In this document: positions 1 through 64,000 of the stretch, piece by piece
How the letters are laid out: each line of letters begins with the position of its first letter
How positions within the stretch are numbered: the stretch's first letter is position 1
Origin: Gluconacetobacter asukensis
Lineage (GTDB): Bacteria > Pseudomonadota > Alphaproteobacteria > Acetobacterales > Acetobacteraceae
Direction of reading: 5' to 3'
NCBI RefSeq assembly: GCF_014174375.1
Contig: NZ_JABEQE010000001.1
Span: 248,001 to 312,000, forward strand
DNA: 64,000 nt
Notes under the pieces: generated by a model
Told to the model about the DNA's origin: nothing
Database searches by the model: none
Seen by the model: only the letters and a program-made list of their open reading frames with translations
Translations under genes and position numbers: made by a program

Positions 1-523
1 TCCGCTTGCGATTGCGGATCGCCGACCAGAAATCGGGCTCCCACGTCGCGGTGCCGCTATATTGCTCCGACGACATATAGGTCGGGCCGGTCGATCCCGC
101 CCCGCGCCACAGCCGATGCGCCGAGCCCTTGTATTTGGCCATGCCCGCACCCGCTGTCACCTGCGGATACAGGCCAGCCTGGGCTTCGGCCGCCATGTCG
201 CGCGCCTGGGTGAAGGTCTCGGCCGCGACCTGAAGGTCCGGATTGGCGCGATTGGCCTGCTCTTCCAGCCGGTTCAGCGCCGGGTCGCCGAGCAGGGTCC
301 ACCAATCCCCCCGCAACGCGGCCTCGTCGGGCGCGGCGTAGCGCACCGTACCCTCGCCCTTCCAATTGTCGGGAAAGACGAAATGGTCGGGGTGATAGGC
401 GGGCGCCATGTCGCACCCGGCCAGGCCGGTCAGCAGCGCCAGGCCGCCGGCCCAGCGGGCCGCGTGCTGCAGCCGGCCGGCGGAACGGCGCCGCAATCGC
501 CGTGCGGGAGAGGAAAGGGTCAT
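1..523 (-). CDS. RND efflux outer-membrane factor, NodT/OprM type (3' end cut by window edge)
   Basis: This is the outer-membrane channel subunit of a tripartite RND pump. It starts at the ATG at 521-523, whose ATGA overlaps the stop codon of the adaptor gene, and reads open to base 1 (about 174 residues). The N-terminus has a basic stretch, a hydrophobic segment and a lipobox-like LAGC, so an outer-membrane lipoprotein is likely. Downstream, the motifs PDNWKGEG, WWTLLGDP and WEPDFWS fit the start of the OprM/NodT channel family, which normally runs about 450-500 residues. Being third in the operon after pump and adaptor supports the call. The substrate is unknown. Confidence 0.88.
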   Translation of the reverse strand, partial: MTLSSPARRLRRRSAGRLQHAARWAGGLALLTGLAGCDMAPAYHPDHFVFPDNWKGEGTVRYAAPDEAALRGDWWTLLGDPALNRLEEQANRANPDLQVAAETFTQARDMAAEAQAGLYPQVTAGAGMAKYKGSAHRLWRGAGSTGPTYMSSEQYSGTATWEPDFWSAIRNRKR

Positions 524-1803
524 TGACGGGCTCCCGCCTCCTCCGCACCCGACCGATCGTTCGGCATGGCACGGACATCGTCGGTACGGGCCGAATCGTT
601 CGCCACGGCCGGCTGCGCGTTATAGCCCGGCGTCGCATCCACCACCCGGACCTCCTGCCCGTCCAGCAGGCCTGCCGAGGGGTTGTTGACCAGCCGGTCC
701 GTCGCCTTCAGCCCGCCCCGGATCTGCACCGTGGTGCCCAGATTGGTCCCGACCGTCACATTATGCAGCCGGATACGGTTATGCTCGTCGACCAGCGCCA
801 CCTGCATGCCCTCAGCCCGGAAGATCAGCGCGCCCTCCGGAATCACCAGAATGTCCGGGTCGCCCGGCGCGCGGAAATGAACGGTGGCATAGGAATCCGG
901 CCACAGCGTGCGGTCGCTGTTATCCAGCGTCAGCTCTGTGGTCACCGTGCGGGTCGTCGCGTTGAACGCGCCGGCGGTGGCCAGGAACGTGGCCTTGTAC
1001 ACCCGGCCCGGATGCTGCGGCACGGTCACTTCGGCCGTCAGCTTGGGGCTGATAATGTCGGCATAATCCTGCGGCACCGACACGAACACGCGCATGCGAT
1101 GCACGTCGGCCACGCTGAACAGCTCGGTCGCGGTCCCGCGCGCGCTGACATCGCCGCCGCCGGCATTCACATAATCGCCGACATCGGCCAGGCGCGACGT
1201 CACCACCCCGTCGAAGGGGGCAACGATCTGCTTGAAGCCGATCAGCGCCGCATAGCGCGACACGTCGTGCCGGGCGGCCTCGACCTGGGCCTGCTCGGCC
1301 TCGGCGTTCGCCGCCTGCACGTCGACTTCCTGCTGCGACACGGCCTGCGTGCCCTGCAGCGCCTTCCAGCGCTTCGCCGTGATCTGCGCCAGCTTGTAGC
1401 GCGCCATCGCCACGTCGAAATTCGCCTTCGACGCGGCGTACTGCGCGTCCAGCCCCGGTGTGTCGATGGTGGCCAGCACGTCGCCCGCCTTCACCTCGGC
1501 GCCGAAATCCTTGTACCACATGCGCACATAGCCCGAGACCTGGGCATAAATCGGCGCCAGGTACCAGGCCGAGATATTGCCCGGCAGGTCCAGCGTGCGG
1601 ATGCTCGGCCCCTTGCCGGGCGAGATCAGCTGCACCCGCGGGATCGCGGCATCTTCCGTCTGGTGACGCAGCGCGCCCAGATGCGCCTGCCGCTGGATAA
1701 TCCCGCCGCCGACCACCACCACCGCCAGGATGACGCCGACGCCGGCCAGCAGCTTCCCGCGCCCCGACGGTTTTGGTCCGCGGGTCTGTTCCACGGCGCT
1801 CAT
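520..1803 (-). CDS. RND efflux periplasmic adaptor (membrane fusion protein)
   Basis: This 427-residue adaptor would link the inner-membrane pump to the outer-membrane channel. A single N-terminal membrane anchor (about residues 17-37, rich in Val and Gly) precedes the HlyD/AcrA-type core. The first barrel-sandwich half (AQVSGYVRMWYKDFGAEVKAG), the coiled-coil hairpin region around residues 115-185 and the returning half (APFDGVVTSRLADVGDYV) are recognisable. The start codon overlaps the pump stop by ATGA, and its stop overlaps the start of the outer-membrane factor, so the three are translationally coupled. The sequence does not indicate a substrate. Confidence 0.93.
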   Translation of the reverse strand: MSAVEQTRGPKPSGRGKLLAGVGVILAVVVVGGGIIQRQAHLGALRHQTEDAAIPRVQLISPGKGPSIRTLDLPGNISAWYLAPIYAQVSGYVRMWYKDFGAEVKAGDVLATIDTPGLDAQYAASKANFDVAMARYKLAQITAKRWKALQGTQAVSQQEVDVQAANAEAEQAQVEAARHDVSRYAALIGFKQIVAPFDGVVTSRLADVGDYVNAGGGDVSARGTATELFSVADVHRMRVFVSVPQDYADIISPKLTAEVTVPQHPGRVYKATFLATAGAFNATTRTVTTELTLDNSDRTLWPDSYATVHFRAPGDPDILVIPEGALIFRAEGMQVALVDEHNRIRLHNVTVGTNLGTTVQIRGGLKATDRLVNNPSAGLLDGQEVRVVDATPGYNAQPAVANDSARTDDVRAMPNDRSGAEEAGARQ

Positions 1804-4800
1804 GCGCGTTCTCCTTCGGCGCTACGGTGTCTCTCGGACCGCCTGCCATGCAGCAGGGCGAAGACGGAGGGCACGAACAGCAGCGTCGCCACTGTCGCCA
1901 CCATCAGCCCGCCCATCACCGCCCGGCCGAGCGGCGCGTTCTGCGAATTGCTCAGGGACATCGGCAGCATGCCGATGATCATGGCCGATGCCGTCATCAG
2001 CACCGGCCGGATACGTTCGAACCCGGCCTCGATGGCGGCCTTCACGGCATCGCCATGCACCTCCAGCCGCTCACGGGCGAAGGACACGACCAGGATCGAG
2101 TTGGCGGTGGCGGTGCCCATGCACATGATCGCCCCCGTCAGTGCCGGCACCGACAGCGCGGTATGCGTCAGGAACAGGCTCCACGCGATGCCCGCCAGCG
2201 CGCCGGGCAGCGCGGTGATGATGATGAACGGGTCCAGCCACGACTGGAAGTTGACGACGATGATCAGGTACACCAGCAGGATCGACATCGCCAATCCGAT
2301 GCCGAGCTGGCGATAGGCGCTGTTCATCGTCACCGCCTGGCCGCGCACCGTCAGGCTGGATCCGCGCGGCAGGTCATGGCGCGACGCCTCCACCACCCGG
2401 TTCACCGAGCGCGAGACCGCACCCAGGTCCAGGCCGTTATTGGTGGCGTAGATATTGAACACCGGCAGGATGTTGTAGTGCGAGACCTCGCCGGGCGTGC
2501 CGGTCTGGACGATCTGGCTCAGCCCGCCCAGGATCTGCGGCGCCTTGCTCATCGGGTTACCGTCGCCCCGGTCGACCGGAATCGTCTCCAGATCGTTCAG
2601 CCTCTGCAGGAACTGCAGCGGCGTCTGGATATCCACCAGATGCGACACGCCGGTCTTCGGGTCCAGCCAGTAGGTCGGCGAGACCTGGCCGCTGCCCGAC
2701 AGGGTCGCCAGCGCGTTGTTGGCGATGTCGGCTTCCGTCAGACCGGTCCCCAGCGCGTAGGAGCGCCGGGCGTTCACCCGCAGGGTGGGCGTCGTCATCG
2801 GCTCCTGCACCGACACGTCGGTCACGCCCGTCACATGCCGCAACCGCTCGGCCAGATGCTGGGCGAAGGTGAAATTCTCCGCCAGGTTGCGGCCGCTGAT
2901 CTGCACATCGAGCGGCGCCGGCAGGCCGAAATTGAGGATCTTCGCCGTCAGGTCGGCCGGCATGAAGGTCAGTTCGGTGCCCGGAAACCGTTCGGCCAGC
3001 CCCTTGCGCAGGATATCGCGATAGGCCGCGACCGGCGCCTCCTCGTCGCGCAGGGTGATGGTCAGGTCGCAATCCTGCGCGCCGACGGTGGGAGTCGGGA
3101 TGAAGGCCTGGTTCAGGCCACTGAACGGCAGGCCGCAATTGGCCACGATGTCATCGACCTCGCCGGGCAGCAGGCGATGGATCTCGCCACTGATCAGCAT
3201 CGAGATCTTGCCCGCCTCGTTGATCTTGCTGCCCAGCGGGGCGCGCATATGCATCGCCAGCGCGTTCGAATTGATCTCGGGGAAGAAATCCTGCCCCACG
3301 AACACCAGCAGCCCCACCGAGCCCACGGCCAGCCCCAGGAAGGTGCCGATAAAGCGCATGCGCGCGGCCACCAGCGCCGTGAGCAGGTCGCGATAGGCAT
3401 GGCGGAAGGCCGTGAACCGGGCCTCGAACCCCTGCTGGAAGCGGCCGAAGAAGCCCTTCGGCGCCGCATGGCCCTGCTTGGCCGCATGATGGGCTTCGAC
3501 CTGGGCCGCCAGCAGGTATTTCGCCATGGTCGGCACCAGGGTGCGCGACAGGATGAAGGAGGCGATCATCGCGAAGATGATGGCCTCGGCCATCGGCATG
3601 AACAGCCAGCCCGCAACGCCGGTCAGCTGGAACAGCGGCATCCAGACGATGCAGATGCACATGGTGGAGACGAAGGTCGGGATCACGATCTGGTTGGCCG
3701 CATCGATGATCGCGGTTTCCAGGTCCTTGTCCATCTCCAGATGGGCATCGATATTCTCGATCATGACGGTGGCGTCATCGACCAGGATACCGACCGCCAG
3801 CGCCAGGCCGCCCAGCGTCATGACATTGATCGTCTGCCCCGCCCAGCCCAGCCCGATGATGGCACACAGCATGGCCAGCGGGATCGAGGTGGCGATGATG
3901 ACCGTGGAACGCCAGGAGCCCAGGAACAGCAGCACCACCAGGCTGGTCAGCAGCGCCGCAGTGCCCATTTCCTGCACCACGTCGCGCACCGCTTCCTTCA
4001 CGAAGGTCGAGGCGTCGTTCAGCACCTTGATCTGCACGCCGGGCGGCAGCGTCGCGGTCACGCCGGGCAGCAGCGCCTTCACCCCGCTGACCACGTCCAG
4101 CGTCGAGGCGTCGCCGCTCTTCATGATCACGATCAGGACCGCCTGATGCCCCTTGACCAGCACCATATTGGTCTGCGGCGGCCCGCCCTGATGCACCCAC
4201 GCCACGTCACGCAGGAAGACGACGGAATTGCCCACCTGCTTGACCGGAATCCCGTTGAATTCGTCGATCGCGCGGGGGGTGGCATTGGTCTGCACCATGA
4301 AGTCGAAGGCGCCGATCTGCTGATCACCCGCCGGCAGCACGATATTCTGCCGGCCCAGCGCATTGCCCACATCGGTGGCCGAGAGCCCGTGCGCCAGCAG
4401 CTTCGCCTGGTCCAGATCGACCATGACATTGCCCGGCTGGCCGCCATACGGGTTCGGGATCGCCGCCCCCGCCACCGACACCAGCGCCGGCCGGATCAGG
4501 TTGGACGACATGTCGTAGATCTGCGACGCGGTCATGGTGTCCGACGACACCTGGAGCGTCAGCACCGGCACCGAGGACGCATTGTAGGTCAGCACAAGGG
4601 GCGGCGTCATGCCCGCCGGCATCTGCTTGATCACGGTCTGCGAGACCGAGGTGATCTGCGTCTGCGCCACCGCGGTATCGGTGCCGGGCTGGAAGAACAC
4701 CTTGACGATGCCGCGCCCGTAATAGGACTGACTCTCGATATGCTCGATATTGTTGACGGTCGCAGTCAGCGCGCGTTCGTAATAATAGACGACGCGCCCG

Positions 4801-4982
4801 GACATGTCCTCCGGCATCAGGCCGGTATAGGTCCAGACGATGGCGACGACGGGGATCTTGATGCTGGGGAAGACGTCGGTCGGGGTCTGAACCATCGACC
4901 GGACACCAAAGACGACAATAAGAATCGACAGGACGACGAACGTATAGGGCCGCTTGAGCGCGGTGACGACAATGGCGTTCAT
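1800..4982 (-). CDS. RND-family efflux pump, AcrB-like inner-membrane transporter
   Basis: This is a proton-driven tripartite pump of 1060 residues, the usual length for an AcrB/HAE-type transporter. The ATG at 4982 (MNAIVV) is preferred to the upstream in-frame start at 5063 because the family begins right before TM1 (ALKRPYTFVVLSILIVVFGV) and a GGGGG stretch lies upstream. TM4 carries the paired acidic residues of the proton relay (GILVDDATVMIEN). The TM10 site that carries an essential Lys in AcrB reads TATANSILVVSF, so that Lys is replaced by Ala at about residue 960. It is the first gene of the pump operon, followed by adaptor and channel. Confidence 0.93.
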   Translation of the reverse strand: MNAIVVTALKRPYTFVVLSILIVVFGVRSMVQTPTDVFPSIKIPVVAIVWTYTGLMPEDMSGRVVYYYERALTATVNNIEHIESQSYYGRGIVKVFFQPGTDTAVAQTQITSVSQTVIKQMPAGMTPPLVLTYNASSVPVLTLQVSSDTMTASQIYDMSSNLIRPALVSVAGAAIPNPYGGQPGNVMVDLDQAKLLAHGLSATDVGNALGRQNIVLPAGDQQIGAFDFMVQTNATPRAIDEFNGIPVKQVGNSVVFLRDVAWVHQGGPPQTNMVLVKGHQAVLIVIMKSGDASTLDVVSGVKALLPGVTATLPPGVQIKVLNDASTFVKEAVRDVVQEMGTAALLTSLVVLLFLGSWRSTVIIATSIPLAMLCAIIGLGWAGQTINVMTLGGLALAVGILVDDATVMIENIDAHLEMDKDLETAIIDAANQIVIPTFVSTMCICIVWMPLFQLTGVAGWLFMPMAEAIIFAMIASFILSRTLVPTMAKYLLAAQVEAHHAAKQGHAAPKGFFGRFQQGFEARFTAFRHAYRDLLTALVAARMRFIGTFLGLAVGSVGLLVFVGQDFFPEINSNALAMHMRAPLGSKINEAGKISMLISGEIHRLLPGEVDDIVANCGLPFSGLNQAFIPTPTVGAQDCDLTITLRDEEAPVAAYRDILRKGLAERFPGTELTFMPADLTAKILNFGLPAPLDVQISGRNLAENFTFAQHLAERLRHVTGVTDVSVQEPMTTPTLRVNARRSYALGTGLTEADIANNALATLSGSGQVSPTYWLDPKTGVSHLVDIQTPLQFLQRLNDLETIPVDRGDGNPMSKAPQILGGLSQIVQTGTPGEVSHYNILPVFNIYATNNGLDLGAVSRSVNRVVEASRHDLPRGSSLTVRGQAVTMNSAYRQLGIGLAMSILLVYLIIVVNFQSWLDPFIIITALPGALAGIAWSLFLTHTALSVPALTGAIMCMGTATANSILVVSFARERLEVHGDAVKAAIEAGFERIRPVLMTASAMIIGMLPMSLSNSQNAPLGRAVMGGLMVATVATLLFVPSVFALLHGRRSERHRSAEGERA

Positions 4983-5141
4983 GCGCGGCGCGAACCCCCT
5001 GCGCGCGGGTCCGCGCACCGTCCGTCCTGCCTGTCCGCCACGCCCCTGCGATCTGGCCCGCAAGCGTGCATCGTCGTCACTCCCGATCGTTCGGGGGCCT
5101 CGTTAGCACGCCGTGCGAACGCGCCAATGAAATTCCCATTT

Positions 5142-5160
5142 AAAAACCGGCCTAGGCCGG
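5142..5160 (-). terminator. Terminator of the histidine kinase gene, overlapping its stop codon
   Basis: Read on the minus strand, the palindrome CCGGCCTAGGCCGG is followed directly by TTTTTA. The TAG in the middle of the palindrome is the kinase stop codon. It separates the regulator operon from the efflux operon. Confidence 0.7.
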
Positions 5161-6552
5161 CGGGGCCGCGACCGGTGCGGAAGGAGGGAATGCCACACCG
5201 AACAGCGCGCCGGGCCGGGCATCGTGCCGCCGGGCGTTCGCAATGGTCAGTTGCGCGTTGTGCAGGCGCAGGATGGCCGAAACCAGGCTGAGCCCCAGCC
5301 CGCTGCCCGGCACGTTGCGGCTCTTGTCCGAACGGTAGAACCGGTTCATCACCGCCTGCCGCTCCTCGGGCATGATGCCGATGCCGGTATCGGCGACCTC
5401 CAGCCGCGCCCCGCCCTGGCCGTCGGGATAGGTCGCCAGCGTGACGTCGCCGCCGGGATCGGTGAATTTCAGCGCATTGTCGATCAGGTTCGCCAGCACC
5501 TCGATCAGCAGGTCCCGGTCGCCATGCACAGGCACGGGCCCCGATGCCGCATGGAATGCCAGCCTGATCTGCCGCGTTTCGGCGATCGGCTCGTACAGAT
5601 CGACGATATCGGTCGCGATCTCGTTCAGGTCCACGACCGAAAATCCGACCCGCCGGCGGGCATTCTCGATCTCGCCGATCCGCAGCAGGGCGGTGATGAT
5701 GGAAAAACACTGGTCCAGATCGTCGATCGAGCGCGCGATGACGGTGCGCAGGTCATCGGCCGACAACGTGCCTGCCTGCGCGCGGTCCAGGCGGGCGCGT
5801 ACGCGGGCCAGGGGCGTGCGCAGGTCATGGGCGATGTCGTTGCCGACATCGCGGATCTCGCCCATCAGATGCTCCAGCCGGTCCAGCATGCGGTTCACGC
5901 TGCCGGCCAGGCGCTGCATCTCGTCCCGCTGGCGCCCGGCGGGCAGGCGCTCATGCAGGTCGCCATCCATGATCCGGTCGATCGCCTCATGCATCCGGCC
6001 CACGCGCCCCAGCGCGCGATGGCTCAGCACGATGCCGCACAGCAGCGCGAACAGCACCGTGGGCACGATCGAGACCAGCAGCGAATGGCGCATCATCAGC
6101 CGCCATTCCGCAATCATGTGCAGGCCGCGCCCCAGGACCAGCACCCGGTCGCCGGCAACCGGCACGGCCAGGATGCGCAGGATATAGGGCGCATCCTCGT
6201 TCGGCAGCACGGTCACTTCATGGACATGGCCATCGACCACCAGCCCTTCGGGCCAGGTATGCAGGTCGCCCGCGATATGGCGATGGGCGGTATCGAACAG
6301 CGCGGCCTGGTTGATCACCACGCGCAGATCGTCGGTCGCGCGCTCGCTGATCTTGTGTTCCAGATCCTGCTTCTGCTCGCGCGCCAGCAGGGCGGCCTCG
6401 CGATGCAGCAGTTCGTCCGTGCGCCGGAACTCGAACGCCTTGGTCTGGCTGTATCCGACCGCGAATTGCAGCGCCGCCGTGCCGATCATCGCCACGACCA
6501 CCGCCAGCGTCAGCCGGAACGTCGCGGTGCGCAGCACCTCGCCCAGTTGCAT
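5152..6552 (-). CDS. Sensor histidine kinase, two-component system
   Basis: This is a membrane-bound sensor kinase of 466 residues. TM1 spans about residues 12-32, a periplasmic sensor domain runs to about 150, and TM2 spans about 156-178. A HAMP linker follows, then HisKA with the phospho-accepting His242 in NDIAHDLRTPLAR. The ATP-binding domain shows the N box (NLIDNALKF), G1 (DTGIGI) and G2 (GSGLGLSLV). It lies 3 bases downstream of the response regulator gene. Adjacency to the efflux operon suggests it senses a pump substrate or envelope stress, but no ligand can be read from the sequence. Confidence 0.94.
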   Translation of the reverse strand: MQLGEVLRTATFRLTLAVVVAMIGTAALQFAVGYSQTKAFEFRRTDELLHREAALLAREQKQDLEHKISERATDDLRVVINQAALFDTAHRHIAGDLHTWPEGLVVDGHVHEVTVLPNEDAPYILRILAVPVAGDRVLVLGRGLHMIAEWRLMMRHSLLVSIVPTVLFALLCGIVLSHRALGRVGRMHEAIDRIMDGDLHERLPAGRQRDEMQRLAGSVNRMLDRLEHLMGEIRDVGNDIAHDLRTPLARVRARLDRAQAGTLSADDLRTVIARSIDDLDQCFSIITALLRIGEIENARRRVGFSVVDLNEIATDIVDLYEPIAETRQIRLAFHAASGPVPVHGDRDLLIEVLANLIDNALKFTDPGGDVTLATYPDGQGGARLEVADTGIGIMPEERQAVMNRFYRSDKSRNVPGSGLGLSLVSAILRLHNAQLTIANARRHDARPGALFGVAFPPSAPVAAPPA

Positions 6553-6555
6553 GGC

Positions 6556-7311
6556 CTATTCGGGCACGCGCAGCATGAATCCGGTGCCCCTGATGCTCTG
6601 GATCAGCGGCACCCCGGCCGGGTCGTCGATCTTGCGCCGCAGCTTGCCGATATGGACATCCACCAGGTTGGTCTGCGGAATGAAGCGGTAATTCCACACA
6701 TCTTCCAGCAGCATGGTGCGGGTCAGCACCTGGTTCGGCCGGCGCATCAGATATTCCAGCAGCCGGAATTCGCGCGGCAGCAGCTCGATCGGCTGCCCGT
6801 CCCGCGTCACCGTCCGCTCGATCAGGTCCATGCTCAGCGGCCCGACATGCAGCATGGTTTCGCGCGTATTGTTGGGGCGGCGCATCAGCGCCTCCAGCCG
6901 GGCGGCCAGTTCCTCCATCGCGAAGGGCTTGGTCAGGTAATCGTCGCCGCCGGCCTTCAGGCCGCTCACGCGGTCGTCGACAGCCGACAGCGCCGACAGC
7001 ACCAGCACCGGGCTGGGCACCTGACGCCCGCGCAGGGTCTCGATCAGCGTCAGCCCGTCCATCTGCGGCAGCATCCGGTCCACGATCATCACATCGAACG
7101 TCTCGGCCATGGCTGCCGCCAGACCGTCGCGCCCCGTCTGGGCATGACGCACGGCAAAGCCCCGGCTTTCCAGCTCCTCGGCGACTTCCTGGGCGATCTT
7201 GCCGTCATCCTCCACCAGCAGCACCCGTGGCCTGGCCTCCCGGCCCGGTCCGGCCTCCCCCTGGGGAAACGGTTCTGAGGTCGATGTCGCATTCATGGTC
7301 CGGTCAGCCAT
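6556..7311 (-). CDS. OmpR-family response regulator
   Basis: This 251-residue DNA-binding response regulator partners the kinase 3 bases downstream. The receiver domain has the acidic pair Asp35/Asp36 (LLVEDD), the phospho-acceptor Asp78 (MIVDRMLPQMDG) and the conserved Lys (LTKPF). The C-terminal winged helix (LLEDVWNYRF, VDVHIGKLRRKID, IRGTGFML) is OmpR/PhoB type. The ATG at 7311 is chosen because a run of seven Gs sits just upstream; an in-frame TTG 18 bases earlier is less likely. An N-terminal tail of about 28 residues precedes the receiver. The gene starts only 14 bases after the rmuC stop, so it may be cotranscribed with rmuC. Confidence 0.93.
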   Translation of the reverse strand: MADRTMNATSTSEPFPQGEAGPGREARPRVLLVEDDGKIAQEVAEELESRGFAVRHAQTGRDGLAAAMAETFDVMIVDRMLPQMDGLTLIETLRGRQVPSPVLVLSALSAVDDRVSGLKAGGDDYLTKPFAMEELAARLEALMRRPNNTRETMLHVGPLSMDLIERTVTRDGQPIELLPREFRLLEYLMRRPNQVLTRTMLLEDVWNYRFIPQTNLVDVHIGKLRRKIDDPAGVPLIQSIRGTGFMLRVPE

Positions 7312-7325
7312 GATCCCCCCCCGTC

Positions 7326-8564
7326 TCAAGCACCATTAAATTCGGTTTCACCACGCTCCGCAGCACCCTCGTCCATCGCCGGCGCGGCGTCCGGATCGAT
7401 CCCGTCCAGCCCGCGCAACTGCTTCGCCACCACACGCGTCCGCCGCCGTGCCTCGTCGATCGACGACGACATGGCCGAGGCATTGCGCGCCAGCCGTTCC
7501 AGCACGCCATCCATCCGCAGCATTTCCTGCCGGGTGGCGCCCAGCAGGCGCGCGATGCCGTCCGTCCTCTCCTCCAGCGCCATAGTGACATATCCCAGAT
7601 GGATGGTCCGCAGCATGGCCGGCAGCAGGCCGGGGCCCATGATCATCACCCGGCAGGTCCGCCCGATCTCGTCCACCAGCCCCGGAATCCGCGCGATCTC
7701 GGCATAGAGCCCGTCGGTCGGCAGATACAGAACGGCGAATTCCACCGTCACCGGCGGGACGATATATTTGGCGGCAATCTTGCGGGCTTCAATCTTCAGC
7801 GTCGTCTCCAGCGCGCGACGGGCGGCGCGCTCGGCCTCGGCATCCACCCGGTCCACGGCATCCAGCAGGCGCTCATACGCCTCGGTCGGGAATTTGGAAT
7901 CGATCGCCAGCAATGGCGGCGTGGTGGCCCGCACCGGCATGCGCACGGCGAATTCCACCACCTCGGCACTGCCCTCGCGCAGGCGGCAATTGGCCTCGTA
8001 GGCGCCGGGCGGCAGCACATCGTCCAGAATCGCGCGCAACTGCGCCTCGCCCCAGCCGCCACGCGTCTTGACGTTGGAGAACAGGCGTTTGAGGTCACCG
8101 ATCTGCGCCGTCATCGCCGAGACCTCGCCCATCGCCTTCTGCATGGCCGTAAACTGCTCCAGCACCCGCTGGAACGAGGTCTGCATCTGCCGCTCCACCG
8201 CCTCATGCAGGCGCTCGTCCACCGTGGCGCGAATGGCGTCGAGCTGCCGGGCCGAGGTCTCGGCCATCTCGCGCAGCGCCTCGCTCTGGCGCACCCGCGC
8301 TTCGGCCAGGTCCCGGGTCAGCGATTGCGCCATCGCCCCCAGCCGGTCCGCCGTCTCGGCACGGAACTGGTCCAGCCGGGTACGCTGGGCCTCGCCATCG
8401 GCCAGGCGCGCGGCGGAATCGCGTTCCATCATCACATAGACGCGCGCCAGCAGGTCGCCCCCATCCGCTCCACGTCCGCGCCGCGCCAGCAGCACCAGCG
8501 CGGCTACGATCGCGATCACCGCCAGGGCCACAAGCCCCCACACCCCGGCCCCCAGACCGTCCAT
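7326..8564 (-). CDS. rmuC: DNA recombination protein RmuC
   Basis: RmuC is a membrane-anchored, predicted nuclease-fold protein; in E. coli its loss changes recombination at inverted repeats. The protein has 412 residues: one N-terminal transmembrane helix (VWGLVALAVIAIVAALVLL), a long coiled coil (about residues 40-140) and the RmuC domain (about 150-370) with the family hallmarks WGEAQLRAILDDVLPPGAYE and IDSKFPTEAYERLL. The ATG at 8564 is preferred over a GTG 15 bases upstream because AAGGAAA is well spaced before it. The TCS genes lie directly downstream. Confidence 0.93.
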   Translation of the reverse strand: MDGLGAGVWGLVALAVIAIVAALVLLARRGRGADGGDLLARVYVMMERDSAARLADGEAQRTRLDQFRAETADRLGAMAQSLTRDLAEARVRQSEALREMAETSARQLDAIRATVDERLHEAVERQMQTSFQRVLEQFTAMQKAMGEVSAMTAQIGDLKRLFSNVKTRGGWGEAQLRAILDDVLPPGAYEANCRLREGSAEVVEFAVRMPVRATTPPLLAIDSKFPTEAYERLLDAVDRVDAEAERAARRALETTLKIEARKIAAKYIVPPVTVEFAVLYLPTDGLYAEIARIPGLVDEIGRTCRVMIMGPGLLPAMLRTIHLGYVTMALEERTDGIARLLGATRQEMLRMDGVLERLARNASAMSSSIDEARRRTRVVAKQLRGLDGIDPDAAPAMDEGAAERGETEFNGA

Positions 8565-8586
8565 CGCTTTTCCTTCCACGGACCGC

Positions 8587-11500
8587 CTACTCGACCAGCC
8601 GGCGCATCACGCCGGGCAGGAAGAGCGAGAACGGATTGACCCGCAGCGCCGGCGAATCCAGCGCCCCGCTGACCACGAAGGTGGCCGCCAGCAGGCCACC
8701 CCCCTTCTCCGGGCTCATCAGCCGCCCCACGCCCGGCACGTGGCCGGGGATGGTGTTCACGGCGAAGGCCGGAACGATGGTCCCTTTCAGGTCCAGTTTC
8801 CCCCGGTCCAGATCGACCGGCCCCTCGACCGTCACCCCCAGCGAGGCGTTGCTAGCCACCCCGTCATGGACCTCCAGCACCCCGTCGCGGAAGGTGAAGG
8901 GCAGTAAGACGCGCTGGATCGCGAACCCCGGCGCCGGCGCAGCCTGTACCCAGCCATACAGCGACGCATTATTGGCCAGGCGCACTGCCTGCGGCACCTC
9001 GCGCAACGTGAGGGGATCGACGGTCAGCACACCCGTGAAGGGCGCGCTGGGCTGGGCATCGTCGAACACGCCCTGCATCACGGTCCGCCCGCCCTCGAAC
9101 TTGGTCGTCACGCCCAGCGTGCGCAGCATCAGGCCCAGATCCTGGACACTGGCCCACAGGTGCCGTCCGTCCCGCTCCGGCGTAAGGGTCGCACTGGCCG
9201 GCGACGGGCCGGCCATGGAAAACCGCATCCGCGTCAGGCGGACGCCATTATCCTCCAGATGCGCATGCACACCGGTCAGTGCCGCGGCGCGGGCATAGAA
9301 CAGCGTACGGACATCGGCATCGATCAGCCAGCTCCGCCCAGGCGGCCCATGCACCCGGCCCGACGCGGCCTCGGGCATGTGATAGGCCCCTTTTTTGGCG
9401 GTCTTCGGGGACGCCGCCGCCTCCGGCGTGGGCGCCAGAAGCGGCGACAGGTCCAGCACCGAGGCATGGACCGCCACACGAAGCGGATCGGACGGTCGCG
9501 GCGAAACCCCCACCGTCGCATCCCCCCGCGACCGGCCGACGCGGAACCCGCGCATGATCAGGCTGCGCCCGCCATCCCGCCCCATGGTCGCGCGACCATC
9601 GATCAGCAAGTCGGGGCCGGTGGCATGAATGGCCTCGACCGAGACCAGACGCCCATCATCCAGCCCCAGCCGTGCCGAAGCCTCTGCCGCCTGCCCCCGC
9701 TGCTTGCTCCACACCGGAATGGTCAGCGCCGCATCCGCCAGGTCCAGCTTCAGATCCACCTGACCAGTACTGTCGGGGAAGCGATCGTAATCGACATCCA
9801 GGTCCGCGCTGCCATGGAAGCGCTGGCCGACATCGAAACCGGCACGCACCGCGCTCTCGGGCGTGACATGGATGCGCACATGCGCGCTCTCGGTGGTGCG
9901 GACCTCCGGCGTGCCACGAAAATCCATGGCATAGGTCAGGGCCGACTGCATGCCGCCCAGCAGCGCCGTGCCCCGCATGGTCAATCCTTGCGTCGTGGCA
10001 TCCAGCGTCACCCGCCCGTCATCCAGGGCGCGCCCCTGCACCACGTCGCCCAGATGCAGATGATCCAGGTCGGCATGGCCATTCAGCTGGATCTGATCCA
10101 CCGAGACCTTGTCGTCCAGCGGCAGGACCAGATGCAGGACGACCCGTGCATTGCCGCTGGGCTGGTCGAACGCGACCGGATGGCGCGACAGCAGATGCAG
10201 GCGGGGCTCGGCCAGCAGGGCCAGCACATCGCGCAGATTGCCGCGCAGGACCGTCGTGATGTCGCCGGTCTGGTCCTTCCCCTGCAGCCCGGTGATGCGC
10301 ATGTGCCCGTCGCCGACCGCAAGCTGCCCGATGCCGGTGGCGCCGACATGGCGGCCGGCGCGCTCCATGGTCTGGACACCGTCGCTGAAGGCGATCGACA
10401 GCGCGTCCGGCCCCTCGAAGGTCAGGACGGCATTCACCCCCTGGATCGGCGGGATCGGACGCAGCCAGTGCAGGTCCAGGCCCGACCCGATGACGCCGCC
10501 CGCCATCGACCGCATGGCAAGCGCCTTCCACCCCGACGCACTGCCCAGCCCGATGGCGACATGCAGATCATGCGCGGTGCCGCGCGTGATGTTCCGCGTC
10601 ACCCACCCCCGCGCGCCCTTCATCGCCCCGGCCGGCCAGTAGGAGGCCAGGGTCGCGAAATCGAGCGTGGGAATGGTCGCATCCACCGCGCCGTCGATCG
10701 GTCCGGGGCCATTCAGGTTGGCGATATCCAGCGCCGCATGCGCGGACAGCATGACCGTATCGCCGGGCACGCTCGCCGGGCGGTCGGAGGGCAATATGCT
10801 GGCCGCCAGCGTCTCCAGCCGGATCTTGGCCCCACCCGGAATCGCGCCACCGCCGGCATCGGGCGTGAAACGGGCCGTGAAATCCGCCTGCGCGCCGGCC
10901 ACGCGAACCAGGCCGCGCGCGCCCGTCACGATCCGCCCGGCACCCGCCTGCACGCGCAGCGCCGCCGTGACCGGGCGGGCCATCAGCCCATCCCGATCGG
11001 CCGCCAGACGAATCGTTGCATCCAGCCCGACGGGCAGGTCGGCATGGGCCAGACCCGGCGCCAGCGGGGCCAGCGCGCTCGGCGTCACCGGCGTGGCGGC
11101 GAGATGCCAGACCAGCCCCGCCGCGCCATCGGCCTGGCCATCCGCGCGCAGCGTCGCGCGCAGCCCCGGCCCCACCAGCGTCACCCCGGCATGGCCGACC
11201 AAGCCGAACAGGGCGGCATGACGCACGGCACGCAACTCAGCATTCACCCCATCGGCATGCCAGGTCTGGCCGGTCGGCACGTCGCGCAGCGTGACCGCGA
11301 CATCCTCCAGCGCCAGCTTTTCCATCATCCGGGGATCAAGCGGCAGACCAGCCGTGCCGCCTCCGTCCTGCGCCACCCCGGTATCGAGACCGATCGCTCC
11401 GTCTGCGTCCCGACGCAGCGTCACCCGTGCGCCCGACACCGCCAGCTCGGGCGCGACAAGCCGGCCATGCAACAGCGGCCCGCTGGCCAGCACCAGCCGC

Positions 11501-11844
11501 AGCGCGCCGACGCTCTCCGCCACGCTTCCATCGGGCCGGCGCAGGCGCAGATCGTCGGCCGCGACCTCCAGCGGCGCGGCCAGGCCGCGATGCAGCCAAT
11601 CCCAGCCGATGCGCATCCGCCCCAGTTCCAGACGGATCGCCTTCTGTCCCCGCGCGCCGGGCGGCAGCACGCGCGCCAGCGCCAGCCGCGCCAGCGGCGT
11701 AACATCGACAGGCCGCCAGGAGAGCCACGCCGCCAGCCCCACAACCAGCAGCACCGGCACGGCCACGCAGGCCGCTGCCAGCACCCGGACGATGCGCCAC
11801 CCCCTGCATGGCGCCGAAGATCGGGGGCCTTGACCGTGGGTCAT
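8587..11844 (-). CDS. Large AsmA/YhdP-like envelope protein
   Basis: This is a predicted inner-membrane-anchored protein of 1085 residues with a single N-terminal helix (about residues 15-40, VLAAACVAVPVLLVVGLAAWL). The rest is a long repetitive beta-rich periplasmic body, ending in an AsmA-like C-terminal region (DLKGTIVPAFAVNTIPG, then GLLAATFVVSGALDSPALRVNPFS). That C-terminal signature is typical of YhdP/AsmA-family proteins (DUF3971), which are implicated in phospholipid transfer to the outer membrane. The ATG at 11844 (MTHGQG) is chosen; the open frame upstream overlaps the divergent glnE start region and looks non-coding. The downstream neighbour rmuC starts 22 bases after its stop. 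Confidence 0.85.
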   Translation of the reverse strand: MTHGQGPRSSAPCRGWRIVRVLAAACVAVPVLLVVGLAAWLSWRPVDVTPLARLALARVLPPGARGQKAIRLELGRMRIGWDWLHRGLAAPLEVAADDLRLRRPDGSVAESVGALRLVLASGPLLHGRLVAPELAVSGARVTLRRDADGAIGLDTGVAQDGGGTAGLPLDPRMMEKLALEDVAVTLRDVPTGQTWHADGVNAELRAVRHAALFGLVGHAGVTLVGPGLRATLRADGQADGAAGLVWHLAATPVTPSALAPLAPGLAHADLPVGLDATIRLAADRDGLMARPVTAALRVQAGAGRIVTGARGLVRVAGAQADFTARFTPDAGGGAIPGGAKIRLETLAASILPSDRPASVPGDTVMLSAHAALDIANLNGPGPIDGAVDATIPTLDFATLASYWPAGAMKGARGWVTRNITRGTAHDLHVAIGLGSASGWKALAMRSMAGGVIGSGLDLHWLRPIPPIQGVNAVLTFEGPDALSIAFSDGVQTMERAGRHVGATGIGQLAVGDGHMRITGLQGKDQTGDITTVLRGNLRDVLALLAEPRLHLLSRHPVAFDQPSGNARVVLHLVLPLDDKVSVDQIQLNGHADLDHLHLGDVVQGRALDDGRVTLDATTQGLTMRGTALLGGMQSALTYAMDFRGTPEVRTTESAHVRIHVTPESAVRAGFDVGQRFHGSADLDVDYDRFPDSTGQVDLKLDLADAALTIPVWSKQRGQAAEASARLGLDDGRLVSVEAIHATGPDLLIDGRATMGRDGGRSLIMRGFRVGRSRGDATVGVSPRPSDPLRVAVHASVLDLSPLLAPTPEAAASPKTAKKGAYHMPEAASGRVHGPPGRSWLIDADVRTLFYARAAALTGVHAHLEDNGVRLTRMRFSMAGPSPASATLTPERDGRHLWASVQDLGLMLRTLGVTTKFEGGRTVMQGVFDDAQPSAPFTGVLTVDPLTLREVPQAVRLANNASLYGWVQAAPAPGFAIQRVLLPFTFRDGVLEVHDGVASNASLGVTVEGPVDLDRGKLDLKGTIVPAFAVNTIPGHVPGVGRLMSPEKGGGLLAATFVVSGALDSPALRVNPFSLFLPGVMRRLVE

Positions 11845-11933
11845 CGCGCCGTCCACGGTGCGCCGCAGCTCCGGCGCGACATGGCGCGGGATATGGCCTC
11901 TTCCCTTTTCTGCCCCCCGGACCAGGACGCCCC

Positions 11934-14900
11934 ATGCCCGGACATCGCACCGCCCGCACCACGCAGGCGCCGCCCGCCGGTGGCCCAACAGCCTGGACCG
12001 ACCGCGCCTGGCCCGCCCCCGCCGATCCGCGCGGCGCCGCCCTGCTGCGCGAGGACCTGGACGAGCTGTGGCAGGACCACGCGCTGGACCCGGCATTGCT
12101 GGCAGCCGAGGGCGTGGCGGTCATGCTGGCGGCGATCGGCGGCAACAGCCCCTATCTGGCCAGCCTGGCCCGGCGCGATGTTCTCCCCTTCGCCCACCTG
12201 CTGGCCGAGGGGCCGGATGCGGGCATGGCCGCCGCCCTGGACAGCATGGCAGCGCTGACCCCGCGCGACGGCCGCGCCACGATCGCGGCAACTCTGCGCG
12301 CGGCCAAGCGGCAGGCCGCACTGGCCATCGCGCTGGCCGATATCGGCGGTCTGTGGACGCTGGAACAGGTCACCCTCGCGCTCAGCCGCCTGGCCGAGGG
12401 CGCGCTGGATGCCGCGGTCAGACATCTGCTGCGGACGGCACATGATACGGGGCAACTCGTTCTGCCAGACCCGGGCCACCCGACCCGGGGCAGCGGATTC
12501 GTCGTGCTGGCAATGGGGAAACTGGGTGCGCGGGAACTGAACTACTCCTCGGATATCGACCTGATCGTGCTGTACGATCCGGACTGTCATCCGGGCCACG
12601 AGGATTTGCGCCGGATCTTCATCCGCATGACTAGCGATCTTGTCAGCCTGATGGAAGCGCGCGATGCCGATGGCTACGTCTTCCGCACCGACCTGCGCCT
12701 GCGCCCCGACCCGTCGGCCACCCCGCCCGCCATCTCCTTTCCCACCGGCATCGCCTATTACGAAAGCATGGGCCAGACCTGGGAACGCGCGGCCATGACC
12801 AAGGCGCGCCCGGTGGCGGGCGACATCAGCGCCGGCCGCCGCTTCCTGCGCGCGATCCACCCGTTCGTCTGGCGCCGCCACCTCGATTTCGCGGTGATCG
12901 ACGACCTGCACGACATGAAGGCGCGCATCGACCGCCACCGCAATGCCGGCCATACCGGCCTGTCGCGCCTGGGCGACCGCACGGTCCACGATCCGCGACT
13001 GGCCCGCGACTGGCTGCTGGGCCACGACCTGAAACTGGGCCAAGGCGGCATCCGCGAGGTCGAGTTCGTCGCCCAGGCGCTGCAACTGGTCTGGGGCGGG
13101 CGGCAGCCCGAACTGCGCGACCCCACCACGCTGGGCGCCCTGCGCCGGCTGGTGCGCGCCGGCATCCTGCCCCGCCCGCAGGGCGAAAGCCTGGCCCGCA
13201 CCTATCGCATGCTGCGCCGCGCGGAACATCGGCTGCAGATGCAGGCCGACCACCAGACACACCGCCTGCCGACAACGCGCGAAGCCTTCAACATCTATGC
13301 GATCTTCATGCAGGAGGAAAACGGCCGCGCCCTGGCCGCCATGATGCTGCCGATCATGCAGGACTCCCGCCGGATCTTCGAGCGCCAGTTCGCCGAGCCC
13401 GAGGGTACCGACGCCTCGATCGACCCCGAGGCCGAGGACATGGAAGAGCATCTGCGCCTCGCCGGCTTCCCGCAGGCCGACATCCCCGACGCGCTGGCCC
13501 TGCTGGGCCGCTGGAGCGGCAACCGCCTGCGCGCCCTGCGCTCGGACCGCGCGCGCAGCCTGCTGCGCCGCCTGATGCCAGTCATCCTGTCCTGCTTCGG
13601 CCAGCGCCGCGAGCCGCTGACCTGCCTGCGCCGGTTCGACGCCATGCTCGCCCGCCAATGGGCCGGGGTACAGTTCCTGACACTGCTGGAGCGCAATCCG
13701 GCGCTGATCGGGCGCATCGCCACCATCCTCGACGGCTCGCCCTTCCTGGCCGACCACCTGGCCGAAACCCCGGCTGCGCTGGAAGGGCTGCTGGGCGGCA
13801 TCGGCGACGACGAGGCCGACACCCGCACCGCCGACCTCACGCCCGCCCAGCTCGTGCGCCAGCATGTGGCGAGTGCCACCTCGACCGAGCAGCTCCTGCC
13901 CGTCCTGCGCACGCTGGTGCGCGGCGAGGAATTCCGCCTGTCCACCGCCCGGCTGGAACATCGGCTGGACGTGGACAGCGCCAGCCGCGCCCGCACCGAC
14001 ATGGCCGACGCGGTGATTCGCGGCCTGCTGCGGACCGTCACCACCGAACATCGCGGGCGCTACGGACGCATCCCCGGCGGTGCTATAGCGGTGGTGGCAC
14101 TGGGCAAGGCCGGATCGCGCGAGATGATGCCGGGTTCGGACCTGGACCTGATGCTGATCTACGACCACCCGCCCGAAGTGACCGACAGCGTGGTCTCGCC
14201 GCGCGCCGCAGCCGAAGGGGGCGGGCTGCCGCCACGCCCGCTGCCGGTCGGGCAGTATTTCGTCCGGCTGGCCCATGCCTTCATCGCCGCCCTCACCGCG
14301 CCGGGCCCGGAAGGGCCGCTCTACGAGGTCGACATGCGCCTGCGCCCCTCCGGTTCCAAGGGCCCGGTCGCGCTGTCGCTGGACTCGTTCCGCCGCTATC
14401 ACGCCGAAAGCGCCTGGACGTGGGAGCGCATGGCCCTGACCCGCGCACGGGTCGTCGCCGGCGCACCGCCGCTGGTCCGCGCCATGCGCGCGGCGATCGC
14501 CACCGCGCTGGATGGCAACCCCTCCCCCACCGCCCGCCAGACGATCCTGGACGATGCCCGCGCGATGCGCGCCCGCATCGCGCGCGACCTGCCGAACGAG
14601 GGCCCATGGGACATCAGGCGCCGTCCGGGCGGCCTGATGGATGTGGAATTCATCGCCCAGGCGCTGCAATTGGTCGCCGGCACCGCCGAGGCGCGCGCGC
14701 CCTCGACGCGCGAAGCCCTGCGCTTGCTGGCACGGCATGGCGAGCTGGACCCGGTGGCGGAGCGCGTGCTGCTGCGCGCGGACCGGACATGGCGGTCGGT
14801 GCAGAGTATGCTGCGCATCCTCTTCGGCGCCCGCCCGCCGACCGACCCCGCCACCATACCTGCCGCCACCAGCGACATCCTGCTGCGCGAGATCGGTGTT

Positions 14901-15032
14901 GGGTCGATGGACGAGGCCCTATCCCTGATGAACGACCTCGCGGATTCGGTGCGCGCCCTGTTCGTCCGCCTGATCGGCCCGGTCGAGGACACGGCGGAAC
15001 GCTTGCGGGCACCGGCAAACCCATCGAAATAG
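11934..15032 (+). CDS. glnE: Bifunctional glutamine synthetase adenylyltransferase/adenylyl-removing enzyme
   Basis: GlnE adds AMP to glutamine synthetase and removes it, in response to PII, tuning ammonium assimilation. The protein has 1032 residues and two nucleotidyltransferase domains. The N-terminal (adenylyl-removing) one shows AMGKLGARELNYSSDIDLIV; the C-terminal (adenylylating) one shows ALGKAGSREMMPGSDLDLML. Both are followed by the family repeat (KLGQGGIREVEF and RRRPGGLMDVEF). Starting at the ATG at 11934 gives the normal length; an in-frame ATG 126 bases upstream would run through the divergent promoter. The gene is divergent from the AsmA-like gene, with 89 bases between starts. 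bcp follows 51 bases downstream. Confidence 0.96.
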   Translation: MPGHRTARTTQAPPAGGPTAWTDRAWPAPADPRGAALLREDLDELWQDHALDPALLAAEGVAVMLAAIGGNSPYLASLARRDVLPFAHLLAEGPDAGMAAALDSMAALTPRDGRATIAATLRAAKRQAALAIALADIGGLWTLEQVTLALSRLAEGALDAAVRHLLRTAHDTGQLVLPDPGHPTRGSGFVVLAMGKLGARELNYSSDIDLIVLYDPDCHPGHEDLRRIFIRMTSDLVSLMEARDADGYVFRTDLRLRPDPSATPPAISFPTGIAYYESMGQTWERAAMTKARPVAGDISAGRRFLRAIHPFVWRRHLDFAVIDDLHDMKARIDRHRNAGHTGLSRLGDRTVHDPRLARDWLLGHDLKLGQGGIREVEFVAQALQLVWGGRQPELRDPTTLGALRRLVRAGILPRPQGESLARTYRMLRRAEHRLQMQADHQTHRLPTTREAFNIYAIFMQEENGRALAAMMLPIMQDSRRIFERQFAEPEGTDASIDPEAEDMEEHLRLAGFPQADIPDALALLGRWSGNRLRALRSDRARSLLRRLMPVILSCFGQRREPLTCLRRFDAMLARQWAGVQFLTLLERNPALIGRIATILDGSPFLADHLAETPAALEGLLGGIGDDEADTRTADLTPAQLVRQHVASATSTEQLLPVLRTLVRGEEFRLSTARLEHRLDVDSASRARTDMADAVIRGLLRTVTTEHRGRYGRIPGGAIAVVALGKAGSREMMPGSDLDLMLIYDHPPEVTDSVVSPRAAAEGGGLPPRPLPVGQYFVRLAHAFIAALTAPGPEGPLYEVDMRLRPSGSKGPVALSLDSFRRYHAESAWTWERMALTRARVVAGAPPLVRAMRAAIATALDGNPSPTARQTILDDARAMRARIARDLPNEGPWDIRRRPGGLMDVEFIAQALQLVAGTAEARAPSTREALRLLARHGELDPVAERVLLRADRTWRSVQSMLRILFGARPPTDPATIPAATSDILLREIGVGSMDEALSLMNDLADSVRALFVRLIGPVEDTAERLRAPANPSK

Positions 15033-15083
15033 AAAGCCCGCCCACCGCACCCCGCCCCGACCGGGGCCGAACGGAGACCCATC

Positions 15084-15563
15084 ATGGCCGAAACCCCGAT
15101 CTTTCCCGCCATCGGCGCCCCGGTGCCTGATTTCGACATGCCGGCCAGCAAGGGGCGACATGTCAGCCTGGCGGCGATGCGGGGCAAGCCGTTCATCCTG
15201 TATTTCTACCCCAAGGCCAGCACGCCGGGCTGCACCACCGAGGCCTGCGGTTTCCAGGAGGCCCTGGCCGCGCTGGGCGGCACGGGCATTCCCGTCATCG
15301 GCGTCTCACGCGATTCGATGAAGGCTATCGACAATTTCGCCACCAAGCAGAATCTCGATTTTCCGCTGGCTTCGGACGCCACCGGCGCGGTCACCGAAGC
15401 CTATGGCGTCTGGGTCGAGAAGACGCTGTACGGCCGCAAATATATGGGTATCGAACGCGCCACCTTCCTGATCGATGGCGCCGGCCGGGTTGCCCATGTC
15501 TGGCGCAACGTCAAGGTGCCCGGCCATGTCGCCGAGGTGATGCGGGCCGCCTCACAGATCTGA
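15084..15563 (+). CDS. bcp: Thioredoxin-dependent peroxiredoxin (Bcp/PrxQ)
   Basis: This 159-residue thiol peroxidase reduces H2O2 and organic hydroperoxides. The peroxidatic Cys50 and resolving Cys55 lie in STPGCTTEACGF, the five-residue spacing of PrxQ enzymes that form an intramolecular disulfide. The conserved FYPKASTPGC loop and the C-terminal ATFLIDGAGRVAHVWR strand are intact. Its position right after glnE, probably in one transcript, is a common alphaproteobacterial arrangement. Confidence 0.96.
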   Translation: MAETPIFPAIGAPVPDFDMPASKGRHVSLAAMRGKPFILYFYPKASTPGCTTEACGFQEALAALGGTGIPVIGVSRDSMKAIDNFATKQNLDFPLASDATGAVTEAYGVWVEKTLYGRKYMGIERATFLIDGAGRVAHVWRNVKVPGHVAEVMRAASQI

Positions 15564-15582
15564 CGGCCCGCGCCCCGCGCGA

Positions 15583-15954
15583 TCAATAAGCCGGATAGGC
15601 ATAGGCGTAAGGCTGCACATAGACCACCGGGGGCGGTGGCGGAGGGGGTGGCGGCGCATAGGCCTCGGCCGCGATCGCCGTTCCGGCCGCGCCGATCAGC
15701 GCCCCGCCGACCAGCCCACCGACAAAGGCACCGCCCACACCGGGGCCACGACCGTAATAGCCCCGTCCACCCCAACCCGGGCCACGCCAGCCGGGACCAC
15801 GCCAGCCACCACCGTGCCAGCCGCCCCCATGCCAGCCCGGGCCGGGACCGCCCCACCCATGACCGTGCCATTGCGCATGGGCCGCCGGAGCAGCAGCAGC
15901 GAGACCCGCCGCCATCACCGGAACCACCAGCAGAAGTCGCGCCATTTTACGCAT
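15583..15954 (-). CDS. Exported Gly/His/Trp-rich glycine-zipper protein
   Basis: This is a 123-residue exported protein of unknown function. A signal peptide (about residues 1-27, cut after AAPAAHA) leads into a low-complexity domain of WHGGGW/WRGPGW repeats. A glycine-zipper-like segment follows (GGAFVGGLVGGALIGAAGTA), then nine consecutive prolines and a Tyr-rich end (VQPYAYAYPAY). The start is the ATG at 15954, with GAAAGGAT upstream; the open frame continues further upstream but lacks a signal peptide context. Similar proteins occur in the envelope of many alphaproteobacteria. His/Gly richness could mean metal binding, but this is only inference. Confidence 0.8.
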   Translation of the reverse strand: MRKMARLLLVVPVMAAGLAAAAPAAHAQWHGHGWGGPGPGWHGGGWHGGGWRGPGWRGPGWGGRGYYGRGPGVGGAFVGGLVGGALIGAAGTAIAAEAYAPPPPPPPPPVVYVQPYAYAYPAY

Positions 15955-16086
15955 GGCCGTATCCTTTCTTTCCAGGCGGGAGCAAACCGCCCCGCGTAAA
16001 AAGAAACACACCACCCACTCATGGCGATTTACGGGCAGGTTTCGCCCCATTTCCGTCACGAACCAGCCCGCCGCAGATAGACTCCC

Positions 16087-16250
16087 AAACTGTGTCTGAA
16101 AATGTGGGCTGGTGAGCGAGAGTGCCGCAGGGCGGCACGTCCGGCGTGTGTTTTCGAGCACTGGAGCGGAGCGGTTTATAGGCCGTGAGCACCAGAGCAC
16201 AGAAAACGCGCGTCGGATCGCCACCGGCGCACATTTACAGGCACAGTTTC
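16087..16250 (+). repeat. Structured intergenic element, copy 1 (long form)
   Basis: The left arm at 16087-16112 (AAACTGTGTCTGAAAATGTG...) is complementary to the right arm at 16221-16253. The conserved interior includes GGTGAGCGAGAGTGCCG, GAGCACTGGAGCGGAGCGG and the core CGCGCGTCGGATCGCC. The right arm contains the stop codon of the minus-strand gene ending at 16249, so the element would form a terminator-like hairpin for that gene. The remainder of the 294-base gap at 15955-16248 shows nothing else recognisable. Confidence 0.85.
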
Positions 16251-16839
16251 AGGGATGGGCAGCCTGGACACTCTTCAATCCGGCCGGCACGACGAACACC
16301 GAATCCGGCTGGGTGGCGCGGGTCACCTGCTCCGCACGCACCACGATCCGGTCGTCCTGCATGACCTGGAGCATGACGCCATCGTCGCTGTAGCAGACAT
16401 CGCTCACCCGGCCATCTGTGTCACGGGTGTGCCAGACGGTGCAGCTCTCGCCGGCCACCAGCATCGTCTCGCCGCGCGCCCAGTCCCCCGATGCCCGCTG
16501 CCCCGGCTCCGACAGCGCCGGGCCGGGGGCTGGAATGACCGTACGGGCGCTGTGGGCCTGGTCGATCACCGTCAGGCTTCCCGCCCGATAATCGGTGATC
16601 ATGTAGGTGGCCGACCCGTCAGGGTCGACACGCTGGCGGCGCGTGCCGGCCGACCAGCGCATGCGCTGGTGCTGCACCGGAATCGACGGATCGGGCGATG
16701 CCAGCGCATAGAAGATGTCGACATCCTGCTGCGGCGTGACGAAGGGCGCATTCCCGGCCGCCCGCGCCGCCGGACCGACCGGCAGCACCAGGGCGAGGAC
16801 CAGGCCCGCCAGCGCCAGGCGGCGCGATTCGCCGCTCAT
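16249..16839 (-). CDS. Exported protein of unknown function, paralogue of its upstream neighbour
   Basis: This 196-residue protein has a signal peptide (about residues 1-27, LALAGLVLALVLPVGPAARA). No known function is recognised. It aligns by eye with the product of the gene just upstream: PQQDVDIFYAL against PARDVQVQYAV near the N-terminus, then GESCTVW...CYSDDGVML against GVSCTEW...CVTDDGVIL. The two conserved Cys could form a disulfide. The layout (exported, beta-rich, DDG after the second Cys) resembles DUF4412-type periplasmic proteins, but I am not sure. Its ATG overlaps the upstream stop (ATGA), so the two are coupled. Confidence 0.75.
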   Translation of the reverse strand: MSGESRRLALAGLVLALVLPVGPAARAAGNAPFVTPQQDVDIFYALASPDPSIPVQHQRMRWSAGTRRQRVDPDGSATYMITDYRAGSLTVIDQAHSARTVIPAPGPALSEPGQRASGDWARGETMLVAGESCTVWHTRDTDGRVSDVCYSDDGVMLQVMQDDRIVVRAEQVTRATQPDSVFVVPAGLKSVQAAHP

Positions 16840-17510
16840 TGGCCGGACTGCGCCGCTCCACCGGTTACCGGCTGGCCGCCGCCCACCGCATGCGACGGGG
16901 CGACGCGATGGCGCGTGACCATCTGATAGCCCTCGGGCGGCTGGAACGTGCTGGTCGGAATGGGGCCATAGGTGACGCGCGTCGCCTCCAGCCGGCCCTT
17001 CATGCCGTCGCCATCCACCCCGTCCTCGCGCAGGATCACGCCGTCATCGGTCACGCAGGCGGTCGCCGTCCCGCGCCCCGACACCACGCCCCATTCGGTG
17101 CAGGACACGCCCGCGACCTGCGCCGTGCCCTTGCGGGTAAACTGCATCGACAGATCCAGCAGGAACGGGTTGCGAATCCCGTTATGCGCCTCGAACTGCG
17201 TGTAGACCTTCTGCTTGTTCAGCACGATCGTCACCTGCCGCGTGGTGCGGTTCAGGATGGTCGAGCCCATGGCCTCGGGGCTGTCGATGCGCATCATCCC
17301 GCCATTCGCGGTGAACCAGGCCTCGATCGTCTTGGGGGCCGGGGCGCCATCGGGCTGCACGGCATACTGCACCTGCACGTCGCGCGCGGGTGCCAGCGGC
17401 GGATGGTCGGCATCGGCCTGCGCCCGCGCCGGCTGAATCGCGATGGCCGTCATCAGGCTCACCGCCAGCGCGCCAGCCACGCCAGCGCGCGCCCCTGTCG
17501 GATGGATCAT
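16836..17510 (-). CDS. Exported protein of unknown function, first of a paralogous pair
   Basis: This is a 224-residue exported protein. The start is the ATG at 17510 (MIHPTG), with AGAGGAA ten bases upstream; the longer open frame reading upstream only overlaps aat in another frame. The signal peptide runs to about residue 31 (...AIAIQPARAQA). The mature part contains a strand-rich domain (MMRIDSPEAMGSTILNRTT, QVTIVLNKQKVYTQF) and two Cys in VAGVSCTEWG and ATACVTDDGV. It shares this plan with the product of the next gene, so the pair probably arose by tandem duplication. Function is unknown; a periplasmic or surface role is inferred only from the signal peptide. Confidence 0.77.
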   Translation of the reverse strand: MIHPTGARAGVAGALAVSLMTAIAIQPARAQADADHPPLAPARDVQVQYAVQPDGAPAPKTIEAWFTANGGMMRIDSPEAMGSTILNRTTRQVTIVLNKQKVYTQFEAHNGIRNPFLLDLSMQFTRKGTAQVAGVSCTEWGVVSGRGTATACVTDDGVILREDGVDGDGMKGRLEATRVTYGPIPTSTFQPPEGYQMVTRHRVAPSHAVGGGQPVTGGAAQSGQ

Positions 17511-17556
17511 GATCCCGAATTCCTCTTCCCGCTTCTTCCAATAATGCCCGACGACC

Positions 17557-18261
17557 CTAACCACTTCCGTCGCCAGACGAAATTGCGCCCGCGTCGCTTC
17601 CGCCCCGCATGGCGATAATTTCATGACGGATCGCCTCGCGCTCCACGGGCGAGGACTCGTCCGGCCAGCGGGCCGGCAGTCGCAACGCGGCCGCCAGCTG
17701 TTTCTTGTAGCGCCAGGAGGGAATTTCGACCCCGCCGAACCGCGCCAGATGCTCGGTGCCGAACTGCGTATCGAGCAGCGTGAAGCCACCACGCCGCAGC
17801 CGCGCGACCAGCGAGACCAGCGCCGCCTTCGACGAATCGCGGGCGCGGCTGAACATGCTCTCGCCAAAGAACGCCCCGCCGATCGCCACCCCGTAGAGCC
17901 CGCCCACCAGTTCCCCGTCGCACCAGCTTTCCACGCTGTGGGCATGGCCCAGCGCATGCAGGTCGCAGAACAGGCGGACGATCCGTTCGTTGATCCATGT
18001 CTCTTCCCGCCCCGGCGCGGGGGCGGCACAGGCGCGGATCGTCGCCTCGAAATCACGGTCCGACACGATCTCGAACCGGTCGGACAGCACGGTGCGCAGC
18101 AGGCGGCGGGGGGCGTGAAACCCGTCCAGCGGCAGGATTCCCCGCAATTCCGGATCGTACCATTCCAGGTGCTGCGACCGTGCATCGGGCGCCATGGGAA
18201 ACAGGCCGATCGAATAGGCCTGGATCATGATCTCGGGGGTGATGTCCATCCCGTTGCCCAT
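17557..18261 (-). CDS. aat: Leucyl/phenylalanyl-tRNA--protein transferase
   Basis: Aat attaches Leu or Phe from aminoacyl-tRNA to proteins with an N-terminal Arg or Lys, making N-degrons that ClpS passes to ClpAP. The protein has 234 residues from the ATG at 18261 (MGNGMDITPE); an ATG 12 bases later is also possible. Family motifs seen are YSIGLFPMA, WYDPELRGILPLD, TWINERIVRLFCDLHALGHAHSVE, GGLYGVAIGGAFFGESMFS and LLDTQFGTEHLARFG. clpS and clpA of the same pathway lie 37 kb away in this window. The reading direction is into the paired exported-protein genes, 46 bases downstream. Confidence 0.96.
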   Translation of the reverse strand: MGNGMDITPEIMIQAYSIGLFPMAPDARSQHLEWYDPELRGILPLDGFHAPRRLLRTVLSDRFEIVSDRDFEATIRACAAPAPGREETWINERIVRLFCDLHALGHAHSVESWCDGELVGGLYGVAIGGAFFGESMFSRARDSSKAALVSLVARLRRGGFTLLDTQFGTEHLARFGGVEIPSWRYKKQLAAALRLPARWPDESSPVEREAIRHEIIAMRGGSDAGAISSGDGSG

Positions 18262-18367
18262 CGCGCTCTCTTTCTCTTCATGCCGGGCGTCTGGACACAA
18301 ACCGGCAATAGGTCGAACCTGTTACGGAAGCCGGATGCGCGGCATCCATGGAAAAGAGGTCGATCCC

Positions 18368-19342
18368 ATGTCCCGGACACGCCCCCGCCTGATCGTTTCC
18401 CAGCGCCTGCTGGCCGCCGCCAACGTCCGCATCGCCCGGGATTATGACACGCTGCCGGCCCCGGACCACAAGCTGACGGAAGACGAACTGGTTGCCCAGG
18501 CCCGGGAATTTCGCCCCGATGCCGTGGTGGTGACCAGCAGCACACCGGTCTCCGCCGTCACCGTCGCCGCCCTGCCCGACAGCGTGCGCGTCATCGCCAC
18601 CATCAGCGTCGGCACCGATCATCTGGATATTCCGGCGATCCTCGGGCGTGGCATCGCCCTAACCAACACCCCCGACGTACTGACCGACTGCAACGCCGAC
18701 CTGGCGATGATGCTGATCCTGGCGGCATCGCGCCGGGCGAAGGAATATCTCTCACTGGTCGATTCGGGCTGGGGCCGGACGCTGGGCCTGGACGAAATGC
18801 TGGGCACGCGCGTCACCGGCAAGACGCTGGGCATCATCGGCATGGGGCGCATCGGCCGCGCCGTGGCCCGGCGGGCGCGCGGATTCGAGATGAAAATCCT
18901 CTATTCCAACCGCAGCCGCCTGGCGCCGGAACTGGAAGAAGGCGCCACCTATTTCGCCGACCCGCGCGACATGCTGCCCCAATGCGACGTGCTGAGCCTG
19001 CACATGCCGGGCAGCAAGGAGGGCAAGCCGGTCATGACCGCCGAATTGTTCGGCCTGCTGCCGCGCGGCGCTATCTTCGTCAACGCCGCACGCGGCAGCC
19101 TGGTGGATGAGGGCGCGCTGATCGCAGCCCTGAAGGACGGGCAGCTCGCGGGCGCGGGGCTGGATGTCTGCCGCAACGAGCCGAACCCCGACCCGCGCCT
19201 GCTTTCCCTGCCGAACCTGTTCCTGACGCCGCATGTGGGCAGCGCCACGGTGGAAACCCGCACCGACATGTGCATGCTGGCGCTGGACAATGTCGATGCC
19301 GTCCTGGCCGGCCGCCCGGCCCTGACGCCGGTGACGGGATAA
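18368..19342 (+). CDS. D-2-hydroxyacid dehydrogenase (glyoxylate/hydroxypyruvate reductase type)
   Basis: This is a 324-residue NAD(P)-dependent D-2-hydroxyacid dehydrogenase. The Rossmann motif GMGRIGRAVARRA is followed after a basic patch by YSNRSR, which suggests NADPH preference. Catalytic residues are in VNAARGSLVDE (Arg), CRNEPNPDPRL (Glu) and LTPHVGSAT (His). The domain order fits the GRHPR/GhrB branch that reduces glyoxylate, hydroxypyruvate or 2-ketogluconate; the exact substrate cannot be read from the sequence. The ATG at 18368 follows GAGGT. The gene is divergent from aat with 106 bases between starts. Confidence 0.9.
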   Translation: MSRTRPRLIVSQRLLAAANVRIARDYDTLPAPDHKLTEDELVAQAREFRPDAVVVTSSTPVSAVTVAALPDSVRVIATISVGTDHLDIPAILGRGIALTNTPDVLTDCNADLAMMLILAASRRAKEYLSLVDSGWGRTLGLDEMLGTRVTGKTLGIIGMGRIGRAVARRARGFEMKILYSNRSRLAPELEEGATYFADPRDMLPQCDVLSLHMPGSKEGKPVMTAELFGLLPRGAIFVNAARGSLVDEGALIAALKDGQLAGAGLDVCRNEPNPDPRLLSLPNLFLTPHVGSATVETRTDMCMLALDNVDAVLAGRPALTPVTG

Positions 19343-19347
19343 CGTTC

Positions 19348-19512
19348 ATGCAGGCCGGCCAGACCTTCTTCCTCTGCTGCCTGGCAGGCTGTGCCATGGC
19401 AGTCGCCCTGCTGCTGCTGATGCCGCATTACGCCGGCATGGCCCGCACCCTGATCGGCTTTTACCTTCTCGCCGCGATGGCAGCAGCAACCCGGATGGCT
19501 ATCAAAGCCTGA
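19348..19512 (+). CDS. Small predicted membrane protein
   Basis: This is a 54-residue frame starting 5 bases after the dehydrogenase stop. It is almost entirely hydrophobic, with two likely membrane helices (FFLCCLAGCAMAVALLLLM and TLIGFYLLAAMAAATRM). I recognise no family. It is probably cotranscribed with the dehydrogenase. Support is the hydrophobic pattern, tight spacing and that its stop codon falls in the left arm of a terminator-like element, as for real genes elsewhere in the window. Confidence 0.6.
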   Translation: MQAGQTFFLCCLAGCAMAVALLLLMPHYAGMARTLIGFYLLAAMAAATRMAIKA

Positions 19513-19631
19513 CCGTAAATGCGCGCCGGCGGCGGTGACCGGCGCCACACGGATAATCATCGGTCCCAGGAAGCCTGGCCGGAAACGCACGTCGGATCAC
19601 CGCCAGCGCGCATTTCCGGCCAGGCTGGCCG
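19505..19631 (+). repeat. Structured intergenic element, copy 2 (variant with two competing left arms)
   Basis: The right arm at about 19600-19630 (CGCCAGCGCGCATTTCCGG...) can pair with a far left arm at 19503-19533 (AAGCCTGACCGTAAATGCGC...) or with a near one at 19570-19587 (AAGCCTGGCCGGAAACGC). The core ACGTCGGATCACCGCC is present. It fills the gap between two convergent genes: the stop of the small membrane gene lies in the left arm, and the stop of the aroE-like gene begins one base after the right arm. Confidence 0.82.
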
Positions 19632-20483
19632 TCAGGCGGCCGGCAGGGCCAGGGCTTCGGCCGTGGCCGGACCATGGGCGAACAGCACCGCCTCGCGCAC
19701 CTGGGCCGGGGATGGCCGAATGCCGGTATAGAGCACGAACTGCTCGATAGCCTGCAACACGATCACCTCGGCACCGGAAATGACGGTCTTTCCGCGCGCG
19801 CGCGCCGCGCGCAGAAAGACCGTCTCCGGCGGCAGGGCCACCACGTCGAAGGCGATGGTGCAGGTATCGATCAGCGATTCGGGAAAGGCCAACGCCGCGC
19901 TGTCCGGCCCTTCCATGCCCAACGGCGTCACATTGATCAGCAGCGGCGCCCCCTGCTCCGGCAGGTCGGGGCGCCACTGATAGCCATATTCCTCGGCCAG
20001 GCGCCGGCCCGCCTCTTCATTGCGGGCCACGATCGTCCCGTCCTCGAAGCCGCTGTCGCGCAGGGCCGCCACCACCGCGCGGGCCATACCCCCGCTGCCG
20101 CGCAGCAGGAAGGGCGTCGCCGGGTCGATCCCCCGCTGGGCCAGCAAGGTCTGCGCCGCGATGTAATCGGTATTGTGTCCGACCAGCACGCCATCGTCAT
20201 TGACGATGGTATTGACGCTCTCGATCGCCTGGGCCGACGGTTCCAGGCGGTCGATCAGCGGAATGACGGCTTCCTTGAACGGCATGGAAATCGCGCAGCC
20301 CCGAATGCCGAGCGCGCGCACCCCGCCGATCGCCGCCGGCAGGTCGGTGGTGCTGAAGGATTTGTAGATATAATCGAGCTCCAGCAGCTCATAGAGGCGG
20401 TTATGCAGCCGCGAGCCGGCATTGCCGGGCCTGCCGGACAGCGACATGCACAATTTCGTGTCACGACCAATCGGCGGTTTCAT
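19632..20483 (-). CDS. Shikimate-dehydrogenase-like oxidoreductase (SdhL type)
   Basis: This is a 283-residue AroE-superfamily NAD(P)-dependent dehydrogenase. The N-terminal substrate loop reads KLCMSLSGRPGNAGSRLHN instead of the classic AroE pattern. From memory this matches the SdhL/HI0607 subgroup rather than the aromatic-pathway enzyme. The catalytic Lys (SMPFKEAV) and Asp (GHNTDYIA) are kept, as is the glycine-rich nucleotide loop (RGSGGMARAVVAAL). The ATG at 20483 follows AAGGAGAA. It lies 44 bases downstream of the LacI-type repressor on the same strand, so it may share the autoregulated promoter. The physiological substrate is unknown. Confidence 0.85.
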   Translation of the reverse strand: MKPPIGRDTKLCMSLSGRPGNAGSRLHNRLYELLELDYIYKSFSTTDLPAAIGGVRALGIRGCAISMPFKEAVIPLIDRLEPSAQAIESVNTIVNDDGVLVGHNTDYIAAQTLLAQRGIDPATPFLLRGSGGMARAVVAALRDSGFEDGTIVARNEEAGRRLAEEYGYQWRPDLPEQGAPLLINVTPLGMEGPDSAALAFPESLIDTCTIAFDVVALPPETVFLRAARARGKTVISGAEVIVLQAIEQFVLYTGIRPSPAQVREAVLFAHGPATAEALALPAA

Positions 20484-20527
20484 GTCCGTATTCTCCTTTC
20501 GTTTTTCTTCGTTTTTCCGGGCGGCGA

Positions 20528-21523
20528 TCAGGCCTCGGCGCCCCGTCCCCCCGATCCCCGGGCGATGAAACGCCCCGCCAGCACGACGCGGCGCGTGACG
20601 CAATCGGCGTGATCCAGCCGATCCATCAGCATCGTCACGGCCGTGCGCCCGATTTCCTCCACCGGCTGCTCGATCACGCTCAGCCCGCCGCCGACGAATT
20701 CCATCCAGGGTTCGTTGTCGAAACTCGTCAGGGCCAGGTCCCGGGGGATCTCCAGCCCCAGCGCGTCGGCGACCCGCAACACGCTTTGCAGCATGACGCT
20801 GTTGCTGACGACCAGCGCACTCGGCCGCCGCGACGCATCCTCCAGCAATGCCGTGATCGCCCGCTGGGCCTGTTCGCGTTCATGCGCCACCGGGACGACC
20901 TGCCCGGGGATGCCGCATTCCTCCATGGCACGCCCATATCCATCGCAGCGTTCGCGCCCGGTCACGGTATCGGTGCCGAACAGGCCGGCAATGCGACGAT
21001 GCCCCAGCCGGTGCAGATGCGCGACCAGCTTCGCCGCCATGGCCGCATTGTCGATGACGACGCTGTCGCACGAGGCGTTCGGCGCCGCACGGTCGATCAG
21101 GACAATCGGAAAATCGCTCTCCACATGCGCGATCCTGTCCGCCCCCTCGCGCGTCGGCGCCAGGATGACGCCGGTGACCCGCTCCTCCTGCATCAATTGC
21201 AGATACATCGCCTCTTTTGCCGCATCCTCGTCGGTATTGCAGAAGATGACGCGCAGCCCCCGGTCATAGGCGATGGCCTCGACCGTGCGGGACACGGCGG
21301 TAAAGAACGGGTTACGAATATCGGCGACGATCAGGCCGATGGTATTGGTGTGCCGCGAGCGCAGGCGCCGGGCCGCCAGATTGGGGCGGTACCCCGTCTC
21401 ATGCACCGCCGCCATCACCCGATCGCGCATGTCGGGATCGACGGGACGTCCCGCCAGAACACGCGATACCGTGGCGGGCGAGACCGCCGCCACCCGCGCG
21501 ACATCCTTGATTCCGACATTCAT
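20528..21523 (-). CDS. LacI-family transcriptional regulator of the fructose PTS operon
   Basis: This is a 331-residue repressor. The N-terminal helix-turn-helix and hinge (IKDVARVAAVSPATVSRVL, then TGYRPNLAARRLRS) lead into the periplasmic-binding-protein-like effector domain (TIGLIVADIRNPFFT, SFDNEPWMEF). The ATG at 21523 starts exactly at the DNA-binding domain. It is divergent from the PTS operon with 149 bases between starts, which contain two copies of the same pseudo-palindrome, one of them overlapping this gene's own ribosome-binding site. This predicts repression of both directions; fructose 1-phosphate as inducer is inference from the FruR family. Confidence 0.9.
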   Translation of the reverse strand: MNVGIKDVARVAAVSPATVSRVLAGRPVDPDMRDRVMAAVHETGYRPNLAARRLRSRHTNTIGLIVADIRNPFFTAVSRTVEAIAYDRGLRVIFCNTDEDAAKEAMYLQLMQEERVTGVILAPTREGADRIAHVESDFPIVLIDRAAPNASCDSVVIDNAAMAAKLVAHLHRLGHRRIAGLFGTDTVTGRERCDGYGRAMEECGIPGQVVPVAHEREQAQRAITALLEDASRRPSALVVSNSVMLQSVLRVADALGLEIPRDLALTSFDNEPWMEFVGGGLSVIEQPVEEIGRTAVTMLMDRLDHADCVTRRVVLAGRFIARGSGGRGAEA

Positions 21524-21524
21524 C

Positions 21525-21540
21525 GGGAAAACGTTCTCCC
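21525..21540. promoter_or_regulatory. Operator 1 for the LacI-type fructose regulator
   Basis: GGGAAAACGTTCTCCC is a pseudo-palindrome centred on AACGTT. It lies 2 bases upstream of the repressor start codon and covers its ribosome-binding site, so occupancy would block the repressor's own transcription. Confidence 0.75.
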
Positions 21541-21612
21541 TCCACGCGCAGCAGGAAACGGTATCCACGGGAAGTGATTATGCCATGGCACCGTTCGAAT
21601 ATCCTGTCTATT

Positions 21613-21618
21613 GACAAA
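21613..21618 (+). promoter_or_regulatory. Candidate -35 element of the PTS operon promoter
   Basis: A consensus TTGACA lies 9 bases before operator 2. A good -10 at standard spacing is not evident (the best T/A-rich hexamer, TACTAG, is too far), so this is tentative. Confidence 0.35.
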
Positions 21619-21626
21619 AACCACAG

Positions 21627-21642
21627 AGAACGTTTTCCCTAC
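21627..21642. promoter_or_regulatory. Operator 2 for the LacI-type fructose regulator
   Basis: AGAGAACGTTTTCCCT shares the 14-base GAGAACGTTTTCCC with the reverse complement of operator 1. It lies 31 bases before the PTS start codon and just downstream of TTGACA. The centres of the two operators are 102 bases apart. Confidence 0.75.
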
Positions 21643-21672
21643 TAGGAAAATAAAAACGGAGAGGCTTGTCGA

Positions 21673-24210
21673 ATGCCCCCCACCACCGTTATCGGCCCGG
21701 CGGTCGAAACCCTGATCCGGATTGATGCCCGCGCGGCGAACAAGGACGATGCCATTCGCCAGGCGGGGCAATTGCTGGTCGCGGCCGGCTGCGTGATCCC
21801 CGGCTACGAAGAAAGCATGATCCGGCGCGAGCAGGTGGCCAACACCTATCTCGGCTCCGGCGTCGCCATTCCGCACGGCACCGGCGAGGACAAGGGACTC
21901 GTGCGCCAGGACGGCATCGTGGTCCTGCAATTCATCGATGGAATCGAATGGAATCCCGGTCAGGTCGCCCATCTGGTCGTTGGAATCGCCGCCGGATCGG
22001 ACAGCCATATCGCGATCCTGCGGCGCCTGACACGCCTGATCCAGAACGAGGCCCGCCTGCAGGAACTGGTTGCCACGCGCGACCCGGATGTCATTTCCGC
22101 CGCCCTGCGGGACGAGGCCCCGGCCCCCGCTTCCTCCGGCGCCGCCGAGGATTATCCCGAGCGGATCGAATGGATTGTCGATTACCCGACGGGCCTTCAC
22201 GCGCGCCCCGCTTCCACATGGTCCGAAACCGCGAAGAGCGCCGGCACCCCGCTGCGCGTGCGGCATGGCGCGGAAGCCGCCGATCCGCGCAGCCTGGTCG
22301 CCCTGCTGCAACTGGGCCTGAAAGCCGGTGACACGATTGTGATCTCGGCCGGCGGCGCCAATGCCCGTGCGGCACTGGAACGGTTTCACAATGTCGTCAC
22401 CCGCCTGACGCCGCAGGAAAAGGCCGACGCCGCCCGCGCTGCCGAGAAAGCCGCCGCGGCGGCAAAAGCCGGCCCGCTGAAGGGCTGGACGCCGGTCAGC
22501 ACGCCGCGCCTCATGCCCGGTGTCGCCGCCAGTCCCGGCCTGGCCATCGGCAAGATCCATATCCTCGCCGCTGCCGAAACCGAAGTCCCGGACGAACCGG
22601 TGGATCTGGTGACCGGCGGCGCACTGCTCAATGGCGCCCTAGTGCGCACGCGCGCGCAGATGGAAGGACTGATCGACGATACGACCCGCCGTCTGGGTGC
22701 GGGGGATGCGGCAATCTTCATCGCGCAGGCCGGCCTGCTGGACGACACCGACCTGATCACGCTGACCTGCCAGATCATGGTCGAAGGCCATGGCGTCGCC
22801 TGGTCGTGGCACGAGGCCGTCGAGCAGATGGCGGCCAGGCTCTCGTCGCTCGGCAACCCGGTCCTGGCCGCGCGCGCGGCGGACCTGCGCGATATCGGGC
22901 GCCGCGTCCTGGCCCAGATCGACCCCGATCTGGGCACCGGCACGCTGGACGACCTGCCGGAAGAACCGTGCATCCTGGTCGCCTCGGACCTGTCGCCCTC
23001 CGATACCGCGACCCTGGACATCAGCCGCGTCGCCGGCATCGCGACCGCGCTGGGCGGCCCGACATCGCACAGCGCGATCCTGGCGCGCACGCTGGGCCTG
23101 CCTTCGGTCGTCGCGGGCGGCCCCGGGCTGCTGGCCCTGGCACCCGGCAGCATGGCGATCGTCGATGGCGATACGGGGCGCATCTGGCTGGACCCGACGG
23201 AGGCCGACCTGGAATCGGCCCGGGCCTGGCTCGCCGACCGCGCACGCCTGCGCGCGGCGGAAGAAGAAAAGCGCGCCAACCCCGCCGAGACGACGGACGG
23301 TCATCGCGTCGCCATCGGCGCCAACGTCAACCGCCCCGACCAAGTGGCGTTCTGCCTGTCGCAGGGGGCCGAGGGCGTCGGCCTGATGCGGACCGAGTTC
23401 CTGTTCCTCGAACGCGGCGAAACCCCCAGCGAGGACGAGCAATACGCGGTCTATCGCGACATGATCGAGGCCCTGGGCGACCGCCCGCTGATCGTGCGCA
23501 CGCTCGATATCGGCGGCGACAAGCAGGTCCCGCACCTGGACCTGCCCCATGAGGAAAACCCGTTCCTGGGCGTGCGCGGCGCGCGGCTGCTGCTGCGCCG
23601 GCCCGACCTGCTCGACCCGCAGCTGCGCGCGCTCTATCGGGCGGCGAAGGCGGGCGGGGAACTGCTGATCATGTTCCCCATGATCACCTCGGTCCCCGAA
23701 CTGGTGACGCTGCGGCAGCGGTGCGAGGCCATCCGTGCCGAGCTGGACGCGCCGACGGTCCCGATCGGCATCATGATCGAGGTCCCGGCGGCGGCGGTCC
23801 AGGCCCATATCCTGGCGGAACATGCCGATTTCTTCTCGGTCGGTACCAACGACCTCACGCAATATACGCTGGCCATCGACCGGCAGAATCCGGAACTGGC
23901 CAGCGAGGCCGACAGCCTGCACCCCGCCGTGCTGCGCCTGATCGCGCAGACGGTGGAGGGCGCGCGGCGCCATGGGCGCTGGGTCGGCGTCTGCGGCGGG
24001 CTGGCGGGCGATCCGTTCGGGGCCGCCCTGCTCACCGGGCTCGGTGTCGATGAACTGTCGATGACCCCGCGCGACATTCCCGCCGTCAAGGCGCGGATTC
24101 GCAATACCAGCCTGGCGGATCTGCGCGCCCTTGCCGCCCGCGCGCTCGAGGTCGGCACACCGGATGCGGTCCGCGCGCTGGACCGCGCGCCCGATGGAAA
24201 GGACGCGTGA
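21673..24210 (+). CDS. fruB: Fused PTS phosphoryl carrier EIIA(Fru)-HPr-enzyme I
   Basis: This 845-residue triple fusion carries out all soluble steps of the fructose PTS, from PEP to EIIB. Residues about 1-150 are EIIA with His68 in GSGVAIPHGT. Residues about 163-245 are HPr with His176 in GLHARPAS and a regulatory-serine-like site (RSLVALLQLGL). Residues about 280-845 are enzyme I with the phospho-His466 in GGPTSHSAILART, LMRTEFLFLER, and the catalytic-loop motif GVCGGLAGDP. A linker rich in Ala and Lys joins HPr to EI. It is the first gene of the operon, and its stop overlaps the fruK start by one base (TGATG). Confidence 0.96.
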   Translation: MPPTTVIGPAVETLIRIDARAANKDDAIRQAGQLLVAAGCVIPGYEESMIRREQVANTYLGSGVAIPHGTGEDKGLVRQDGIVVLQFIDGIEWNPGQVAHLVVGIAAGSDSHIAILRRLTRLIQNEARLQELVATRDPDVISAALRDEAPAPASSGAAEDYPERIEWIVDYPTGLHARPASTWSETAKSAGTPLRVRHGAEAADPRSLVALLQLGLKAGDTIVISAGGANARAALERFHNVVTRLTPQEKADAARAAEKAAAAAKAGPLKGWTPVSTPRLMPGVAASPGLAIGKIHILAAAETEVPDEPVDLVTGGALLNGALVRTRAQMEGLIDDTTRRLGAGDAAIFIAQAGLLDDTDLITLTCQIMVEGHGVAWSWHEAVEQMAARLSSLGNPVLAARAADLRDIGRRVLAQIDPDLGTGTLDDLPEEPCILVASDLSPSDTATLDISRVAGIATALGGPTSHSAILARTLGLPSVVAGGPGLLALAPGSMAIVDGDTGRIWLDPTEADLESARAWLADRARLRAAEEEKRANPAETTDGHRVAIGANVNRPDQVAFCLSQGAEGVGLMRTEFLFLERGETPSEDEQYAVYRDMIEALGDRPLIVRTLDIGGDKQVPHLDLPHEENPFLGVRGARLLLRRPDLLDPQLRALYRAAKAGGELLIMFPMITSVPELVTLRQRCEAIRAELDAPTVPIGIMIEVPAAAVQAHILAEHADFFSVGTNDLTQYTLAIDRQNPELASEADSLHPAVLRLIAQTVEGARRHGRWVGVCGGLAGDPFGAALLTGLGVDELSMTPRDIPAVKARIRNTSLADLRALAARALEVGTPDAVRALDRAPDGKDA

Positions 24211-25178
24211 TGCGTATTGCAACCGTCACCTTCAACCCCGCGATCGACCAGACCATCACGGTCGATCACCTGGTGCCCGGCGAAGTCCATCGCGCCCGCG
24301 CCGTGCGGCAGAATGCAGGCGGCAAGGGCGTGAACGTCGCCAGTTGCCTGGCCGACTGGGGCATCGACGTCACCGCGTTCGGGCTGCTGGGCCGCGAGAA
24401 TGCCGCGCTGTTCGAGGCCCTGTGCGCGCAGAAGAAGATCGCGGACCGCTTCCTGCGCATCCCGGGCGCCACCCGCGTCAACATGAAGATCGTCGATGAT
24501 CGCAACACCACCGACATCAACATGGACGGCGCCCCCGTCGATGCGGCCACCGCCGAACGGCAGGTCGGGATAGTCGAGGCATTTGCCGGCGACGACAGCC
24601 TGATCGTACTGTCCGGCAGCCTGCCGCCGGGATGCCCGCCCGACCTCTATGCCGGCCTGGTCGCCCGGCTGCGCGGCAAGGGCGCGCGCGTGCTGCTGGA
24701 CACCAGCGGCACGCCGCTGACGCTGGCGCTCCAGGGCGACACGCTCCCCAACATCATCAAGCCGAACCTGCGGGAACTCGCGGACTGGGCGGGCGAACCC
24801 GTCGAGACGACGGATGATGCCCTGCGCATCGGGGCGCGGCTGATCGCTCGGGGCGTCGAACTGGTCGTGGTGTCGATGGGCGCGGACGGCGCGCTGTTCC
24901 TCCAGGATACGGGGGCGATCACCGCGCGGCTGCGGGCCCGGACAGTCACCAGCACGGTCGGCGCGGGCGATGCCATGGTCGCGGGCCTAGTCGCCGCCCT
25001 GTCGGAAGAAGCGGCGCTGGAAGATATCGCGTGCCTGTCCACCGCCTTCGCGGTCGGCAAGCTCGGCCTGGCCGGACCGAATCTTCCGGGCCGCGACGCG
25101 ATCCTGGCCCTGATGAAGAACGTGACGATCGCGCCAGCCGGACATATCGAAGCCGGCAGCGCGGGAGAAACAGCATGA
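24210..25178 (+). CDS. fruK: 1-phosphofructokinase
   Basis: FruK phosphorylates fructose 1-phosphate, the product of the PTS, to fructose 1,6-bisphosphate. It is a PfkB-family enzyme of 322 residues. It has the N-terminal PfkB signature (NAGGKGVNVASCLADWG), the substrate loop (TRVNMKIVDDRNTTDINM) and the C-terminal signature with catalytic Asp (TVGAGDAMVAGL). The gene sits between the two PTS genes; its start overlaps fruB by one base and its end overlaps fruA by four (ATGA), so all three are translationally coupled. The ATG at 24210 is preferred to a GTG one codon earlier. Confidence 0.95.
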   Translation: MRIATVTFNPAIDQTITVDHLVPGEVHRARAVRQNAGGKGVNVASCLADWGIDVTAFGLLGRENAALFEALCAQKKIADRFLRIPGATRVNMKIVDDRNTTDINMDGAPVDAATAERQVGIVEAFAGDDSLIVLSGSLPPGCPPDLYAGLVARLRGKGARVLLDTSGTPLTLALQGDTLPNIIKPNLRELADWAGEPVETTDDALRIGARLIARGVELVVVSMGADGALFLQDTGAITARLRARTVTSTVGAGDAMVAGLVAALSEEAALEDIACLSTAFAVGKLGLAGPNLPGRDAILALMKNVTIAPAGHIEAGSAGETA

Positions 25179-26914
25179 AGCGCATACTGGCCGTCATCCA
25201 GGCTGGCGAGGAGAGCGTCACGGGCGTTCTCGCCGGCGAGGCACTGCGCCGCGCGGCGCGCGAAACGGGCCGCCCGCTGGACGTCGAAATCCGCACCGCG
25301 CAGGGGACCCTCAACCCCCTGCCCGCCGACGCCCCGGGCGAGGACGAAGTGCTGCTGCTGGTCGGCACCGGCGGACAGCCCGACGAGGCCCTGGCCGCAC
25401 GGGCCAGCCGCCATCTGACGCTCGAATCCGTCCTGGCCGATCCGGGCCGCGCAATCACGGATCTGGACCGCCCGACCGACGCCGTGCGCCCGGGTGCCGC
25501 GCCGCAGGCCGCACGCCCGCCGCGCATCGTCGCCGTCACGTCCTGCCCGACCGGCATCGCCCATACCTTCATGGCGGCCGAGGGCCTGCAGGAGGCCGCG
25601 CGTCAGCTCGGCTATCCCTTCCGTGTCGAAACGCAAGGCTCGGTCGGCGCCGGCAATCCGCTGACCGAGCAGGAAATCGCCGACGCCGACGTGGTGGTGA
25701 TCGCGGCCGACCGGGAGGTCGATCGCGGCCGCTTCGGCGGCAAGCGCGTCTATGCCACCGGCGCCAAGCCGGCCATTACCGGCGGCGCCGCCGTGATCGC
25801 GAAGGCCCTGGCCGAGGCGACCGTGCAGCCCGCGGCCGGCTCGGCCTCCGCTGGCGCGTCCCAATCGTCCGGCAAGGGCGAACGCGCCGGCCCCTACAAG
25901 CATCTGATGACGGGCGTGTCCTTCATGCTGCCCTTCGTCGTGTCCGGCGGCCTGCTGATCGCGCTCGCCTTCGCGCTGGGCGGCATCCATGCCAACGATG
26001 CCTCGTCGGACGGAACCCTGGCCCACACCCTGTTCACCATCGGGGCCAAGGCCGGCTTCGCGCTGATGGTCCCGGCACTGGCGGGCTATATCGCCTTCTC
26101 GGTGGCCGATCGTCCGGGCCTGGCGCCGGGCATGATCGGCGGCATCCTGGCCGCGAACCTCAATGCCGGCTTTCTCGGCGGCATCGCGGCGGGCTTCGTC
26201 GCAGGCTATGCGGTGGACGGGCTCAATCGCCTGATCCAGCTGCCCAAGACCCTGCAAGGGCTGAAGCCGATCCTGATCCTGCCGTTGCTGGGCACGCTGA
26301 TCACCGGCCTGCTGACGGTCTACGCCATCGGCCAGCCCGTCGCCGCCCTGATGGCCTTCCTCACGGACTGGCTGCGCGACATGCAGGGGTCCAGCGCGAT
26401 ACTGCTGGGGCTGATCCTGGGGGCGATGTCCGCCTTCGACATGGGCGGCCCGGTGAACAAGGCGGGCTATGCCTTCTCGGTCGGGCTGATCGCCAGCGCG
26501 GTCTATACGCCGATGGCCGCCACGATGGTCGCCGGCATGGTGCCGCCTCTGGCGGCGGCGCTGGCGACACGCCTGTTCCATGCGCGCTTCACGGCCGAGG
26601 AGCGCGAGGCTGGCGCGACGGCGGCGGTGCTGGGGTTGGCCTTCATCACCGAGGGCGCCATTCCCTTCGCCGCCCGCGATCCCCTGCGGGTCATCCCCGC
26701 CATGATGGCGGGTTCGGCAACGGCGGGCGCGATCTCCATGGTGGCGGGCGTGGAGCTGAAAGTGCCGCATGGCGGCATCTTCGTCCTGCCCATTCCAGGC
26801 GCCGTCACCCATCTGGCCGCCTATGTGGTGGCACTGCTCGCGGGCACAGTCGTCAGCGCCGTATTGATCGGCCTGCTGATGCGCACGCCCGTACGAGCCG
26901 AAAAGATGGCCTGA
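25175..26914 (+). CDS. fruA: PTS fructose-specific transporter EIIBC
   Basis: This 579-residue membrane permease takes up fructose and phosphorylates it at C1. An N-terminal EIIB-like domain without the active Cys (about residues 1-105) precedes the true EIIB with Cys124 in VTSCPTGIAHTFMAAE. EIIC follows from about residue 240, with several membrane helices (FMLPFVVSGGLLIALAFALG), the DMGGPVNKAGYAF loop and the FITEGAIPFAARDP motif. With fruB and fruK it forms a complete fructose uptake route. Confidence 0.95.
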   Translation: MKRILAVIQAGEESVTGVLAGEALRRAARETGRPLDVEIRTAQGTLNPLPADAPGEDEVLLLVGTGGQPDEALAARASRHLTLESVLADPGRAITDLDRPTDAVRPGAAPQAARPPRIVAVTSCPTGIAHTFMAAEGLQEAARQLGYPFRVETQGSVGAGNPLTEQEIADADVVVIAADREVDRGRFGGKRVYATGAKPAITGGAAVIAKALAEATVQPAAGSASAGASQSSGKGERAGPYKHLMTGVSFMLPFVVSGGLLIALAFALGGIHANDASSDGTLAHTLFTIGAKAGFALMVPALAGYIAFSVADRPGLAPGMIGGILAANLNAGFLGGIAAGFVAGYAVDGLNRLIQLPKTLQGLKPILILPLLGTLITGLLTVYAIGQPVAALMAFLTDWLRDMQGSSAILLGLILGAMSAFDMGGPVNKAGYAFSVGLIASAVYTPMAATMVAGMVPPLAAALATRLFHARFTAEEREAGATAAVLGLAFITEGAIPFAARDPLRVIPAMMAGSATAGAISMVAGVELKVPHGGIFVLPIPGAVTHLAAYVVALLAGTVVSAVLIGLLMRTPVRAEKMA

Positions 26915-26935
26915 AGGGCGCCGGACGCGCCCTTC
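26913..26935. terminator. Bidirectional terminator between fruA and the ecsC-like gene
   Basis: A perfect 9-base-pair stem (GAAGGGCGC and GCGCCCTTC, loop CGGAC) begins within the fruA stop codon and ends 1 base before the convergent stop. No clear T-run follows, so strength is uncertain. Confidence 0.55.
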
Positions 26936-26936
26936 G

Positions 26937-27827
26937 TCAGAAGGGCTGGCTGGCGCCGGTCATGCCGGCGCGCAGCGATTCAGCGGTGCGCCGCACCTCC
27001 GGCCCATGTTCGCGCTCCAGGCGTCGGATGGTGAAATGCGCCCGGGCCAGGGCGCGGTAATGCGCCAGGAAGGCCACGTTGAGCGAGGCTCCGCACAGCG
27101 CGCCGGCAACCGGCATCATCTGCACCGCCAGCTTGCGCGACAGGCCCAGCCCGTAATGCGACGCAACCTCGGATACCAGCATCACCACCGGCCGGCCGCG
27201 CAGCATCGCGCGGGCCGAGAAATAGCCCAGTTCGCTCTCGTCATCGGCGGCACCGACCGGAAAGGCCCGCAGCGCGAACACTTCGAGGCACGCGCGCCTG
27301 GCATCCTGGGTGGACAGATCCTCGCCTTCCTCGCGGGCAATGCGCGCGATCTCGCGCATGATAGCCAGGGTGGTGAAGGTGACATCGGGCAGCAGACCGG
27401 CAAGCCCGGCAAACCCACCGACCGCACCCGACACCGTCACCGCCGCCTGCAGCGCCGGCCCCCGCCATGCCGGGGTGGAAATCGGGGCAGGAACAACGGC
27501 GGAAACAGAGGGGCCGGTCGCCACCGCAGCCGAGTCGAGTACTACCTGCTCGCCCTTGAGCGGGGTCATGCCAACGATCGCGATATCAAAAGCGCGTGAA
27601 ATCGCGCTCTCGGCGATTCCCTTCAGCTTGGCCTGCATGGTGGGCGCCATGCCCAGGCCCCGCATGCCCAGTTGTGCCGCCTGGCCGACCGCACCGCCCA
27701 TCAGGTCCGCCAGCCGCACCAGCACGCCGCGACCCGATTCGACCTTTTCCAGCGCGCGCTGCAGTTCGGCGATCGCCGGGGCGTCCAGCACCAGTGGAGC
27801 GACCTCGCCCCCGGTTTGAATGGTCAT
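26937..27827 (-). CDS. EcsC-family protein
   Basis: This 296-residue protein resembles the EcsC family (EcsC is the third Ecs gene in Bacillus; its role is unclear). Recognisable family traits are the Gly/Ala-rich mid-region (SGAVGGFAGLAGLLPDVTFTTLAIMREIARIAREEGED), the conserved LEVFALRAF, and the VSRKLAVQMMP-like C-terminal helix region (GLGLSRKLAVQMMPVAGALCG). One or two hydrophobic stretches suggest membrane association. It is convergent with fruA and probably transcribed alone. Confidence 0.8.
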   Translation of the reverse strand: MTIQTGGEVAPLVLDAPAIAELQRALEKVESGRGVLVRLADLMGGAVGQAAQLGMRGLGMAPTMQAKLKGIAESAISRAFDIAIVGMTPLKGEQVVLDSAAVATGPSVSAVVPAPISTPAWRGPALQAAVTVSGAVGGFAGLAGLLPDVTFTTLAIMREIARIAREEGEDLSTQDARRACLEVFALRAFPVGAADDESELGYFSARAMLRGRPVVMLVSEVASHYGLGLSRKLAVQMMPVAGALCGASLNVAFLAHYRALARAHFTIRRLEREHGPEVRRTAESLRAGMTGASQPF

Positions 27828-28059
27828 TCCCCAACCCTCCTGCCGGTCATGCGCCCCCGCCCGCCCGCATGGACGAGGCGACGGCCAGTAGATGAAGCCC
27901 CACCGGTAACGGCGGGCATCGCTTTATCAAGCATATTACCCCTCTCGCAAATCCACCGTCACGCCGTATATGGTTCGTGATGCAGGGCCGCCATGTCCAT
28001 GCCGGGAGAGGACGAACCGGTCACAGCCCAGGTACAGTCCGAACGCAAGGAGAACCCTT

Positions 28060-28599
28060 ATGGATGCGATGAAGGCCCCCCGGCCCACCATGCGGACGAC
28101 GCGCCCCACCCTGCTCTGCTGCGCCGGCGCGGCCCTTGTGGCCGGCTGGAGCATGGCGGCGATACACGCCGCCCAGGCCGCCCCGCGCCACACAACCCGC
28201 GCGCCGGCGCCCGCGACCGGCACCCTGAATGCGCCCGTTTCGTCGTCGCTCGAGCCGGCCGACGCCCGCCGCGACCCGACCGCCGACCCCGACAATCCCC
28301 CGGCCCCGCCGCCGCCCGACGGCTATCAGGTGGTGCAGGACGAGGATGTCACGGCCCAGACCTTCAGCCCGGAGATCGCCGCCCTCCACGGCCCCGGCCT
28401 GCCGTCGATCGAGGCCCGCCAGACCCCGCGCGATTCCCGCGACGTGCCATCGCATTTCAGCGTCTTCGACGTGCCCGTGAAGTTCAACGCCCCGGTGCAG
28501 CCGGCCTATAACGCGGCCTTCACCTATTCGACCTATGGCGGCCAACCCGGACGCGGCATCCAGGCCATCGGCGCCGAAGGCGCCGCCGGAGAGCCGTAG
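28060..28599 (+). CDS. Exported protein of unknown function
   Basis: This is a 179-residue protein with no recognised family. The ATG at 28060 follows AAGGAGAA. A signal peptide or anchor (about residues 17-40, LCCAGAALVAGWSMAAIHAAQA) is followed by a Pro/Ala-rich stretch (DPDNPPAPPPPDGYQVVQD) and a short folded-looking end (SHFSVFDVPVKFNAPVQPAYN, FTYSTYGGQPGRG). Its stop codon lies inside the left arm of a structured intergenic element. The 232-base region upstream (27828-28059), between two divergent starts, shows no recognisable site. Confidence 0.7.
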   Translation: MDAMKAPRPTMRTTRPTLLCCAGAALVAGWSMAAIHAAQAAPRHTTRAPAPATGTLNAPVSSSLEPADARRDPTADPDNPPAPPPPDGYQVVQDEDVTAQTFSPEIAALHGPGLPSIEARQTPRDSRDVPSHFSVFDVPVKFNAPVQPAYNAAFTYSTYGGQPGRGIQAIGAEGAAGEP

Positions 28600-28751
28600 A
28601 GGCCCCGCTGCCGGCAATCCGACGCGCGTTTTCTGCGCTTCACTGCTCACGGCCAAAAAGGCCGCTCCGCTGCGATGCTCAAAAACACACGCCGGACGCG
28701 GCCCGTGCCGGGCCGCTCTTGCTCGGCAGCGGAGCCTCTACGGCTCTCCGG
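28586..28751 (-). repeat. Structured intergenic element, copy 3 (long form)
   Basis: The left arm CCGGAGAGCCGTAGAGGC at 28586-28603 includes the last codons and TAG stop of the upstream gene; its near-perfect inverted copy lies at 28722-28751. The interior is the element in reverse orientation (GCAATCCGACGCGCGTT, then CGGACGCGGCCCG). The element fills the gap between two convergent genes. Confidence 0.85.
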
Positions 28752-28761
28752 CCCCCTTAAT

Positions 28762-29172
28762 TCACTTAAATCCGCCCATGCGGCACAGATGCGCCCAGTG
28801 CGCATCCGACACTGGCACGACCGAGAGGCGCGACTGGCGCACCAGGGCCAGGTCGGCCAGGTCCGGGTCGGCCTTGATCGCCGCCAGCGTCACCGGATGG
28901 GGCATCGGCCCCACGGCGCGGACATCGACACAGACCCAGCCGCCATCGGCGGCGGTCGGGTCGGGATAGGCTTCCCGCACGATCTCGACCACGCCCACGA
29001 TCTCGCGGCCGATATTGGAATGATAGAAGAAGGCACGGTCACCCCGCGCCATCGCCATCAGGTTGCGCTTCGCCTGGTGGTTGCGCACGCCGGTCCAGGG
29101 CTCGACGCCATGGGCGACCTGCTGGTCCCACGAAAAGGCGTCGGGTTCGGATTTCACAAGCCAGTACGCCAT
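28762..29172 (-). CDS. EVE-domain protein (thymocyte nuclear protein 1-like)
   Basis: This 136-residue single-domain EVE/PUA-like protein is predicted to bind modified bases in DNA or RNA. Visible hallmarks are the N-terminal YWLVKSEPDAFSWD, the VRNHQAKRNL helix, the FFYHSN strand and the IVGVVEIVREAYPDPTA loop. It starts 3 bases after the YciI-like gene's stop and is likely cotranscribed with it. The cellular role is unknown in bacteria. Confidence 0.92.
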   Translation of the reverse strand: MAYWLVKSEPDAFSWDQQVAHGVEPWTGVRNHQAKRNLMAMARGDRAFFYHSNIGREIVGVVEIVREAYPDPTAADGGWVCVDVRAVGPMPHPVTLAAIKADPDLADLALVRQSRLSVVPVSDAHWAHLCRMGGFK

Positions 29173-29175
29173 CCG

Positions 29176-29469
29176 CTATTCCACCAGCTGTCCGTCACGG
29201 AAGACCGGGCGGAAGGGGCGGATCACCACGCTTTCGAACACGTCGGCCTTTGCATACGGGTCGCTGGCGGCAAAACCCTCGGCGGTTGCGCGGTCTTCCA
29301 CGTCGATCAGCAGCATGCTGCCGCAGGGCCGCCCGTCCGCGCCCATCAGCGGGCCACCCTGGATGATCCGGTCCTGATAGGCCTGCAGATAGGCCAGATG
29401 CTGCGGCCGCGTGGCGATGCGCGTTTCCAGCGCCCCCGGCTTGTCGGTGCAGATGATGGCGAAGAGCAT
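29176..29469 (-). CDS. YciI-like protein
   Basis: This 97-residue protein has the ferredoxin-like YciI fold. Family marks are MLFAIICTDKPGALETR at the start, the RPQHLAYLQAY helix with its conserved His, the GGPLMG strand and the SDPYAKADVFESVVIRPF end. YciI proteins are small homodimers of unclear function; the conserved His/Asp pair has been proposed as catalytic. The start follows AAGGAGA. It forms a two-gene unit with the EVE gene. Confidence 0.9.
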   Translation of the reverse strand: MLFAIICTDKPGALETRIATRPQHLAYLQAYQDRIIQGGPLMGADGRPCGSMLLIDVEDRATAEGFAASDPYAKADVFESVVIRPFRPVFRDGQLVE

Positions 29470-29628
29470 GGGAAGTCTCCTTCCGGAAAAGGCGGGCCGG
29501 CCCGCCACGTGAACAACGCGCCATGTATCCGGCGCGGGCCGTGCCTTTCTTCGCATGTTCGTGTAGGAACGGAAAGCGAAACGCCCCCACCGTCCCCGAC
29601 GGACGCATAAAGCAGGAGTCCCCCGCGT

Positions 29629-30465
29629 GTGGGGGAGAACGAGACCGTCTTGAACGCCACACCGAGCCTTGCCGCACGCACGGGCAATTTCTTCCACCGC
29701 TACGCCAATCCGGGGCGGTTTCTCCGGCTGGGCGCGCGCCTGCAACCCTGGCTGACCTGGCCCGCCATCCTGCTGTCGGTCGCCGGCATCGTCTGGGGCC
29801 TGTTCCTCTCGCCCGCCGACTGGCAGCAGGGGGACAGTGTGCGGATCATGTATGTCCATGTGCCTGCCGCATGGCTGGCATCGTCGGGCTATATGGGGCT
29901 GGCAATCTGCTCGCTGCTGTCGCTGGTCTGGCGCCATCCGCTGGCCGACCTGGCGGCGGTGGAAATCGGCCCGGTCGGCGCCTCGGTCACCGCCATCTGC
30001 CTGGCCACCGGTTCGCTGTGGGGCAAGCCGATGTGGGGCACCTGGTGGGTGTGGGACGCACGGCTGACCTCGGTGCTGGTGCTGTTCTTCCTCTATCTGG
30101 GCCATATCGCGCTGATCCGCGCCTTCGACGAGCCGCAGCGCGGCTATCGCGCCGCCGCGATCCTCGGCCTGGCCGGGGCGGTGGACCTGCCGATCATCAA
30201 GTTCAGCGTGCAATGGTGGAACACGCTGCACCAGCCCGACAGCATCACGCTGACGGCCGCCCCCACCATGTCGACCGCCATGCTGTGGCCGCTGCTGGTC
30301 TGCACCATCGGCTTCACGCTCGGCTTCGCCGCCATCCTGGTCGCGCGCCTGCGCGCCGCCGTGATGGAAAGCCGGGTCCGCACCGCACTGGCCATGCGCC
30401 GTGGCCGGACCGACAGCCATGACGCCCAGGATTCGGGCCAGGACCTGAGCGGAGCCGTCGCATGA
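29629..30465 (+). CDS. ccmC: Heme exporter protein CcmC
   Basis: CcmC loads heme onto CcmE during System I cytochrome c maturation. The 278-residue protein has six membrane helices and the WWD heme-handling motif GTWWVWDARLTS, with conserved periplasmic His in VHVPAAW and WWNTLHQPDS. The start is a GTG at 29629, 10 bases after AGGAG; an in-frame TTG at 29650 is the alternative. It is the first gene of a ccmCDEFGHI run, and no ccmA or ccmB lies upstream. Its stop overlaps ccmD by ATGA. Confidence 0.95.
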   Translation: MGENETVLNATPSLAARTGNFFHRYANPGRFLRLGARLQPWLTWPAILLSVAGIVWGLFLSPADWQQGDSVRIMYVHVPAAWLASSGYMGLAICSLLSLVWRHPLADLAAVEIGPVGASVTAICLATGSLWGKPMWGTWWVWDARLTSVLVLFFLYLGHIALIRAFDEPQRGYRAAAILGLAGAVDLPIIKFSVQWWNTLHQPDSITLTAAPTMSTAMLWPLLVCTIGFTLGFAAILVARLRAAVMESRVRTALAMRRGRTDSHDAQDSGQDLSGAVA

Positions 30466-30617
30466 CCCACCTGCCCTACATCATCACCGCCTACGGGCTG
30501 ACCATCGGGCTTGCCGTCATCCTGGGCGGCGGTGCCGCGCTGCGCCTGCGCCGGGCTCGCGCGCGCCTGGCCGCGCTGGAACGTCCTTCCCGCAGCGGTG
30601 GAGCCTCCGCGCCATGA
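30462..30617 (+). CDS. ccmD: Heme exporter small subunit CcmD
   Basis: This 51-residue protein has one membrane helix (YIITAYGLTIGLAVILGGGAA) followed by an Arg-rich cytoplasmic tail (LRLRRARARLAALE), the standard CcmD plan. CcmD releases holo-CcmE from CcmC. It overlaps ccmC and ccmE by four bases each (ATGA), which fixes both ends despite its small size. Confidence 0.9.
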   Translation: MTHLPYIITAYGLTIGLAVILGGGAALRLRRARARLAALERPSRSGGASAP

Positions 30618-31144
30618 CCCGCAAGAGCCGTCGCCTGTGGCTGGTCGGCGGGTGCCTGATCGGGCTGGGCACCGCCACCGCGCTGACGCTGAGCGCGTTC
30701 TCCTCCAACATCGTCTTCTTCATGGCGCCGTCGCAGGTCCATGCCCACCCGCCGGCCGCCGACCGCACCATCCGGCTGGGCGGGATGGTGGTGGCCGGAT
30801 CGGTGCGCCAGCAGAAGAACGGCGACACCCCCGTCAACCAGTTCAACGTCACGGATGGCCAGGACGCCGTCACGGTGCGTTACGAAGGCATCCTGCCCGA
30901 CTTGTTCCGCGAGGGGCAGAGCGTGGTGGCCATCGGCACCGTGCTGGCCGACGGATCGTTCCGCGCCAGCGAAGTTCTGGCCAAGCATGACGAGACCTAC
31001 ATGCCCAAGGAAGTCGCCGAGGCCCTGCGCCGCAGCGGCAAATGGGACCCCCGCTACGGCAAGGCCCCCGATGCCGCGAGTTGGAATGCCATGACCACAA
31101 GCGCCACGGGCCAGGATAAAGCTGCCTCGCAGCATGGAAGCTGA
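30614..31144 (+). CDS. ccmE: Periplasmic heme chaperone CcmE
   Basis: This 176-residue protein is a membrane-anchored beta-barrel that covalently holds heme. The N-terminal helix (LWLVGGCLIGLGTATAL) precedes the OB-fold domain (IRLGGMVVAGSV, TVRYEGILPDLFREGQ). The heme-binding His and following Tyr are in LAKHDETYMPKEV. The C-terminal tail is hydrophilic. It is translationally coupled to ccmD. Confidence 0.96.
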   Translation: MTRKSRRLWLVGGCLIGLGTATALTLSAFSSNIVFFMAPSQVHAHPPAADRTIRLGGMVVAGSVRQQKNGDTPVNQFNVTDGQDAVTVRYEGILPDLFREGQSVVAIGTVLADGSFRASEVLAKHDETYMPKEVAEALRRSGKWDPRYGKAPDAASWNAMTTSATGQDKAASQHGS

Positions 31145-31150
31145 CTGAAC

Positions 31151-33130
31151 ATGACCCCGGAACTGGGAAATTTCGCCCTCGCGCTGGCCTGCTGCCTCGC
31201 CGCCGGGCAGGCGGTGCTGCCGATGGTCGGCGCGCGGCGCCGCGATCCGCGCCTGATGGCGCTGGCCCCTGCTTTGGCCATCGGGCAGCTTCTGGCGCTG
31301 CTCTATTCCTTTGCCTGCCTGATCCATTCCGCGATCCAGGACGATTTCTCGGTCCAGAACGTCGCGGCCAACAGCGCGGTGGCCAAGCCGCTCCTGTATA
31401 AAATCACCGGCGTATGGGGCAATCACGAGGGCTCGGTCCTGCTGTGGGCGCTGATCCTGGGCCTGTGCGGCGGCGCGGTGGCGCTGTTCGGCCGCGACCT
31501 GCCCTCCGCCCTGCGGGCACGGGTGATCGCGGTGCTGGGCGGGGTCTCGGCGGGCTTCCAGCTTTTCTGCCTGACCACATCGAACCCGTTCGACCGTGTC
31601 TGGCCGGCGCCGATGGACGGCCAGGGCATGAACCCGCTGTTGCAGGACCCCGGCCTGGCCTTCCATCCGCCCATTCTCTACACCGGCTATGTCGGCTTCG
31701 CGGTGCCGTTCGCCTTCGCCGTCGCGGCGCTGATCGAAGGCCGCGTCGATGCCGCCTGGGGCCGCTGGGTCCGCCCATGGGCGGTCGCGGCCTGGTGCTT
31801 CCTCACCTGCGGCATCGCGCTCGGCTCGTGGTGGTCCTATTACGTGCTCGGCTGGGGCGGCTACTGGTTCTGGGACCCGGTGGAAAACGCGTCGCTGATC
31901 CCGTGGCTGACCGGCACCGCATTGGTCCATTCCGCCATCGTCGTGGAAAAGCGCGAGGCGCTGAAGATCTGGACCGTGCTGCTGGCCATCGGCACCTTCT
32001 CCTTCTCGCTCTCCGGCACCTTCCTGGTGCGCTCGGGCATCCTCAATTCCGTCCACGCCTTCGCCAATGACCCCGCACGCGGCATCTTCATCCTGGGCCT
32101 GCTGGGGCTGGTGATCGGCGGGTCGCTGCTGCTGTTCGCCATCCGCGCGCCGCAGCTCGCGGCCGGCGGCGTGTTCGCCCCGGTATCGCGCGAGGGGCTG
32201 CTGGTACTCAACAACATCCTGCTCTGCTCGATCTGCGCGGTGGTGCTGACGGGCACGATGTACCCGCCCTTCATGTCGCTGCTGTTCGGCAAGACGATCT
32301 CGGTCGGCAAGCCGTTCTTCGACGCCACGGCGGCGCCGATGGCGATCCCGCTGATGGCCTTCATGGGGCTGGGCCCGATGATGCCGTGGAAGCGCGCGCA
32401 GCTCTGGCCGGTGCTGCGCCGGCTGTGGTGGGCCGGGGCCGTGACCGTGCTGGCCTTCGCCTTCGCAGCCTGGCGGGTCCGCGACCTGCTGCCGCTGCTG
32501 GCCGCCACCGGCGCCGTCTGGGTCATCGCCAGCAGCATCGCCGACATTGCCGAGCGCATCCGCCTGTTCCGCATCCCCGTGGGCGCAAGCTGGCAGCGCG
32601 CCCGCATGCTGCCGCGCGCGGCCCTCGGCGCGGCGCTGGCCCATGCCGGCGTCGGCGTCAGCGTGCTGGGGCTGGCCGCGATGTCGCAGGCCCAGCACCG
32701 GATCGTCGAGGTCCATATCGGCCAGACCGAAATGCTGGCCGGCGATTCCTGGACGCTGACCGAGGTGCGCGCCGCACCGGGCCCGAACTACACGGCGCTG
32801 ATCGCGACCATCGAAGTGCGACATGACGGACACCTGGTCACGGTGCTGCACCCCGCCAAACGCACATTCGCCAGCCAGAACCAGACGACGACGGAGGTGG
32901 CCATTCATACCAACCTGATGTCCGACCTGTACGGCGTGCTGGGCGACCGGCACGATAACGGCGCGGAGACGACCTACGTGCTGCGCCTGCATTACAACCC
33001 GCTGGCGCCATGGATGTGGCTGGGCGGGCTGATCATGGCCCTGGGCGGGGTGCTGTCCCTGTCCGACCGGCGGATGCGCGTGGGCGCCCCCCGCCGCGCC
33101 GCGGCCGCCGGCCTGGTGGCCACGTCATGA
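31151..33130 (+). CDS. ccmF: Heme lyase subunit CcmF
   Basis: CcmF joins heme from holo-CcmE to the CXXCH motif of apocytochrome c. The 659-residue polytopic protein carries the WWD motif (GGYWFWDPVENASLIPWL) with conserved His in GNHEGSVLLW and AFHPPILYTGYVG. The soluble domain near the C-terminus (LVTVLHPAKRTFASQNQTTTEVAI) is also typical. The stop overlaps the next gene by ATGA. Confidence 0.97.
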   Translation: MTPELGNFALALACCLAAGQAVLPMVGARRRDPRLMALAPALAIGQLLALLYSFACLIHSAIQDDFSVQNVAANSAVAKPLLYKITGVWGNHEGSVLLWALILGLCGGAVALFGRDLPSALRARVIAVLGGVSAGFQLFCLTTSNPFDRVWPAPMDGQGMNPLLQDPGLAFHPPILYTGYVGFAVPFAFAVAALIEGRVDAAWGRWVRPWAVAAWCFLTCGIALGSWWSYYVLGWGGYWFWDPVENASLIPWLTGTALVHSAIVVEKREALKIWTVLLAIGTFSFSLSGTFLVRSGILNSVHAFANDPARGIFILGLLGLVIGGSLLLFAIRAPQLAAGGVFAPVSREGLLVLNNILLCSICAVVLTGTMYPPFMSLLFGKTISVGKPFFDATAAPMAIPLMAFMGLGPMMPWKRAQLWPVLRRLWWAGAVTVLAFAFAAWRVRDLLPLLAATGAVWVIASSIADIAERIRLFRIPVGASWQRARMLPRAALGAALAHAGVGVSVLGLAAMSQAQHRIVEVHIGQTEMLAGDSWTLTEVRAAPGPNYTALIATIEVRHDGHLVTVLHPAKRTFASQNQTTTEVAIHTNLMSDLYGVLGDRHDNGAETTYVLRLHYNPLAPWMWLGGLIMALGGVLSLSDRRMRVGAPRRAAAAGLVATS

Positions 33131-33705
33131 GCGACAACGCACCCCGGCCGGACCTGCCGCGCCGGCGCCTGCTGATGGCGGCCCCGCTGGTGGTGGCGGG
33201 CGGCGCGGGCGTCGCGTTCTGGCGCATGCTGTCGGGCATGCAGCAGGGCTCGTTCGACCCGCACGACATCCAGGCCCCGGCGCTGAACCGTCCGGTGCCG
33301 GATTTCACCCTGCCCGACCAGTTGCCGGGCCAGGGCTTCGGCGCCGCCGACCTCCGGGCCTTGAAGGTGCCGGTACTGGTCAATTTCTTCGCCTCCTGGT
33401 GCATCCCCTGCGTCGCCGAAATGCCGCAGCTCAACGCCCTGAAGGCCCGGTTGCCCATCTGGGGCATCGCCTACAAGGACAAGCCGGCCGATGCGCTGGG
33501 CTTCGTCCGCCGCGCGGGCAATCCCTATGCCCGCATCGCCAGCGATCTGTCGGGCATGACCGCGATCGACTGGGGCGTGTCCGGCGTGCCGGAATCGTTC
33601 CTGATCGGACCGGGCGGCGTCATCCGCTGGCATTCCGCCGCCGCGCTGGACGAGGCCACCGCCCACCAGACCCTGCTGCCCCTGGCCGCGAGCCTGCGGA
33701 TATGA
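33127..33705 (+). CDS. ccmG: Thiol-disulfide oxidoreductase CcmG (DsbE)
   Basis: This 192-residue protein is a membrane-tethered thioredoxin fold that keeps apocytochrome c cysteines reduced. The anchor has a twin-Arg-like start (RRRLLMAAPLVVAGGAGVAF). The active site is ASWCIPCVAEMPQ, and the CcmG-specific GIAYKD and the cis-Pro loop GVPESFLIG are present. It overlaps ccmF and the next gene by four bases at each end. Confidence 0.95.
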   Translation: MSDNAPRPDLPRRRLLMAAPLVVAGGAGVAFWRMLSGMQQGSFDPHDIQAPALNRPVPDFTLPDQLPGQGFGAADLRALKVPVLVNFFASWCIPCVAEMPQLNALKARLPIWGIAYKDKPADALGFVRRAGNPYARIASDLSGMTAIDWGVSGVPESFLIGPGGVIRWHSAAALDEATAHQTLLPLAASLRI

Positions 33706-34178
33706 GTGCCGCGATGCGCCGCCTGGCCGCCATGCTGGCCACCGTACTGGCCCTGACGATCGGCCTGTCCCCGCTGGCCGCCGTGGCCGTGGACGACCCG
33801 TCGGAAATGCTGCCCGACCCCCATCAGGAAGCCCGCGCCCAGGCCATCGGGTCGCAATTGCGCTGCCTAGTCTGCCAGAACGAATCGATCGAGGACAGCA
33901 GCGCCGGCCTGGCCCGCGACCTGCGCCACGTGGTGCGCGAGCATGTCGCCAAGGGGGAATCCGATCGCCAGATCATGGACTGGATGGTCGGCCGCTACGG
34001 CAATTTCATCCGCCTGAGCCCACCGCTGACTACCGGCACCGTCCTGCTGTGGCTGATGCCGGTCCTCGCCCTGCTGGTCGGCGGTCTCGTCGCCTTCCTG
34101 TCCTTCCGCCGCGCCCGCGGCACCGGCCCCGCACCGCTGAGCGACGACGAGCGCACGCGCCTGACCGACCTGACCTGA
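33702..34178 (+). CDS. ccmH: Cytochrome c maturation protein CcmH (CycL)
   Basis: This 158-residue protein is part of the heme lyase complex and reduces apocytochrome c. A signal peptide (about residues 1-29) is followed by the redox motif LRCLVCQNESI and the helical domain (RDLRHVVREHVAKGESDRQI, MVGRYGNFI). One C-terminal membrane helix follows (VLLWLMPVLALLVGGLVAFL). This is the short form that pairs with a separate CcmI, the next gene. Confidence 0.95.
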   Translation: MSAAMRRLAAMLATVLALTIGLSPLAAVAVDDPSEMLPDPHQEARAQAIGSQLRCLVCQNESIEDSSAGLARDLRHVVREHVAKGESDRQIMDWMVGRYGNFIRLSPPLTTGTVLLWLMPVLALLVGGLVAFLSFRRARGTGPAPLSDDERTRLTDLT

Positions 34179-34191
34179 CCGCGCTGAGATA

Positions 34192-34914
34192 ATGATGATC
34201 TGGATTGGCATTTTCCTGCTCAGCGCCGTGGTGCTGCTGCCTTCTCTCCTGGCCTTCCGCCGCACGACCCGCCTGCGGGACGAACGGGAATCGGCCCTGG
34301 TCCTGCTGCGCGCGCAGCTTGCCGAACTGGATCGCGACCGGGAGTGCGGTCTGATCGCCGCCGGCGAGCATGAGGGCGCGCGGCTGGAAATCCAGCGCCG
34401 GCTACTGGCGTCGGACGCAGCGCCCGCACGTGGCATCGGCCGCTCCATCACCACCCCGGTGGTGCTGGTCTGCCTGCTGCTGCTGCCGCTGACCGCGACG
34501 GGGCTGTATCTGCTGTGCGGCCACCCGTCCCTCCCCGCGCAGCCCCTGGCCCCGCGCCTGCTGGCGCAGAAGGCGCAGGACAAGCGTGATGACGGGCTGC
34601 TGGCGGAACTGCGTGCCGGACTGGGCCGGATGTCGCCGGACGACCCGAACCGCTTCCGGGGTTTCCTGCTGCTGGGCCAGGCCGAAGCCGCGCGCGACCA
34701 TTACGCCGCGGCGGCCGAGGCATGGCGCCAGGCCACGACGATCCAGTTCGTCCCCGAAGTCGCCGCCCGCGCCGCCGAAGCCCAGACCCTGGCCGATGGC
34801 CGCGTGAGCCCCGAAAGCGCCGCCCTGTTCCGCCGCGCACTCGATGCCGCTCCGGCCGACGCGCCGTGGCGCATGGCAGCCCAGCAGCGAATCGCCCAGT
34901 CAGAACATCAGTAG
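34192..34914 (+). CDS. ccmI: Cytochrome c maturation protein CcmI (CycH)
   Basis: This 240-residue protein fits CcmI, the apocytochrome c chaperone. There are two membrane helices (residues about 3-20 and 85-105), with a cytoplasmic loop between them containing the family pattern LRAQLAELDRDRECGLI. A periplasmic TPR-like part (FLLLGQAEAARDHYAAAAEAWRQA) follows. Its length is shorter than enterobacterial forms. It is the last recognisable ccm gene and lies 13 bases after ccmH. Confidence 0.9.
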   Translation: MMIWIGIFLLSAVVLLPSLLAFRRTTRLRDERESALVLLRAQLAELDRDRECGLIAAGEHEGARLEIQRRLLASDAAPARGIGRSITTPVVLVCLLLLPLTATGLYLLCGHPSLPAQPLAPRLLAQKAQDKRDDGLLAELRAGLGRMSPDDPNRFRGFLLLGQAEAARDHYAAAAEAWRQATTIQFVPEVAARAAEAQTLADGRVSPESAALFRRALDAAPADAPWRMAAQQRIAQSEHQ

Positions 34915-34941
34915 AATAGCGGCGACATCCAGGGGACCATC

Positions 34942-35238
34942 ATGATCGAACCCATCGCCGGCACCGTCGAGCAATGCCCGTTCTGCCACCGCACGATCCG
35001 CGGCACGGCCGAAATCTGCCCCCATTGCGGCGCGGAACGGCGCTTCGGCCCGACCTTGCGCGAAAGCCTGCTGACCTTCGCCGTCGGGGTGACGGCCGGC
35101 CCGGTCTTCATGCTGCTGATCGGCGCGGGCACGCAACTGGCGGTCCTGGCGGCGGCGATCGGCGGCCTCATCGGCTTTTTCATCGCCCATTCCCGCCATG
35201 CCGGCGATCGCTGGATGAAGCCACCCGACAAACCCTGA
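34942..35238 (+). CDS. Small zinc-ribbon membrane protein
   Basis: This 98-residue protein has an N-terminal zinc ribbon (CPFCHRTI...CPHCGAERR) and two membrane helices (FAVGVTAGPVFMLLIGAG and LAVLAAAIGGLIGFFIA). No function is recognised. It lies 27 bases after ccmI and could belong to the same transcript. Confidence 0.7.
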   Translation: MIEPIAGTVEQCPFCHRTIRGTAEICPHCGAERRFGPTLRESLLTFAVGVTAGPVFMLLIGAGTQLAVLAAAIGGLIGFFIAHSRHAGDRWMKPPDKP

Positions 35239-35291
35239 TGATCACACGCCCGTTTCTTGCCCGTGGCCGAAAGTCGGGCCAAGCTGGCGCC

Positions 35292-35459
35292 ATGACCAGC
35301 ACCGATACCAACACCGAAGCACCCTCGCCCGCCACGCCGGCCACCGACGCGCCCGAAACCGCGACCACAGCCGACGCCAAGGAATATGGCGGCCCCAAGG
35401 AAAAGCAGCCCACGCGCTATGGCGACTGGACCGTCAAAGGGCGCTGCATCGATTTCTGA
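35292..35459 (+). CDS. DUF1674 protein, succinate dehydrogenase assembly factor 4-like
   Basis: This 55-residue protein ends in the DUF1674/SDHAF4 signature (EYGGPKEKQPTRYGDW, then KGRCIDF). The N-terminal half is a low-complexity Ala/Thr/Pro stretch. In mitochondria SDHAF4 (Sdh8) promotes flavinated SdhA maturation; the bacterial protein is presumed to do the same, by homology only. The ATG at 35292 (MTSTDTN) is the first within a sensible distance. A terminator follows. Confidence 0.88.
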   Translation: MTSTDTNTEAPSPATPATDAPETATTADAKEYGGPKEKQPTRYGDWTVKGRCIDF

Positions 35460-35469
35460 AAATCGCGGA

Positions 35470-35495
35470 GGGCGCTTGCAATAGCGCCCGTTTCT
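35470..35495 (+). terminator. Terminator after the DUF1674 gene
   Basis: The stem GGGCGCT (35470-35476) and AGCGCCC (35483-35489) with loop TGCAAT is followed by GTTTCT. It lies 10 bases after the DUF1674 stop and reaches the convergent gene's stop. Confidence 0.65.
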
Positions 35496-36015
35496 ATAGC
35501 CCGCCCTGCTCCTGCATGCGCCCGAAGCGCGCACGAGCGGTCTGACGATGGCCGGGTGGGCGCACTTCGCACGAGATCAGATAGATCCCGGCGACGAAGA
35601 TGATATTGGCCAGCGAATTGAACCACAGCGCGATCTCGAAATGCGGGGGCGCCGTCGCACCCTGATAGAGCGCATAGATCGCAAACGGGATCGAGAGCGG
35701 CCGCATGCCCGACAGCATCACGCGCAGCGGGTTCATGTGCCCGGGCCGGACCAGCGGCCGCACCCGGTTGATGCCGACATAGAATGCCAGGCCGAGGCAC
35801 CAGACCAGTACATTGAACATCGCGTCGCTGATCGACATGTGCCCGATGACGATCATGGCGACGATCGACGCCGCCGACAGCATGATGGCACCGAACTGGA
35901 AATTCATGCCCAGGGCCAGCGCCGGCAAGCGCTCGGGCAGACGGTCGGCAAAAGGCTGGAACACCCGGTCCAGCAGCCAGACATCGAACTGATTGATGCG
36001 ATCACCAAAAGACAT
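35494..36015 (-). CDS. Predicted membrane protein of unknown function
   Basis: This 173-residue protein has about four membrane segments (IMLSAASIVAMIVIG, AMFNVLVWCLGLAFYVGI, MRPLSIPFAIYALYQG, FNSLANIIFVAGIYLISC). The N-terminal part (MSFGDRINQFDVWLLDRVFQ) is amphipathic and the C-terminal tail is Arg-rich. I recognise no family or motif. It is convergent with the DUF1674 gene; the upstream gene is bfd, separated by a structured intergenic element. Confidence 0.75.
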   Translation of the reverse strand: MSFGDRINQFDVWLLDRVFQPFADRLPERLPALALGMNFQFGAIMLSAASIVAMIVIGHMSISDAMFNVLVWCLGLAFYVGINRVRPLVRPGHMNPLRVMLSGMRPLSIPFAIYALYQGATAPPHFEIALWFNSLANIIFVAGIYLISCEVRPPGHRQTARARFGRMQEQGGL

Positions 36016-36064
36016 GCGGACCTTGTATCAAGCCCGCCAACCCGCCGCATCCCCTTTTCGGGGG

Positions 36065-36224
36065 GGCCTGCGGGGAAATGCGCGCTGGCGGCGATCCGAC
36101 GCGCGCTTCCTGTGCTCCGATGCTCACTTCCATCAAGGCCGCTCCGCTTCGGTGCTCGAAAACACACGCCGGGCGCGGCCCTTCGGGCCGCTCTCGCTCA
36201 CCAGCCCACATTTCCCCGCAGGCC
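36065..36224 (-). repeat. Structured intergenic element, copy 4 (long form)
   Basis: The left arm GGCCTGCGGGGAAATGCGCG (36065-36084) has its inverted copy at 36205-36224 (the last bases being TTTCCCCGCAGGCC). The interior carries GGCGGCGATCCGACGCGCG and the GAAAACACACGCCGG block. It lies 49 bases downstream of the bfd stop. It is the one locus where no stop codon is inside or right next to an arm. Confidence 0.85.
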
Positions 36225-36273
36225 CACATGGGTCATGCTGCCACGCACATTCCCAGCGAAGCCGGCAACGGGC

Positions 36274-36492
36274 TCAGACGGCGGGCAACGCCTCCGACGG
36301 CGCCATTTCGGCCCGTGCCTGAAGCGCGCGGCGCAGAAGGCACAGCACGCCCGGCACGCAATTGCCGCACTGCGCCCGGCACCCGCGTGCCGCATAGATC
36401 TCCCGCGGGCGGGTCGCTCCCCCGTCAACCGCGCGCTCCACATCCTGGTCGGTCAGCATATTGCAAGAACACACAAACATCAGGCGTCTCAT
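36274..36492 (-). CDS. bfd: Bacterioferritin-associated ferredoxin-like [2Fe-2S] protein
   Basis: This 72-residue protein is Bfd-like. Four Cys in the Bfd order bind the cluster: Cys8 and Cys10 (FVCSCN), and Cys42 and Cys45 (QCGNC). Bfd reduces and releases iron from bacterioferritin under iron starvation. The ATG at 36492 fits a start close before the first Cys; an upstream start would add 8 residues. Two extra Cys (38 and 51) are not normal ligands. A Fur-like box lies upstream; no bacterioferritin gene is in the window. Confidence 0.88.
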   Translation of the reverse strand: MRRLMFVCSCNMLTDQDVERAVDGGATRPREIYAARGCRAQCGNCVPGVLCLLRRALQARAEMAPSEALPAV

Positions 36493-36517
36493 CTCCGTGC
36501 CCCTCCCTTCAAGCACG

Positions 36518-36546
36518 AATGATAATGGTTCGCAATAGCATTCTCA
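36518..36546. promoter_or_regulatory. Candidate Fur box upstream of bfd
   Basis: TGATAATGGTTCGCA matches one half of the 7-1-7 Fur consensus (TGATAAT) exactly. On the other strand TGAGAATGCTATTGC overlaps it with a 6-of-7 half. It lies 26-54 bases upstream of the bfd start. Iron repression of bfd is typical, which makes the match more credible. Confidence 0.5.
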
Positions 36547-36601
36547 TCTGCTTTTCACATAGGAGGCCAACGCCCCTCGCGGATGTCGCCTCCCGCCCGC
36601 G

Positions 36602-37774
36602 CTATCGGGCGCCGTACACCGCATCCCGCACCGCGTCGGGATAGGACCCGGCCATGCCCGCCAGGGCGGTGTTGCTGATCATCACGATCGACACGCCCCG
36701 CACCGGATCGGCGATCCACTGATGGCCATAGACCCCACCCCAGGTGAAACCACCCCGCGAAACCGGGGTCCGCGCCCGCGCCGGGTCTTCAACCACCGCC
36801 GCCCCGATCGCGAAGCCCATCCCGGCATTCATCGGCCCCATCGACAGGTCGCCAATCGCATTCCGCCCGAACAGTGCAGCACTTTCCGGCGACAGGATCG
36901 GCCCGCCCCCGCTGCACAGCGCCTGGACAAACAGCAGGAATTCCTCGGCGGTGCCGACCATCCCGGCCCCACCCGACGGATAGGATCGCGGGTCCAGCAC
37001 CCGATCGGGGGCAAACAGGATCTCGCTGACCTTCCCGCCGCCCAACTGGCGCGGCATCGCATAATGCGCGCCCATCGCCACCGGAACGGGCCGCCCATCG
37101 GCATACGGCGGGCAGAGCGCGTCCGGATCGGGCACGGCAAACCCGCTGCGGGTCCAACCCAGCTTCGCACCCACATGGCGCTGCACCAGCTCCGGCAGCG
37201 TCGCACCGCCCGCACGTTCCAGCACTCCGCCCATCACATCCAGCGCCAGCGAGTACGCCCAGCCTTCGCCGGGCGCGAACAGCAGTGGGACGCTCGCCAG
37301 ACGGGCCAGATTCTCCTCCAGCGCCACGCCCGGCTCGGCAATCCCGTCCGAAATCCCGGCTCTTGCATAAGGATTGTCGTCACGCGGAAAGGCAAACCCG
37401 TAGGACAGGCCCGAAGTATGCGTCAGCAGATGCCGCAACGTGATCGTCGGCACCGACCCGTCGGCGCAGGCGGGGCGGAAATCGGGCAGAAAACGCGTCA
37501 CCGGATCTTCCAGCGACAGCACGCCCTGCTCCGCCAGGGCCAGTGCCACCGCCGTCACCACCGGCTTGGTCAGCGATGCCAGACGGACCAGCGTGTCCGG
37601 CCCCATCGGCTCCCCCGCTTCGCGATTCGCCAGCCCGGCGGCACGGCGCACCAGCGTCTTTCCATCCACCGAAACCAGCACCGTGGCGCCCACCAGCCGT
37701 CCGCGCGCGATCGCGGCATTCATCACCTGGCCGACACGTTCGTCCATTCCCGCAACCGGCATGGCCTCGCTCAT
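36602..37774 (-). CDS. Serine hydrolase of the beta-lactamase/EstB family
   Basis: This 390-residue cytoplasmic enzyme belongs to the class C beta-lactamase-like esterase family. The SxxK nucleophile is in RLASLTKPVV, and the Tyr motif is probably GLSYGF. No signal peptide is present, which argues against a true beta-lactamase and for an EstB-like esterase. The ATG at 37774 (MSEAMPVAG) follows GGGAGGA. It has its own likely promoter, divergent from the M16 protease gene. Confidence 0.88.
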   Translation of the reverse strand: MSEAMPVAGMDERVGQVMNAAIARGRLVGATVLVSVDGKTLVRRAAGLANREAGEPMGPDTLVRLASLTKPVVTAVALALAEQGVLSLEDPVTRFLPDFRPACADGSVPTITLRHLLTHTSGLSYGFAFPRDDNPYARAGISDGIAEPGVALEENLARLASVPLLFAPGEGWAYSLALDVMGGVLERAGGATLPELVQRHVGAKLGWTRSGFAVPDPDALCPPYADGRPVPVAMGAHYAMPRQLGGGKVSEILFAPDRVLDPRSYPSGGAGMVGTAEEFLLFVQALCSGGGPILSPESAALFGRNAIGDLSMGPMNAGMGFAIGAAVVEDPARARTPVSRGGFTWGGVYGHQWIADPVRGVSIVMISNTALAGMAGSYPDAVRDAVYGAR

Positions 37775-37879
37775 CGCGTCCTCCCTTTTCCGTCGCCTTT
37801 CCCTGCCTGGCCGCCTCCCGGTTTTCACCGGGACGCCCCGCGTCTACGCTGTCCGGGTCAGCAGGAGTACCCGTGAATC

Positions 37880-40582
37880 ATGACAGCGCGCCTGGCCACC
37901 ACCGCATTAAGCCTTTCCCTGGCCCTTCTGGCCATGCCCATGCCACAGGCGGCCCGGGCCGACGTGCCGCCTCCCCGGCCACTGGCGGCCATCGCCGACA
38001 ATGCGGTCCGTGCTACCCTGCCCAACGGGCTGCGCGTGGTGGTCATCCGCGACCGGCTGGCCCCGGTGGTGACGACCGAGGTGAATTACCTGGTCGGCTC
38101 CAGCGAGGCACCGAAAGGCTTTCCCGGCACCGCCCACGCGCTGGAACATATGATGTTCCGCGGCAGCGACGGGCTGGACAAGGACCAGCTCGCCGCCATC
38201 GGCGCGCGGCTGGGCGGCAGCTACAATGCCGACACGACCGAGAACGTCACCCAGTATTTCTACACCGCCCCGGCCGAGGATCTCGACGTCATGCTGCGCA
38301 TCGAGGCGCTGCGCATGCGCGGACTGGCCCTGGCGGCCCCCGACTGGGAAAAGGAACGCGGCGCGATCGAACAGGAAGTGGCGCGCGACCTGTCCAGCCC
38401 CAGCTACCAGTATCTGACCCGCCTGCAATCGATCCTGTTCGCCGGCACGCCCTACGAGCATGACGCGCTGGGCACCCGCCCCTCCTTCGACAAGACCGAT
38501 GCCACCCTGCTGCGCCGCTTCTACGATGCGTGGTACGCCCCCAACAACGCCATCCTGGTCATTGCCGGCAATGTGGACCCGGACCACGCCATCGAACGGG
38601 TACGAGCCATCTTCGGCGACATTCCCCGCCGCACGCTGCCCGAACGCACGCCCGTCCAGCCCGGCCCGGTCACGGGCCAGACACTGCATTTCCCCACCGA
38701 TTACCCGGTCGGGCTGGCAACGGTCGCCTGGCGCATGCCCGGCCTGCGGTCGAAGGATTACGCAACCGCGCAGATCCTGGCCGACGTGCTGACCAGCCAG
38801 CGCGGCGCGCTCTACGACCTCGTGCCGTCGGGCAAGGCGCTGTTCGCCGGCTTCGAATTCGCGCCCAAGGCCGATGCCGGCATCGGCATCGCGGTGGCGG
38901 CCTATCCCCGCAACCAGGACCCCGCCCCCCTGCTGGCCGAGATCAACGGCATCATCGCCGCCATCCGCGACAAGGGCGTGCCGCCCGATCTGGTCGAGGC
39001 CACACGGCGCAAGGAACTGGCCCAGCTCGGCTTCTCGGCCAACAGCATCAGCGGCCTGGCGGAAACCTGGTCGCAGGCGCTGGCGGTGATGGACGTGGAC
39101 TCGCCCGACGCGCTGGGTACCGCCCTCAAGGCGGTCACGGTGGAAGACGTCAACCGCCTCGCCCGACAGATCCTCGACCCGCACCAAGCGGTCACCGCCC
39201 TGCTGACGCCGGAGGATTCCGGCCACCCCGTCGCCGGCAAGGGCTTCGGCGGCTCCGAATCCTTCGCCACCCCACCCGACCACCCGGTGGCCCTGCCCGA
39301 CTGGGCGCACGAGGCCCTGTCGACCGTCACCCTGCCGCCGCCGGTCGGCCTGCCCAGCGTCTTCACCTATCCCAACGGGCTGCGGCTGATCGTCCACCCG
39401 GCGCATGTCAGCCACACCGTGTCGGTCTACGGCCAGATCCGCCAGAACGCCAACATGCAAGAGCCGAAAGGCCAGGACGGCATCGCCGCGATCACCGAGG
39501 ATCTGTTCAGCTACGGCACCCGGTCGCTCGACCGGCTCGCCTTCCAGAAGGCACTGGACGACATCGCCGCCACCGAGAGCGCCGGCCCCGGCTTCAGCGT
39601 GTCGGTGCTGACGCCCGATTTCGAAAAAGCCACGCGCCTGCTGGCCGATAACGAAATGCACCCGGCCCTGCCCGACCGTGCGTTCCAGGTGGTCCGCATG
39701 CAGACGGCCCAATCCTATGCCGGGCTGCTGACCTCGCCGAACTACCTGTTCGGCCGCGCGGTCAAGGCCGCGGTCTCGCCGGCCGGCGACCCCACGCTGC
39801 GCCAGCCCGATCCGCAACGGATCATGATGCTGAAACAGACCGACGTGCAGGCCTTCTACACCAGCGCCTACCGCCCCGACCTGACCACCATCGTCGTGGT
39901 CGGCGACGTCACACCCGAACAGGCGCATGACGTGATCGGCCGCACCTTCGGCGCGTGGGCCCGGCCCGCCGGCCCGACGCCCACGGTCGACCTGCCGCCC
40001 CGCCCCGACAGCCGGGCTTCGCGCACCCAGGTGCCCGACCGCACCAGCGTGCAGGATTCGGCCATCCTGGCCGAAAGCCTGGGCCTGACCGCAGCCCACC
40101 CGGACCATTTCGCGCTGACGGTCGGCAACGAGATCCTGGGCGACGGCTTCTCGTCGCGCCTCTATCGCGACCTGCGGGTGCGCACGGGCTATGTCTATTC
40201 CGTCAGCAGCAGTTTCTCCTGGTCGCGCCATCGCGGCGGCTACAGCATCAGCTTCGGCGCCGACCCCGACAAGGTCGGCCGCGCCCGCGACGCCGCCCTG
40301 CACGACGTCCAGACCCTGCAGGACCAGCCGGTGACCGACGCCGAACTGACCCTGGCCAAGGCGTCACTGCTGCGCGGCCTGCCACTCGCCCGCGCCAGCC
40401 TGGATTCGATCGCGGCGGAAGATCTGCACCTGATCGAACTCGGCCTGCCGCTCGACACGCCCGACCGCGCCGCCCGCTCCTATTACGACATGACCGCCGC
40501 CGCCGTGCAGACCGCCTTCCGCACCTGGGTCCGCCCGCACGACATGGCGGAAATCGTCAAGGGGCCGACACCGACGCCGTGA
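37880..40582 (+). CDS. M16-family zinc metalloprotease, periplasmic
   Basis: This 900-residue protein has a signal peptide (about residues 1-28, ...MPQAARADV) and two tandem M16 units. The first contains the inverted zinc motif HALEH (His86, Glu89, His90) with the distal Glu near residue 164-166 (RGAIEQEVA). The second (from about residue 490, TYPNGLRLIVHP) lacks the HxxEH site, as in other pitrilysin/PqqL-type full-length proteins. It likely degrades small peptides in the periplasm. Target unknown. Confidence 0.93.
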   Translation: MTARLATTALSLSLALLAMPMPQAARADVPPPRPLAAIADNAVRATLPNGLRVVVIRDRLAPVVTTEVNYLVGSSEAPKGFPGTAHALEHMMFRGSDGLDKDQLAAIGARLGGSYNADTTENVTQYFYTAPAEDLDVMLRIEALRMRGLALAAPDWEKERGAIEQEVARDLSSPSYQYLTRLQSILFAGTPYEHDALGTRPSFDKTDATLLRRFYDAWYAPNNAILVIAGNVDPDHAIERVRAIFGDIPRRTLPERTPVQPGPVTGQTLHFPTDYPVGLATVAWRMPGLRSKDYATAQILADVLTSQRGALYDLVPSGKALFAGFEFAPKADAGIGIAVAAYPRNQDPAPLLAEINGIIAAIRDKGVPPDLVEATRRKELAQLGFSANSISGLAETWSQALAVMDVDSPDALGTALKAVTVEDVNRLARQILDPHQAVTALLTPEDSGHPVAGKGFGGSESFATPPDHPVALPDWAHEALSTVTLPPPVGLPSVFTYPNGLRLIVHPAHVSHTVSVYGQIRQNANMQEPKGQDGIAAITEDLFSYGTRSLDRLAFQKALDDIAATESAGPGFSVSVLTPDFEKATRLLADNEMHPALPDRAFQVVRMQTAQSYAGLLTSPNYLFGRAVKAAVSPAGDPTLRQPDPQRIMMLKQTDVQAFYTSAYRPDLTTIVVVGDVTPEQAHDVIGRTFGAWARPAGPTPTVDLPPRPDSRASRTQVPDRTSVQDSAILAESLGLTAAHPDHFALTVGNEILGDGFSSRLYRDLRVRTGYVYSVSSSFSWSRHRGGYSISFGADPDKVGRARDAALHDVQTLQDQPVTDAELTLAKASLLRGLPLARASLDSIAAEDLHLIELGLPLDTPDRAARSYYDMTAAAVQTAFRTWVRPHDMAEIVKGPTPTP

Positions 40583-40590
40583 TCTCGACT

Positions 40591-40725
40591 TGAAGAGAAG
40601 CCTCTTCTTTTTCTGAAGAAAAAGAAGCAAAAAGACTTTTACCCGTTCAGGAGCCTTGTGCTTGCTCGTTCCGAGGCTCCTGAACAAATCAGAAGTTTTT
40701 TGGTTCTTTTTTTCAAAAAAAGAAC
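40591..40725. repeat. Symmetrical nested inverted-repeat element
   Basis: Two outer hairpins (CTTCTTTTTCTGAAGAAAAAGAAG at the left and a GGTTC/GAACC stem with seven T/A at 40699-40723) flank an inner imperfect inverted repeat whose arms contain TTCAGGAGCCT (40648-40658) and AGGCTCCTGAA (about 40676-40686). The whole is symmetrical around 40667. It follows the M16 stop codon and could terminate transcription in both directions. Confidence 0.7.
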
Positions 40726-40756
40726 CGCACTTCCCTTGATGACCAGCCACACAAAG

Positions 40757-40787
40757 AAAAAGGGCGGTGCCGTTTCCGGCACCGCCC
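40757..40787 (-). terminator. rpsA intrinsic terminator
   Basis: On the minus strand the stem GGGCGGTGCCG/CGGCACCGCCC with a GAAA loop is followed by CTTTTTCTTTG. It lies about 31 bases after the rpsA stop. A strong canonical intrinsic terminator. Confidence 0.9.
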
Positions 40788-40817
40788 CTTCCCTGTTCAA
40801 TCCGTGAAACGGACCGA

Positions 40818-42533
40818 TCAGACCTCGGCGTTACGACGACGGATCGCCGCACCCAGGATGTCACCCAGCGAGGCGCCGCTGTCGGACGAGCCGTACTCGT
40901 TGATCGCCTGCTTGTCTTCCTCGACCTCGCGGCCGCGGATGGTCAGGGCCAGCTTGCGGGCCGCACGATCGACCGACACGATCTTCGCGTCGACCTTCTC
41001 GCCAACGGCGAAGCGCTCCGGACGCTGGTCGGCCTTGTCGCGCGCCAGCTCGGCGCGGCGGATGAAGCCGGTCAGCACGTCGTCAACCTTCACCTCGACG
41101 CCGTTCGACTGCACGGCGGTCACGATGCAGGTCACGATCGCGCCCTTCTGCACCTTGCCCAGCGCGTCGGCGGCGGGGTCTTCATGCAGCTGCTTGATGC
41201 CCAGCGAGATGCGTTCCTTCTCGACGTCGACATCCAGCACCTTCGCCTGAACGACCTGACCCTTCTCGTAGTGGGTCATGGCGACTTCGCCGGCTTCGTC
41301 CCACGACAGGTCGGACATGTGAACCATGCCGTCGATGTCCGCGGACAGGCCGATGAACAGGCCGAACTCGGTGATGTTGCGGATCTCGCCCTCGACCGTG
41401 GAGCCGATCTTGTGCTCCTCGGCGAACTGCTCCCACGGGTTGCGCTGCACCTGCTTCAGACCCAGCGAGATGCGACGCTTGCCGCTGTCCACATCCAGGA
41501 CCATGACGTCGACTTCCTGCGAGGTCGCGACGATCTTGCCCGGATGGACGTTCTTCTTCGTCCAGGACATTTCGGAGACGTGCACCAGACCCTCGACACC
41601 CGGCTCCAGCTCGACGAACGCGCCGTAGTCGGTGATGTTGGTGACGCGGCCGGAATAGCGGGCACCCGGCGGATACTTGATCGCCACGTTCTCCCACGGA
41701 TCAGCCTCGAGCTGCTTCATGCCCAGCGAGATGCGCTGCGTATCCGGGTTGAAGCGGATAACCTGCACGCGAACCGGCTGGCCGATCTGCAGAGCCTCGG
41801 ACGGGTGGTTGATGCGCTTCCAGGCGATGTCGGTGACATGCAGCAGGCCGTCCACGCCGCCCAGGTCGACGAACGCACCGTAGTCGGTGATGTTCTTGAC
41901 CACGCCGTCCAGGATCATGCCTTCCTTCAGGCCCTGGATCAGCTCGCTGCGCTGCTCGGCACGCGTCTCTTCCAGCACCGCACGGCGCGAGACGACGATG
42001 TTGCCGCGCGCCCGGTCCATCTTCAGGATCTGGAACGGCTGCGGCACGCCCATCAGCGGGGTGACGTCGCGCACGGGGCGGATATCGACCTGGCTGCCCG
42101 GCAGGAAGGCCATGGCGCCGCCGAGGTCGACCGTGAAGCCACCCTTGACACGGCCATAGATCGTGCCGTTGACGCGCTGGTTGCTCTCGAACGCCTTTTC
42201 CAGGTTCGTCCAGGCTTCCTCGCGACGCGCCTTCTCGCGCGACAGGACGATCGAGCCGTCGCGGTCTTCGTACCGTTCGACGAACAGTTCGATGACGTCA
42301 CCCGGCTTCACGTCCGGCGACACGCCCGGCGGGCCGAATTCCTTGAGCGCCACGCGCCCTTCGCTCTTGAGGCCGACATCGACGATGGCGAATTCGTCGG
42401 TCAGGCGCACGACGCGGCCGGTGACGACCGAACCGTCGAACGCGGTATCGCGGCCGAGGGTCTCGTCCAGCAGGGTCGCGAAATCTTCACCGCCGAAATG
42501 GTCGGTGGCAGACTGTAAGGTGGCTGAAGCCAT
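40818..42533 (-). CDS. rpsA: 30S ribosomal protein S1
   Basis: S1 binds mRNA leaders during initiation. The 571-residue protein has six S1 (OB-fold) domains, at about residues 34-105, 120-185, 205-275, 290-360, 375-445 and 460-530. The characteristic GAFVDL and GLVHVSEMSW strands repeat in domains 3 to 5 (ITDYGAFVDLGG, GLLHVTDIAW; ITDYGAFVELEPG; ITEFGLFIGL). It follows cmk on the same strand with 235 bases between, which may hold its promoter; no other feature is seen there. A terminator follows the gene. Confidence 0.98.
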   Translation of the reverse strand: MASATLQSATDHFGGEDFATLLDETLGRDTAFDGSVVTGRVVRLTDEFAIVDVGLKSEGRVALKEFGPPGVSPDVKPGDVIELFVERYEDRDGSIVLSREKARREEAWTNLEKAFESNQRVNGTIYGRVKGGFTVDLGGAMAFLPGSQVDIRPVRDVTPLMGVPQPFQILKMDRARGNIVVSRRAVLEETRAEQRSELIQGLKEGMILDGVVKNITDYGAFVDLGGVDGLLHVTDIAWKRINHPSEALQIGQPVRVQVIRFNPDTQRISLGMKQLEADPWENVAIKYPPGARYSGRVTNITDYGAFVELEPGVEGLVHVSEMSWTKKNVHPGKIVATSQEVDVMVLDVDSGKRRISLGLKQVQRNPWEQFAEEHKIGSTVEGEIRNITEFGLFIGLSADIDGMVHMSDLSWDEAGEVAMTHYEKGQVVQAKVLDVDVEKERISLGIKQLHEDPAADALGKVQKGAIVTCIVTAVQSNGVEVKVDDVLTGFIRRAELARDKADQRPERFAVGEKVDAKIVSVDRAARKLALTIRGREVEEDKQAINEYGSSDSGASLGDILGAAIRRRNAEV

Positions 42534-42768
42534 GAGGTACCGTAAATCCTGTCTCCGGCACGGCGGGCGGACCGGATGTCTTGCGCACCGCCGGTCAACG
42601 GCGGAACGACTTGCCCGGCTTGGTCCACGACCCTTGTCGCGACATGCCTGACGGCCGATGCATCAGCGCGCCCCAGGGAGGAACCGCGCGTGGCATGCAC
42701 AGACACCCTCGCACCCCGGCCTGTCAACACAAACCGGCACAGATCAGCCCCCGCCGCGCGAAATCCGC

Positions 42769-43425
42769 CTACACGGTGCCGAGAGCCCCGGCCCGCACGC
42801 GCACCACCCGCAGCGCCTCGACCAGCACCTGTTCGGCCGTCAGATGGTCGGTATCGATCACCACCGCGTCGGCGGCGGCCTTCAGCGGCGCCACCGCGCG
42901 GCCGGCATCGGCGGCGTCGCGCGCCACCAGTTCCGCCTCGACCCGCGCGATCTGGGCCTCGCGGTCGGGGGCATGGAGATCGGTCGCCAGTTGCTCCCAC
43001 CGCCGGCGGGCCCGCGCGGCGGGCGAGGCGGTGATGAACAGCTTGACCTGCGCATCGGGGAAAATGACGGTGCCGATATCCCGCCCATCCAGCACGCCGC
43101 CCGCCGCGCGGGCGAAATCACGCTGCACATCGACCAGGATCGCCCGCACCGCCTGCTGGGCGGCGACCAGGCTGGCCGCACGATCGACTTCCGGCACCCG
43201 CAGATCGCCGCGCTTCAGATCCTCTGGCGTGACCCGCCGCGCCTGTTCGTCGGCCGGGTGGGCCGCCGGGTCCAGCCCGGCATCCAGCATCCGCCGCCCG
43301 ACCGCGCGATAGAGCAGCCCGGTATCCAGGTACGGCAGGCCCAGCGCGTCGGCCAGCCGGCGGGCCAGCGTGCCCTTGCCGGCCGCCGCCGGGCCGTCGA
43401 CGGCAATGACCAGCGCGCGGCTCAT
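42769..43425 (-). CDS. cmk: Cytidylate kinase
   Basis: This 218-residue enzyme phosphorylates CMP and dCMP. The P-loop is VDGPAAAGKGTLARRLA. The LDTGLLYRAVG helix, the GRDIGTVIFPDA site and the RRRWEQLATDL lid follow the CMP kinase pattern. The ATG overlaps the aroA stop by four bases (ATGA). The aroA-cmk-rpsA order is a well-known conserved cluster. Confidence 0.97.
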   Translation of the reverse strand: MSRALVIAVDGPAAAGKGTLARRLADALGLPYLDTGLLYRAVGRRMLDAGLDPAAHPADEQARRVTPEDLKRGDLRVPEVDRAASLVAAQQAVRAILVDVQRDFARAAGGVLDGRDIGTVIFPDAQVKLFITASPAARARRRWEQLATDLHAPDREAQIARVEAELVARDAADAGRAVAPLKAAADAVVIDTDHLTAEQVLVEALRVVRVRAGALGTV

Positions 43426-44771
43426 GCCGCCAGCCCCGCGCCGATGCTGTTCATCAGCGCGATGAAGCCGGGGAAGCTCGTATCGATAAAGGCCGTGTCG
43501 TCCACCTGCACCGGCTGGGCCGCGACCAGGCCCAGCACCGTGGCGCTCATGGCCAGGCGGTGATCCATGCGGGTCTCGACCAGCCCGCCGCCAGGCACCG
43601 CCCCGCCCGTGCCGGTGACCAGCATGTCGTCCCCCACCACGTCCACGCTCACGCCGTTCCGCTGCAACAGCGCCACGGTGGCCGACAGGCGGTCGCTTTC
43701 CTTCACGCGCAGCTCCTCCAGCCCCCGGAACCGCGACGGGCCGGTAGCATGGGCGGCGACAACGGCCAGGATCGGATATTCGTCGATCATCGAGGGCGCC
43801 CGCTCGGCCGGCACGTCCACGCCATGCAGCGGGCCCGCCACCGCCGTCAGGTCGCCGACCGGCTCGCCGCCCTCGACCCGCTCGTTCGACAGGCGCAGGT
43901 CGGCGCCCATCTCGCGCAGGGTGGTGAACAGGCCGGTGCGCAACGGGTTCAGCCCCACGCCCCGCACCGTCACCGACGATCCGGGCACCAGCAGCGCCGC
44001 CGCCAGCACGAACGCGGCCGATGACGGGTCGCCCGGCACCGCCACGTCCCGCGCCACCAGTTCCGGCCGGCCGGTCAGGGTGATCACGCGCCCGCCGGCT
44101 CCCAGCGAGGCGACCGAAACCTCGGCGCCGAAATGGCGCAGCATGTTTTCCGTATGGTCGCGCGTCGCCACCGGCTCCTCGACGCGCGTGGTGCCGGCGG
44201 CATTCAGCCCGGCCAGCAGCACGGCCGACTTCACCTGCGCCGAGGCCACCGGCAGGCGGTAGGAAAGCGGCGCCGGGTCGGCCACGCCCTCGATCGCCAG
44301 CGGCAGCCGCCCGCCCGAACGGGCGGTGAAGCGCGCGCCCGTGGCCGACAGCGGGTCGATCACCCGCTTCATCGGCCGGCCGCGCAGGCTGCCGTCACCG
44401 GTCATGACCGAAAAGATGCCGTGGCTGGCCAGGATGCCGGACAGCAGCCGTGCCGCGGTGCCGGAATTGCCCATGTCCAGCACGTCGTCCGGCTCCTGCA
44501 ACGCGCCCAGCCCCTGGCCCGTTACCTGCCAGGTGCCCGGCGCCACACGCGTAACGGTGGCGCCCAGGGCCCGCATGGCGGCGGCGGTGCGCAGCACGTC
44601 CTCGCCTTCCAGCAGGCCGGTGATCCCGGTTTCGCCGCGCGCCAGCGCCGCGAACATCAGCGCGCGGTGGCTGATCGACTTGTCGCCCGGCACCGCGACG
44701 GACCCGGAGAGAGGAGTCGTCGCCGAACGGACGGTCAGCGGGCGCGAGGCGGGGGCATTCATGCTTTCCAT
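43422..44771 (-). CDS. aroA: 3-phosphoshikimate 1-carboxyvinyltransferase (EPSP synthase)
   Basis: This is the sixth enzyme of the shikimate pathway, 449 residues. PEP/S3P-binding motifs are PGDKSISHRALMFAALARG, LDMGNSGTAARLL and LRVKESDRLSATV. The GEDVLRTAAAMRALGA and GNSGTA segments, with Ala after Gly, resemble class II (CP4-like) enzymes, but I would not rely on that. The start at 44771 (MESMNAP) has GGAAGGGA upstream; an ATG three codons later is possible. It is divergent from the TIGR02300-type gene over 195 bases. Confidence 0.97.
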   Translation of the reverse strand: MESMNAPASRPLTVRSATTPLSGSVAVPGDKSISHRALMFAALARGETGITGLLEGEDVLRTAAAMRALGATVTRVAPGTWQVTGQGLGALQEPDDVLDMGNSGTAARLLSGILASHGIFSVMTGDGSLRGRPMKRVIDPLSATGARFTARSGGRLPLAIEGVADPAPLSYRLPVASAQVKSAVLLAGLNAAGTTRVEEPVATRDHTENMLRHFGAEVSVASLGAGGRVITLTGRPELVARDVAVPGDPSSAAFVLAAALLVPGSSVTVRGVGLNPLRTGLFTTLREMGADLRLSNERVEGGEPVGDLTAVAGPLHGVDVPAERAPSMIDEYPILAVVAAHATGPSRFRGLEELRVKESDRLSATVALLQRNGVSVDVVGDDMLVTGTGGAVPGGGLVETRMDHRLAMSATVLGLVAAQPVQVDDTAFIDTSFPGFIALMNSIGAGLAA

Positions 44772-44966
44772 GGGACCAATCCCTTCCGGATTGTTCGCGG
44801 CGAAGTCAATTACCGGCGTGCATCCCGACATCAAAAAACGCCGTAATGTCGCAGATGCCACGATCGCGGTTTGACATGCGGCGCGCAAGCTGGCATGGGG
44901 CTCCGCCCTGAGCAGCCTTCGCCGCGGCTTTTGTCCAACCCACTCCAGGATCGACAGGTTTCAAGC

Positions 44967-45293
44967 ATGGCCCAGCCTAATCTCGGCACCAAGCGCGTCT
45001 GTGTCTCCTGCGGCGCCCGTTTCTACGATCTGGGCAAAAGCCCGGTCGTCTGCCCGAAATGCGGCACCGAGCAACCGGCGGATGTGCCCCGCCCGCGCCG
45101 TACCCCCGCCGATGCCGTCCCCGAGAGCCCGAAAAAGGCCCAGGACGGTGACATCGATACCGCCGTCGATCTGGATACCGACGACGAGGCCGATGACGAC
45201 GTGATGGAAGATACGTCGGACCTCGACGACGATGACGACGAGATCAGCGCCGACATCGACGTCAGCACCGACTCCGACGAGCACGATAACTGA
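44967..45293 (+). CDS. TIGR02300-family zinc-ribbon protein with acidic tail
   Basis: This 108-residue protein has a compact N-terminal zinc ribbon (CVSCGARFYDLGKSPVVCPKCG) and a long, very acidic tail (DLDDDDDEISADIDVS). It matches the alphaproteobacterial TIGR02300 family of unknown function, often found next to aroA-cmk-rpsA. The tail suggests binding to a basic partner such as RNA polymerase or ribosomal proteins; this is speculation. A hairpin follows its stop. Confidence 0.85.
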   Translation: MAQPNLGTKRVCVSCGARFYDLGKSPVVCPKCGTEQPADVPRPRRTPADAVPESPKKAQDGDIDTAVDLDTDDEADDDVMEDTSDLDDDDDEISADIDVSTDSDEHDN

Positions 45294-45297
45294 CGCC

Positions 45298-45320
45298 CTC
45301 CCCCCGCCTTCGGGCGGGGG
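45298..45320 (+). terminator. Terminator after the TIGR02300-type gene
   Basis: The stem CCCCCGCC (45301-45308) and GGCGGGGG (45313-45320) with a TTCG tetraloop sits 7 bases after the stop codon. No T-run follows, but a structured intergenic element starts 2 bases later. Confidence 0.6.
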
Positions 45321-45322
45321 CC

Positions 45323-45490
45323 AAAGGCTGATCCAAACCAGCCGCTGCTGGCAATCCAACGCGCGTTTTCTGCGCTTCGCGGCTCACGGCCGACAAGGCC
45401 GCTGCGCTGCGCTGCGATGCTCAAAAACACACGCTGGCCGCGGCCCGTCGGGCCGCTCTTGCTCAGCATCGACTGGTTTGGATCAGCCTT
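45323..45490 (-). repeat. Structured intergenic element, copy 5 (long form)
   Basis: The arms AAGGCTGATCCAAACCAG (45324-45341) and CTGGTTTGGATCAGCCTT (45473-45490) are perfect inverted repeats. The interior is in reverse orientation (GGCAATCCAACGCGCG, CAAAAACACACGCTGG). The right arm directly abuts the folB stop codon. It lies between convergent genes. Confidence 0.88.
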
Positions 45491-45898
45491 TTATCCTTGT
45501 TCGGCGGGCTGCCAGCGTTCGATCTCGACGCCCACGGCATCGAGATCGTCGAAGATGTCCAGCTTCTCGACCCGCACTCGCACCACGTGCACCCGCTCGT
45601 CGGCCAGCACGCCGACCGCGATTCGCTCGGCCAGCGTCTCGACCAGCCGCACATGGCCCTCGGCGATGATCCGCCGCACCATCAGCACGATCCGTTCATA
45701 CGACACGGTGCGGCTCAGATCGTCGCGGCCGACCGCCAGCCCCGGCTCGTCCGGCACGCCGAACGAGATATTGACCCGGATACGCTGGGTGACGCCCTGC
45801 TCGTGGGGATAGATCCCGATATTGGCCTGAAGCACCATGTCCTTCAGGAACACGCGGCGCAACGGCGGCTGAACCGGCCAGGCGGCGAAAATGGACAT
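45491..45898 (-). CDS. folB: Dihydroneopterin aldolase
   Basis: This 135-residue enzyme makes 6-hydroxymethyl-dihydropterin in folate synthesis. Family features are VFLKDMVLQANIGIYPHEQG with the conserved substrate-binding region, and VETLAERIAVGVLADERV with its conserved Glu. The ATG at 45898 (MSIFAAWP) is chosen; the open frame extends upstream only into the antisense-shifted SDR gene. It is 20 bases downstream of a pteridine-reductase-like SDR gene, also in folate metabolism. Confidence 0.93.
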   Translation of the reverse strand: MSIFAAWPVQPPLRRVFLKDMVLQANIGIYPHEQGVTQRIRVNISFGVPDEPGLAVGRDDLSRTVSYERIVLMVRRIIAEGHVRLVETLAERIAVGVLADERVHVVRVRVEKLDIFDDLDAVGVEIERWQPAEQG

Positions 45899-45918
45899 CG
45901 AACGGCCTTTTGTTCTGG

Positions 45919-46704
45919 TTACTCTTCCGGGGTGTGGCCGGACGGGGGGGCCGGCGACCATTGCAGATGCTGCCCGCCATCCAGCGCCAGCATCTGCCCG
46001 GTCACCGAAGGCAGGCACAGCAGCGACAATGCGGCCCGCGCGACCTCGTCGGGGCAGGTCCCCCGCCCCATCGGCACCGAGGCGCATTGCCGCGCGAACT
46101 GTTCCACGCTCTGGCGCGGGCTGGGCAGCGCGGGGCCAGGCCCGATGGCATTGACCCGGATGCGCCTTGGCGCCAGCGCCAGCGCCATGGTACGCGTCAG
46201 CGTCCATAGCGCGGATTTCGAAACCGTATAGCTGACGAAATGCGGCGTCAGCGACCAGACACGCTCGTCGAGCATGTTCAGCACCATGCCCTCGGCCCCT
46301 TCGGGCACCTGCCCCGCGAAGGCCTGCGTCAGCACGAAGGGCGCGCGCAGATTGGGCTCCAGATGCGCATCCCAGCCAGCACGGGTGGCGTCGAACCATT
46401 CGTCACGCTCGAAGGTGCTGGCATTGTTCACCAGCACCCCGATCGGCCCCAGCTCCGCCCGCACCCGCGCGATCAGCGGCGTCACCTCGGCTTCATGGGC
46501 CAGATCGGCCCGCAGCATGCAGGCACGCTGCCCACGCGCCACGATATCTTCCACCGTCCGCCGGGCCTCATCGTCCCCCGAACGATAATGAATGGCGACG
46601 TCAAAGCCCGCATCCGCCAGCGCCAGCGCAATGGCCCGCCCCAGCCGCACCGCCCCACCCGTCACAAAAGCAACCCGGGGGATCGCCTCAGAAACCGGCC
46701 ACAT
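45919..46704 (-). CDS. Pteridine-reductase-like SDR (FolM type)
   Basis: This 261-residue short-chain dehydrogenase carries the TGGAVRLGRAIA nucleotide motif; an Arg at this place marks FolM/PTR1 pteridine reductases. NNAS motif is LVNNASTFERDEW. The active-site YxxxK is FVSYTVSKSAL. FolM reduces dihydromonapterin and slowly dihydrofolate. Its place next to folB supports a pterin role. Start choice is between the ATGs at 46704 and 46710; the ribosome-binding site AAGAGGGGG is better spaced for 46704. Confidence 0.85.
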   Translation of the reverse strand: MWPVSEAIPRVAFVTGGAVRLGRAIALALADAGFDVAIHYRSGDDEARRTVEDIVARGQRACMLRADLAHEAEVTPLIARVRAELGPIGVLVNNASTFERDEWFDATRAGWDAHLEPNLRAPFVLTQAFAGQVPEGAEGMVLNMLDERVWSLTPHFVSYTVSKSALWTLTRTMALALAPRRIRVNAIGPGPALPSPRQSVEQFARQCASVPMGRGTCPDEVARAALSLLCLPSVTGQMLALDGGQHLQWSPAPPSGHTPEE

Positions 46705-46731
46705 CGTCATCCCCCTCTTCACATAGTCTCC

Positions 46732-46897
46732 AAAAATCTGTTCGAAAACGCAGGCTGGCGAGCGAGAGTGCCGCAAAGCGGCACGCCCGGCGTGTGTTTC
46801 CGAGCACCGGAGCGGAGCGGCCTTGTGGGCCGTGAGCACCGGAGCACAGGAAACGCGCGTCGGATCGCCGCCAGCATGCGTTTACGAATAGATTTTT
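46732..46897 (+). repeat. Structured intergenic element, copy 6 (long form)
   Basis: The left arm AAAAATCTGTTCGAAAACGC (46732-46751) is complementary, with few mismatches, to the right arm at 46869-46897, which encodes the last residues and TAA stop of recR. The interior has GGCGAGCGAGAGTGCCGC, GAGCACCGGAGCGGAGCGG and CGCGCGTCGGATCGCC. Confidence 0.87.
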
Positions 46898-47478
46898 CGG
46901 GCCGTCAAAGCGGCGGCGAGCGTCCCATCATCCAGCACGTCGAGGGCACCGCCCATCGGCACGCCCTGCCCGACGCGGCTGACCGGCACATCATAGGCCG
47001 CCAGACGGTCCTGCAGCCAGTGCGCCGTCGCGGCCCCCTCGACCGTCGCCCCCAGCGCCAGGATCACCTCGCGCACGCCGCCCTCTTCCAGCCGCGCCAG
47101 AAGCGGCGCCACGTTCAGATCGTCCGGTCCGGTGCCCGACAGCGCCGACAGCGTGCCGCCCAGCACCTGATAGACACCGCGATGCACGCAGGCACGCTCC
47201 AGCGCCCACAGATCGCCCACCGTCTCGACCACGCAGACCACCGCCCGGTCGCGCGCCAGATCGGCGCAGATGCCGCAGGGGTCGTGCGTATCCAGATTGC
47301 CGCAGCTGGAGCAGGTCCGCACCGAGCGCGCCGCCTGCTCCATCGCCTGGGCCAGCGGGAGCATGCGCGTCTGCGGCTGGCGCAGCAGCGCCAGCGCCGC
47401 GCGCCGGGCCGAACGCGGCCCCAGTCCCGGCAGACGCGCCAGCAGCGCGATCAGCCGTTCGATGTCCGCTCCGCCCAT
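46882..47478 (-). CDS. recR: Recombination protein RecR
   Basis: RecR acts with RecO and RecF to load RecA at gaps. The 198-residue protein has the helix-hairpin-helix (LARLPGLGPRSARRAALALL), the zinc finger (CSSCGNLDTHDPCGIC), the Toprim domain (VVCVVETVGDLWALERA) and the Walker-B-like end (VSRVGQGVPMGGALDVLDDGTL). It completes the conserved dnaX-ybaB-recR cluster, 25 bases after ybaB. The final residues and stop lie in the arm of a structured element. Confidence 0.97.
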   Translation of the reverse strand: MGGADIERLIALLARLPGLGPRSARRAALALLRQPQTRMLPLAQAMEQAARSVRTCSSCGNLDTHDPCGICADLARDRAVVCVVETVGDLWALERACVHRGVYQVLGGTLSALSGTGPDDLNVAPLLARLEEGGVREVILALGATVEGAATAHWLQDRLAAYDVPVSRVGQGVPMGGALDVLDDGTLAAALTARKIYS

Positions 47479-47503
47479 GCGCCCGCCTGACCCGATCTGG
47501 TTC

Positions 47504-47827
47504 TTAGAACGGCAGCTTCAGGCCCGCCGGCAGGTTCAGCCCGCCCGTGACCTTCTTCATTTCCTCGGACGCGCGCTCGTCCAGCAGCTTGCGCGCATCG
47601 GCACAGGCGGCGACGATCAGGTCCTGCAACATTTCCATCTCGTTCGGATCGGCCAGCTTGGGGTCGACCTTGATGGCCTTCATGTCGCCTTTGCCATTCA
47701 GCGTCACCTGCACCATGCCGGCCCCGGCACTGCCCTCGATCGTCATGCCTTCCAGCTTGGACTGCATCTCTTCCATGCGCGCCTGCATCTGGGTGGCCTG
47801 CTTCATCAGCCCGGCAAGATTCTTCAT
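47504..47827 (-). CDS. ybaB: Nucleoid-associated protein, YbaB/EbfC family
   Basis: This 107-residue DNA-binding dimer has the YbaB layout: a long N-terminal helix ([22 protein letters not shown]), a beta-sheet ([20 protein letters not shown]) and a C-terminal helix ([19 protein letters not shown]). AAGGAGA precedes the ATG at 47827. It sits between dnaX and recR, 13 bases after dnaX, as in most bacteria. Confidence 0.96.
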
Positions 47828-47840
47828 CGACTGTCTCTCC

Positions 47841-49886
47841 TTACCTCTCGTCGCCCGCGTCCAGATCGTCCTCGTCCACCAGTTCGGCATCGAGTGGGGC
47901 GAATTCCAGATCCGGCGCCAGCGTGACGGATGCCGCCTCTTCGGGCGGCAGCCCGTAATCGTCAAGGGAATGATCGGTCACCGCCCCGAGTACGGCGTCG
48001 GGAAAGCGCGCGAAGATCGCCCGCACCAGCGGGTGGCTCTCGGCCGCCGCACGATGGAACTGGATGATCTGGGCACCCTGTTCCGCCAGCGTCGCCTGCC
48101 CCTCCTCGGTCGAGGACCGAATCTCCCATTCCTCCTGCCCGGTCTCCCGGCGCAGCAGGGCTTCCAGCCGCCGCGCCAGCCCCGGCAGGCCGGCGCGCTG
48201 CACCCGGATATCGATGCGCGGCGGCGCAAAGGCGACCAGATGGGTGGAATGCAGCATATGTCCATGCAGCTTGGGGTCGCGCCCGGACACGAAGGCCATG
48301 ACCGCGCGCCATGTCGTCAGCGCGGGCGGGGTATCGTCTTCCGGCAGCGGCGCGTCCGGACGTTCGCCTGGAGCCTCCGGCACCACCGGGTCGGCAACCG
48401 AGTCGCCCGCCGGGTCGGCAATCCGCACGCCGCCATTGGCCACCATCCGCAACCCGCCATGGGCCATCACCTGCCCGCCACCCGGCCGCCCGGGGGCCGC
48501 CATGCCGGAAGCCGCCACCGCCATCCCGCCGCCGCTCGCACCCGGCCCGCCATCGGATGCCCCGCTCCGCACCGCCGGGCCGGCAGCAGCAGAAGCCCCC
48601 CCTTCGGTCAGGCGCCGCACCAGATCGCCAGGCGGCGGCAGGTCGGCCACATAGCACAGGCGGATCAGCACCATTTCAGCCGCCTGGCGCCGGTCGGCCG
48701 CCATCTCGACCTCCGACAGGCCCTTCAGCAGCATCTGCCAGGTCCGCCCCAGCACCGGCACCGACAGCCTGTCGGCGAGTGTCCCGCCCCGCTCGCGCTC
48801 GGCCTCCGGCAGATCGGCGGCCTGACGCAGCGCCGGCACGGCCTTGAGGCGCGAGACGGTGTGGATCAGCTCCAGCAGGTCGCCCAGCATCACGCCCAGA
48901 TCGGCGCCACGGGCATGGGCTTCGTCGGTAATGGTCAGCGCCCGGTCCGGCTGGCCCGACAGCACGGCTTCCAGCAGGTCGAACACCCGGCCGCGATCGG
49001 CCAGCCCCAGCATGTCCGCCACACGCTCGGCGCCGATCGGCCCGCCATCCGCCTCGGCACTACCTTGGGCAATCGCCTGATCCAGCAACGACAGCCCGTC
49101 ACGCACCGACCCGTCGGCGGCGCGGGCGATCAGTGCCAGCGCGTCTTGTGTGCACGCCGCGCCCTCAGCCCGGGCGATCCGGCCGAAATGGGCCGCCAGC
49201 TCGGCCTGCGGCACACGGCGCAGGTCGAATCGCTGGCAGCGCGACAGCACCGTCACCGGCACCTTGCGCAGTTCGGTGGTGGCAAAGATAAACGTGACCT
49301 GGGCCGGCGGCTCCTCCAGCGTCTTGAGCAACGCGTTGAACGCGTTGCGCGACAGCATGTGGACCTCGTCGATGATGAAGACCTTCATCCGCCCCTGCAT
49401 CGGGCGGAAGCGCGTGGCCTCGATGATCTCGCGCACATCGTCCACGCCGGTGCGCGAAGCCGCGTCCATCTCCAGCACGTCGGGGTGGCGATCGGCCAGA
49501 ATCGCCACGCAATTGGCACACACCCCGCACGGATCGGCGGTGGGCCCGCCATGACCATCCGGCCCGACGCAATTCAGCGCCCGGGCAATGATGCGCGCGG
49601 TAGTCGTCTTGCCCACCCCGCGCACGCCCGTCAGCATGAAGGCATGGGCCACCCGCCCCAGCGCAAAGGCATTGCGCAGGATACGGACGGTAGAATCCTG
49701 GCCGATCAGGTCATCGAGGGTGGTCGGGCGATATTTGCGCGCCAGCACGCGATAGGGGCCCTGCATGGGCGCGGGCGCCTTCTGGGCGGCGGGCGCGGGG
49801 GCGTCCCCGAACAGGCCCATGCCCGAATCGGGCGGAAGCGGCAGGTCCGGGTCCCCGGAAACATCCTGGTCCGAAGACACGGTCAT
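47841..49886 (-). CDS. dnaX: DNA polymerase III subunits gamma/tau
   Basis: DnaX is the clamp-loader ATPase. The 681-residue protein has an AAA+ domain with Walker A ([15 protein letters not shown]), a four-Cys zinc module (CVGPDG...CGVCANC), Walker B with DExH (IIDEVHML), the sensor-1 region ([23 protein letters not shown]) and domain III. A long Ala/Gly/Pro-rich linker (about residues 420-520) and the tau C-terminal domain follow. No obvious slippery site for a short gamma form was seen. The first M may be a GTG at 49889, but the ATG at 49886 is preferred. Confidence 0.96.
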
Positions 49887-49971
49887 CACGATTTCCGGAG
49901 AGAGCGCAGCACCGCATCCGGGGCGGCGGCATCATCGAAAACTGAAATCTCAGGGACCACTGAAATCCCGA

Positions 49972-50073
49972 GGTGGGAGACCGGACAGACGACCCGGGCG
50001 AAACTCACTGCGGCTGCTTCCTTCCGGACCTGACCGGGTTGGCAAGGCGCCCGTCCGTTGCCGGTCTCCCACC
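49972..50073 (-). ncRNA. ffs: Bacterial signal recognition particle RNA (4.5S)
   Basis: The minus strand carries the invariant SRP domain IV (GGTCAGGTCCGGAAGGAAGC), with the GGAA tetraloop and the A-rich/asymmetric loop region. The ends GGTGGGAGACCGG (at 50073) and CCGGTCTCCCACC (at 49972) pair to close an approximately 102-nucleotide hairpin. It lies 86 bases upstream of the dnaX start on the same strand, a common location. The rest of the gap to 50289 shows no other feature. Confidence 0.95.
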
Positions 50074-50289
50074 GCCTTCTTAGCACGCAAACGGGTGGCG
50101 GGCACAAGGGGGCCAACGGGCCGGCAGGCCGGTTTCAACATGCCACCGACGCATCCCGGAGATCAGAAATCCATCAATCTTTTGATTTTATTACCATAAA
50201 CCCCGAAGCCAAAATCCCTCCGGGCCGATCGCACGACGCCGGCTCGCCCCTATGCGGGCCGAATCGCGCGACCGGGAGAAGAAACATTT

Positions 50290-50314
50290 CCCGTGCCGGC
50301 AGAGCCGGCACGGG
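50290..50314 (-). terminator. ggt terminator
   Basis: A perfect 11-base-pair hairpin (CCCGTGCCGGC and GCCGGCACGGG around a 3-base loop) lies 9 bases after the ggt stop. On the minus strand it is followed by AAATGTTTCTTC, a weak T-run. Confidence 0.7.
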
Positions 50315-50322
50315 ACCAGCCT

Positions 50323-52110
50323 TTACTCCCCGACAGCCGCCCCACCGGGATGCCGCCGGTCGAAGCCACCGAAATAACGCGCCGTCCCAACAGGCCGCGC
50401 GCCCAGGCGCGGCGCGCCGACCAGGATACCCTCGGCCACGCCCCACGGCGCATGCGGCGCCAGCTTGTATCCCTCCTGCTGCAGCGTCGCCGCCACCGCA
50501 TCGGTCAACGCGCCCTCCTCGATCTCGACCGGCTCGGGCTGCCATTGCTCGTGGATGCGCGGCAGGTCCACCGCCTGCTGGATATCCAGCCCGTAATCCA
50601 CCACGCCCAGAATCGCGGACAGCACGATGGTGGGAATGCGCGATCCGCCCGGGCTGCCGATCACCATGACCGGCTTGCCGTTGCGCGACAGGATGGTGGG
50701 CGACATCGACGAAAGCGGCGTCTTGCCGGGCGCGATGGCATTGGCGGCGCTGCCGACAATGCCGAACATGTTGGGCACGCCCGGACGGGACGAGAAATCG
50801 TCCATCTCGTCATTCAGGAAGATGCCGGTATGTCCCCCGATCACCTTCGCGCCGAACCAGCCGTTCAGCGTATAGGTCACCGAAATCGCCATGCCCTTGT
50901 CGTCGGCAACCGAAAACTGGGTCGTCTCGTGCTTCTCGAGCTCGATCTGGCCGGGCGTCAGCGCGGCCGAGGGCACCGCGCGATCGGCGGGAATCGCCGC
51001 CCGCACCTGCCGCGCATAGCTCGGGTCGATCAGATGCGTCACCGGATTCTGCACGAAGGCCGGGTCGCCCAGATCCTGCCGGTCGGCATAGGCGCGGCGC
51101 ATCGCCTCCACCTCGCGCTGCACCGCGGGCGCGCTGTACAGGCCGAGCTTGTGCATGTCATAGCCCGAGAGAATGTTCAGCATCTCGCACAGCGCCACGC
51201 CGCCGCCGCTGGGCGGCGGGGCCGTATCGACCTTGTAGCCGCGATAGGAGCAGGTCAGCGTCGGCAGCACGCGGGGCGCGTAGCGGCGGAAATCCTCGGC
51301 CTGGAGAATGCCGCCCCCGACCGTGCTGGCCTGGACGATCGCATCGGCAATCGGCCCGCGATAGAAGGCCGCCGCCCCGCTCCGCGCGATCAGCGACAGG
51401 CTGTCGGCCAGGTCGGCCTGCACCAGACGGTCGCCGACCTGCAACGGCGTGCCGTCCGGCCGCAGGAAGATCCGCCGCGCCTCGGGATCGCGGGCGAAAT
51501 CGGCGGTCGACGTGTTCAGCAACTGCACATCGCCCTCGGCCAGGACAAAACCGTCCCGCGCCAGCGCGATCGCGGGCGCCATCACCTGCTGGCGCGTCAT
51601 ATGCCCCCAGCGATGCAGGATCATATCCATACCCGCCACCGTTCCCGGCACCGCGACGGCCTTCCAGCCCACGATCGACAGGTTGGGCACGACGGTACCC
51701 TTGGCGTCCTGATACATGGTCGCGGTCGCGGCCAGCGGCGCATGTTCGCGGAAATCGATGAAGACCGTATGCCCGTCGGGCGCGCGCAGCGTCATGAAGC
51801 CGCCGCCGCCGATATTGCCCGCCGCCGGATAGACCACGGCCAGCGCATAGGCCACCGCCACCGCCGCATCCGCCGCATTGCCGCCCTGCGCCAGAATATG
51901 CGCCCCGACCTCCGAGGCCAGATGCTGGGCCGACACGACCATGCCATGCGCCCCCTGCGCCGGCGCCAGCGACGGCAGGGCAGCCTGCGCCGGGCCGAAG
52001 GTCAGCACATCCCCCTGCGTCGCCGGCGCCGCCCCGGCGGGCAGCGCCGCCAGCATCGACCCCGCCAGCATGAGGGACGCACAGCGGACTCGAAACGGGG
52101 GAAAGCGCAT
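50323..52110 (-). CDS. ggt: Gamma-glutamyltransferase
   Basis: This 595-residue periplasmic enzyme hydrolyses or transfers the gamma-glutamyl group of glutathione. It has a signal peptide (about residues 1-28) and matures by self-cleavage at the Thr of HETTQFSVADDKGMA. Other marks are AAGNIGGGGFMTL, TAPPPSGGGVALCEML, and the SPGGSRIPT oxyanion region. The ATG at 52110 follows GAAAGG. It is a monocistronic gene with its own terminator, 71 bases after map. Confidence 0.96.
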   Translation of the reverse strand: MRFPPFRVRCASLMLAGSMLAALPAGAAPATQGDVLTFGPAQAALPSLAPAQGAHGMVVSAQHLASEVGAHILAQGGNAADAAVAVAYALAVVYPAAGNIGGGGFMTLRAPDGHTVFIDFREHAPLAATATMYQDAKGTVVPNLSIVGWKAVAVPGTVAGMDMILHRWGHMTRQQVMAPAIALARDGFVLAEGDVQLLNTSTADFARDPEARRIFLRPDGTPLQVGDRLVQADLADSLSLIARSGAAAFYRGPIADAIVQASTVGGGILQAEDFRRYAPRVLPTLTCSYRGYKVDTAPPPSGGGVALCEMLNILSGYDMHKLGLYSAPAVQREVEAMRRAYADRQDLGDPAFVQNPVTHLIDPSYARQVRAAIPADRAVPSAALTPGQIELEKHETTQFSVADDKGMAISVTYTLNGWFGAKVIGGHTGIFLNDEMDDFSSRPGVPNMFGIVGSAANAIAPGKTPLSSMSPTILSRNGKPVMVIGSPGGSRIPTIVLSAILGVVDYGLDIQQAVDLPRIHEQWQPEPVEIEEGALTDAVAATLQQEGYKLAPHAPWGVAEGILVGAPRLGARPVGTARYFGGFDRRHPGGAAVGE

Positions 52111-52152
52111 TACAAACCTTTCAAGGATAAGGGATTTCCGTCACGAACGCCC

Positions 52153-52195
52153 GGCCGTGATCGGATCAGGCCGTGATCGGATCAGGCCGTGACCG
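52153..52195. repeat. Short tandem repeat at the map 3' end
   Basis: The 16-base unit GGCCGTGATCGGATCA occurs twice in direct tandem (52153-52168, 52169-52184) with a partial third copy (GGCCGTGA). The second unit contains the map stop codon. Confidence 0.85.
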
Positions 52196-52991
52196 TATAA
52201 GGCGGTTGGTCCAGACCGGCGGGCGAAAGCGTGAAGATTTCGCACCCATCCTCGGTCACGCCCAGCATATGTTCGAACTGAGCCGACAGCGAACGGTCGC
52301 GCGTCACCGCCGTCCAGCCGTCATCCAGCACTTTCACGTCCGGCCGGCCGCCATTGAGCATCGGTTCGATGGTGAAGAACATGCCCGGACGCAGCACCAG
52401 CCCCTGGCCAGGGCGGCCGTAATGCAGCACATTCGGCGCGGCATGGAAGGTGCGGCCGATGCCATGGCCGCAGAAATCGCGCACCACCGAAAAACGATGC
52501 GATTCGGCGAATTCCTGGATCGCGTACCCGATATCGCCCAGCGTATTGCCCGGACGCACCTGGGCGATGCCCAGCATCAGCGCCTCATAGGTCGCCTCGA
52601 TCAGCTTCTCGGCTTTCCGCGGCACCGCGCCGACCGTGTACATGCGGCTGGTGTCGCCGAACCAGCCGTCCAGGATCACGGTCACGTCGATGTTCAGGAT
52701 ATCGCCATCCTGCAACTGCCGATCGCCCGGAATACCGTGGCACACGACATGATTGAGCGAGATGCAGCTCGATTTCGGATAGCCGCGATAGCCCAGGGTC
52801 GCCGGCGTGGCCCCGTGCGCGATCATGAAATCATGAATCAGCCGGTCCAGCTCTCCGGTCGTCACGCCCGCGCGAACATGCGGCACGATCATGTCCAGCG
52901 TACGCGCCGCCAGCTGGCCCGCCGCCCGCATGCCGACGAAATCCTCTTGCGTATGCAGGATCACGCGCCGCGCGTCCGTGTCACCATCCAT
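52182..52991 (-). CDS. map: Methionine aminopeptidase, type I
   Basis: This 269-residue metalloprotease removes the initiator Met. Metal ligands are in LNIDVTVILDGWFGDTSRMY (two Asp), GHGIGRTFH (His), FTIEPM (Glu) and SAQFEHMLGVTEDG (Glu). The LNHVVCHGIP substrate loop is intact. The ATG at 52991 (MDGDTD) is favoured because GAGGGGG lies well spaced upstream; one at 53015 would add eight residues. Confidence 0.96.
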   Translation of the reverse strand: MDGDTDARRVILHTQEDFVGMRAAGQLAARTLDMIVPHVRAGVTTGELDRLIHDFMIAHGATPATLGYRGYPKSSCISLNHVVCHGIPGDRQLQDGDILNIDVTVILDGWFGDTSRMYTVGAVPRKAEKLIEATYEALMLGIAQVRPGNTLGDIGYAIQEFAESHRFSVVRDFCGHGIGRTFHAAPNVLHYGRPGQGLVLRPGMFFTIEPMLNGGRPDVKVLDDGWTAVTRDRSLSAQFEHMLGVTEDGCEIFTLSPAGLDQPPYTVTA

Positions 52992-53104
52992 AACGATGCC
53001 CCCTCGCTTGTTCATCGGCCGCAGAACGGCACCATCAACTCTCGGGGATAAATGCGCGGGACAGGGCCGCTAGGCAAGGGCAACGCGCCGCTCGTCCCCT
53101 CGCC

Positions 53105-54244
53105 TCAGCCGTGGCTGCGCCCACGCCGGCGCGTTGCGTGGCCTGCATGGCCAGCCGCGACCATATGCACGGGGGCATGGGCGCGCCCATGGTGCGTCCC
53201 GGCACGATGATGGGGCGTGCTCGGCAGTTCGGCCACCTGCTCCGGCCCGCCGCTGCCACGCGTCGCGGCGGCCAGCATGATCGCAGCCCGGCGATGGGTC
53301 CCACGCGCCAGCACCAGCGGCCGGCGCACATCGGCCACGCCTTCCTGGCGGAAACCGTCATCGAGGATACCGGCCATCAGGGCACTGCGCTGCGGATTGC
53401 TCCGCGCCCCCAGCACCACGCCGATCAGCCGCACATTCTCGCGAACCGCCGAGGTGACCAGATTGCGCCCGGCCAGGACCGTATAGCCCGTCTTCAGCCC
53501 GTCGGCGCCCGGATAGATCCGCAGCATCGGATCATGGTTGGGCACCTGACGACCGTGGAAATAGAAGGCCGGAACCGAGAAATAATGATAATATTCCGGG
53601 AATTCGGTGATGATCTGCCGGGTCAGAACCGCCAGATCGCGCGCCGAGGTCATCTGCTCCTCGTTCGGCAGCCCCGAGGCATTGCGAAAGGTCGTGTTGA
53701 CCATGCCCAGCGTCCGCGCCTGGCGGGTCATGAGATCGGCGAACCGGGTCTCGTCCCCCCCGCCCAGCAATTCACCCAGCGCGCAGGCGGCATCATTGGC
53801 CGATTTGGTCACCAGTCCCAGCACCGCCTGCTCCACCGTCAGGTAGCTGCCGGGCACCAGCCCCAGCTTCGACGGCTCCATCGAGGCCGAATGGGCCGAA
53901 ACCGGCACCGACTGGTCGAGCGTGATCTGCCCGCCCCGCATGGCCTTGAAAGCCATGTAGAGCGTCATCAACTTTGTCAGGCTGGCGGGAAAGCGCTGAA
54001 GGTCGGGGTTGCTCTGCGACAGCACGGCGCCCGTGCGGGCGTCCATGACGATGGAACTGATCTGGCCGACATACTGGGCATGGGCACGGGGCGTGGCGAC
54101 CACGGTCGTGGCCAGATATCCGGCCGCCAGACCAACGGACAGGCGCAGGGTGCGCCCCCGACCGTCCTGACGGCGCGCGCCGTCAGGAACGAGAGACACC
54201 ACAGCGCGACGCAGGTGGGCGAGCCATCCCCGCTTCTCGTCCAT
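53105..54244 (-). CDS. D-alanyl-D-alanine carboxypeptidase (peptidase S11)
   Basis: This 379-residue PBP5/6-family enzyme trims peptidoglycan stem peptides. The three active-site motifs are SLTK (PASLTKLMTLYM), SAN (VTKSANDAACAL) and KTG (GLKTGYTVLAGRN). The start is the ATG at 54244 (MDEKRGW), with GGAG upstream; a signal anchor follows (SVGLAAGYLATTVVATPRAHA). After the catalytic domain there is no PBP5 C-terminal domain or amphipathic anchor; instead a His/Arg/Ala-rich tail (GTHHGRAHAPVHMVAAGH) ends the protein. Its stop lies 90 bases before the map start region. Confidence 0.92.
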   Translation of the reverse strand: MDEKRGWLAHLRRAVVSLVPDGARRQDGRGRTLRLSVGLAAGYLATTVVATPRAHAQYVGQISSIVMDARTGAVLSQSNPDLQRFPASLTKLMTLYMAFKAMRGGQITLDQSVPVSAHSASMEPSKLGLVPGSYLTVEQAVLGLVTKSANDAACALGELLGGGDETRFADLMTRQARTLGMVNTTFRNASGLPNEEQMTSARDLAVLTRQIITEFPEYYHYFSVPAFYFHGRQVPNHDPMLRIYPGADGLKTGYTVLAGRNLVTSAVRENVRLIGVVLGARSNPQRSALMAGILDDGFRQEGVADVRRPLVLARGTHRRAAIMLAAATRGSGGPEQVAELPSTPHHRAGTHHGRAHAPVHMVAAGHAGHATRRRGRSHG

Positions 54245-54510
54245 CCATGCTCCGTCGGCCACCGCCTGTCCCCTCGTTACAGGATCCGCATCATCCGTCA
54301 ACTTTATGGCCTTTTTTCGGAACCCGTCCAGAGAAAACCACGATAAGGGGAAGAAAATACAGTCTTTTCAGTGGTGCCCACGCCCGGCCGCAAGCGGGAA
54401 CAGGCAGCCATGCGCCGCTTCCGGTGGATTTCATCATCGAAAGCGGGCCCAGCCATGCTTAAAATTCCCCCGCTTCGCTCTTCCAACCCACGATGCCGAT
54501 CCAATATGGT

Positions 54511-54954
54511 ATGACCATGACAGCAGCATTTTCCCCTGTCCGTCCCATGATCGGCCCGCGCGTCACAGTCGCGGCGGGTCCGGTGTGGGCGCATGGCGGC
54601 AACAACCCGACCCGACGCGATGGCAACGGACAGGATTCCGATCCGGACAATCCCGATTCCCCCACGATCGGCGTCGTCGTCCGCACCCGGCCGCAGACGC
54701 GCAAGCCGGCGATGTACAAGGTCCTGATGCTGAACGACGATTACACGCCGATGGAATTCGTCGTGCATGTCCTCGAACGGTTCTTCCAGAAATCGCGCGA
54801 GGAAGCGACGGACATCATGCTGCATGTCCACAAGCGCGGCGTCGGCGTCTGCGGCGTCTTCACCTACGAGGTCGCCGAGACCAAGGTGACACAGGTGATG
54901 GACCTGGCGCGGCAGAACCAGCACCCGCTGCAATGCACGATCGAGAAAGACTAG
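54511..54954 (+). CDS. clpS: ClpS, adaptor of the ClpAP protease
   Basis: ClpS recognises N-terminal Leu, Phe, Tyr and Trp degrons and delivers them to ClpA. The core (about residues 65-147) is clear: [20 protein letters not shown] with the degron-pocket Asn/Asp/Met, then [19 protein letters not shown]. About 65 residues precede it (Asn/Asp/Gly-rich), longer than usual; the true start may be internal. The start at 54511 is uncertain as no good ribosome-binding site is seen for any candidate ATG. clpA follows 323 bases downstream. Confidence 0.92.
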
Positions 54955-55277
54955 GCTGAATCCCACCTCGTGGATTTAGCGCACGATCTTCGCCAGGTCG
55001 TTGTTTTTGCAACCTATCTCCGGCCATTCGGGCCGCTCGGCCCGAACCGGACGCCCGGCATGCCGCCGGCAGCGTCCCTCCCCTCCGGCCCACGCGCGCG
55101 GGCGCATGCGGCGTGCGAAAAGCCCACCCTGTCGCAGCCATGCGGCACCTGCGCGCCCCCGTCAGAACTTTATCGTTCTTTCCACTGGCTTTCCGTCCAA
55201 AACACACCAAATATGGTCCTGTTCGACCGGCCCAACCCGTCGGGTTCGTGTCCGGCCCAGGAAAAGGAGCGTCACGG

Positions 55278-57611
55278 ATGTTGTCACGCAATCTCGAACA
55301 GACGCTTCACCGTGCCCTGACCCTAGCTGGGGATCGGCGTCACGAATATGCGACCCTGGAACATCTGCTGCTGGCCCTCGTCGATGACAGCGACGCGGTG
55401 ACGGTCTTCCGCGCCTGCGGCGTCGATCTCGACAAGCTGCGGTCGGACCTGACCGAATTCCTCGACAAGGACCTGGCGGGGCTGGCATCCGACCGGACGG
55501 TCGATCCCAAGCCCACCGCCGCCTTCCAGCGCGTGATCCAGCGCGCCGCCATCCACGTCCAGTCCACCGGCCGCGACGAGGTCACGGGGTCGAACGTGCT
55601 GGTCGCCCTGTTCGCCGAACGCGAAAGCCATGCCGTCTATTTCCTGCAGCTTCAGGACATGACGCGGCTCGACGCGGTCAATTTCATCTCGCACGGCATC
55701 GCCAAGGCGCCGGACCGGTCCACACGCCGCCCGATCACCGGCAGCGCGCAGGAGAATCCGGAGGGCGAGCGCGAGGAACGCGGCAAGGGCAGCCAGAAGA
55801 ATCAGGACGCGCTGAGCGCCTACTGCACCAACCTCAACCGCAAGGCCGAGGACGGAAAGGTCGATCCGCTGATCGGCCGCGATTCGGAAATCGAGCGCAC
55901 GATCCAGATCCTGTGCCGCCGCACCAAGAACAACCCGCTCTATGTGGGCGATCCGGGCGTAGGCAAGACGGCCATCGCCGAGGGGCTGGCCAAGCGCATC
56001 GTCGAAGGCGACGTGCCCGAAGTGCTGCTCAAATCCACGATCTATTCGCTGGATATGGGTGCGCTGCTGGCCGGCACCCGCTATCGCGGCGATTTCGAGG
56101 AGCGGCTGAAGGCGGTCGTTACCGAACTGGACAATAATCCGGGCAGCATCCTCTTCATCGACGAGATCCATACCGTGATCGGCGCGGGCGCGACCTCCGG
56201 CGGGGCGATGGACGCTTCCAACCTGCTGAAGCCCGCGCTCGCGGCCGGCACGCTGCGCTGCATCGGCTCCACGACCTACAAGGAGTACCGCCAGCATTTC
56301 GAGAAGGACCGCGCTCTGGTCCGCCGCTTCCAGAAGATCGACGTCGCCGAACCGTCGGTCGAGGACGCGGTCAAGATCCTGCGCGGCCTGAAGGGCAATT
56401 ACGAACGCCACCACAAGGTCCGCTACACCGAGGAGGCGATTCGCGGCGCGGTAGAACTGGCGGCGAAATACATCCATGACCGCAAACTGCCGGACAAGGC
56501 GATCGACGTGATCGACGAGGTCGGGGCCTCGCGCATGCTGGTGCCCGAGAACCGGCGCCGCAAGACCGTGACCCTGAAGGATGTCGAGGACATCGTGGCG
56601 AAGATCGCCCGCATCCCGCCCAAGAGCGTGTCGTCGGACGACAAGGAGACGCTGCGCACCCTCGAACGCGACCTCAAGGGCATGGTCTACGGCCAGGACC
56701 GCGCGATCGAGGCCCTGACAGCCGCTATCAAGCTGTCACGCGCCGGCCTGCGTGATCCGGAAAAGCCGATCGGCAACTACCTGTTCTCCGGCCCGACCGG
56801 CGTGGGCAAGACCGAGGTGGCGAAGCAGCTGGCCAAGACGCTGGGCATCGAGCTGGTCCGCTTCGACATGTCCGAATATATGGAGCGCCACTCGATCTCG
56901 CGCCTGATCGGTGCCCCGCCGGGCTATGTCGGCTTCGACCAGGGCGGCCTGCTGACCGACGCGATCGACCAGCATCCGCATGCCGTGCTGCTGCTGGACG
57001 AAATCGAGAAGGCGCATCCCGACCTGTACAATGTCCTGCTGCAAGTCATGGACCATGGTCGCCTGACCGACCATAACGGCAAGACCGTCGATTTCCGCAA
57101 TGTGGTCCTGATCATGACGACCAATGCGGGGGCGGCGGACCTCAACAAGGAAGCGATCGGCTTCGGCCGCGACACGCGGGAGGGCGAGGATGAGGAAGCG
57201 ATCAAGCGCATCTTCACCCCGGAGTTCCGCAACCGCCTGGATGCGATCATCCCCTTCGCCAACCTCACGCCCGAGATCGTGGGTCGGGTGGTCGAGAAGT
57301 TCGTCTTCCAGCTCGAAGCCCAGCTTGCCGACCGCAACGTCACGATCGAAATCTCGTCGGCGGCCAAGGAATGGCTGGCCGAACGCGGTTACGACCGCCT
57401 CTACGGCGCCCGTCCGCTCGGCCGGGTGATCCAGGAGAACATCAAGAAGCCGCTGGCCGAGGAATTGCTGTTCGGCCGGCTGGTCAAGGGTGGCGCGGTC
57501 AAGATCACGCTGAAGGATGGCGCGCTGGATTTCGAATATATCGAAGCCAATGGCGAGACTGCCACCGAGGGCGACGAGGGCAGCGAGCGGGAATCCGAAA
57601 CCGCGAACTGA
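55278..57611 (+). CDS. clpA: ATP-dependent Clp protease ATP-binding subunit ClpA
   Basis: ClpA unfolds substrates for ClpP. The 777-residue protein has a Clp-N domain (1-145), D1 with Walker [19 protein letters not shown] and Walker [16 protein letters not shown], and D2 with [15 protein letters not shown] and [15 protein letters not shown]. The ClpP-binding IGF loop ([10 protein letters not shown]) is present, and there is no ClpB middle coiled coil. The ATG at 55278 follows AAAAGGAG. The 323-base region between clpS and clpA (54955-55277) shows only a weak hairpin near 55235 (AACCCGTCGGGTT) and no promoter I would defend. Confidence 0.97.
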
Positions 57612-57640
57612 CCCCCCGCCCCAGCGGGGACCTATAAAGA

Positions 57641-57675
57641 GGGCCGCACGGCACAAGCCGCGCGGCCCTTCTTTT
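57641..57675 (+). terminator. clpA intrinsic terminator
   Basis: GGGCCGCACGG and CCGCGCGGCCC form a stem (one mismatch) around CACAAG, followed by TTCTTTTAT. It lies 29 bases after the clpA stop. Confidence 0.85.
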
Positions 57676-57724
57676 ATCCGATAACCATGGCTCCGCCCCG
57701 CACCCCAATCATCCGATAACGAAT

Positions 57725-57782
57725 GGGTTTCCAAAGGGCGCCTGCCCTTTGGCGGGGCGTGGGGCAGAGCCCCGCAAAACCC
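57725..57782. repeat. Cruciform-like palindromic element
   Basis: Outer arms GGGTTT and AAACCC enclose two hairpins: CCAAAGGGC/GCCCTTTGG (57731-57752) and GCGGGGC/GCCCCGC (57752-57775). The result is a three-way junction of 58 bases between clpA and the convergent DUF3465-like gene. From memory, similar GGGGCAGAGCCCC elements are dispersed in acetic acid bacteria. Confidence 0.7.
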
Positions 57783-57794
57783 ACCCACACCTAT

Positions 57795-58289
57795 TCACTG
57801 ATACCGCGCGCCATTAACGGCGACATATCCCGGCATGCCCCATGTCCGGCCCGTGCCATGATGGGTCCAGTCGATGCCCTGACTACGCGGATTGTCGTAA
57901 TAGTACCGGCCCACGACATCGACCGCATCCCCCTTGGCGACCCACGGCCAGGCCGGCGCAGCCATCCGGTCCAGGTCCGACACGATGCGGATCGACACAC
58001 CCTGCCCGACATCGACATAGAAATAACCATGCCAGCCGCTGCGCGTCCGGCGCTGACGCGAGACCGCGATCACCCGGCCACAGACATGCACCGGCTGGTC
58101 TCCACGCAGCGATCCGCCCTCGAACGCCTGCTGCACCGCCAGGAAATGCCGGTTGTCGCAGGCGGGCCCGATGGCCTCCTGCGCCTGCGCGCTGTGCAGG
58201 CTCATCGCGAAGACAGCACCCGCGATGACCGCCCACACCCGCCAGCCCTTATGATCCATGCGCGAAGATCCACTCCGTTCCATCATCAT
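57795..58289 (-). CDS. DUF3465-like exported protein
   Basis: This protein of 164 residues has a signal peptide (WRVWAVIAGAVFAMSLHSAQA) and one predicted OB-like beta-domain (VHVCGRVIAVSRQRRTRSGW). The end pattern (GIDWTHHGTGR, then GYVAVNGARYQ) is that of the DUF3465 family as I recall it. Two Cys (ACDNR and VHVCGRV) could form a disulfide. The start is one of three ATGs at 58283-58289, overlapping the PPK2 stop, or a later ATG at 58259 after GGAG. Function unknown. Confidence 0.78.
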   Translation of the reverse strand: MMMERSGSSRMDHKGWRVWAVIAGAVFAMSLHSAQAQEAIGPACDNRHFLAVQQAFEGGSLRGDQPVHVCGRVIAVSRQRRTRSGWHGYFYVDVGQGVSIRIVSDLDRMAAPAWPWVAKGDAVDVVGRYYYDNPRSQGIDWTHHGTGRTWGMPGYVAVNGARYQ

Positions 58290-59200
58290 GCGTGCTTCGC
58301 CTTCGGCGCCTGCGCTTCCAGTTCGCGGCGCACCGCCGCCATGTCGCGGACGATGTCGGGCGCCGGGTCGGGAATGCTCAGCTTCAGCCCCTCCAGCGCC
58401 GCGATGATCGTTTCCATCACCAGCAGCCGCGCCATCCATTTCCGATCGGCCGGAATCACGAACCACGGGGCGCTGGGCTGGGCGGTATTGCAGATCGCCT
58501 CGCGATAGGCATTGCGGTAGGCATCCCAATGCTCCCGCTCCCGCGCATCCGAGACCGAGAATTTCCAGTGCTTCTCATCCTGGTCGATCCGCCGCAGGAA
58601 GCGTTTCCGCTGCTCTTCCTTCGACAGGTTCAGGAAGAATTTCAGCACCACCGTCCCCTGCCGCGACAGGTAATGTTCGAAATGCCGTATGTCGCGATAC
58701 CGCTCTTCCCAGATCGTGCCATCGCGCAGCGGGGCCGGAATCTTCTGCCGGACCAGCAGTTCGGGATGCACCCGCGTAACGAGAACTTCCTCGTAATGGC
58801 TGCGATTGAAGATCCCGATCCGCCCGCTGGAGGGCGCCGCCAGATGCACTCGCCACAGATAATCATGCGCCAGCTCGACCGGCCCCGGCTGCTTGAAGGA
58901 CGTCACCGTCACGCCCTGGGGATTCACCCCGGACATCACATGCTTGATCATCCCGTCCTTGCCACCGGCATCCATCGCCTGGAAGACCAGCAGCAGCGAC
59001 CAGGTGCCGTTGGCGTACAGCAGCTCCTGCAAGGCCGACAGGCGCTTCACGCCATGACGCAGCATGTGCTTGCCCGCCGCCTTGTCGATATCCGCGATCC
59101 CCGCGATGCGGGTCGGATGGTCCGCCAGGTCGAAACGCGCACCCTCCTCGACCCGGCAGCGATGCAGCACTGTCTTCAGGTCGAGCGCGTTCTCACCCAC
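58286..59200 (-). CDS. Polyphosphate kinase 2 family protein
   Basis: PPK2 uses polyphosphate to phosphorylate nucleotides, or the reverse. The 304-residue protein has Walker A (FQAMDAGGKDGMIKHVMSG), the lid region (GRIGIFNRSHYEEVLVTRVHP) and Walker B (GTVVLKFFLNLSKEEQRKRF). The start is a GTG at 59200 after GGAGGTCTGAC, an unusual but well supported choice since any ATG would be far inside the SDR gene. It lies 2 bases after that gene's stop and overlaps the DUF3465-like gene, so the three are coupled. Confidence 0.93.
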   Translation of the reverse strand: MGENALDLKTVLHRCRVEEGARFDLADHPTRIAGIADIDKAAGKHMLRHGVKRLSALQELLYANGTWSLLLVFQAMDAGGKDGMIKHVMSGVNPQGVTVTSFKQPGPVELAHDYLWRVHLAAPSSGRIGIFNRSHYEEVLVTRVHPELLVRQKIPAPLRDGTIWEERYRDIRHFEHYLSRQGTVVLKFFLNLSKEEQRKRFLRRIDQDEKHWKFSVSDAREREHWDAYRNAYREAICNTAQPSAPWFVIPADRKWMARLLVMETIIAALEGLKLSIPDPAPDIVRDMAAVRRELEAQAPKAKHA

Positions 59201-59202
59201 CG

Positions 59203-59961
59203 TCAGACCTCCAGCCCCCTCGCCACGGCCAGCCCACCGGCCGCCTGACAGGTCGGCATCATCTCGATACGGTTGATGTTGACATGCGCCGGCAGTCCCA
59301 GCACCCACGCCACGGTCTCGGCGATGTCCTCGGGCTGAATCGGGTGCGTGTCCTGATACACGGCGGCCGCCTTGGCATCGTCACGCAGACGCACATTGCT
59401 GAATTCGCTGCCCCCGCACAGGCCCGGCTCCAGGTTCGTCGCCCGTACCCTGGTGCCCAGCAGGTCGCAGCGCAGATTGCGCATGAACTGCGCCACGAAC
59501 GCCTTGGTGCCGCCATAGACGTTGCCGCCCAGATACGGATAGGTGCCGGCAGTGCTGCCGATCGAGACGATATGCCCCCGATCGCGCGCCACCATGCCGG
59601 GCAGCAGGGCGTGCGTAATCTCGACCAGCCCGGCGATATTGGTCTCGATCATCTGCCGCCAGTCCGCGACCGCGCTGTCCTGCGCCTTGCCCATGCCCAG
59701 CGCCAGGCCGGCATTGTTGATCAGGATATCCACTTCCTGCCATCCGTCCGGCAGGCTGGCGGGCAGCGCGCGCAGGGCGGCGCTGTCATCCATGTCCAGC
59801 ACCAGCGGCAGCAGCGCCGTCCCGAGCGACCCGGCCAGCGCCTCCAGCCGGTCGCGGCGGCGCCCGGTGGCAATCACCCGATATCCGTCATGCACCAGCC
59901 GTTCCGCAATCGCCTTGCCGAAACCTGCCGTTGCCCCCGTCACCAAAACAATCTTCGTCAT
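59203..59961 (-). CDS. SDR-family oxidoreductase (YdfG-like)
   Basis: This 252-residue short-chain dehydrogenase resembles YdfG-type 3-hydroxy acid dehydrogenases (oxidation of L-allo-threonine, serine and others). Motifs are TGATAGFGKAIAERL, an Arg-rich loop typical of NADP preference (ATGRRRDRLEALA), NNAGLALG and YGGTKAFVAQFMRNLR. The end (EIMMPTCQ-like INRIEMMPTCQ) also fits YdfG. It is first of a coupled cluster with PPK2 and the DUF3465-like gene. Confidence 0.9.
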   Translation of the reverse strand: MTKIVLVTGATAGFGKAIAERLVHDGYRVIATGRRRDRLEALAGSLGTALLPLVLDMDDSAALRALPASLPDGWQEVDILINNAGLALGMGKAQDSAVADWRQMIETNIAGLVEITHALLPGMVARDRGHIVSIGSTAGTYPYLGGNVYGGTKAFVAQFMRNLRCDLLGTRVRATNLEPGLCGGSEFSNVRLRDDAKAAAVYQDTHPIQPEDIAETVAWVLGLPAHVNINRIEMMPTCQAAGGLAVARGLEV

Positions 59962-60066
59962 CGCCGGATGCTCCCATGGCCATTCTGTCGCGAATATTTA
60001 AGCGCCAATCGCCCCGCCGCCGCAAATCGACATGCCGCGGTTGCAATGCCCGGCGGTTCTTGTTCT

Positions 60067-60663
60067 ATGTACAAGGTGATGTTTCCCCTCTCCCAGACCT
60101 CGGCTGACTCCCTCACCGGTTCCCTGCTTGTCGCCTCCCCGGCCCTGGCGGACAGCCCCTTCGCCCGCACCGTGATCTATCTGTGCGCCCATGTGCCCGG
60201 AGAAGGCGCGATGGGGCTGATCGTCAATCGCCGATTGTCGCAACCAGGCCTGGATGACGTGCTGGAACGGCTCGGCATCGATCCGGTGCCCCCGCGCCGT
60301 CGGATCGCGCTGTGCGCCGGCGGCCCGGTGGATGGCGGCCGTGGCTTTGTGCTGCATTCCTCGGACTGGATCGGCGATAGCAGCCTGTCGGTCGATAATG
60401 GCACGACGCTGACCGCCAGCCTGGATGTACTGCGCGAAATCGCCGACGGCGCCGGCCCCCGCAACGCCCTGCTGGCCCTGGGCCATGCAAGCTGGTGCGA
60501 CGATCAACTGGAAGACGAGATCATCCGCCACAATGCCTGGCTACCCGCCCCGCCCAGCGACGAAATCCTCTTCGGGCTGGACCACGGCGCCAAATGGCGC
60601 CAAGCCCTGGCAACCATCAACATAGACCCGATGCACCTAACCCACCAAACCGGCCGCGCCTGA
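60067..60663 (+). CDS. yqgE: UPF0301 (YqgE/AlgH) family protein
   Basis: This 198-residue protein is of the YqgE/AlgH family, of unknown molecular function. The conserved pattern is LVASPALADSPFARTVIYLC, GAMGLIVNRRL and the C-terminal NAWLPAPPSDEILFG. The ATG at 60067 (MYKVMFP) is used; the next ATG at 60079 has only AAGGTG too close. The stop codon lies in the left arm of a short hairpin element that probably ends transcription. Confidence 0.92.
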   Translation: MYKVMFPLSQTSADSLTGSLLVASPALADSPFARTVIYLCAHVPGEGAMGLIVNRRLSQPGLDDVLERLGIDPVPPRRRIALCAGGPVDGGRGFVLHSSDWIGDSSLSVDNGTTLTASLDVLREIADGAGPRNALLALGHASWCDDQLEDEIIRHNAWLPAPPSDEILFGLDHGAKWRQALATINIDPMHLTHQTGRA

Positions 60664-60709
60664 TCGGAAATGCGCGCTGGCGGCGATCCGACGCGCATTT
60701 CCGATCAGG
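60659..60709 (-). repeat. Structured intergenic element, copy 8 (short form, terminator-like)
   Basis: A perfect 18-base-pair hairpin: CCTGATCGGAAATGCGCG (60659-60676) and CGCGCATTTCCGATCAGG (60692-60709), loop CTGGCGGCGATCCGA, which is the family core. It begins within the last codon and stop of yqgE. A T-rich run (CTCTTCGTTATCTTTTCG) follows, as for an intrinsic terminator. Confidence 0.88.
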
Positions 60710-60796
60710 CTCTTCGTTATCTTTTCGTATCAACGAATCAGAGTGTAACGCCTGCTGGGTTCGGACAACGCCCGAACACTGGCACCTGAGCGTCGC

Positions 60797-61657
60797 TCAG
60801 GCTGCCCAGCGGAAGGCCGGCACGCAGGCCACTGGGGCCAGCCCTGCCGAAGAGGCTTCCGCTTCGGCCAGTGCCGTGTCGTCGCCGATCATCTCCTGGT
60901 GGATGCCGCCCAGCACCCAGCAGCCATCGACCCCTATTGCCTTTGCTCCGCGCATGTCGGTGGCCAGCGCGTCACCGACCGCCAGCACGCGCTCGCGCGG
61001 TACGTCGAGCATGCGCAGGACAGGGCCATAGACCTCCGGATGCGGCTTGCCGATCCAGCGGACGGCGCAGCCTTTCTGCTCATACAGGCTGGCCAGCAAG
61101 CCGGCGCAGATCAGCCGCCGGCCGGCACGGATCACTTCCATATCCGGATTGGCGCACACCATCTTCAGCCCGCGTGCGGCACAGGCGTCCAGCAACGGCA
61201 GATAGGGAGCAGGGTCGCCCTCGCCCTGCTCCGGGTTCGGTCCGGTATTCAGGATGAAATCCGCATCAGCCGGATCTTCGACCCGCTCCAGATCCAGCCC
61301 TTCGAACAGATTATAGTCTTTCGGCGCCCCCAGATGCAGCATCCGGCGCCCCAGACCGGCAAACCAGGGGTCGGTACGTTCGGCCAGCAGGCCGCGCGTA
61401 TATTCGCCGCTGGTCATCACCCCGTCGTACAGATCGTCCGCTATCCCCATGGCACGCAGCCCCTCGCGCACCACCGACACCCGCCGTGGCGCGTTGGATA
61501 GCAGCACGACACGCCGCTCCGCCGCGCGCAGCGCCGCCAGACAGTCCCGCGCCCCCGGATAGGGGCTGACACCATCATGAATGACACCCCAGAGATCGAC
61601 GATAAAACCGTCATACTGCCCGGCCAGCGGCGCGATCCCGTCGAGAAAGCGCATCAT
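60797..61657 (-). CDS. HAD-superfamily phosphatase, class IIA (TIGR01459-like)
   Basis: This 286-residue NagD-like HAD phosphatase has motif I (FIVDLWGVIHDG), motif II (VVLLSNAPRR) and motif III with an acidic motif (IGKPHPEVYGPV, VLAVGDALATDMRGAKA). In motif I the second Asp of the usual DxD is Trp-Gly-Val, a trait of the TIGR01459 family as I recall. The ATG overlaps the pyrD stop by four bases, so the two are coupled. Substrate unknown. Confidence 0.88.
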   Translation of the reverse strand: MMRFLDGIAPLAGQYDGFIVDLWGVIHDGVSPYPGARDCLAALRAAERRVVLLSNAPRRVSVVREGLRAMGIADDLYDGVMTSGEYTRGLLAERTDPWFAGLGRRMLHLGAPKDYNLFEGLDLERVEDPADADFILNTGPNPEQGEGDPAPYLPLLDACAARGLKMVCANPDMEVIRAGRRLICAGLLASLYEQKGCAVRWIGKPHPEVYGPVLRMLDVPRERVLAVGDALATDMRGAKAIGVDGCWVLGGIHQEMIGDDTALAEAEASSAGLAPVACVPAFRWAA

Positions 61658-62727
61658 GCGGTCCCCTTCGCGTCGGCCAGCGTCTCGAACCCTTCGGCAT
61701 TCAGGGCACGAACCGTCTCACGCTTCAGGCGCCGCACAATCCCCGGCCCCTCATAGGCGAAGGCACTATAAAGCTGCACCAGGTCGGCCCCGGCACGCAC
61801 CCGGTCCACGATATCGGCCCCGGTCTCGATCCCGCCACAAGCCACCAGCGTCAGCCGCCCGGCGGCAATCTGCGCCACGTCGCGCAGCACCGTCTCGGCC
61901 AGGGGGCGCAGCGGGCGCCCCGACAGGCCGCCGGTTTCGCCGGCATGGGGGCTGCGCAACCCGTCGGGCCGCGAGATCGTGGTGTTGGTCACGGTCACAC
62001 CCTGCGCGCCACCGGCAATCACGGCCTCGATCACCGGCCCGATATCGTCGCGGGCCAGATCGGGCGCCAGCTTGACCAGCAGTGGCGGCCGGTCGGGATG
62101 GGCCTCGCCGATCGCCTGCAGGATCGCCTGCAGCCGGTCGGCCTGCTGCAGGTCACGCAGGCCGGGCGTGTTGGGCGATGACAGGTTCAGTACAATATAG
62201 TCCGCATAATGCTTCACGCGCCCGACCAGACGGGGATAGTCGCGCTCGGGGTCGGCACCATTCTTGTTGATGCCCAGATTGGCCCCCACCGGCACCCGTG
62301 CGCCGGCGCCATTGCCCTTGGCAGGCAGCTTGTGCAGCCGCGCCATGCGGACCGCGAACCGGTCGATGCCCTGGTTGTTGAAACCCATGCGGTTGATGAT
62401 CGCCCGGTCTTCCGTCAACCGGAACAGGCGCGGACGCGGGTTACCTTCCTGCGGCAGCGGCGTCACCGTTCCGGCCTCGACAAAGCCGAACCCGATCCGC
62501 GCCAGCGGCCGGATCACCTGGGCGTTCTTGTCGAAACCGGCGGCAATGCCGATCGGGTTGGGAAAGCGCAGCCCCATCGCCCGCACCGACAGGGCCGGAT
62601 CGTCCCGGCCCGAGCCATTGCCGCCCCCCAGACCGAGCATGAGGGCATCCAGGGCCAGGCGATGCGCGTCCTCAGGGTCCAGCCGCCGCACCAGCTTCAT
62701 CAGCATATTCGACACGATATCCATCAT
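61654..62727 (-). CDS. pyrD: Dihydroorotate dehydrogenase (quinone), class 2
   Basis: This membrane-associated flavoprotein performs the fourth step of pyrimidine synthesis, passing electrons to quinone. The 357-residue protein has the N-terminal amphipathic tunnel helices ([19 protein letters not shown]), the FMN site ([26 protein letters not shown]) and the active-site Ser in [16 protein letters not shown]. The C-terminal phosphate-binding part is [17 protein letters not shown]. Two in-frame ATGs (62727, 62724) are equal candidates. Confidence 0.97.
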
Positions 62728-62891
62728 GACCCGATTTTCTGCCGTACATCCCCGGACGTTAAAAGGGCCTCGCGGGAAAAACCCCGCCCGGCGCCCGGTC
62801 TCACGATCACGATGAAATTGTCAGAGCCTGCTTGAAAAGGTGGGCCGGTAAGCCCGAGCCACCATTACGCATCACCAATCAGCCGCAAAGA

Positions 62892-63032
62892 GTCTGCCCG
62901 GAAATGTGGGCTGGTGAGCGAGAGGGCCGCGCAGCGGCACGCCCGTCGCGTGTCTCCGAGCACCGAAGCGGAGCGACCTTCAACTCGTAAGCATCGGAGC
63001 GCAGGAAACGGGCGTCGGATCGCCGCCAGCGA
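62892..63032 (+). repeat. Structured intergenic element, copy 7a (long form, degenerate arms)
   Basis: The interior matches the family closely (GGCTGGTGAGCGAGAGGGCC, GAGCACCGAAGCGGAGCGAC, GGGCGTCGGATCGCCGCC). Its right flank (GCGAAGCATCAAAGGATGCC) no longer pairs with the left flank. A further left-arm relic is at 62821-62855. It lies in the 488-base gap between fumC and pyrD, which is otherwise empty. Confidence 0.75.
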
Positions 63033-63052
63033 AGCATCAAAGGATGCCTCTC

Positions 63053-63217
63053 AAAAGCCTGACTGGAAATGGGGGCTGGTGAGCGAGAGTGCCGCGCAGC
63101 GGCACGCCCGTCGTGGGTTTCCGAGCACCGAAGCGGAGCGACCTTCAGGTCGTGAGCATCGGAGCGCAGGAAACGCGCGTCGGATCGCCACCAGCGCGCA
63201 TTTCCAGTCAGGCTTTC
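63053..63217 (+). repeat. Structured intergenic element, copy 7b (long form)
   Basis: The left arm AAAAGCCTGACTGGAAATG (63053-63071) is complementary to the right arm at 63188-63217 (CATTTCCAGTCAGGCTTTC at its end). It is in tandem with copy 7a. The stop codon of fumC (63216-63218) lies at the right arm's edge. Confidence 0.9.
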
Positions 63218-64000
63218 AGGCGCCGGCTATTCCGTGGCCTACCATATCGATCGGCCGCACCAGACGGTCGAACGTTTCCGCATTCACCAGCCCCGATCGC
63301 AAGGCCGCGTCGCGCAGCGACAGATCATGCTCCATCGCGTCATGCGCGATCGCCGAGGCCCGGTCGTAACCGATGGCGGGCGTCAGCGCTGTCACCAGCA
63401 TCACCGATCCTTCGACATAGCGGCGAATCCGCTCGAGATTCAGTTGCGTCCCCTCCACCGAGAAGGTCCGGAACGACCGGCAGCCATCGGCCAGTATGCG
63501 CAGGGAATGCAGCACGTTCGCGATCACGACCGGACGCATCACGTTCAGTTCGAATTGCCCCTGACTGCCCGCGAAGGCCACAGCGGCATCGTTGCCCAGA
63601 ATCTGGGTACAGATCATGACCATGGCCTCGCACTGGGTCGGATTGACCTTGCCCGGCATGATCGACGACCCCGGCTCGTTCGCCGGCAGGGACAGTTCCG
63701 CCAATCCGCATCGCGGACCGGAGCCCAGCCAGCGCATGTCGTTGGCGATCTTCATCAGCACCACGGCGCATCCGCGAATGGCGGACGACACGCGCACCAT
63801 CGCATCCAGCCCGGCAAGGGCTGCGAATTTATTGGGCGCGGTCACGAACGCAGCACCGGTCAGTTCCGCCAGCCGGGCCGCGATCGCCTTCCCGAAACCC
63901 GCCGGCGCGTTCAGCCCGGTTCCCACCGCCGTACCGCCGGCCGCCAGCTCCAGCGCGCTTTCACGCGCGGCCTGCACGGCACGCATGGCATCGCGAATCT
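63216..64000 (-). CDS. fumC: Fumarate hydratase class II (5' end cut by window edge)
   Basis: The C-terminal 261 residues or so of FumC are in the window; the full family length is about 465. The signature GSSIMPGKVNPTQCEAM includes the catalytic Ser on the mobile loop. Upstream are AAGGTAVGTGLNAPAGFG and the second-domain LGSGPRCGLAELSLP. The gene reads open to base 64000. Its stop codon lies in the arm of copy 7b. Confidence 0.95.
   Translation of the reverse strand, partial: IRDAMRAVQAARESALELAAGGTAVGTGLNAPAGFGKAIAARLAELTGAAFVTAPNKFAALAGLDAMVRVSSAIRGCAVVLMKIANDMRWLGSGPRCGLAELSLPANEPGSSIMPGKVNPTQCEAMVMICTQILGNDAAVAFAGSQGQFELNVMRPVVIANVLHSLRILADGCRSFRTFSVEGTQLNLERIRRYVEGSVMLVTALTPAIGYDRASAIAHDAMEHDLSLRDAALRSGLVNAETFDRLVRPIDMVGHGIAGA

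Follow-up and report, generated by a model that had tools for sequence, protein, structure and literature searches.

Hairpin-forming elements at stop codons in Gluconacetobacter asukensis, probable MITEs related to IS5-family insertion sequences

Element copies in the window

The stretch of Gluconacetobacter asukensis DNA analysed here (the window; 64,000 nucleotides, positions 248,001 to 312,000 of contig NZ_JABEQE010000001.1, assembly GCF_014174375.1) contains nine copies of an element of approximately 165 bp, most of which adjoin or include the end of a gene (Table 1). All nine had been recognised in an initial annotation made from the sequence alone, and each was found again in place. Its description of them as near-complete applies to the full-length copies and not to those at 19505, 60659 and 62892, while the statement that all are intergenic is roughly correct, failing where arms include gene ends (recR, the ORF at 28060-28599 and the AlgH-like gene). 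Both orientations do occur relative to the + strand; relative to the adjoining gene, orientation is largely fixed. At the site of the short form at 60658, the relative G001 has a full-length copy, and shorter forms of the element occupy the 36064 site in relatives G010 and G001.

Table 1. Copies of the element in the window and their neighbouring stop codons.
Coordinates	Strand	Form	Neighbouring feature
16087..16249	+	Full copy; core 12-mer at 16211-16222	3' arm adjoins TGA stop 16249-16251 (- strand) of ORF 16249-16839, which lacks a Pfam match
19505..19631	+	Decayed or short copy; model positions 109-155 only	Adjoins TGA stop 19632-19634 (- strand) of shikimate-dehydrogenase gene
28584..28753	-	Full copy	Arm facing upstream + strand ORF (28060-28599) includes its TAG stop 28597-28599
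36064..36225	-	Full copy	No stop codon found at either arm
45323..45491	-	Full copy, ATTGCC subfamily	5' arm (element orientation) adjoins folB TAA stop 45491-45493 (- strand); other end follows GC-rich hairpin
46732..46897	+	Full copy	3' arm takes in the final recR codons and TAA stop 46882-46884 (- strand)
60658..60710	-	Short hairpin form; model positions 111-155 only	Includes TGA stop 60661-60663 of AlgH-like gene
62892..63032	+	Outer 3'-truncated unit of tandem pair; model positions 1-139	
63053..63217	+	Inner complete unit of tandem pair	Adjoins TGA stop 63216-63218 (- strand) of fumarase-C-like gene

Family size and distribution

The core 12-mer CGTCGGATCGCC occurs six times in the window and 76 times in the genome, with one match for the reversed control. 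An nhmmer search of 1.13 Mb of own-genome sequence yielded 138 non-overlapping matches, of which 101 cover over 120 model positions, and a covariance model, with up to 150 candidates scored per genome, gave 141 matches in the whole genome. The family was detected in 14 of 14 Gluconacetobacter genomes; across the Acetobacteraceae, 150 genomes were sampled and 29 had matches.

The initial annotation knew of no description of such an element. At the Rfam gathering score, the window copies matched no family (the SRP RNA being the sole match in the window), and four matches around one copy at a relaxed threshold all lay far below that score. Among the top-ranked matches in the open-licence PMC literature, no title or abstract opening describes these elements, and the matches listed for a core 13-mer in literature text included one unrelated archaeal paper. 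A plasmid search returned two weak partial matches, in Mesorhizobium and Phyllobacterium.

Anchoring at stop codons

In most surviving copies, a gene runs toward the element and its stop codon falls exactly at the 3' end of the core strand, a feature that the initial annotation had missed. Taking a range of -10 to +7 bases around the arm end, 68 of the 93 copies with a convergent right-hand gene have that gene's stop there, in a single orientation, as against three of 56 on the left side. Genes were predicted with a home-made codon-usage gene finder, which missed recR and chose a probably spurious opposite ORF (46240-47490). Of the 138 matches, the 128 with sufficient length or extending to the 3' arm entered the count; 113 copies lay outside predicted genes with predicted neighbours on both sides, and nine inside a gene. 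Among full copies, 56 of 77 are at stops, compared with an expectation of about 9%, stops making up 8.6% of candidate TNA sites; this figure counts TGA and TAA only, derives from the same gene finder and is too low because of the genes that it missed. The same anchoring is seen in other genera, where 16 of 21 copies are anchored at the right end and one of 21 at the left, with at least one sequence counted twice (L101, L133) and several from a single assembly. In other Gluconacetobacter, 50 of 66 copies are anchored, a count that is not independent since these stretches include orthologues of our own copies.

The stop usually pre-exists in the empty allele: when 34 pairs were sorted by locus, with relics and low-score frames excluded, it was present in the empty or near-empty allele at seven loci. 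At locus 16093 the empty allele carries TAG and the filled one TGA; at L272 some of the left flank, too, is missing from the empty allele. In G010 (L265:7530) the element itself provides the stop, two codons ahead of that of the empty allele; a second candidate of this kind, L049:9740, was rejected, as no gene is predicted toward that end and frame scores are low. TAG stops, which do not conform to TNA, are not depleted at the element (nine of 68, versus 118 of 835 in the genome), perhaps partly because a TAG can be completed by the arm's first G.

Only two of the 39 stop-adjacent copies that precede a co-directional gene lie less than 18 bases from its start, both overlapping the predicted gene, whereas, of the 458 co-directional gaps without an element, 186 are shorter than 18 bases. 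The gene-sense strand is C-rich, with 58 C versus 46 G per copy, as against 49 of each in the 150 bases following all stops.

Arm pairing and covariation

The arms of the seven copies measured are 20-30 positions long, with 18-28 matched, when measurement is ended at the third mismatch. The proposal that arms differ between loci while remaining complementary within each was borne out as to pairing; the arms are not unrelated, however, and vary around a common terminal repeat, GAGSCTGnnnGnAAAT. Pairing retained despite varying sequence exceeded both shuffle and slide controls and is also seen between orthologous loci. A covariation count, as the initial annotation had suggested, gave 516 cells changed on both sides versus 125 in shuffles, with 97.7% of cells paired. 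A first arm comparison, retaining the 76 best arm-matched of 83 copies, was biased to high identity and was repeated on all 83: across arm positions -4 to +12 the number of matching copies is 58-82 (expected 21-78), and identity stops sharply at the base beside the stop codon, with nothing above chance from -6 outwards.

In 81 of 83 copies, it is the strand antisense to the neighbouring gene that folds more stably, and wobble pairs occur at columns 24/160, 68/139 and 70/137 in 48, 68 and 56 of 75 copies, respectively. Base counts in the columns outside either arm of the 83 copies revealed no T-run of an intrinsic terminator.

Change between relatives

Among 198 orthologous pairs whose flanks agree to at least 88% (in many cases 95-99%), 39 were of empty type, 94 were filled and 65 fell in neither group; empty calls were excluded where the flanks held other element copies, and part of the 39 empty-type alleles are relics rather than clean empty sites. 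In equal-length pairs with at least 14 arm matches, 29 of 629 orthologous arm cells had changed two-sidedly and 25 one-sidedly. Between close species with flanks 98% alike, both arms had undergone a block change from AGTTTCTGCCC to AGTTTTGGGCC. Divergence between orthologous sites is far greater in the cores than in the flanks, and a paralogue was closer than the orthologue in eight of 17 orthologous pairs, a count that favours paralogues because about 100 of them compete against one orthologue. As arms change in step and cores are exchanged, locus-specific covariation need not reflect selection on RNA. Selection for structure, the initial reading, thus stands as one of two explanations and not as the sole one, since intramolecular copying or element replacement also yields two-sided block changes.

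Replication template switching over the hairpin, of a kind that has been described (PMC8794818), would copy one arm onto the other and so produce pairing without selection. The two-sided block change fits such copying, as does the empty allele at 28586 in relative G001, which retains the gene-side arm only. On the other hand, the inner mismatches at left-arm positions 13 and 15, retained throughout the family, would be erased by copying, and whole-element replacement accounts equally well for several blocks. We consider template switching a plausible source of the covariation, if somewhat short of a probable one.

It is also conceivable, though rather doubtful, that the element is a 3'-UTR RNA element recruited by the host, such as a Rho-dependent terminator or 3'-end protector, whose position and orientation selection would maintain whatever its origin. 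The single-orientation anchoring, the scarcity of copies close to a following start, the C-rich gene-sense strand and the covariation in excess of shuffles are all consistent with such a role. Against this, the stabler fold lies antisense to the gene, the wobble pairs would be mismatches on the gene-sense strand, and the presence of copies varies among close species; furthermore, a harmful insert would by itself equally avoid operon gaps.

Relationship to mobile elements

We propose that the elements are probably MITEs, non-autonomous relatives of IS5-family (IS1031/IS12528-type) insertion sequences. The element looks like a transposon remnant whose ends are unusually self-matching and which folds into a long hairpin. 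Terminal inverted repeats are present (83 copies), the copies are short, numerous and dispersed through the genome, and insertion polymorphism with empty sites is seen in the orthologous pairs; length alone argues for an absence of coding capacity. Of the identities initially offered (MITE, REPIN or functional RNA/DNA module), the MITE is the best supported, with IS12528-like terminal repeats, empty sites and a patchy distribution in its favour, though target duplication is only weakly seen.

The GAG-type terminal repeats resemble those of the IS1031/IS12528 group (GAGCCCTTTTGGAAAT in the element versus GAGCCTGTTTGGAAAT), and the TTT variant of the arm shares 14 of 16 bases with an IS12528-family copy, both starting with GAG. 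An IS12528-family element has GAGCCCTTTTGGAAATTC at each end with TAA flanking both sides, a second IS5 element has terminal GAGnCCGTTTGAGAATG flanked by TCA on both sides, and an own-genome IS5 copy, L283, starts with GAGCCTGTTTTAGAATG preceded by TTA. The terminal repeat of ISLrh is GAACCTGTCTAGTATCT, and members of the IS1031 group prefer TNA and generate a 3-bp repeat (PMC12016507). TNA-type flanks occur in part of the element copies. A transposase of the group is represented in the own genome by six PF13340 matches. L283 has an open frame of 278 codons; its top plasmid match, at 79.7%, is an element with an IS5-family annotation, and it matches the IS12528 family at 68.8%. Unlike these insertion sequences, the element has no transposase and possesses a long, conserved multi-helix core, arms that covary by locus and a strand-fixed anchoring at stop codons.

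A 3-bp target duplication is only weakly seen: with seven of the 83 copies left out for poor arms, the 3-bp flanks match directly in 16 of 76 (expected 9.7; maximum of 2000 shuffles 16), falling to two of 62 when TCA/TCA cases are removed. On the left, TCA is present in 21 of the 76; on the right, TGA (gene sense) is present in 33. A search of 3.49 Mb of sequence for an autonomous element bearing closely similar arms at its two ends, in which at least 14 of 18 arm positions had to match and a frame of 180 codons had to be open, found none, and a TCA-flanked candidate proved to be a four-unit tandem array.

At 28586, where the alleles differ cleanly, one arm was there beforehand and the other is a new, inverted duplicate of the gene end. 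This locus counts against the MITE reading, since plain insertion would not predict such a new arm; so do the weak target duplication, the undepleted TAG stops and the failure to find an autonomous element in the 3.49 Mb. That arms are always inverted copies of the gene end, a notion derived from 28586 and 46732, was rejected as a general origin by the arm consensus. An improbable alternative is a transposition system that targets stops as such in one orientation, the second arm being an inverted gene end and the core an exchanged cassette.

Insertion into pre-existing hairpins such as terminators, with the locus-specific arms as the old stem, is very unlikely: a bare arms-only hairpin does occur at one G001 site where G000 has two copies, and copy 45323 comes after a GC-rich hairpin, itself succeeded by a T-run in G007 and G005, but the single arm at the 28586 empty site, the lack of a matching arm pair in empty sites L041:6769 and L043:6873 and the family consensus common to the arms all contradict it, the three empty sites leading us to reject it as a general rule.

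To our knowledge, the cores of Correia and ERIC are unlike the element core. Both are nevertheless similar to the element in being MITE-like and forming a hairpin in mRNA; ERIC at 3' ends alters transcript level through RNase E, and Correia is cleaved by RNase III (PMC10969869). Register-exact, fixed-orientation anchoring at stops is not part of their description in the portion of that account used here. REP/BIME sequences of the GTAG and CGTC families are likewise palindromic, multicopy and near gene 3' ends, sometimes providing stops, and CGTC repeats are chiefly alphaproteobacterial (PMC3733652). REPs, however, measure 20-40 bp with an unpaired tag, the CGTC stem being 8-9 bp (Di Nocera 2013, PMC3733652). 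The present element is about 165 bp, and its CGTC is paired within helix 3, which excludes it from the CGTC REPs as defined by an unpaired terminal CGTC, an 8-9 bp stem, a loop of 4-5 bases and a CCA tail. A REPIN/BIME mobilised by a RAYT (TnpA-REP) transposase is the least likely reading of all, despite these REP-like traits, as the Y1_Tnp profile had no match in the own genome while five of 14 control genomes were positive.

Proposed mechanism and implications

Under the MITE reading, a transposase supplied in trans would recognise the arms as terminal inverted repeats and insert the element at CTNA-like sites. Ectopic conversion or re-insertion may then keep the core uniform while the outer arms remain locus-specific, and the two arms could be held alike via hairpin-templated copying, whole-element replacement or selection. 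Least certainly, the hairpin, read as part of the 3' UTR, may act as a putative barrier or processing site at the mRNA end, a 3'-UTR barrier being the likeliest function for the element; such a role would account for copies persisting behind stops and being absent from operon gaps.

These elements offer a natural instance of textbook covariation arising in mobile DNA, in which close relatives allow selection on RNA to be separated from copying between hairpin arms. The anchoring at stops beyond the genus raises a testable question as to how short mobile DNA reaches an exact register with gene ends. In acetic acid bacteria, the element places a hairpin behind many genes simultaneously.

Copy number and distribution

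All nine stretches reported in the initial annotation were found in the window, and the 12-base core of the element to which they belong occurs 76 times in the 4.39-Mb genome, as compared to once for a reversed control. A profile seeded with the window copies and iterated across 1.13 Mb of this genome yielded 138 non-overlapping places, 101 of which cover >120 model positions. A covariance model (R1), built from an alignment of 75 near-full copies (A1) and scoring at most 150 candidates per genome, produced 141 matches in the same genome and recognised the element in all 14 genomes available for the genus (between 9 and 141 matches apiece); when strict filters were applied across the family, 29 of the 150 genomes sampled still matched, representing 23 of 102 genera with Gluconacetobacter itself counted. 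Among the 80 matches listed in a core-pattern scan, Gluconacetobacter species predominate, accompanied by assemblies from other Acetobacteraceae or Rhodospirillales and by a single one that bears the label Acidobacteria. Two plasmids, NZ_CP080530.1 (Mesorhizobium; 974012-974092) and NZ_CP104971.1 (Phyllobacterium; 545545-545604), carry partial matches to a copy (78-83% identity across 36-49% of its length, with no listed gene there), and from these the core may reach beyond the Acetobacteraceae.

Structure and covariation

The consensus fold comprises an outer helix formed by the arms, a side hairpin in which two sequence modules predominate (GCGGCCC and GTGCCGC types), a long inner helix, and a tip that is rich in internal loops and almost invariant in sequence. 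The covariation test proposed in the initial annotation revealed an excess over both controls: on A1, 97.7% of 4568 cells are paired (85.7% when shuffled), both sides are changed in 516 cells (124.7 when shuffled), and the score of 0.369 (0.137 when shuffled) was matched by 0 of 500 shuffles, a control inflated by kinship among the rows, while sliding the partner columns by 1-3 abolished the signal. Because of this inflation, orthologous loci were taken as a second test.

The outer arms had been described as locus-specific and complementary around a fixed core. Their agreement within a locus is borne out; between copies, however, they are variations on a shared theme, GAGSCTGnnnGnAAAT. Across all 83 copies, unfiltered by arm match, the arms agree in 58-82 of 83 at positions -4 to +12 (66 at position 3 versus 21 expected; 80 at position 11 versus 40 expected), and at chance level from position -6 outward. 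The second test drew on 37 pairs of filled orthologous loci whose flanks are 90-99% alike; the pairs come mostly from three species, are hence non-independent, and provided 629 arm cells: 519 were unaltered, 25 changed on one side, 29 changed on both sides with the match retained and none with the match lost, 18 went from mismatch to match, 33 were persisting mismatches, and five fell at gaps. The two-sided changes are concentrated as blocks in few loci.

Anchoring at stop codons

Among 113 copies of the own genome lying outside predicted genes with neighbours on both sides, the right-hand gene (at the 3' end of the core strand) is aimed at the element in 93, and its stop lies within -10 to +7 bases of the arm end in 68 of these, at exactly +4 in 35. 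The remaining 25 comprise 11 at 146-174 bases from the stop, as would be the distance for outer tandem units, and 14 elsewhere. Left-hand genes aimed at the element end within -12 to +8 in 3 of 56 cases. The 77 full copies with context divide into 56 right-stop-adjacent, one left-stop-adjacent, 16 other, and four tandem or far. By a second method, the right end coincides with a coding stop in 65 of 99 own copies, 50 of 66 in other Gluconacetobacter stretches and 16 of 21 in other genera; the left end does so in nine, nine and one, respectively. Stop usage beside the element (TGA 51, TAG 9, TAA 8; n = 68) is genome-like (605, 118 and 112; n = 835), and the base before the stop is C in 54 of 68 versus 378 of 835.

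A stop occupies the arm end at seven of the eight window loci, six at the usual end (aroE-, recR-, AlgH- and fumarase-like genes, plus two ORFs without Pfam match) and one, folB, at the opposite end; copy 36065 has no stop at either arm end. Opposite recR, a long open frame without Pfam match (46240-47490, +), probably spurious, misled the gene finder.

A set of 198 orthologous cluster pairs, each with flanks alike to 88% or more, included 39 that were empty-type by length, 94 filled and 65 other. Individual reading showed that at seven loci the empty or near-empty allele already has the stop, while at L265:7530 (numbered sequence stretch and position) the element provides the stop, two codons early; other empty-type cases were relics, uncertain frames or ambiguous. 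At 28586, the relative G001 joins the gene end to the right flank with a single arm only. G010 and G000 carry a two-armed element: in G010 the stop is TAA and TTA lies opposite it, whereas G000 has TAG faced by CTA. Since further relatives also lack the element there, we infer that the G001 state is original. A GC-rich, terminator-like hairpin (about 45294-45322) adjoins the 45323 copy, and the relatives G007 and G005 have its equivalent, then a T-run, without the element.

Stops present in empty or near-empty alleles, and the Rfam match in the window
Feature	Location	Strand	Remark
Stop in empty/near-empty allele	28586; L041:6769; L043:6873; L244:12504		Individual reading
Stop in empty/near-empty allele	16093		TAG there, TGA in filled allele
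Stop in empty/near-empty allele	L044:13394 and counterpart		Individual reading
Stop in empty/near-empty allele	L272		Part of left flank also absent
Bacterial small SRP RNA (RF00169)	49973-50069	-	Rfam gathering score

Core turnover and rearrangement

Where the flanks of orthologous loci are 94-99% alike, the core often diverges much more than they do, and an own-genome paralogue beats the orthologue in the core by >2 points in 8 of 17 pairs (7 of 13 loci). The core of L052:15071 is 100% identical to that of L039:11376 and only 83% to its own orthologue. At L052 and 46738 the core is altered and the outer arm retained; the L039:11376 arm is nearly the same as that of L052, so that replacement of the whole element, instead of the core only, is possible at L052. 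The G001 core agrees with the own one at both 46738 and L075, which places the change in G010.

The element is inverted in a relative at two loci (L033/L274 and L244/L265), and one short form, at 36042, appears to have lost an internal stretch by deletion between TTTCC repeats. Among 25 same-strand neighbouring matches, the gene-distal unit stops before model position 150 in 20, three of which are single copies split by deletion. In genome G013, a head-to-tail array of four units (L231, 9767-10424) may have arisen by template switching at the hairpin: each outer unit consists of left flank plus truncated element, and the last is complete and at a stop codon. Opposite two tandem own copies (L049:14688-15008), G001 has a bare hairpin at L244, in which two matching arms enclose just a very short loop and the core is missing, either a deletion relic or an arms-only element.

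Identity and possible mode of action

The initial annotation offered a MITE, a REPIN or a functional module. RAYT-driven REPINs and CGTC-REPs were rejected, as the own genome gave no match to a Y1 (RAYT) transposase and the CGTC of the core is paired within a helix, and Rfam at gathering score matched only the SRP RNA in the whole window. An Acetobacter ascendens IS12528-family element has GAGCCCTTTTGGAAATTC at both ends, resembling the arms, with TAA on each side, and the terminal repeats of a Polymorphobacter IS5 element also resemble them, with TCA on each side. The PF13340 transposase domain is matched six times in the own genome, once in a frame interrupted by an internal stop; the IS5 copy L283 has an open 278-codon frame and a GAGCCTGTTTTAGAATG end, its two ends matching in 12 of 16, and the ends of the other own copies are less similar. 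The IS1031-group target is given as TNA with a 3-bp repeat in PMC12016507; a direct 3-bp repeat flanking the element is visible only weakly. The element is therefore classed as MITE-like, and the leading candidate for its origin is an IS5-type parent.

Stop codons represent 531 of 6156 allowed TNA sites (8.6%), and insertion at TNA alone is at odds with a roughly eightfold excess at stops and a single orientation. A simple role in the mRNA is countered by predicted folding, in which 81 of 83 copies are more stable as the core strand than as the complementary one (means -113 versus -95 kcal/mol).

REPs also lie near gene ends, and their ends can supply stop codons (PMC3733652), so a tendency of this kind is already on record; the sections consulted contain no description of the exact stop register and fixed orientation seen here. 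Close species differ in the presence of the MITE-like element, its copies are anchored at stops, its arms change on both sides and its cores are exchanged. A transposase acting in trans, conversion among copies and the copying of one arm onto the other would be the putative steps, and the element may serve a role in the 3'-UTR.
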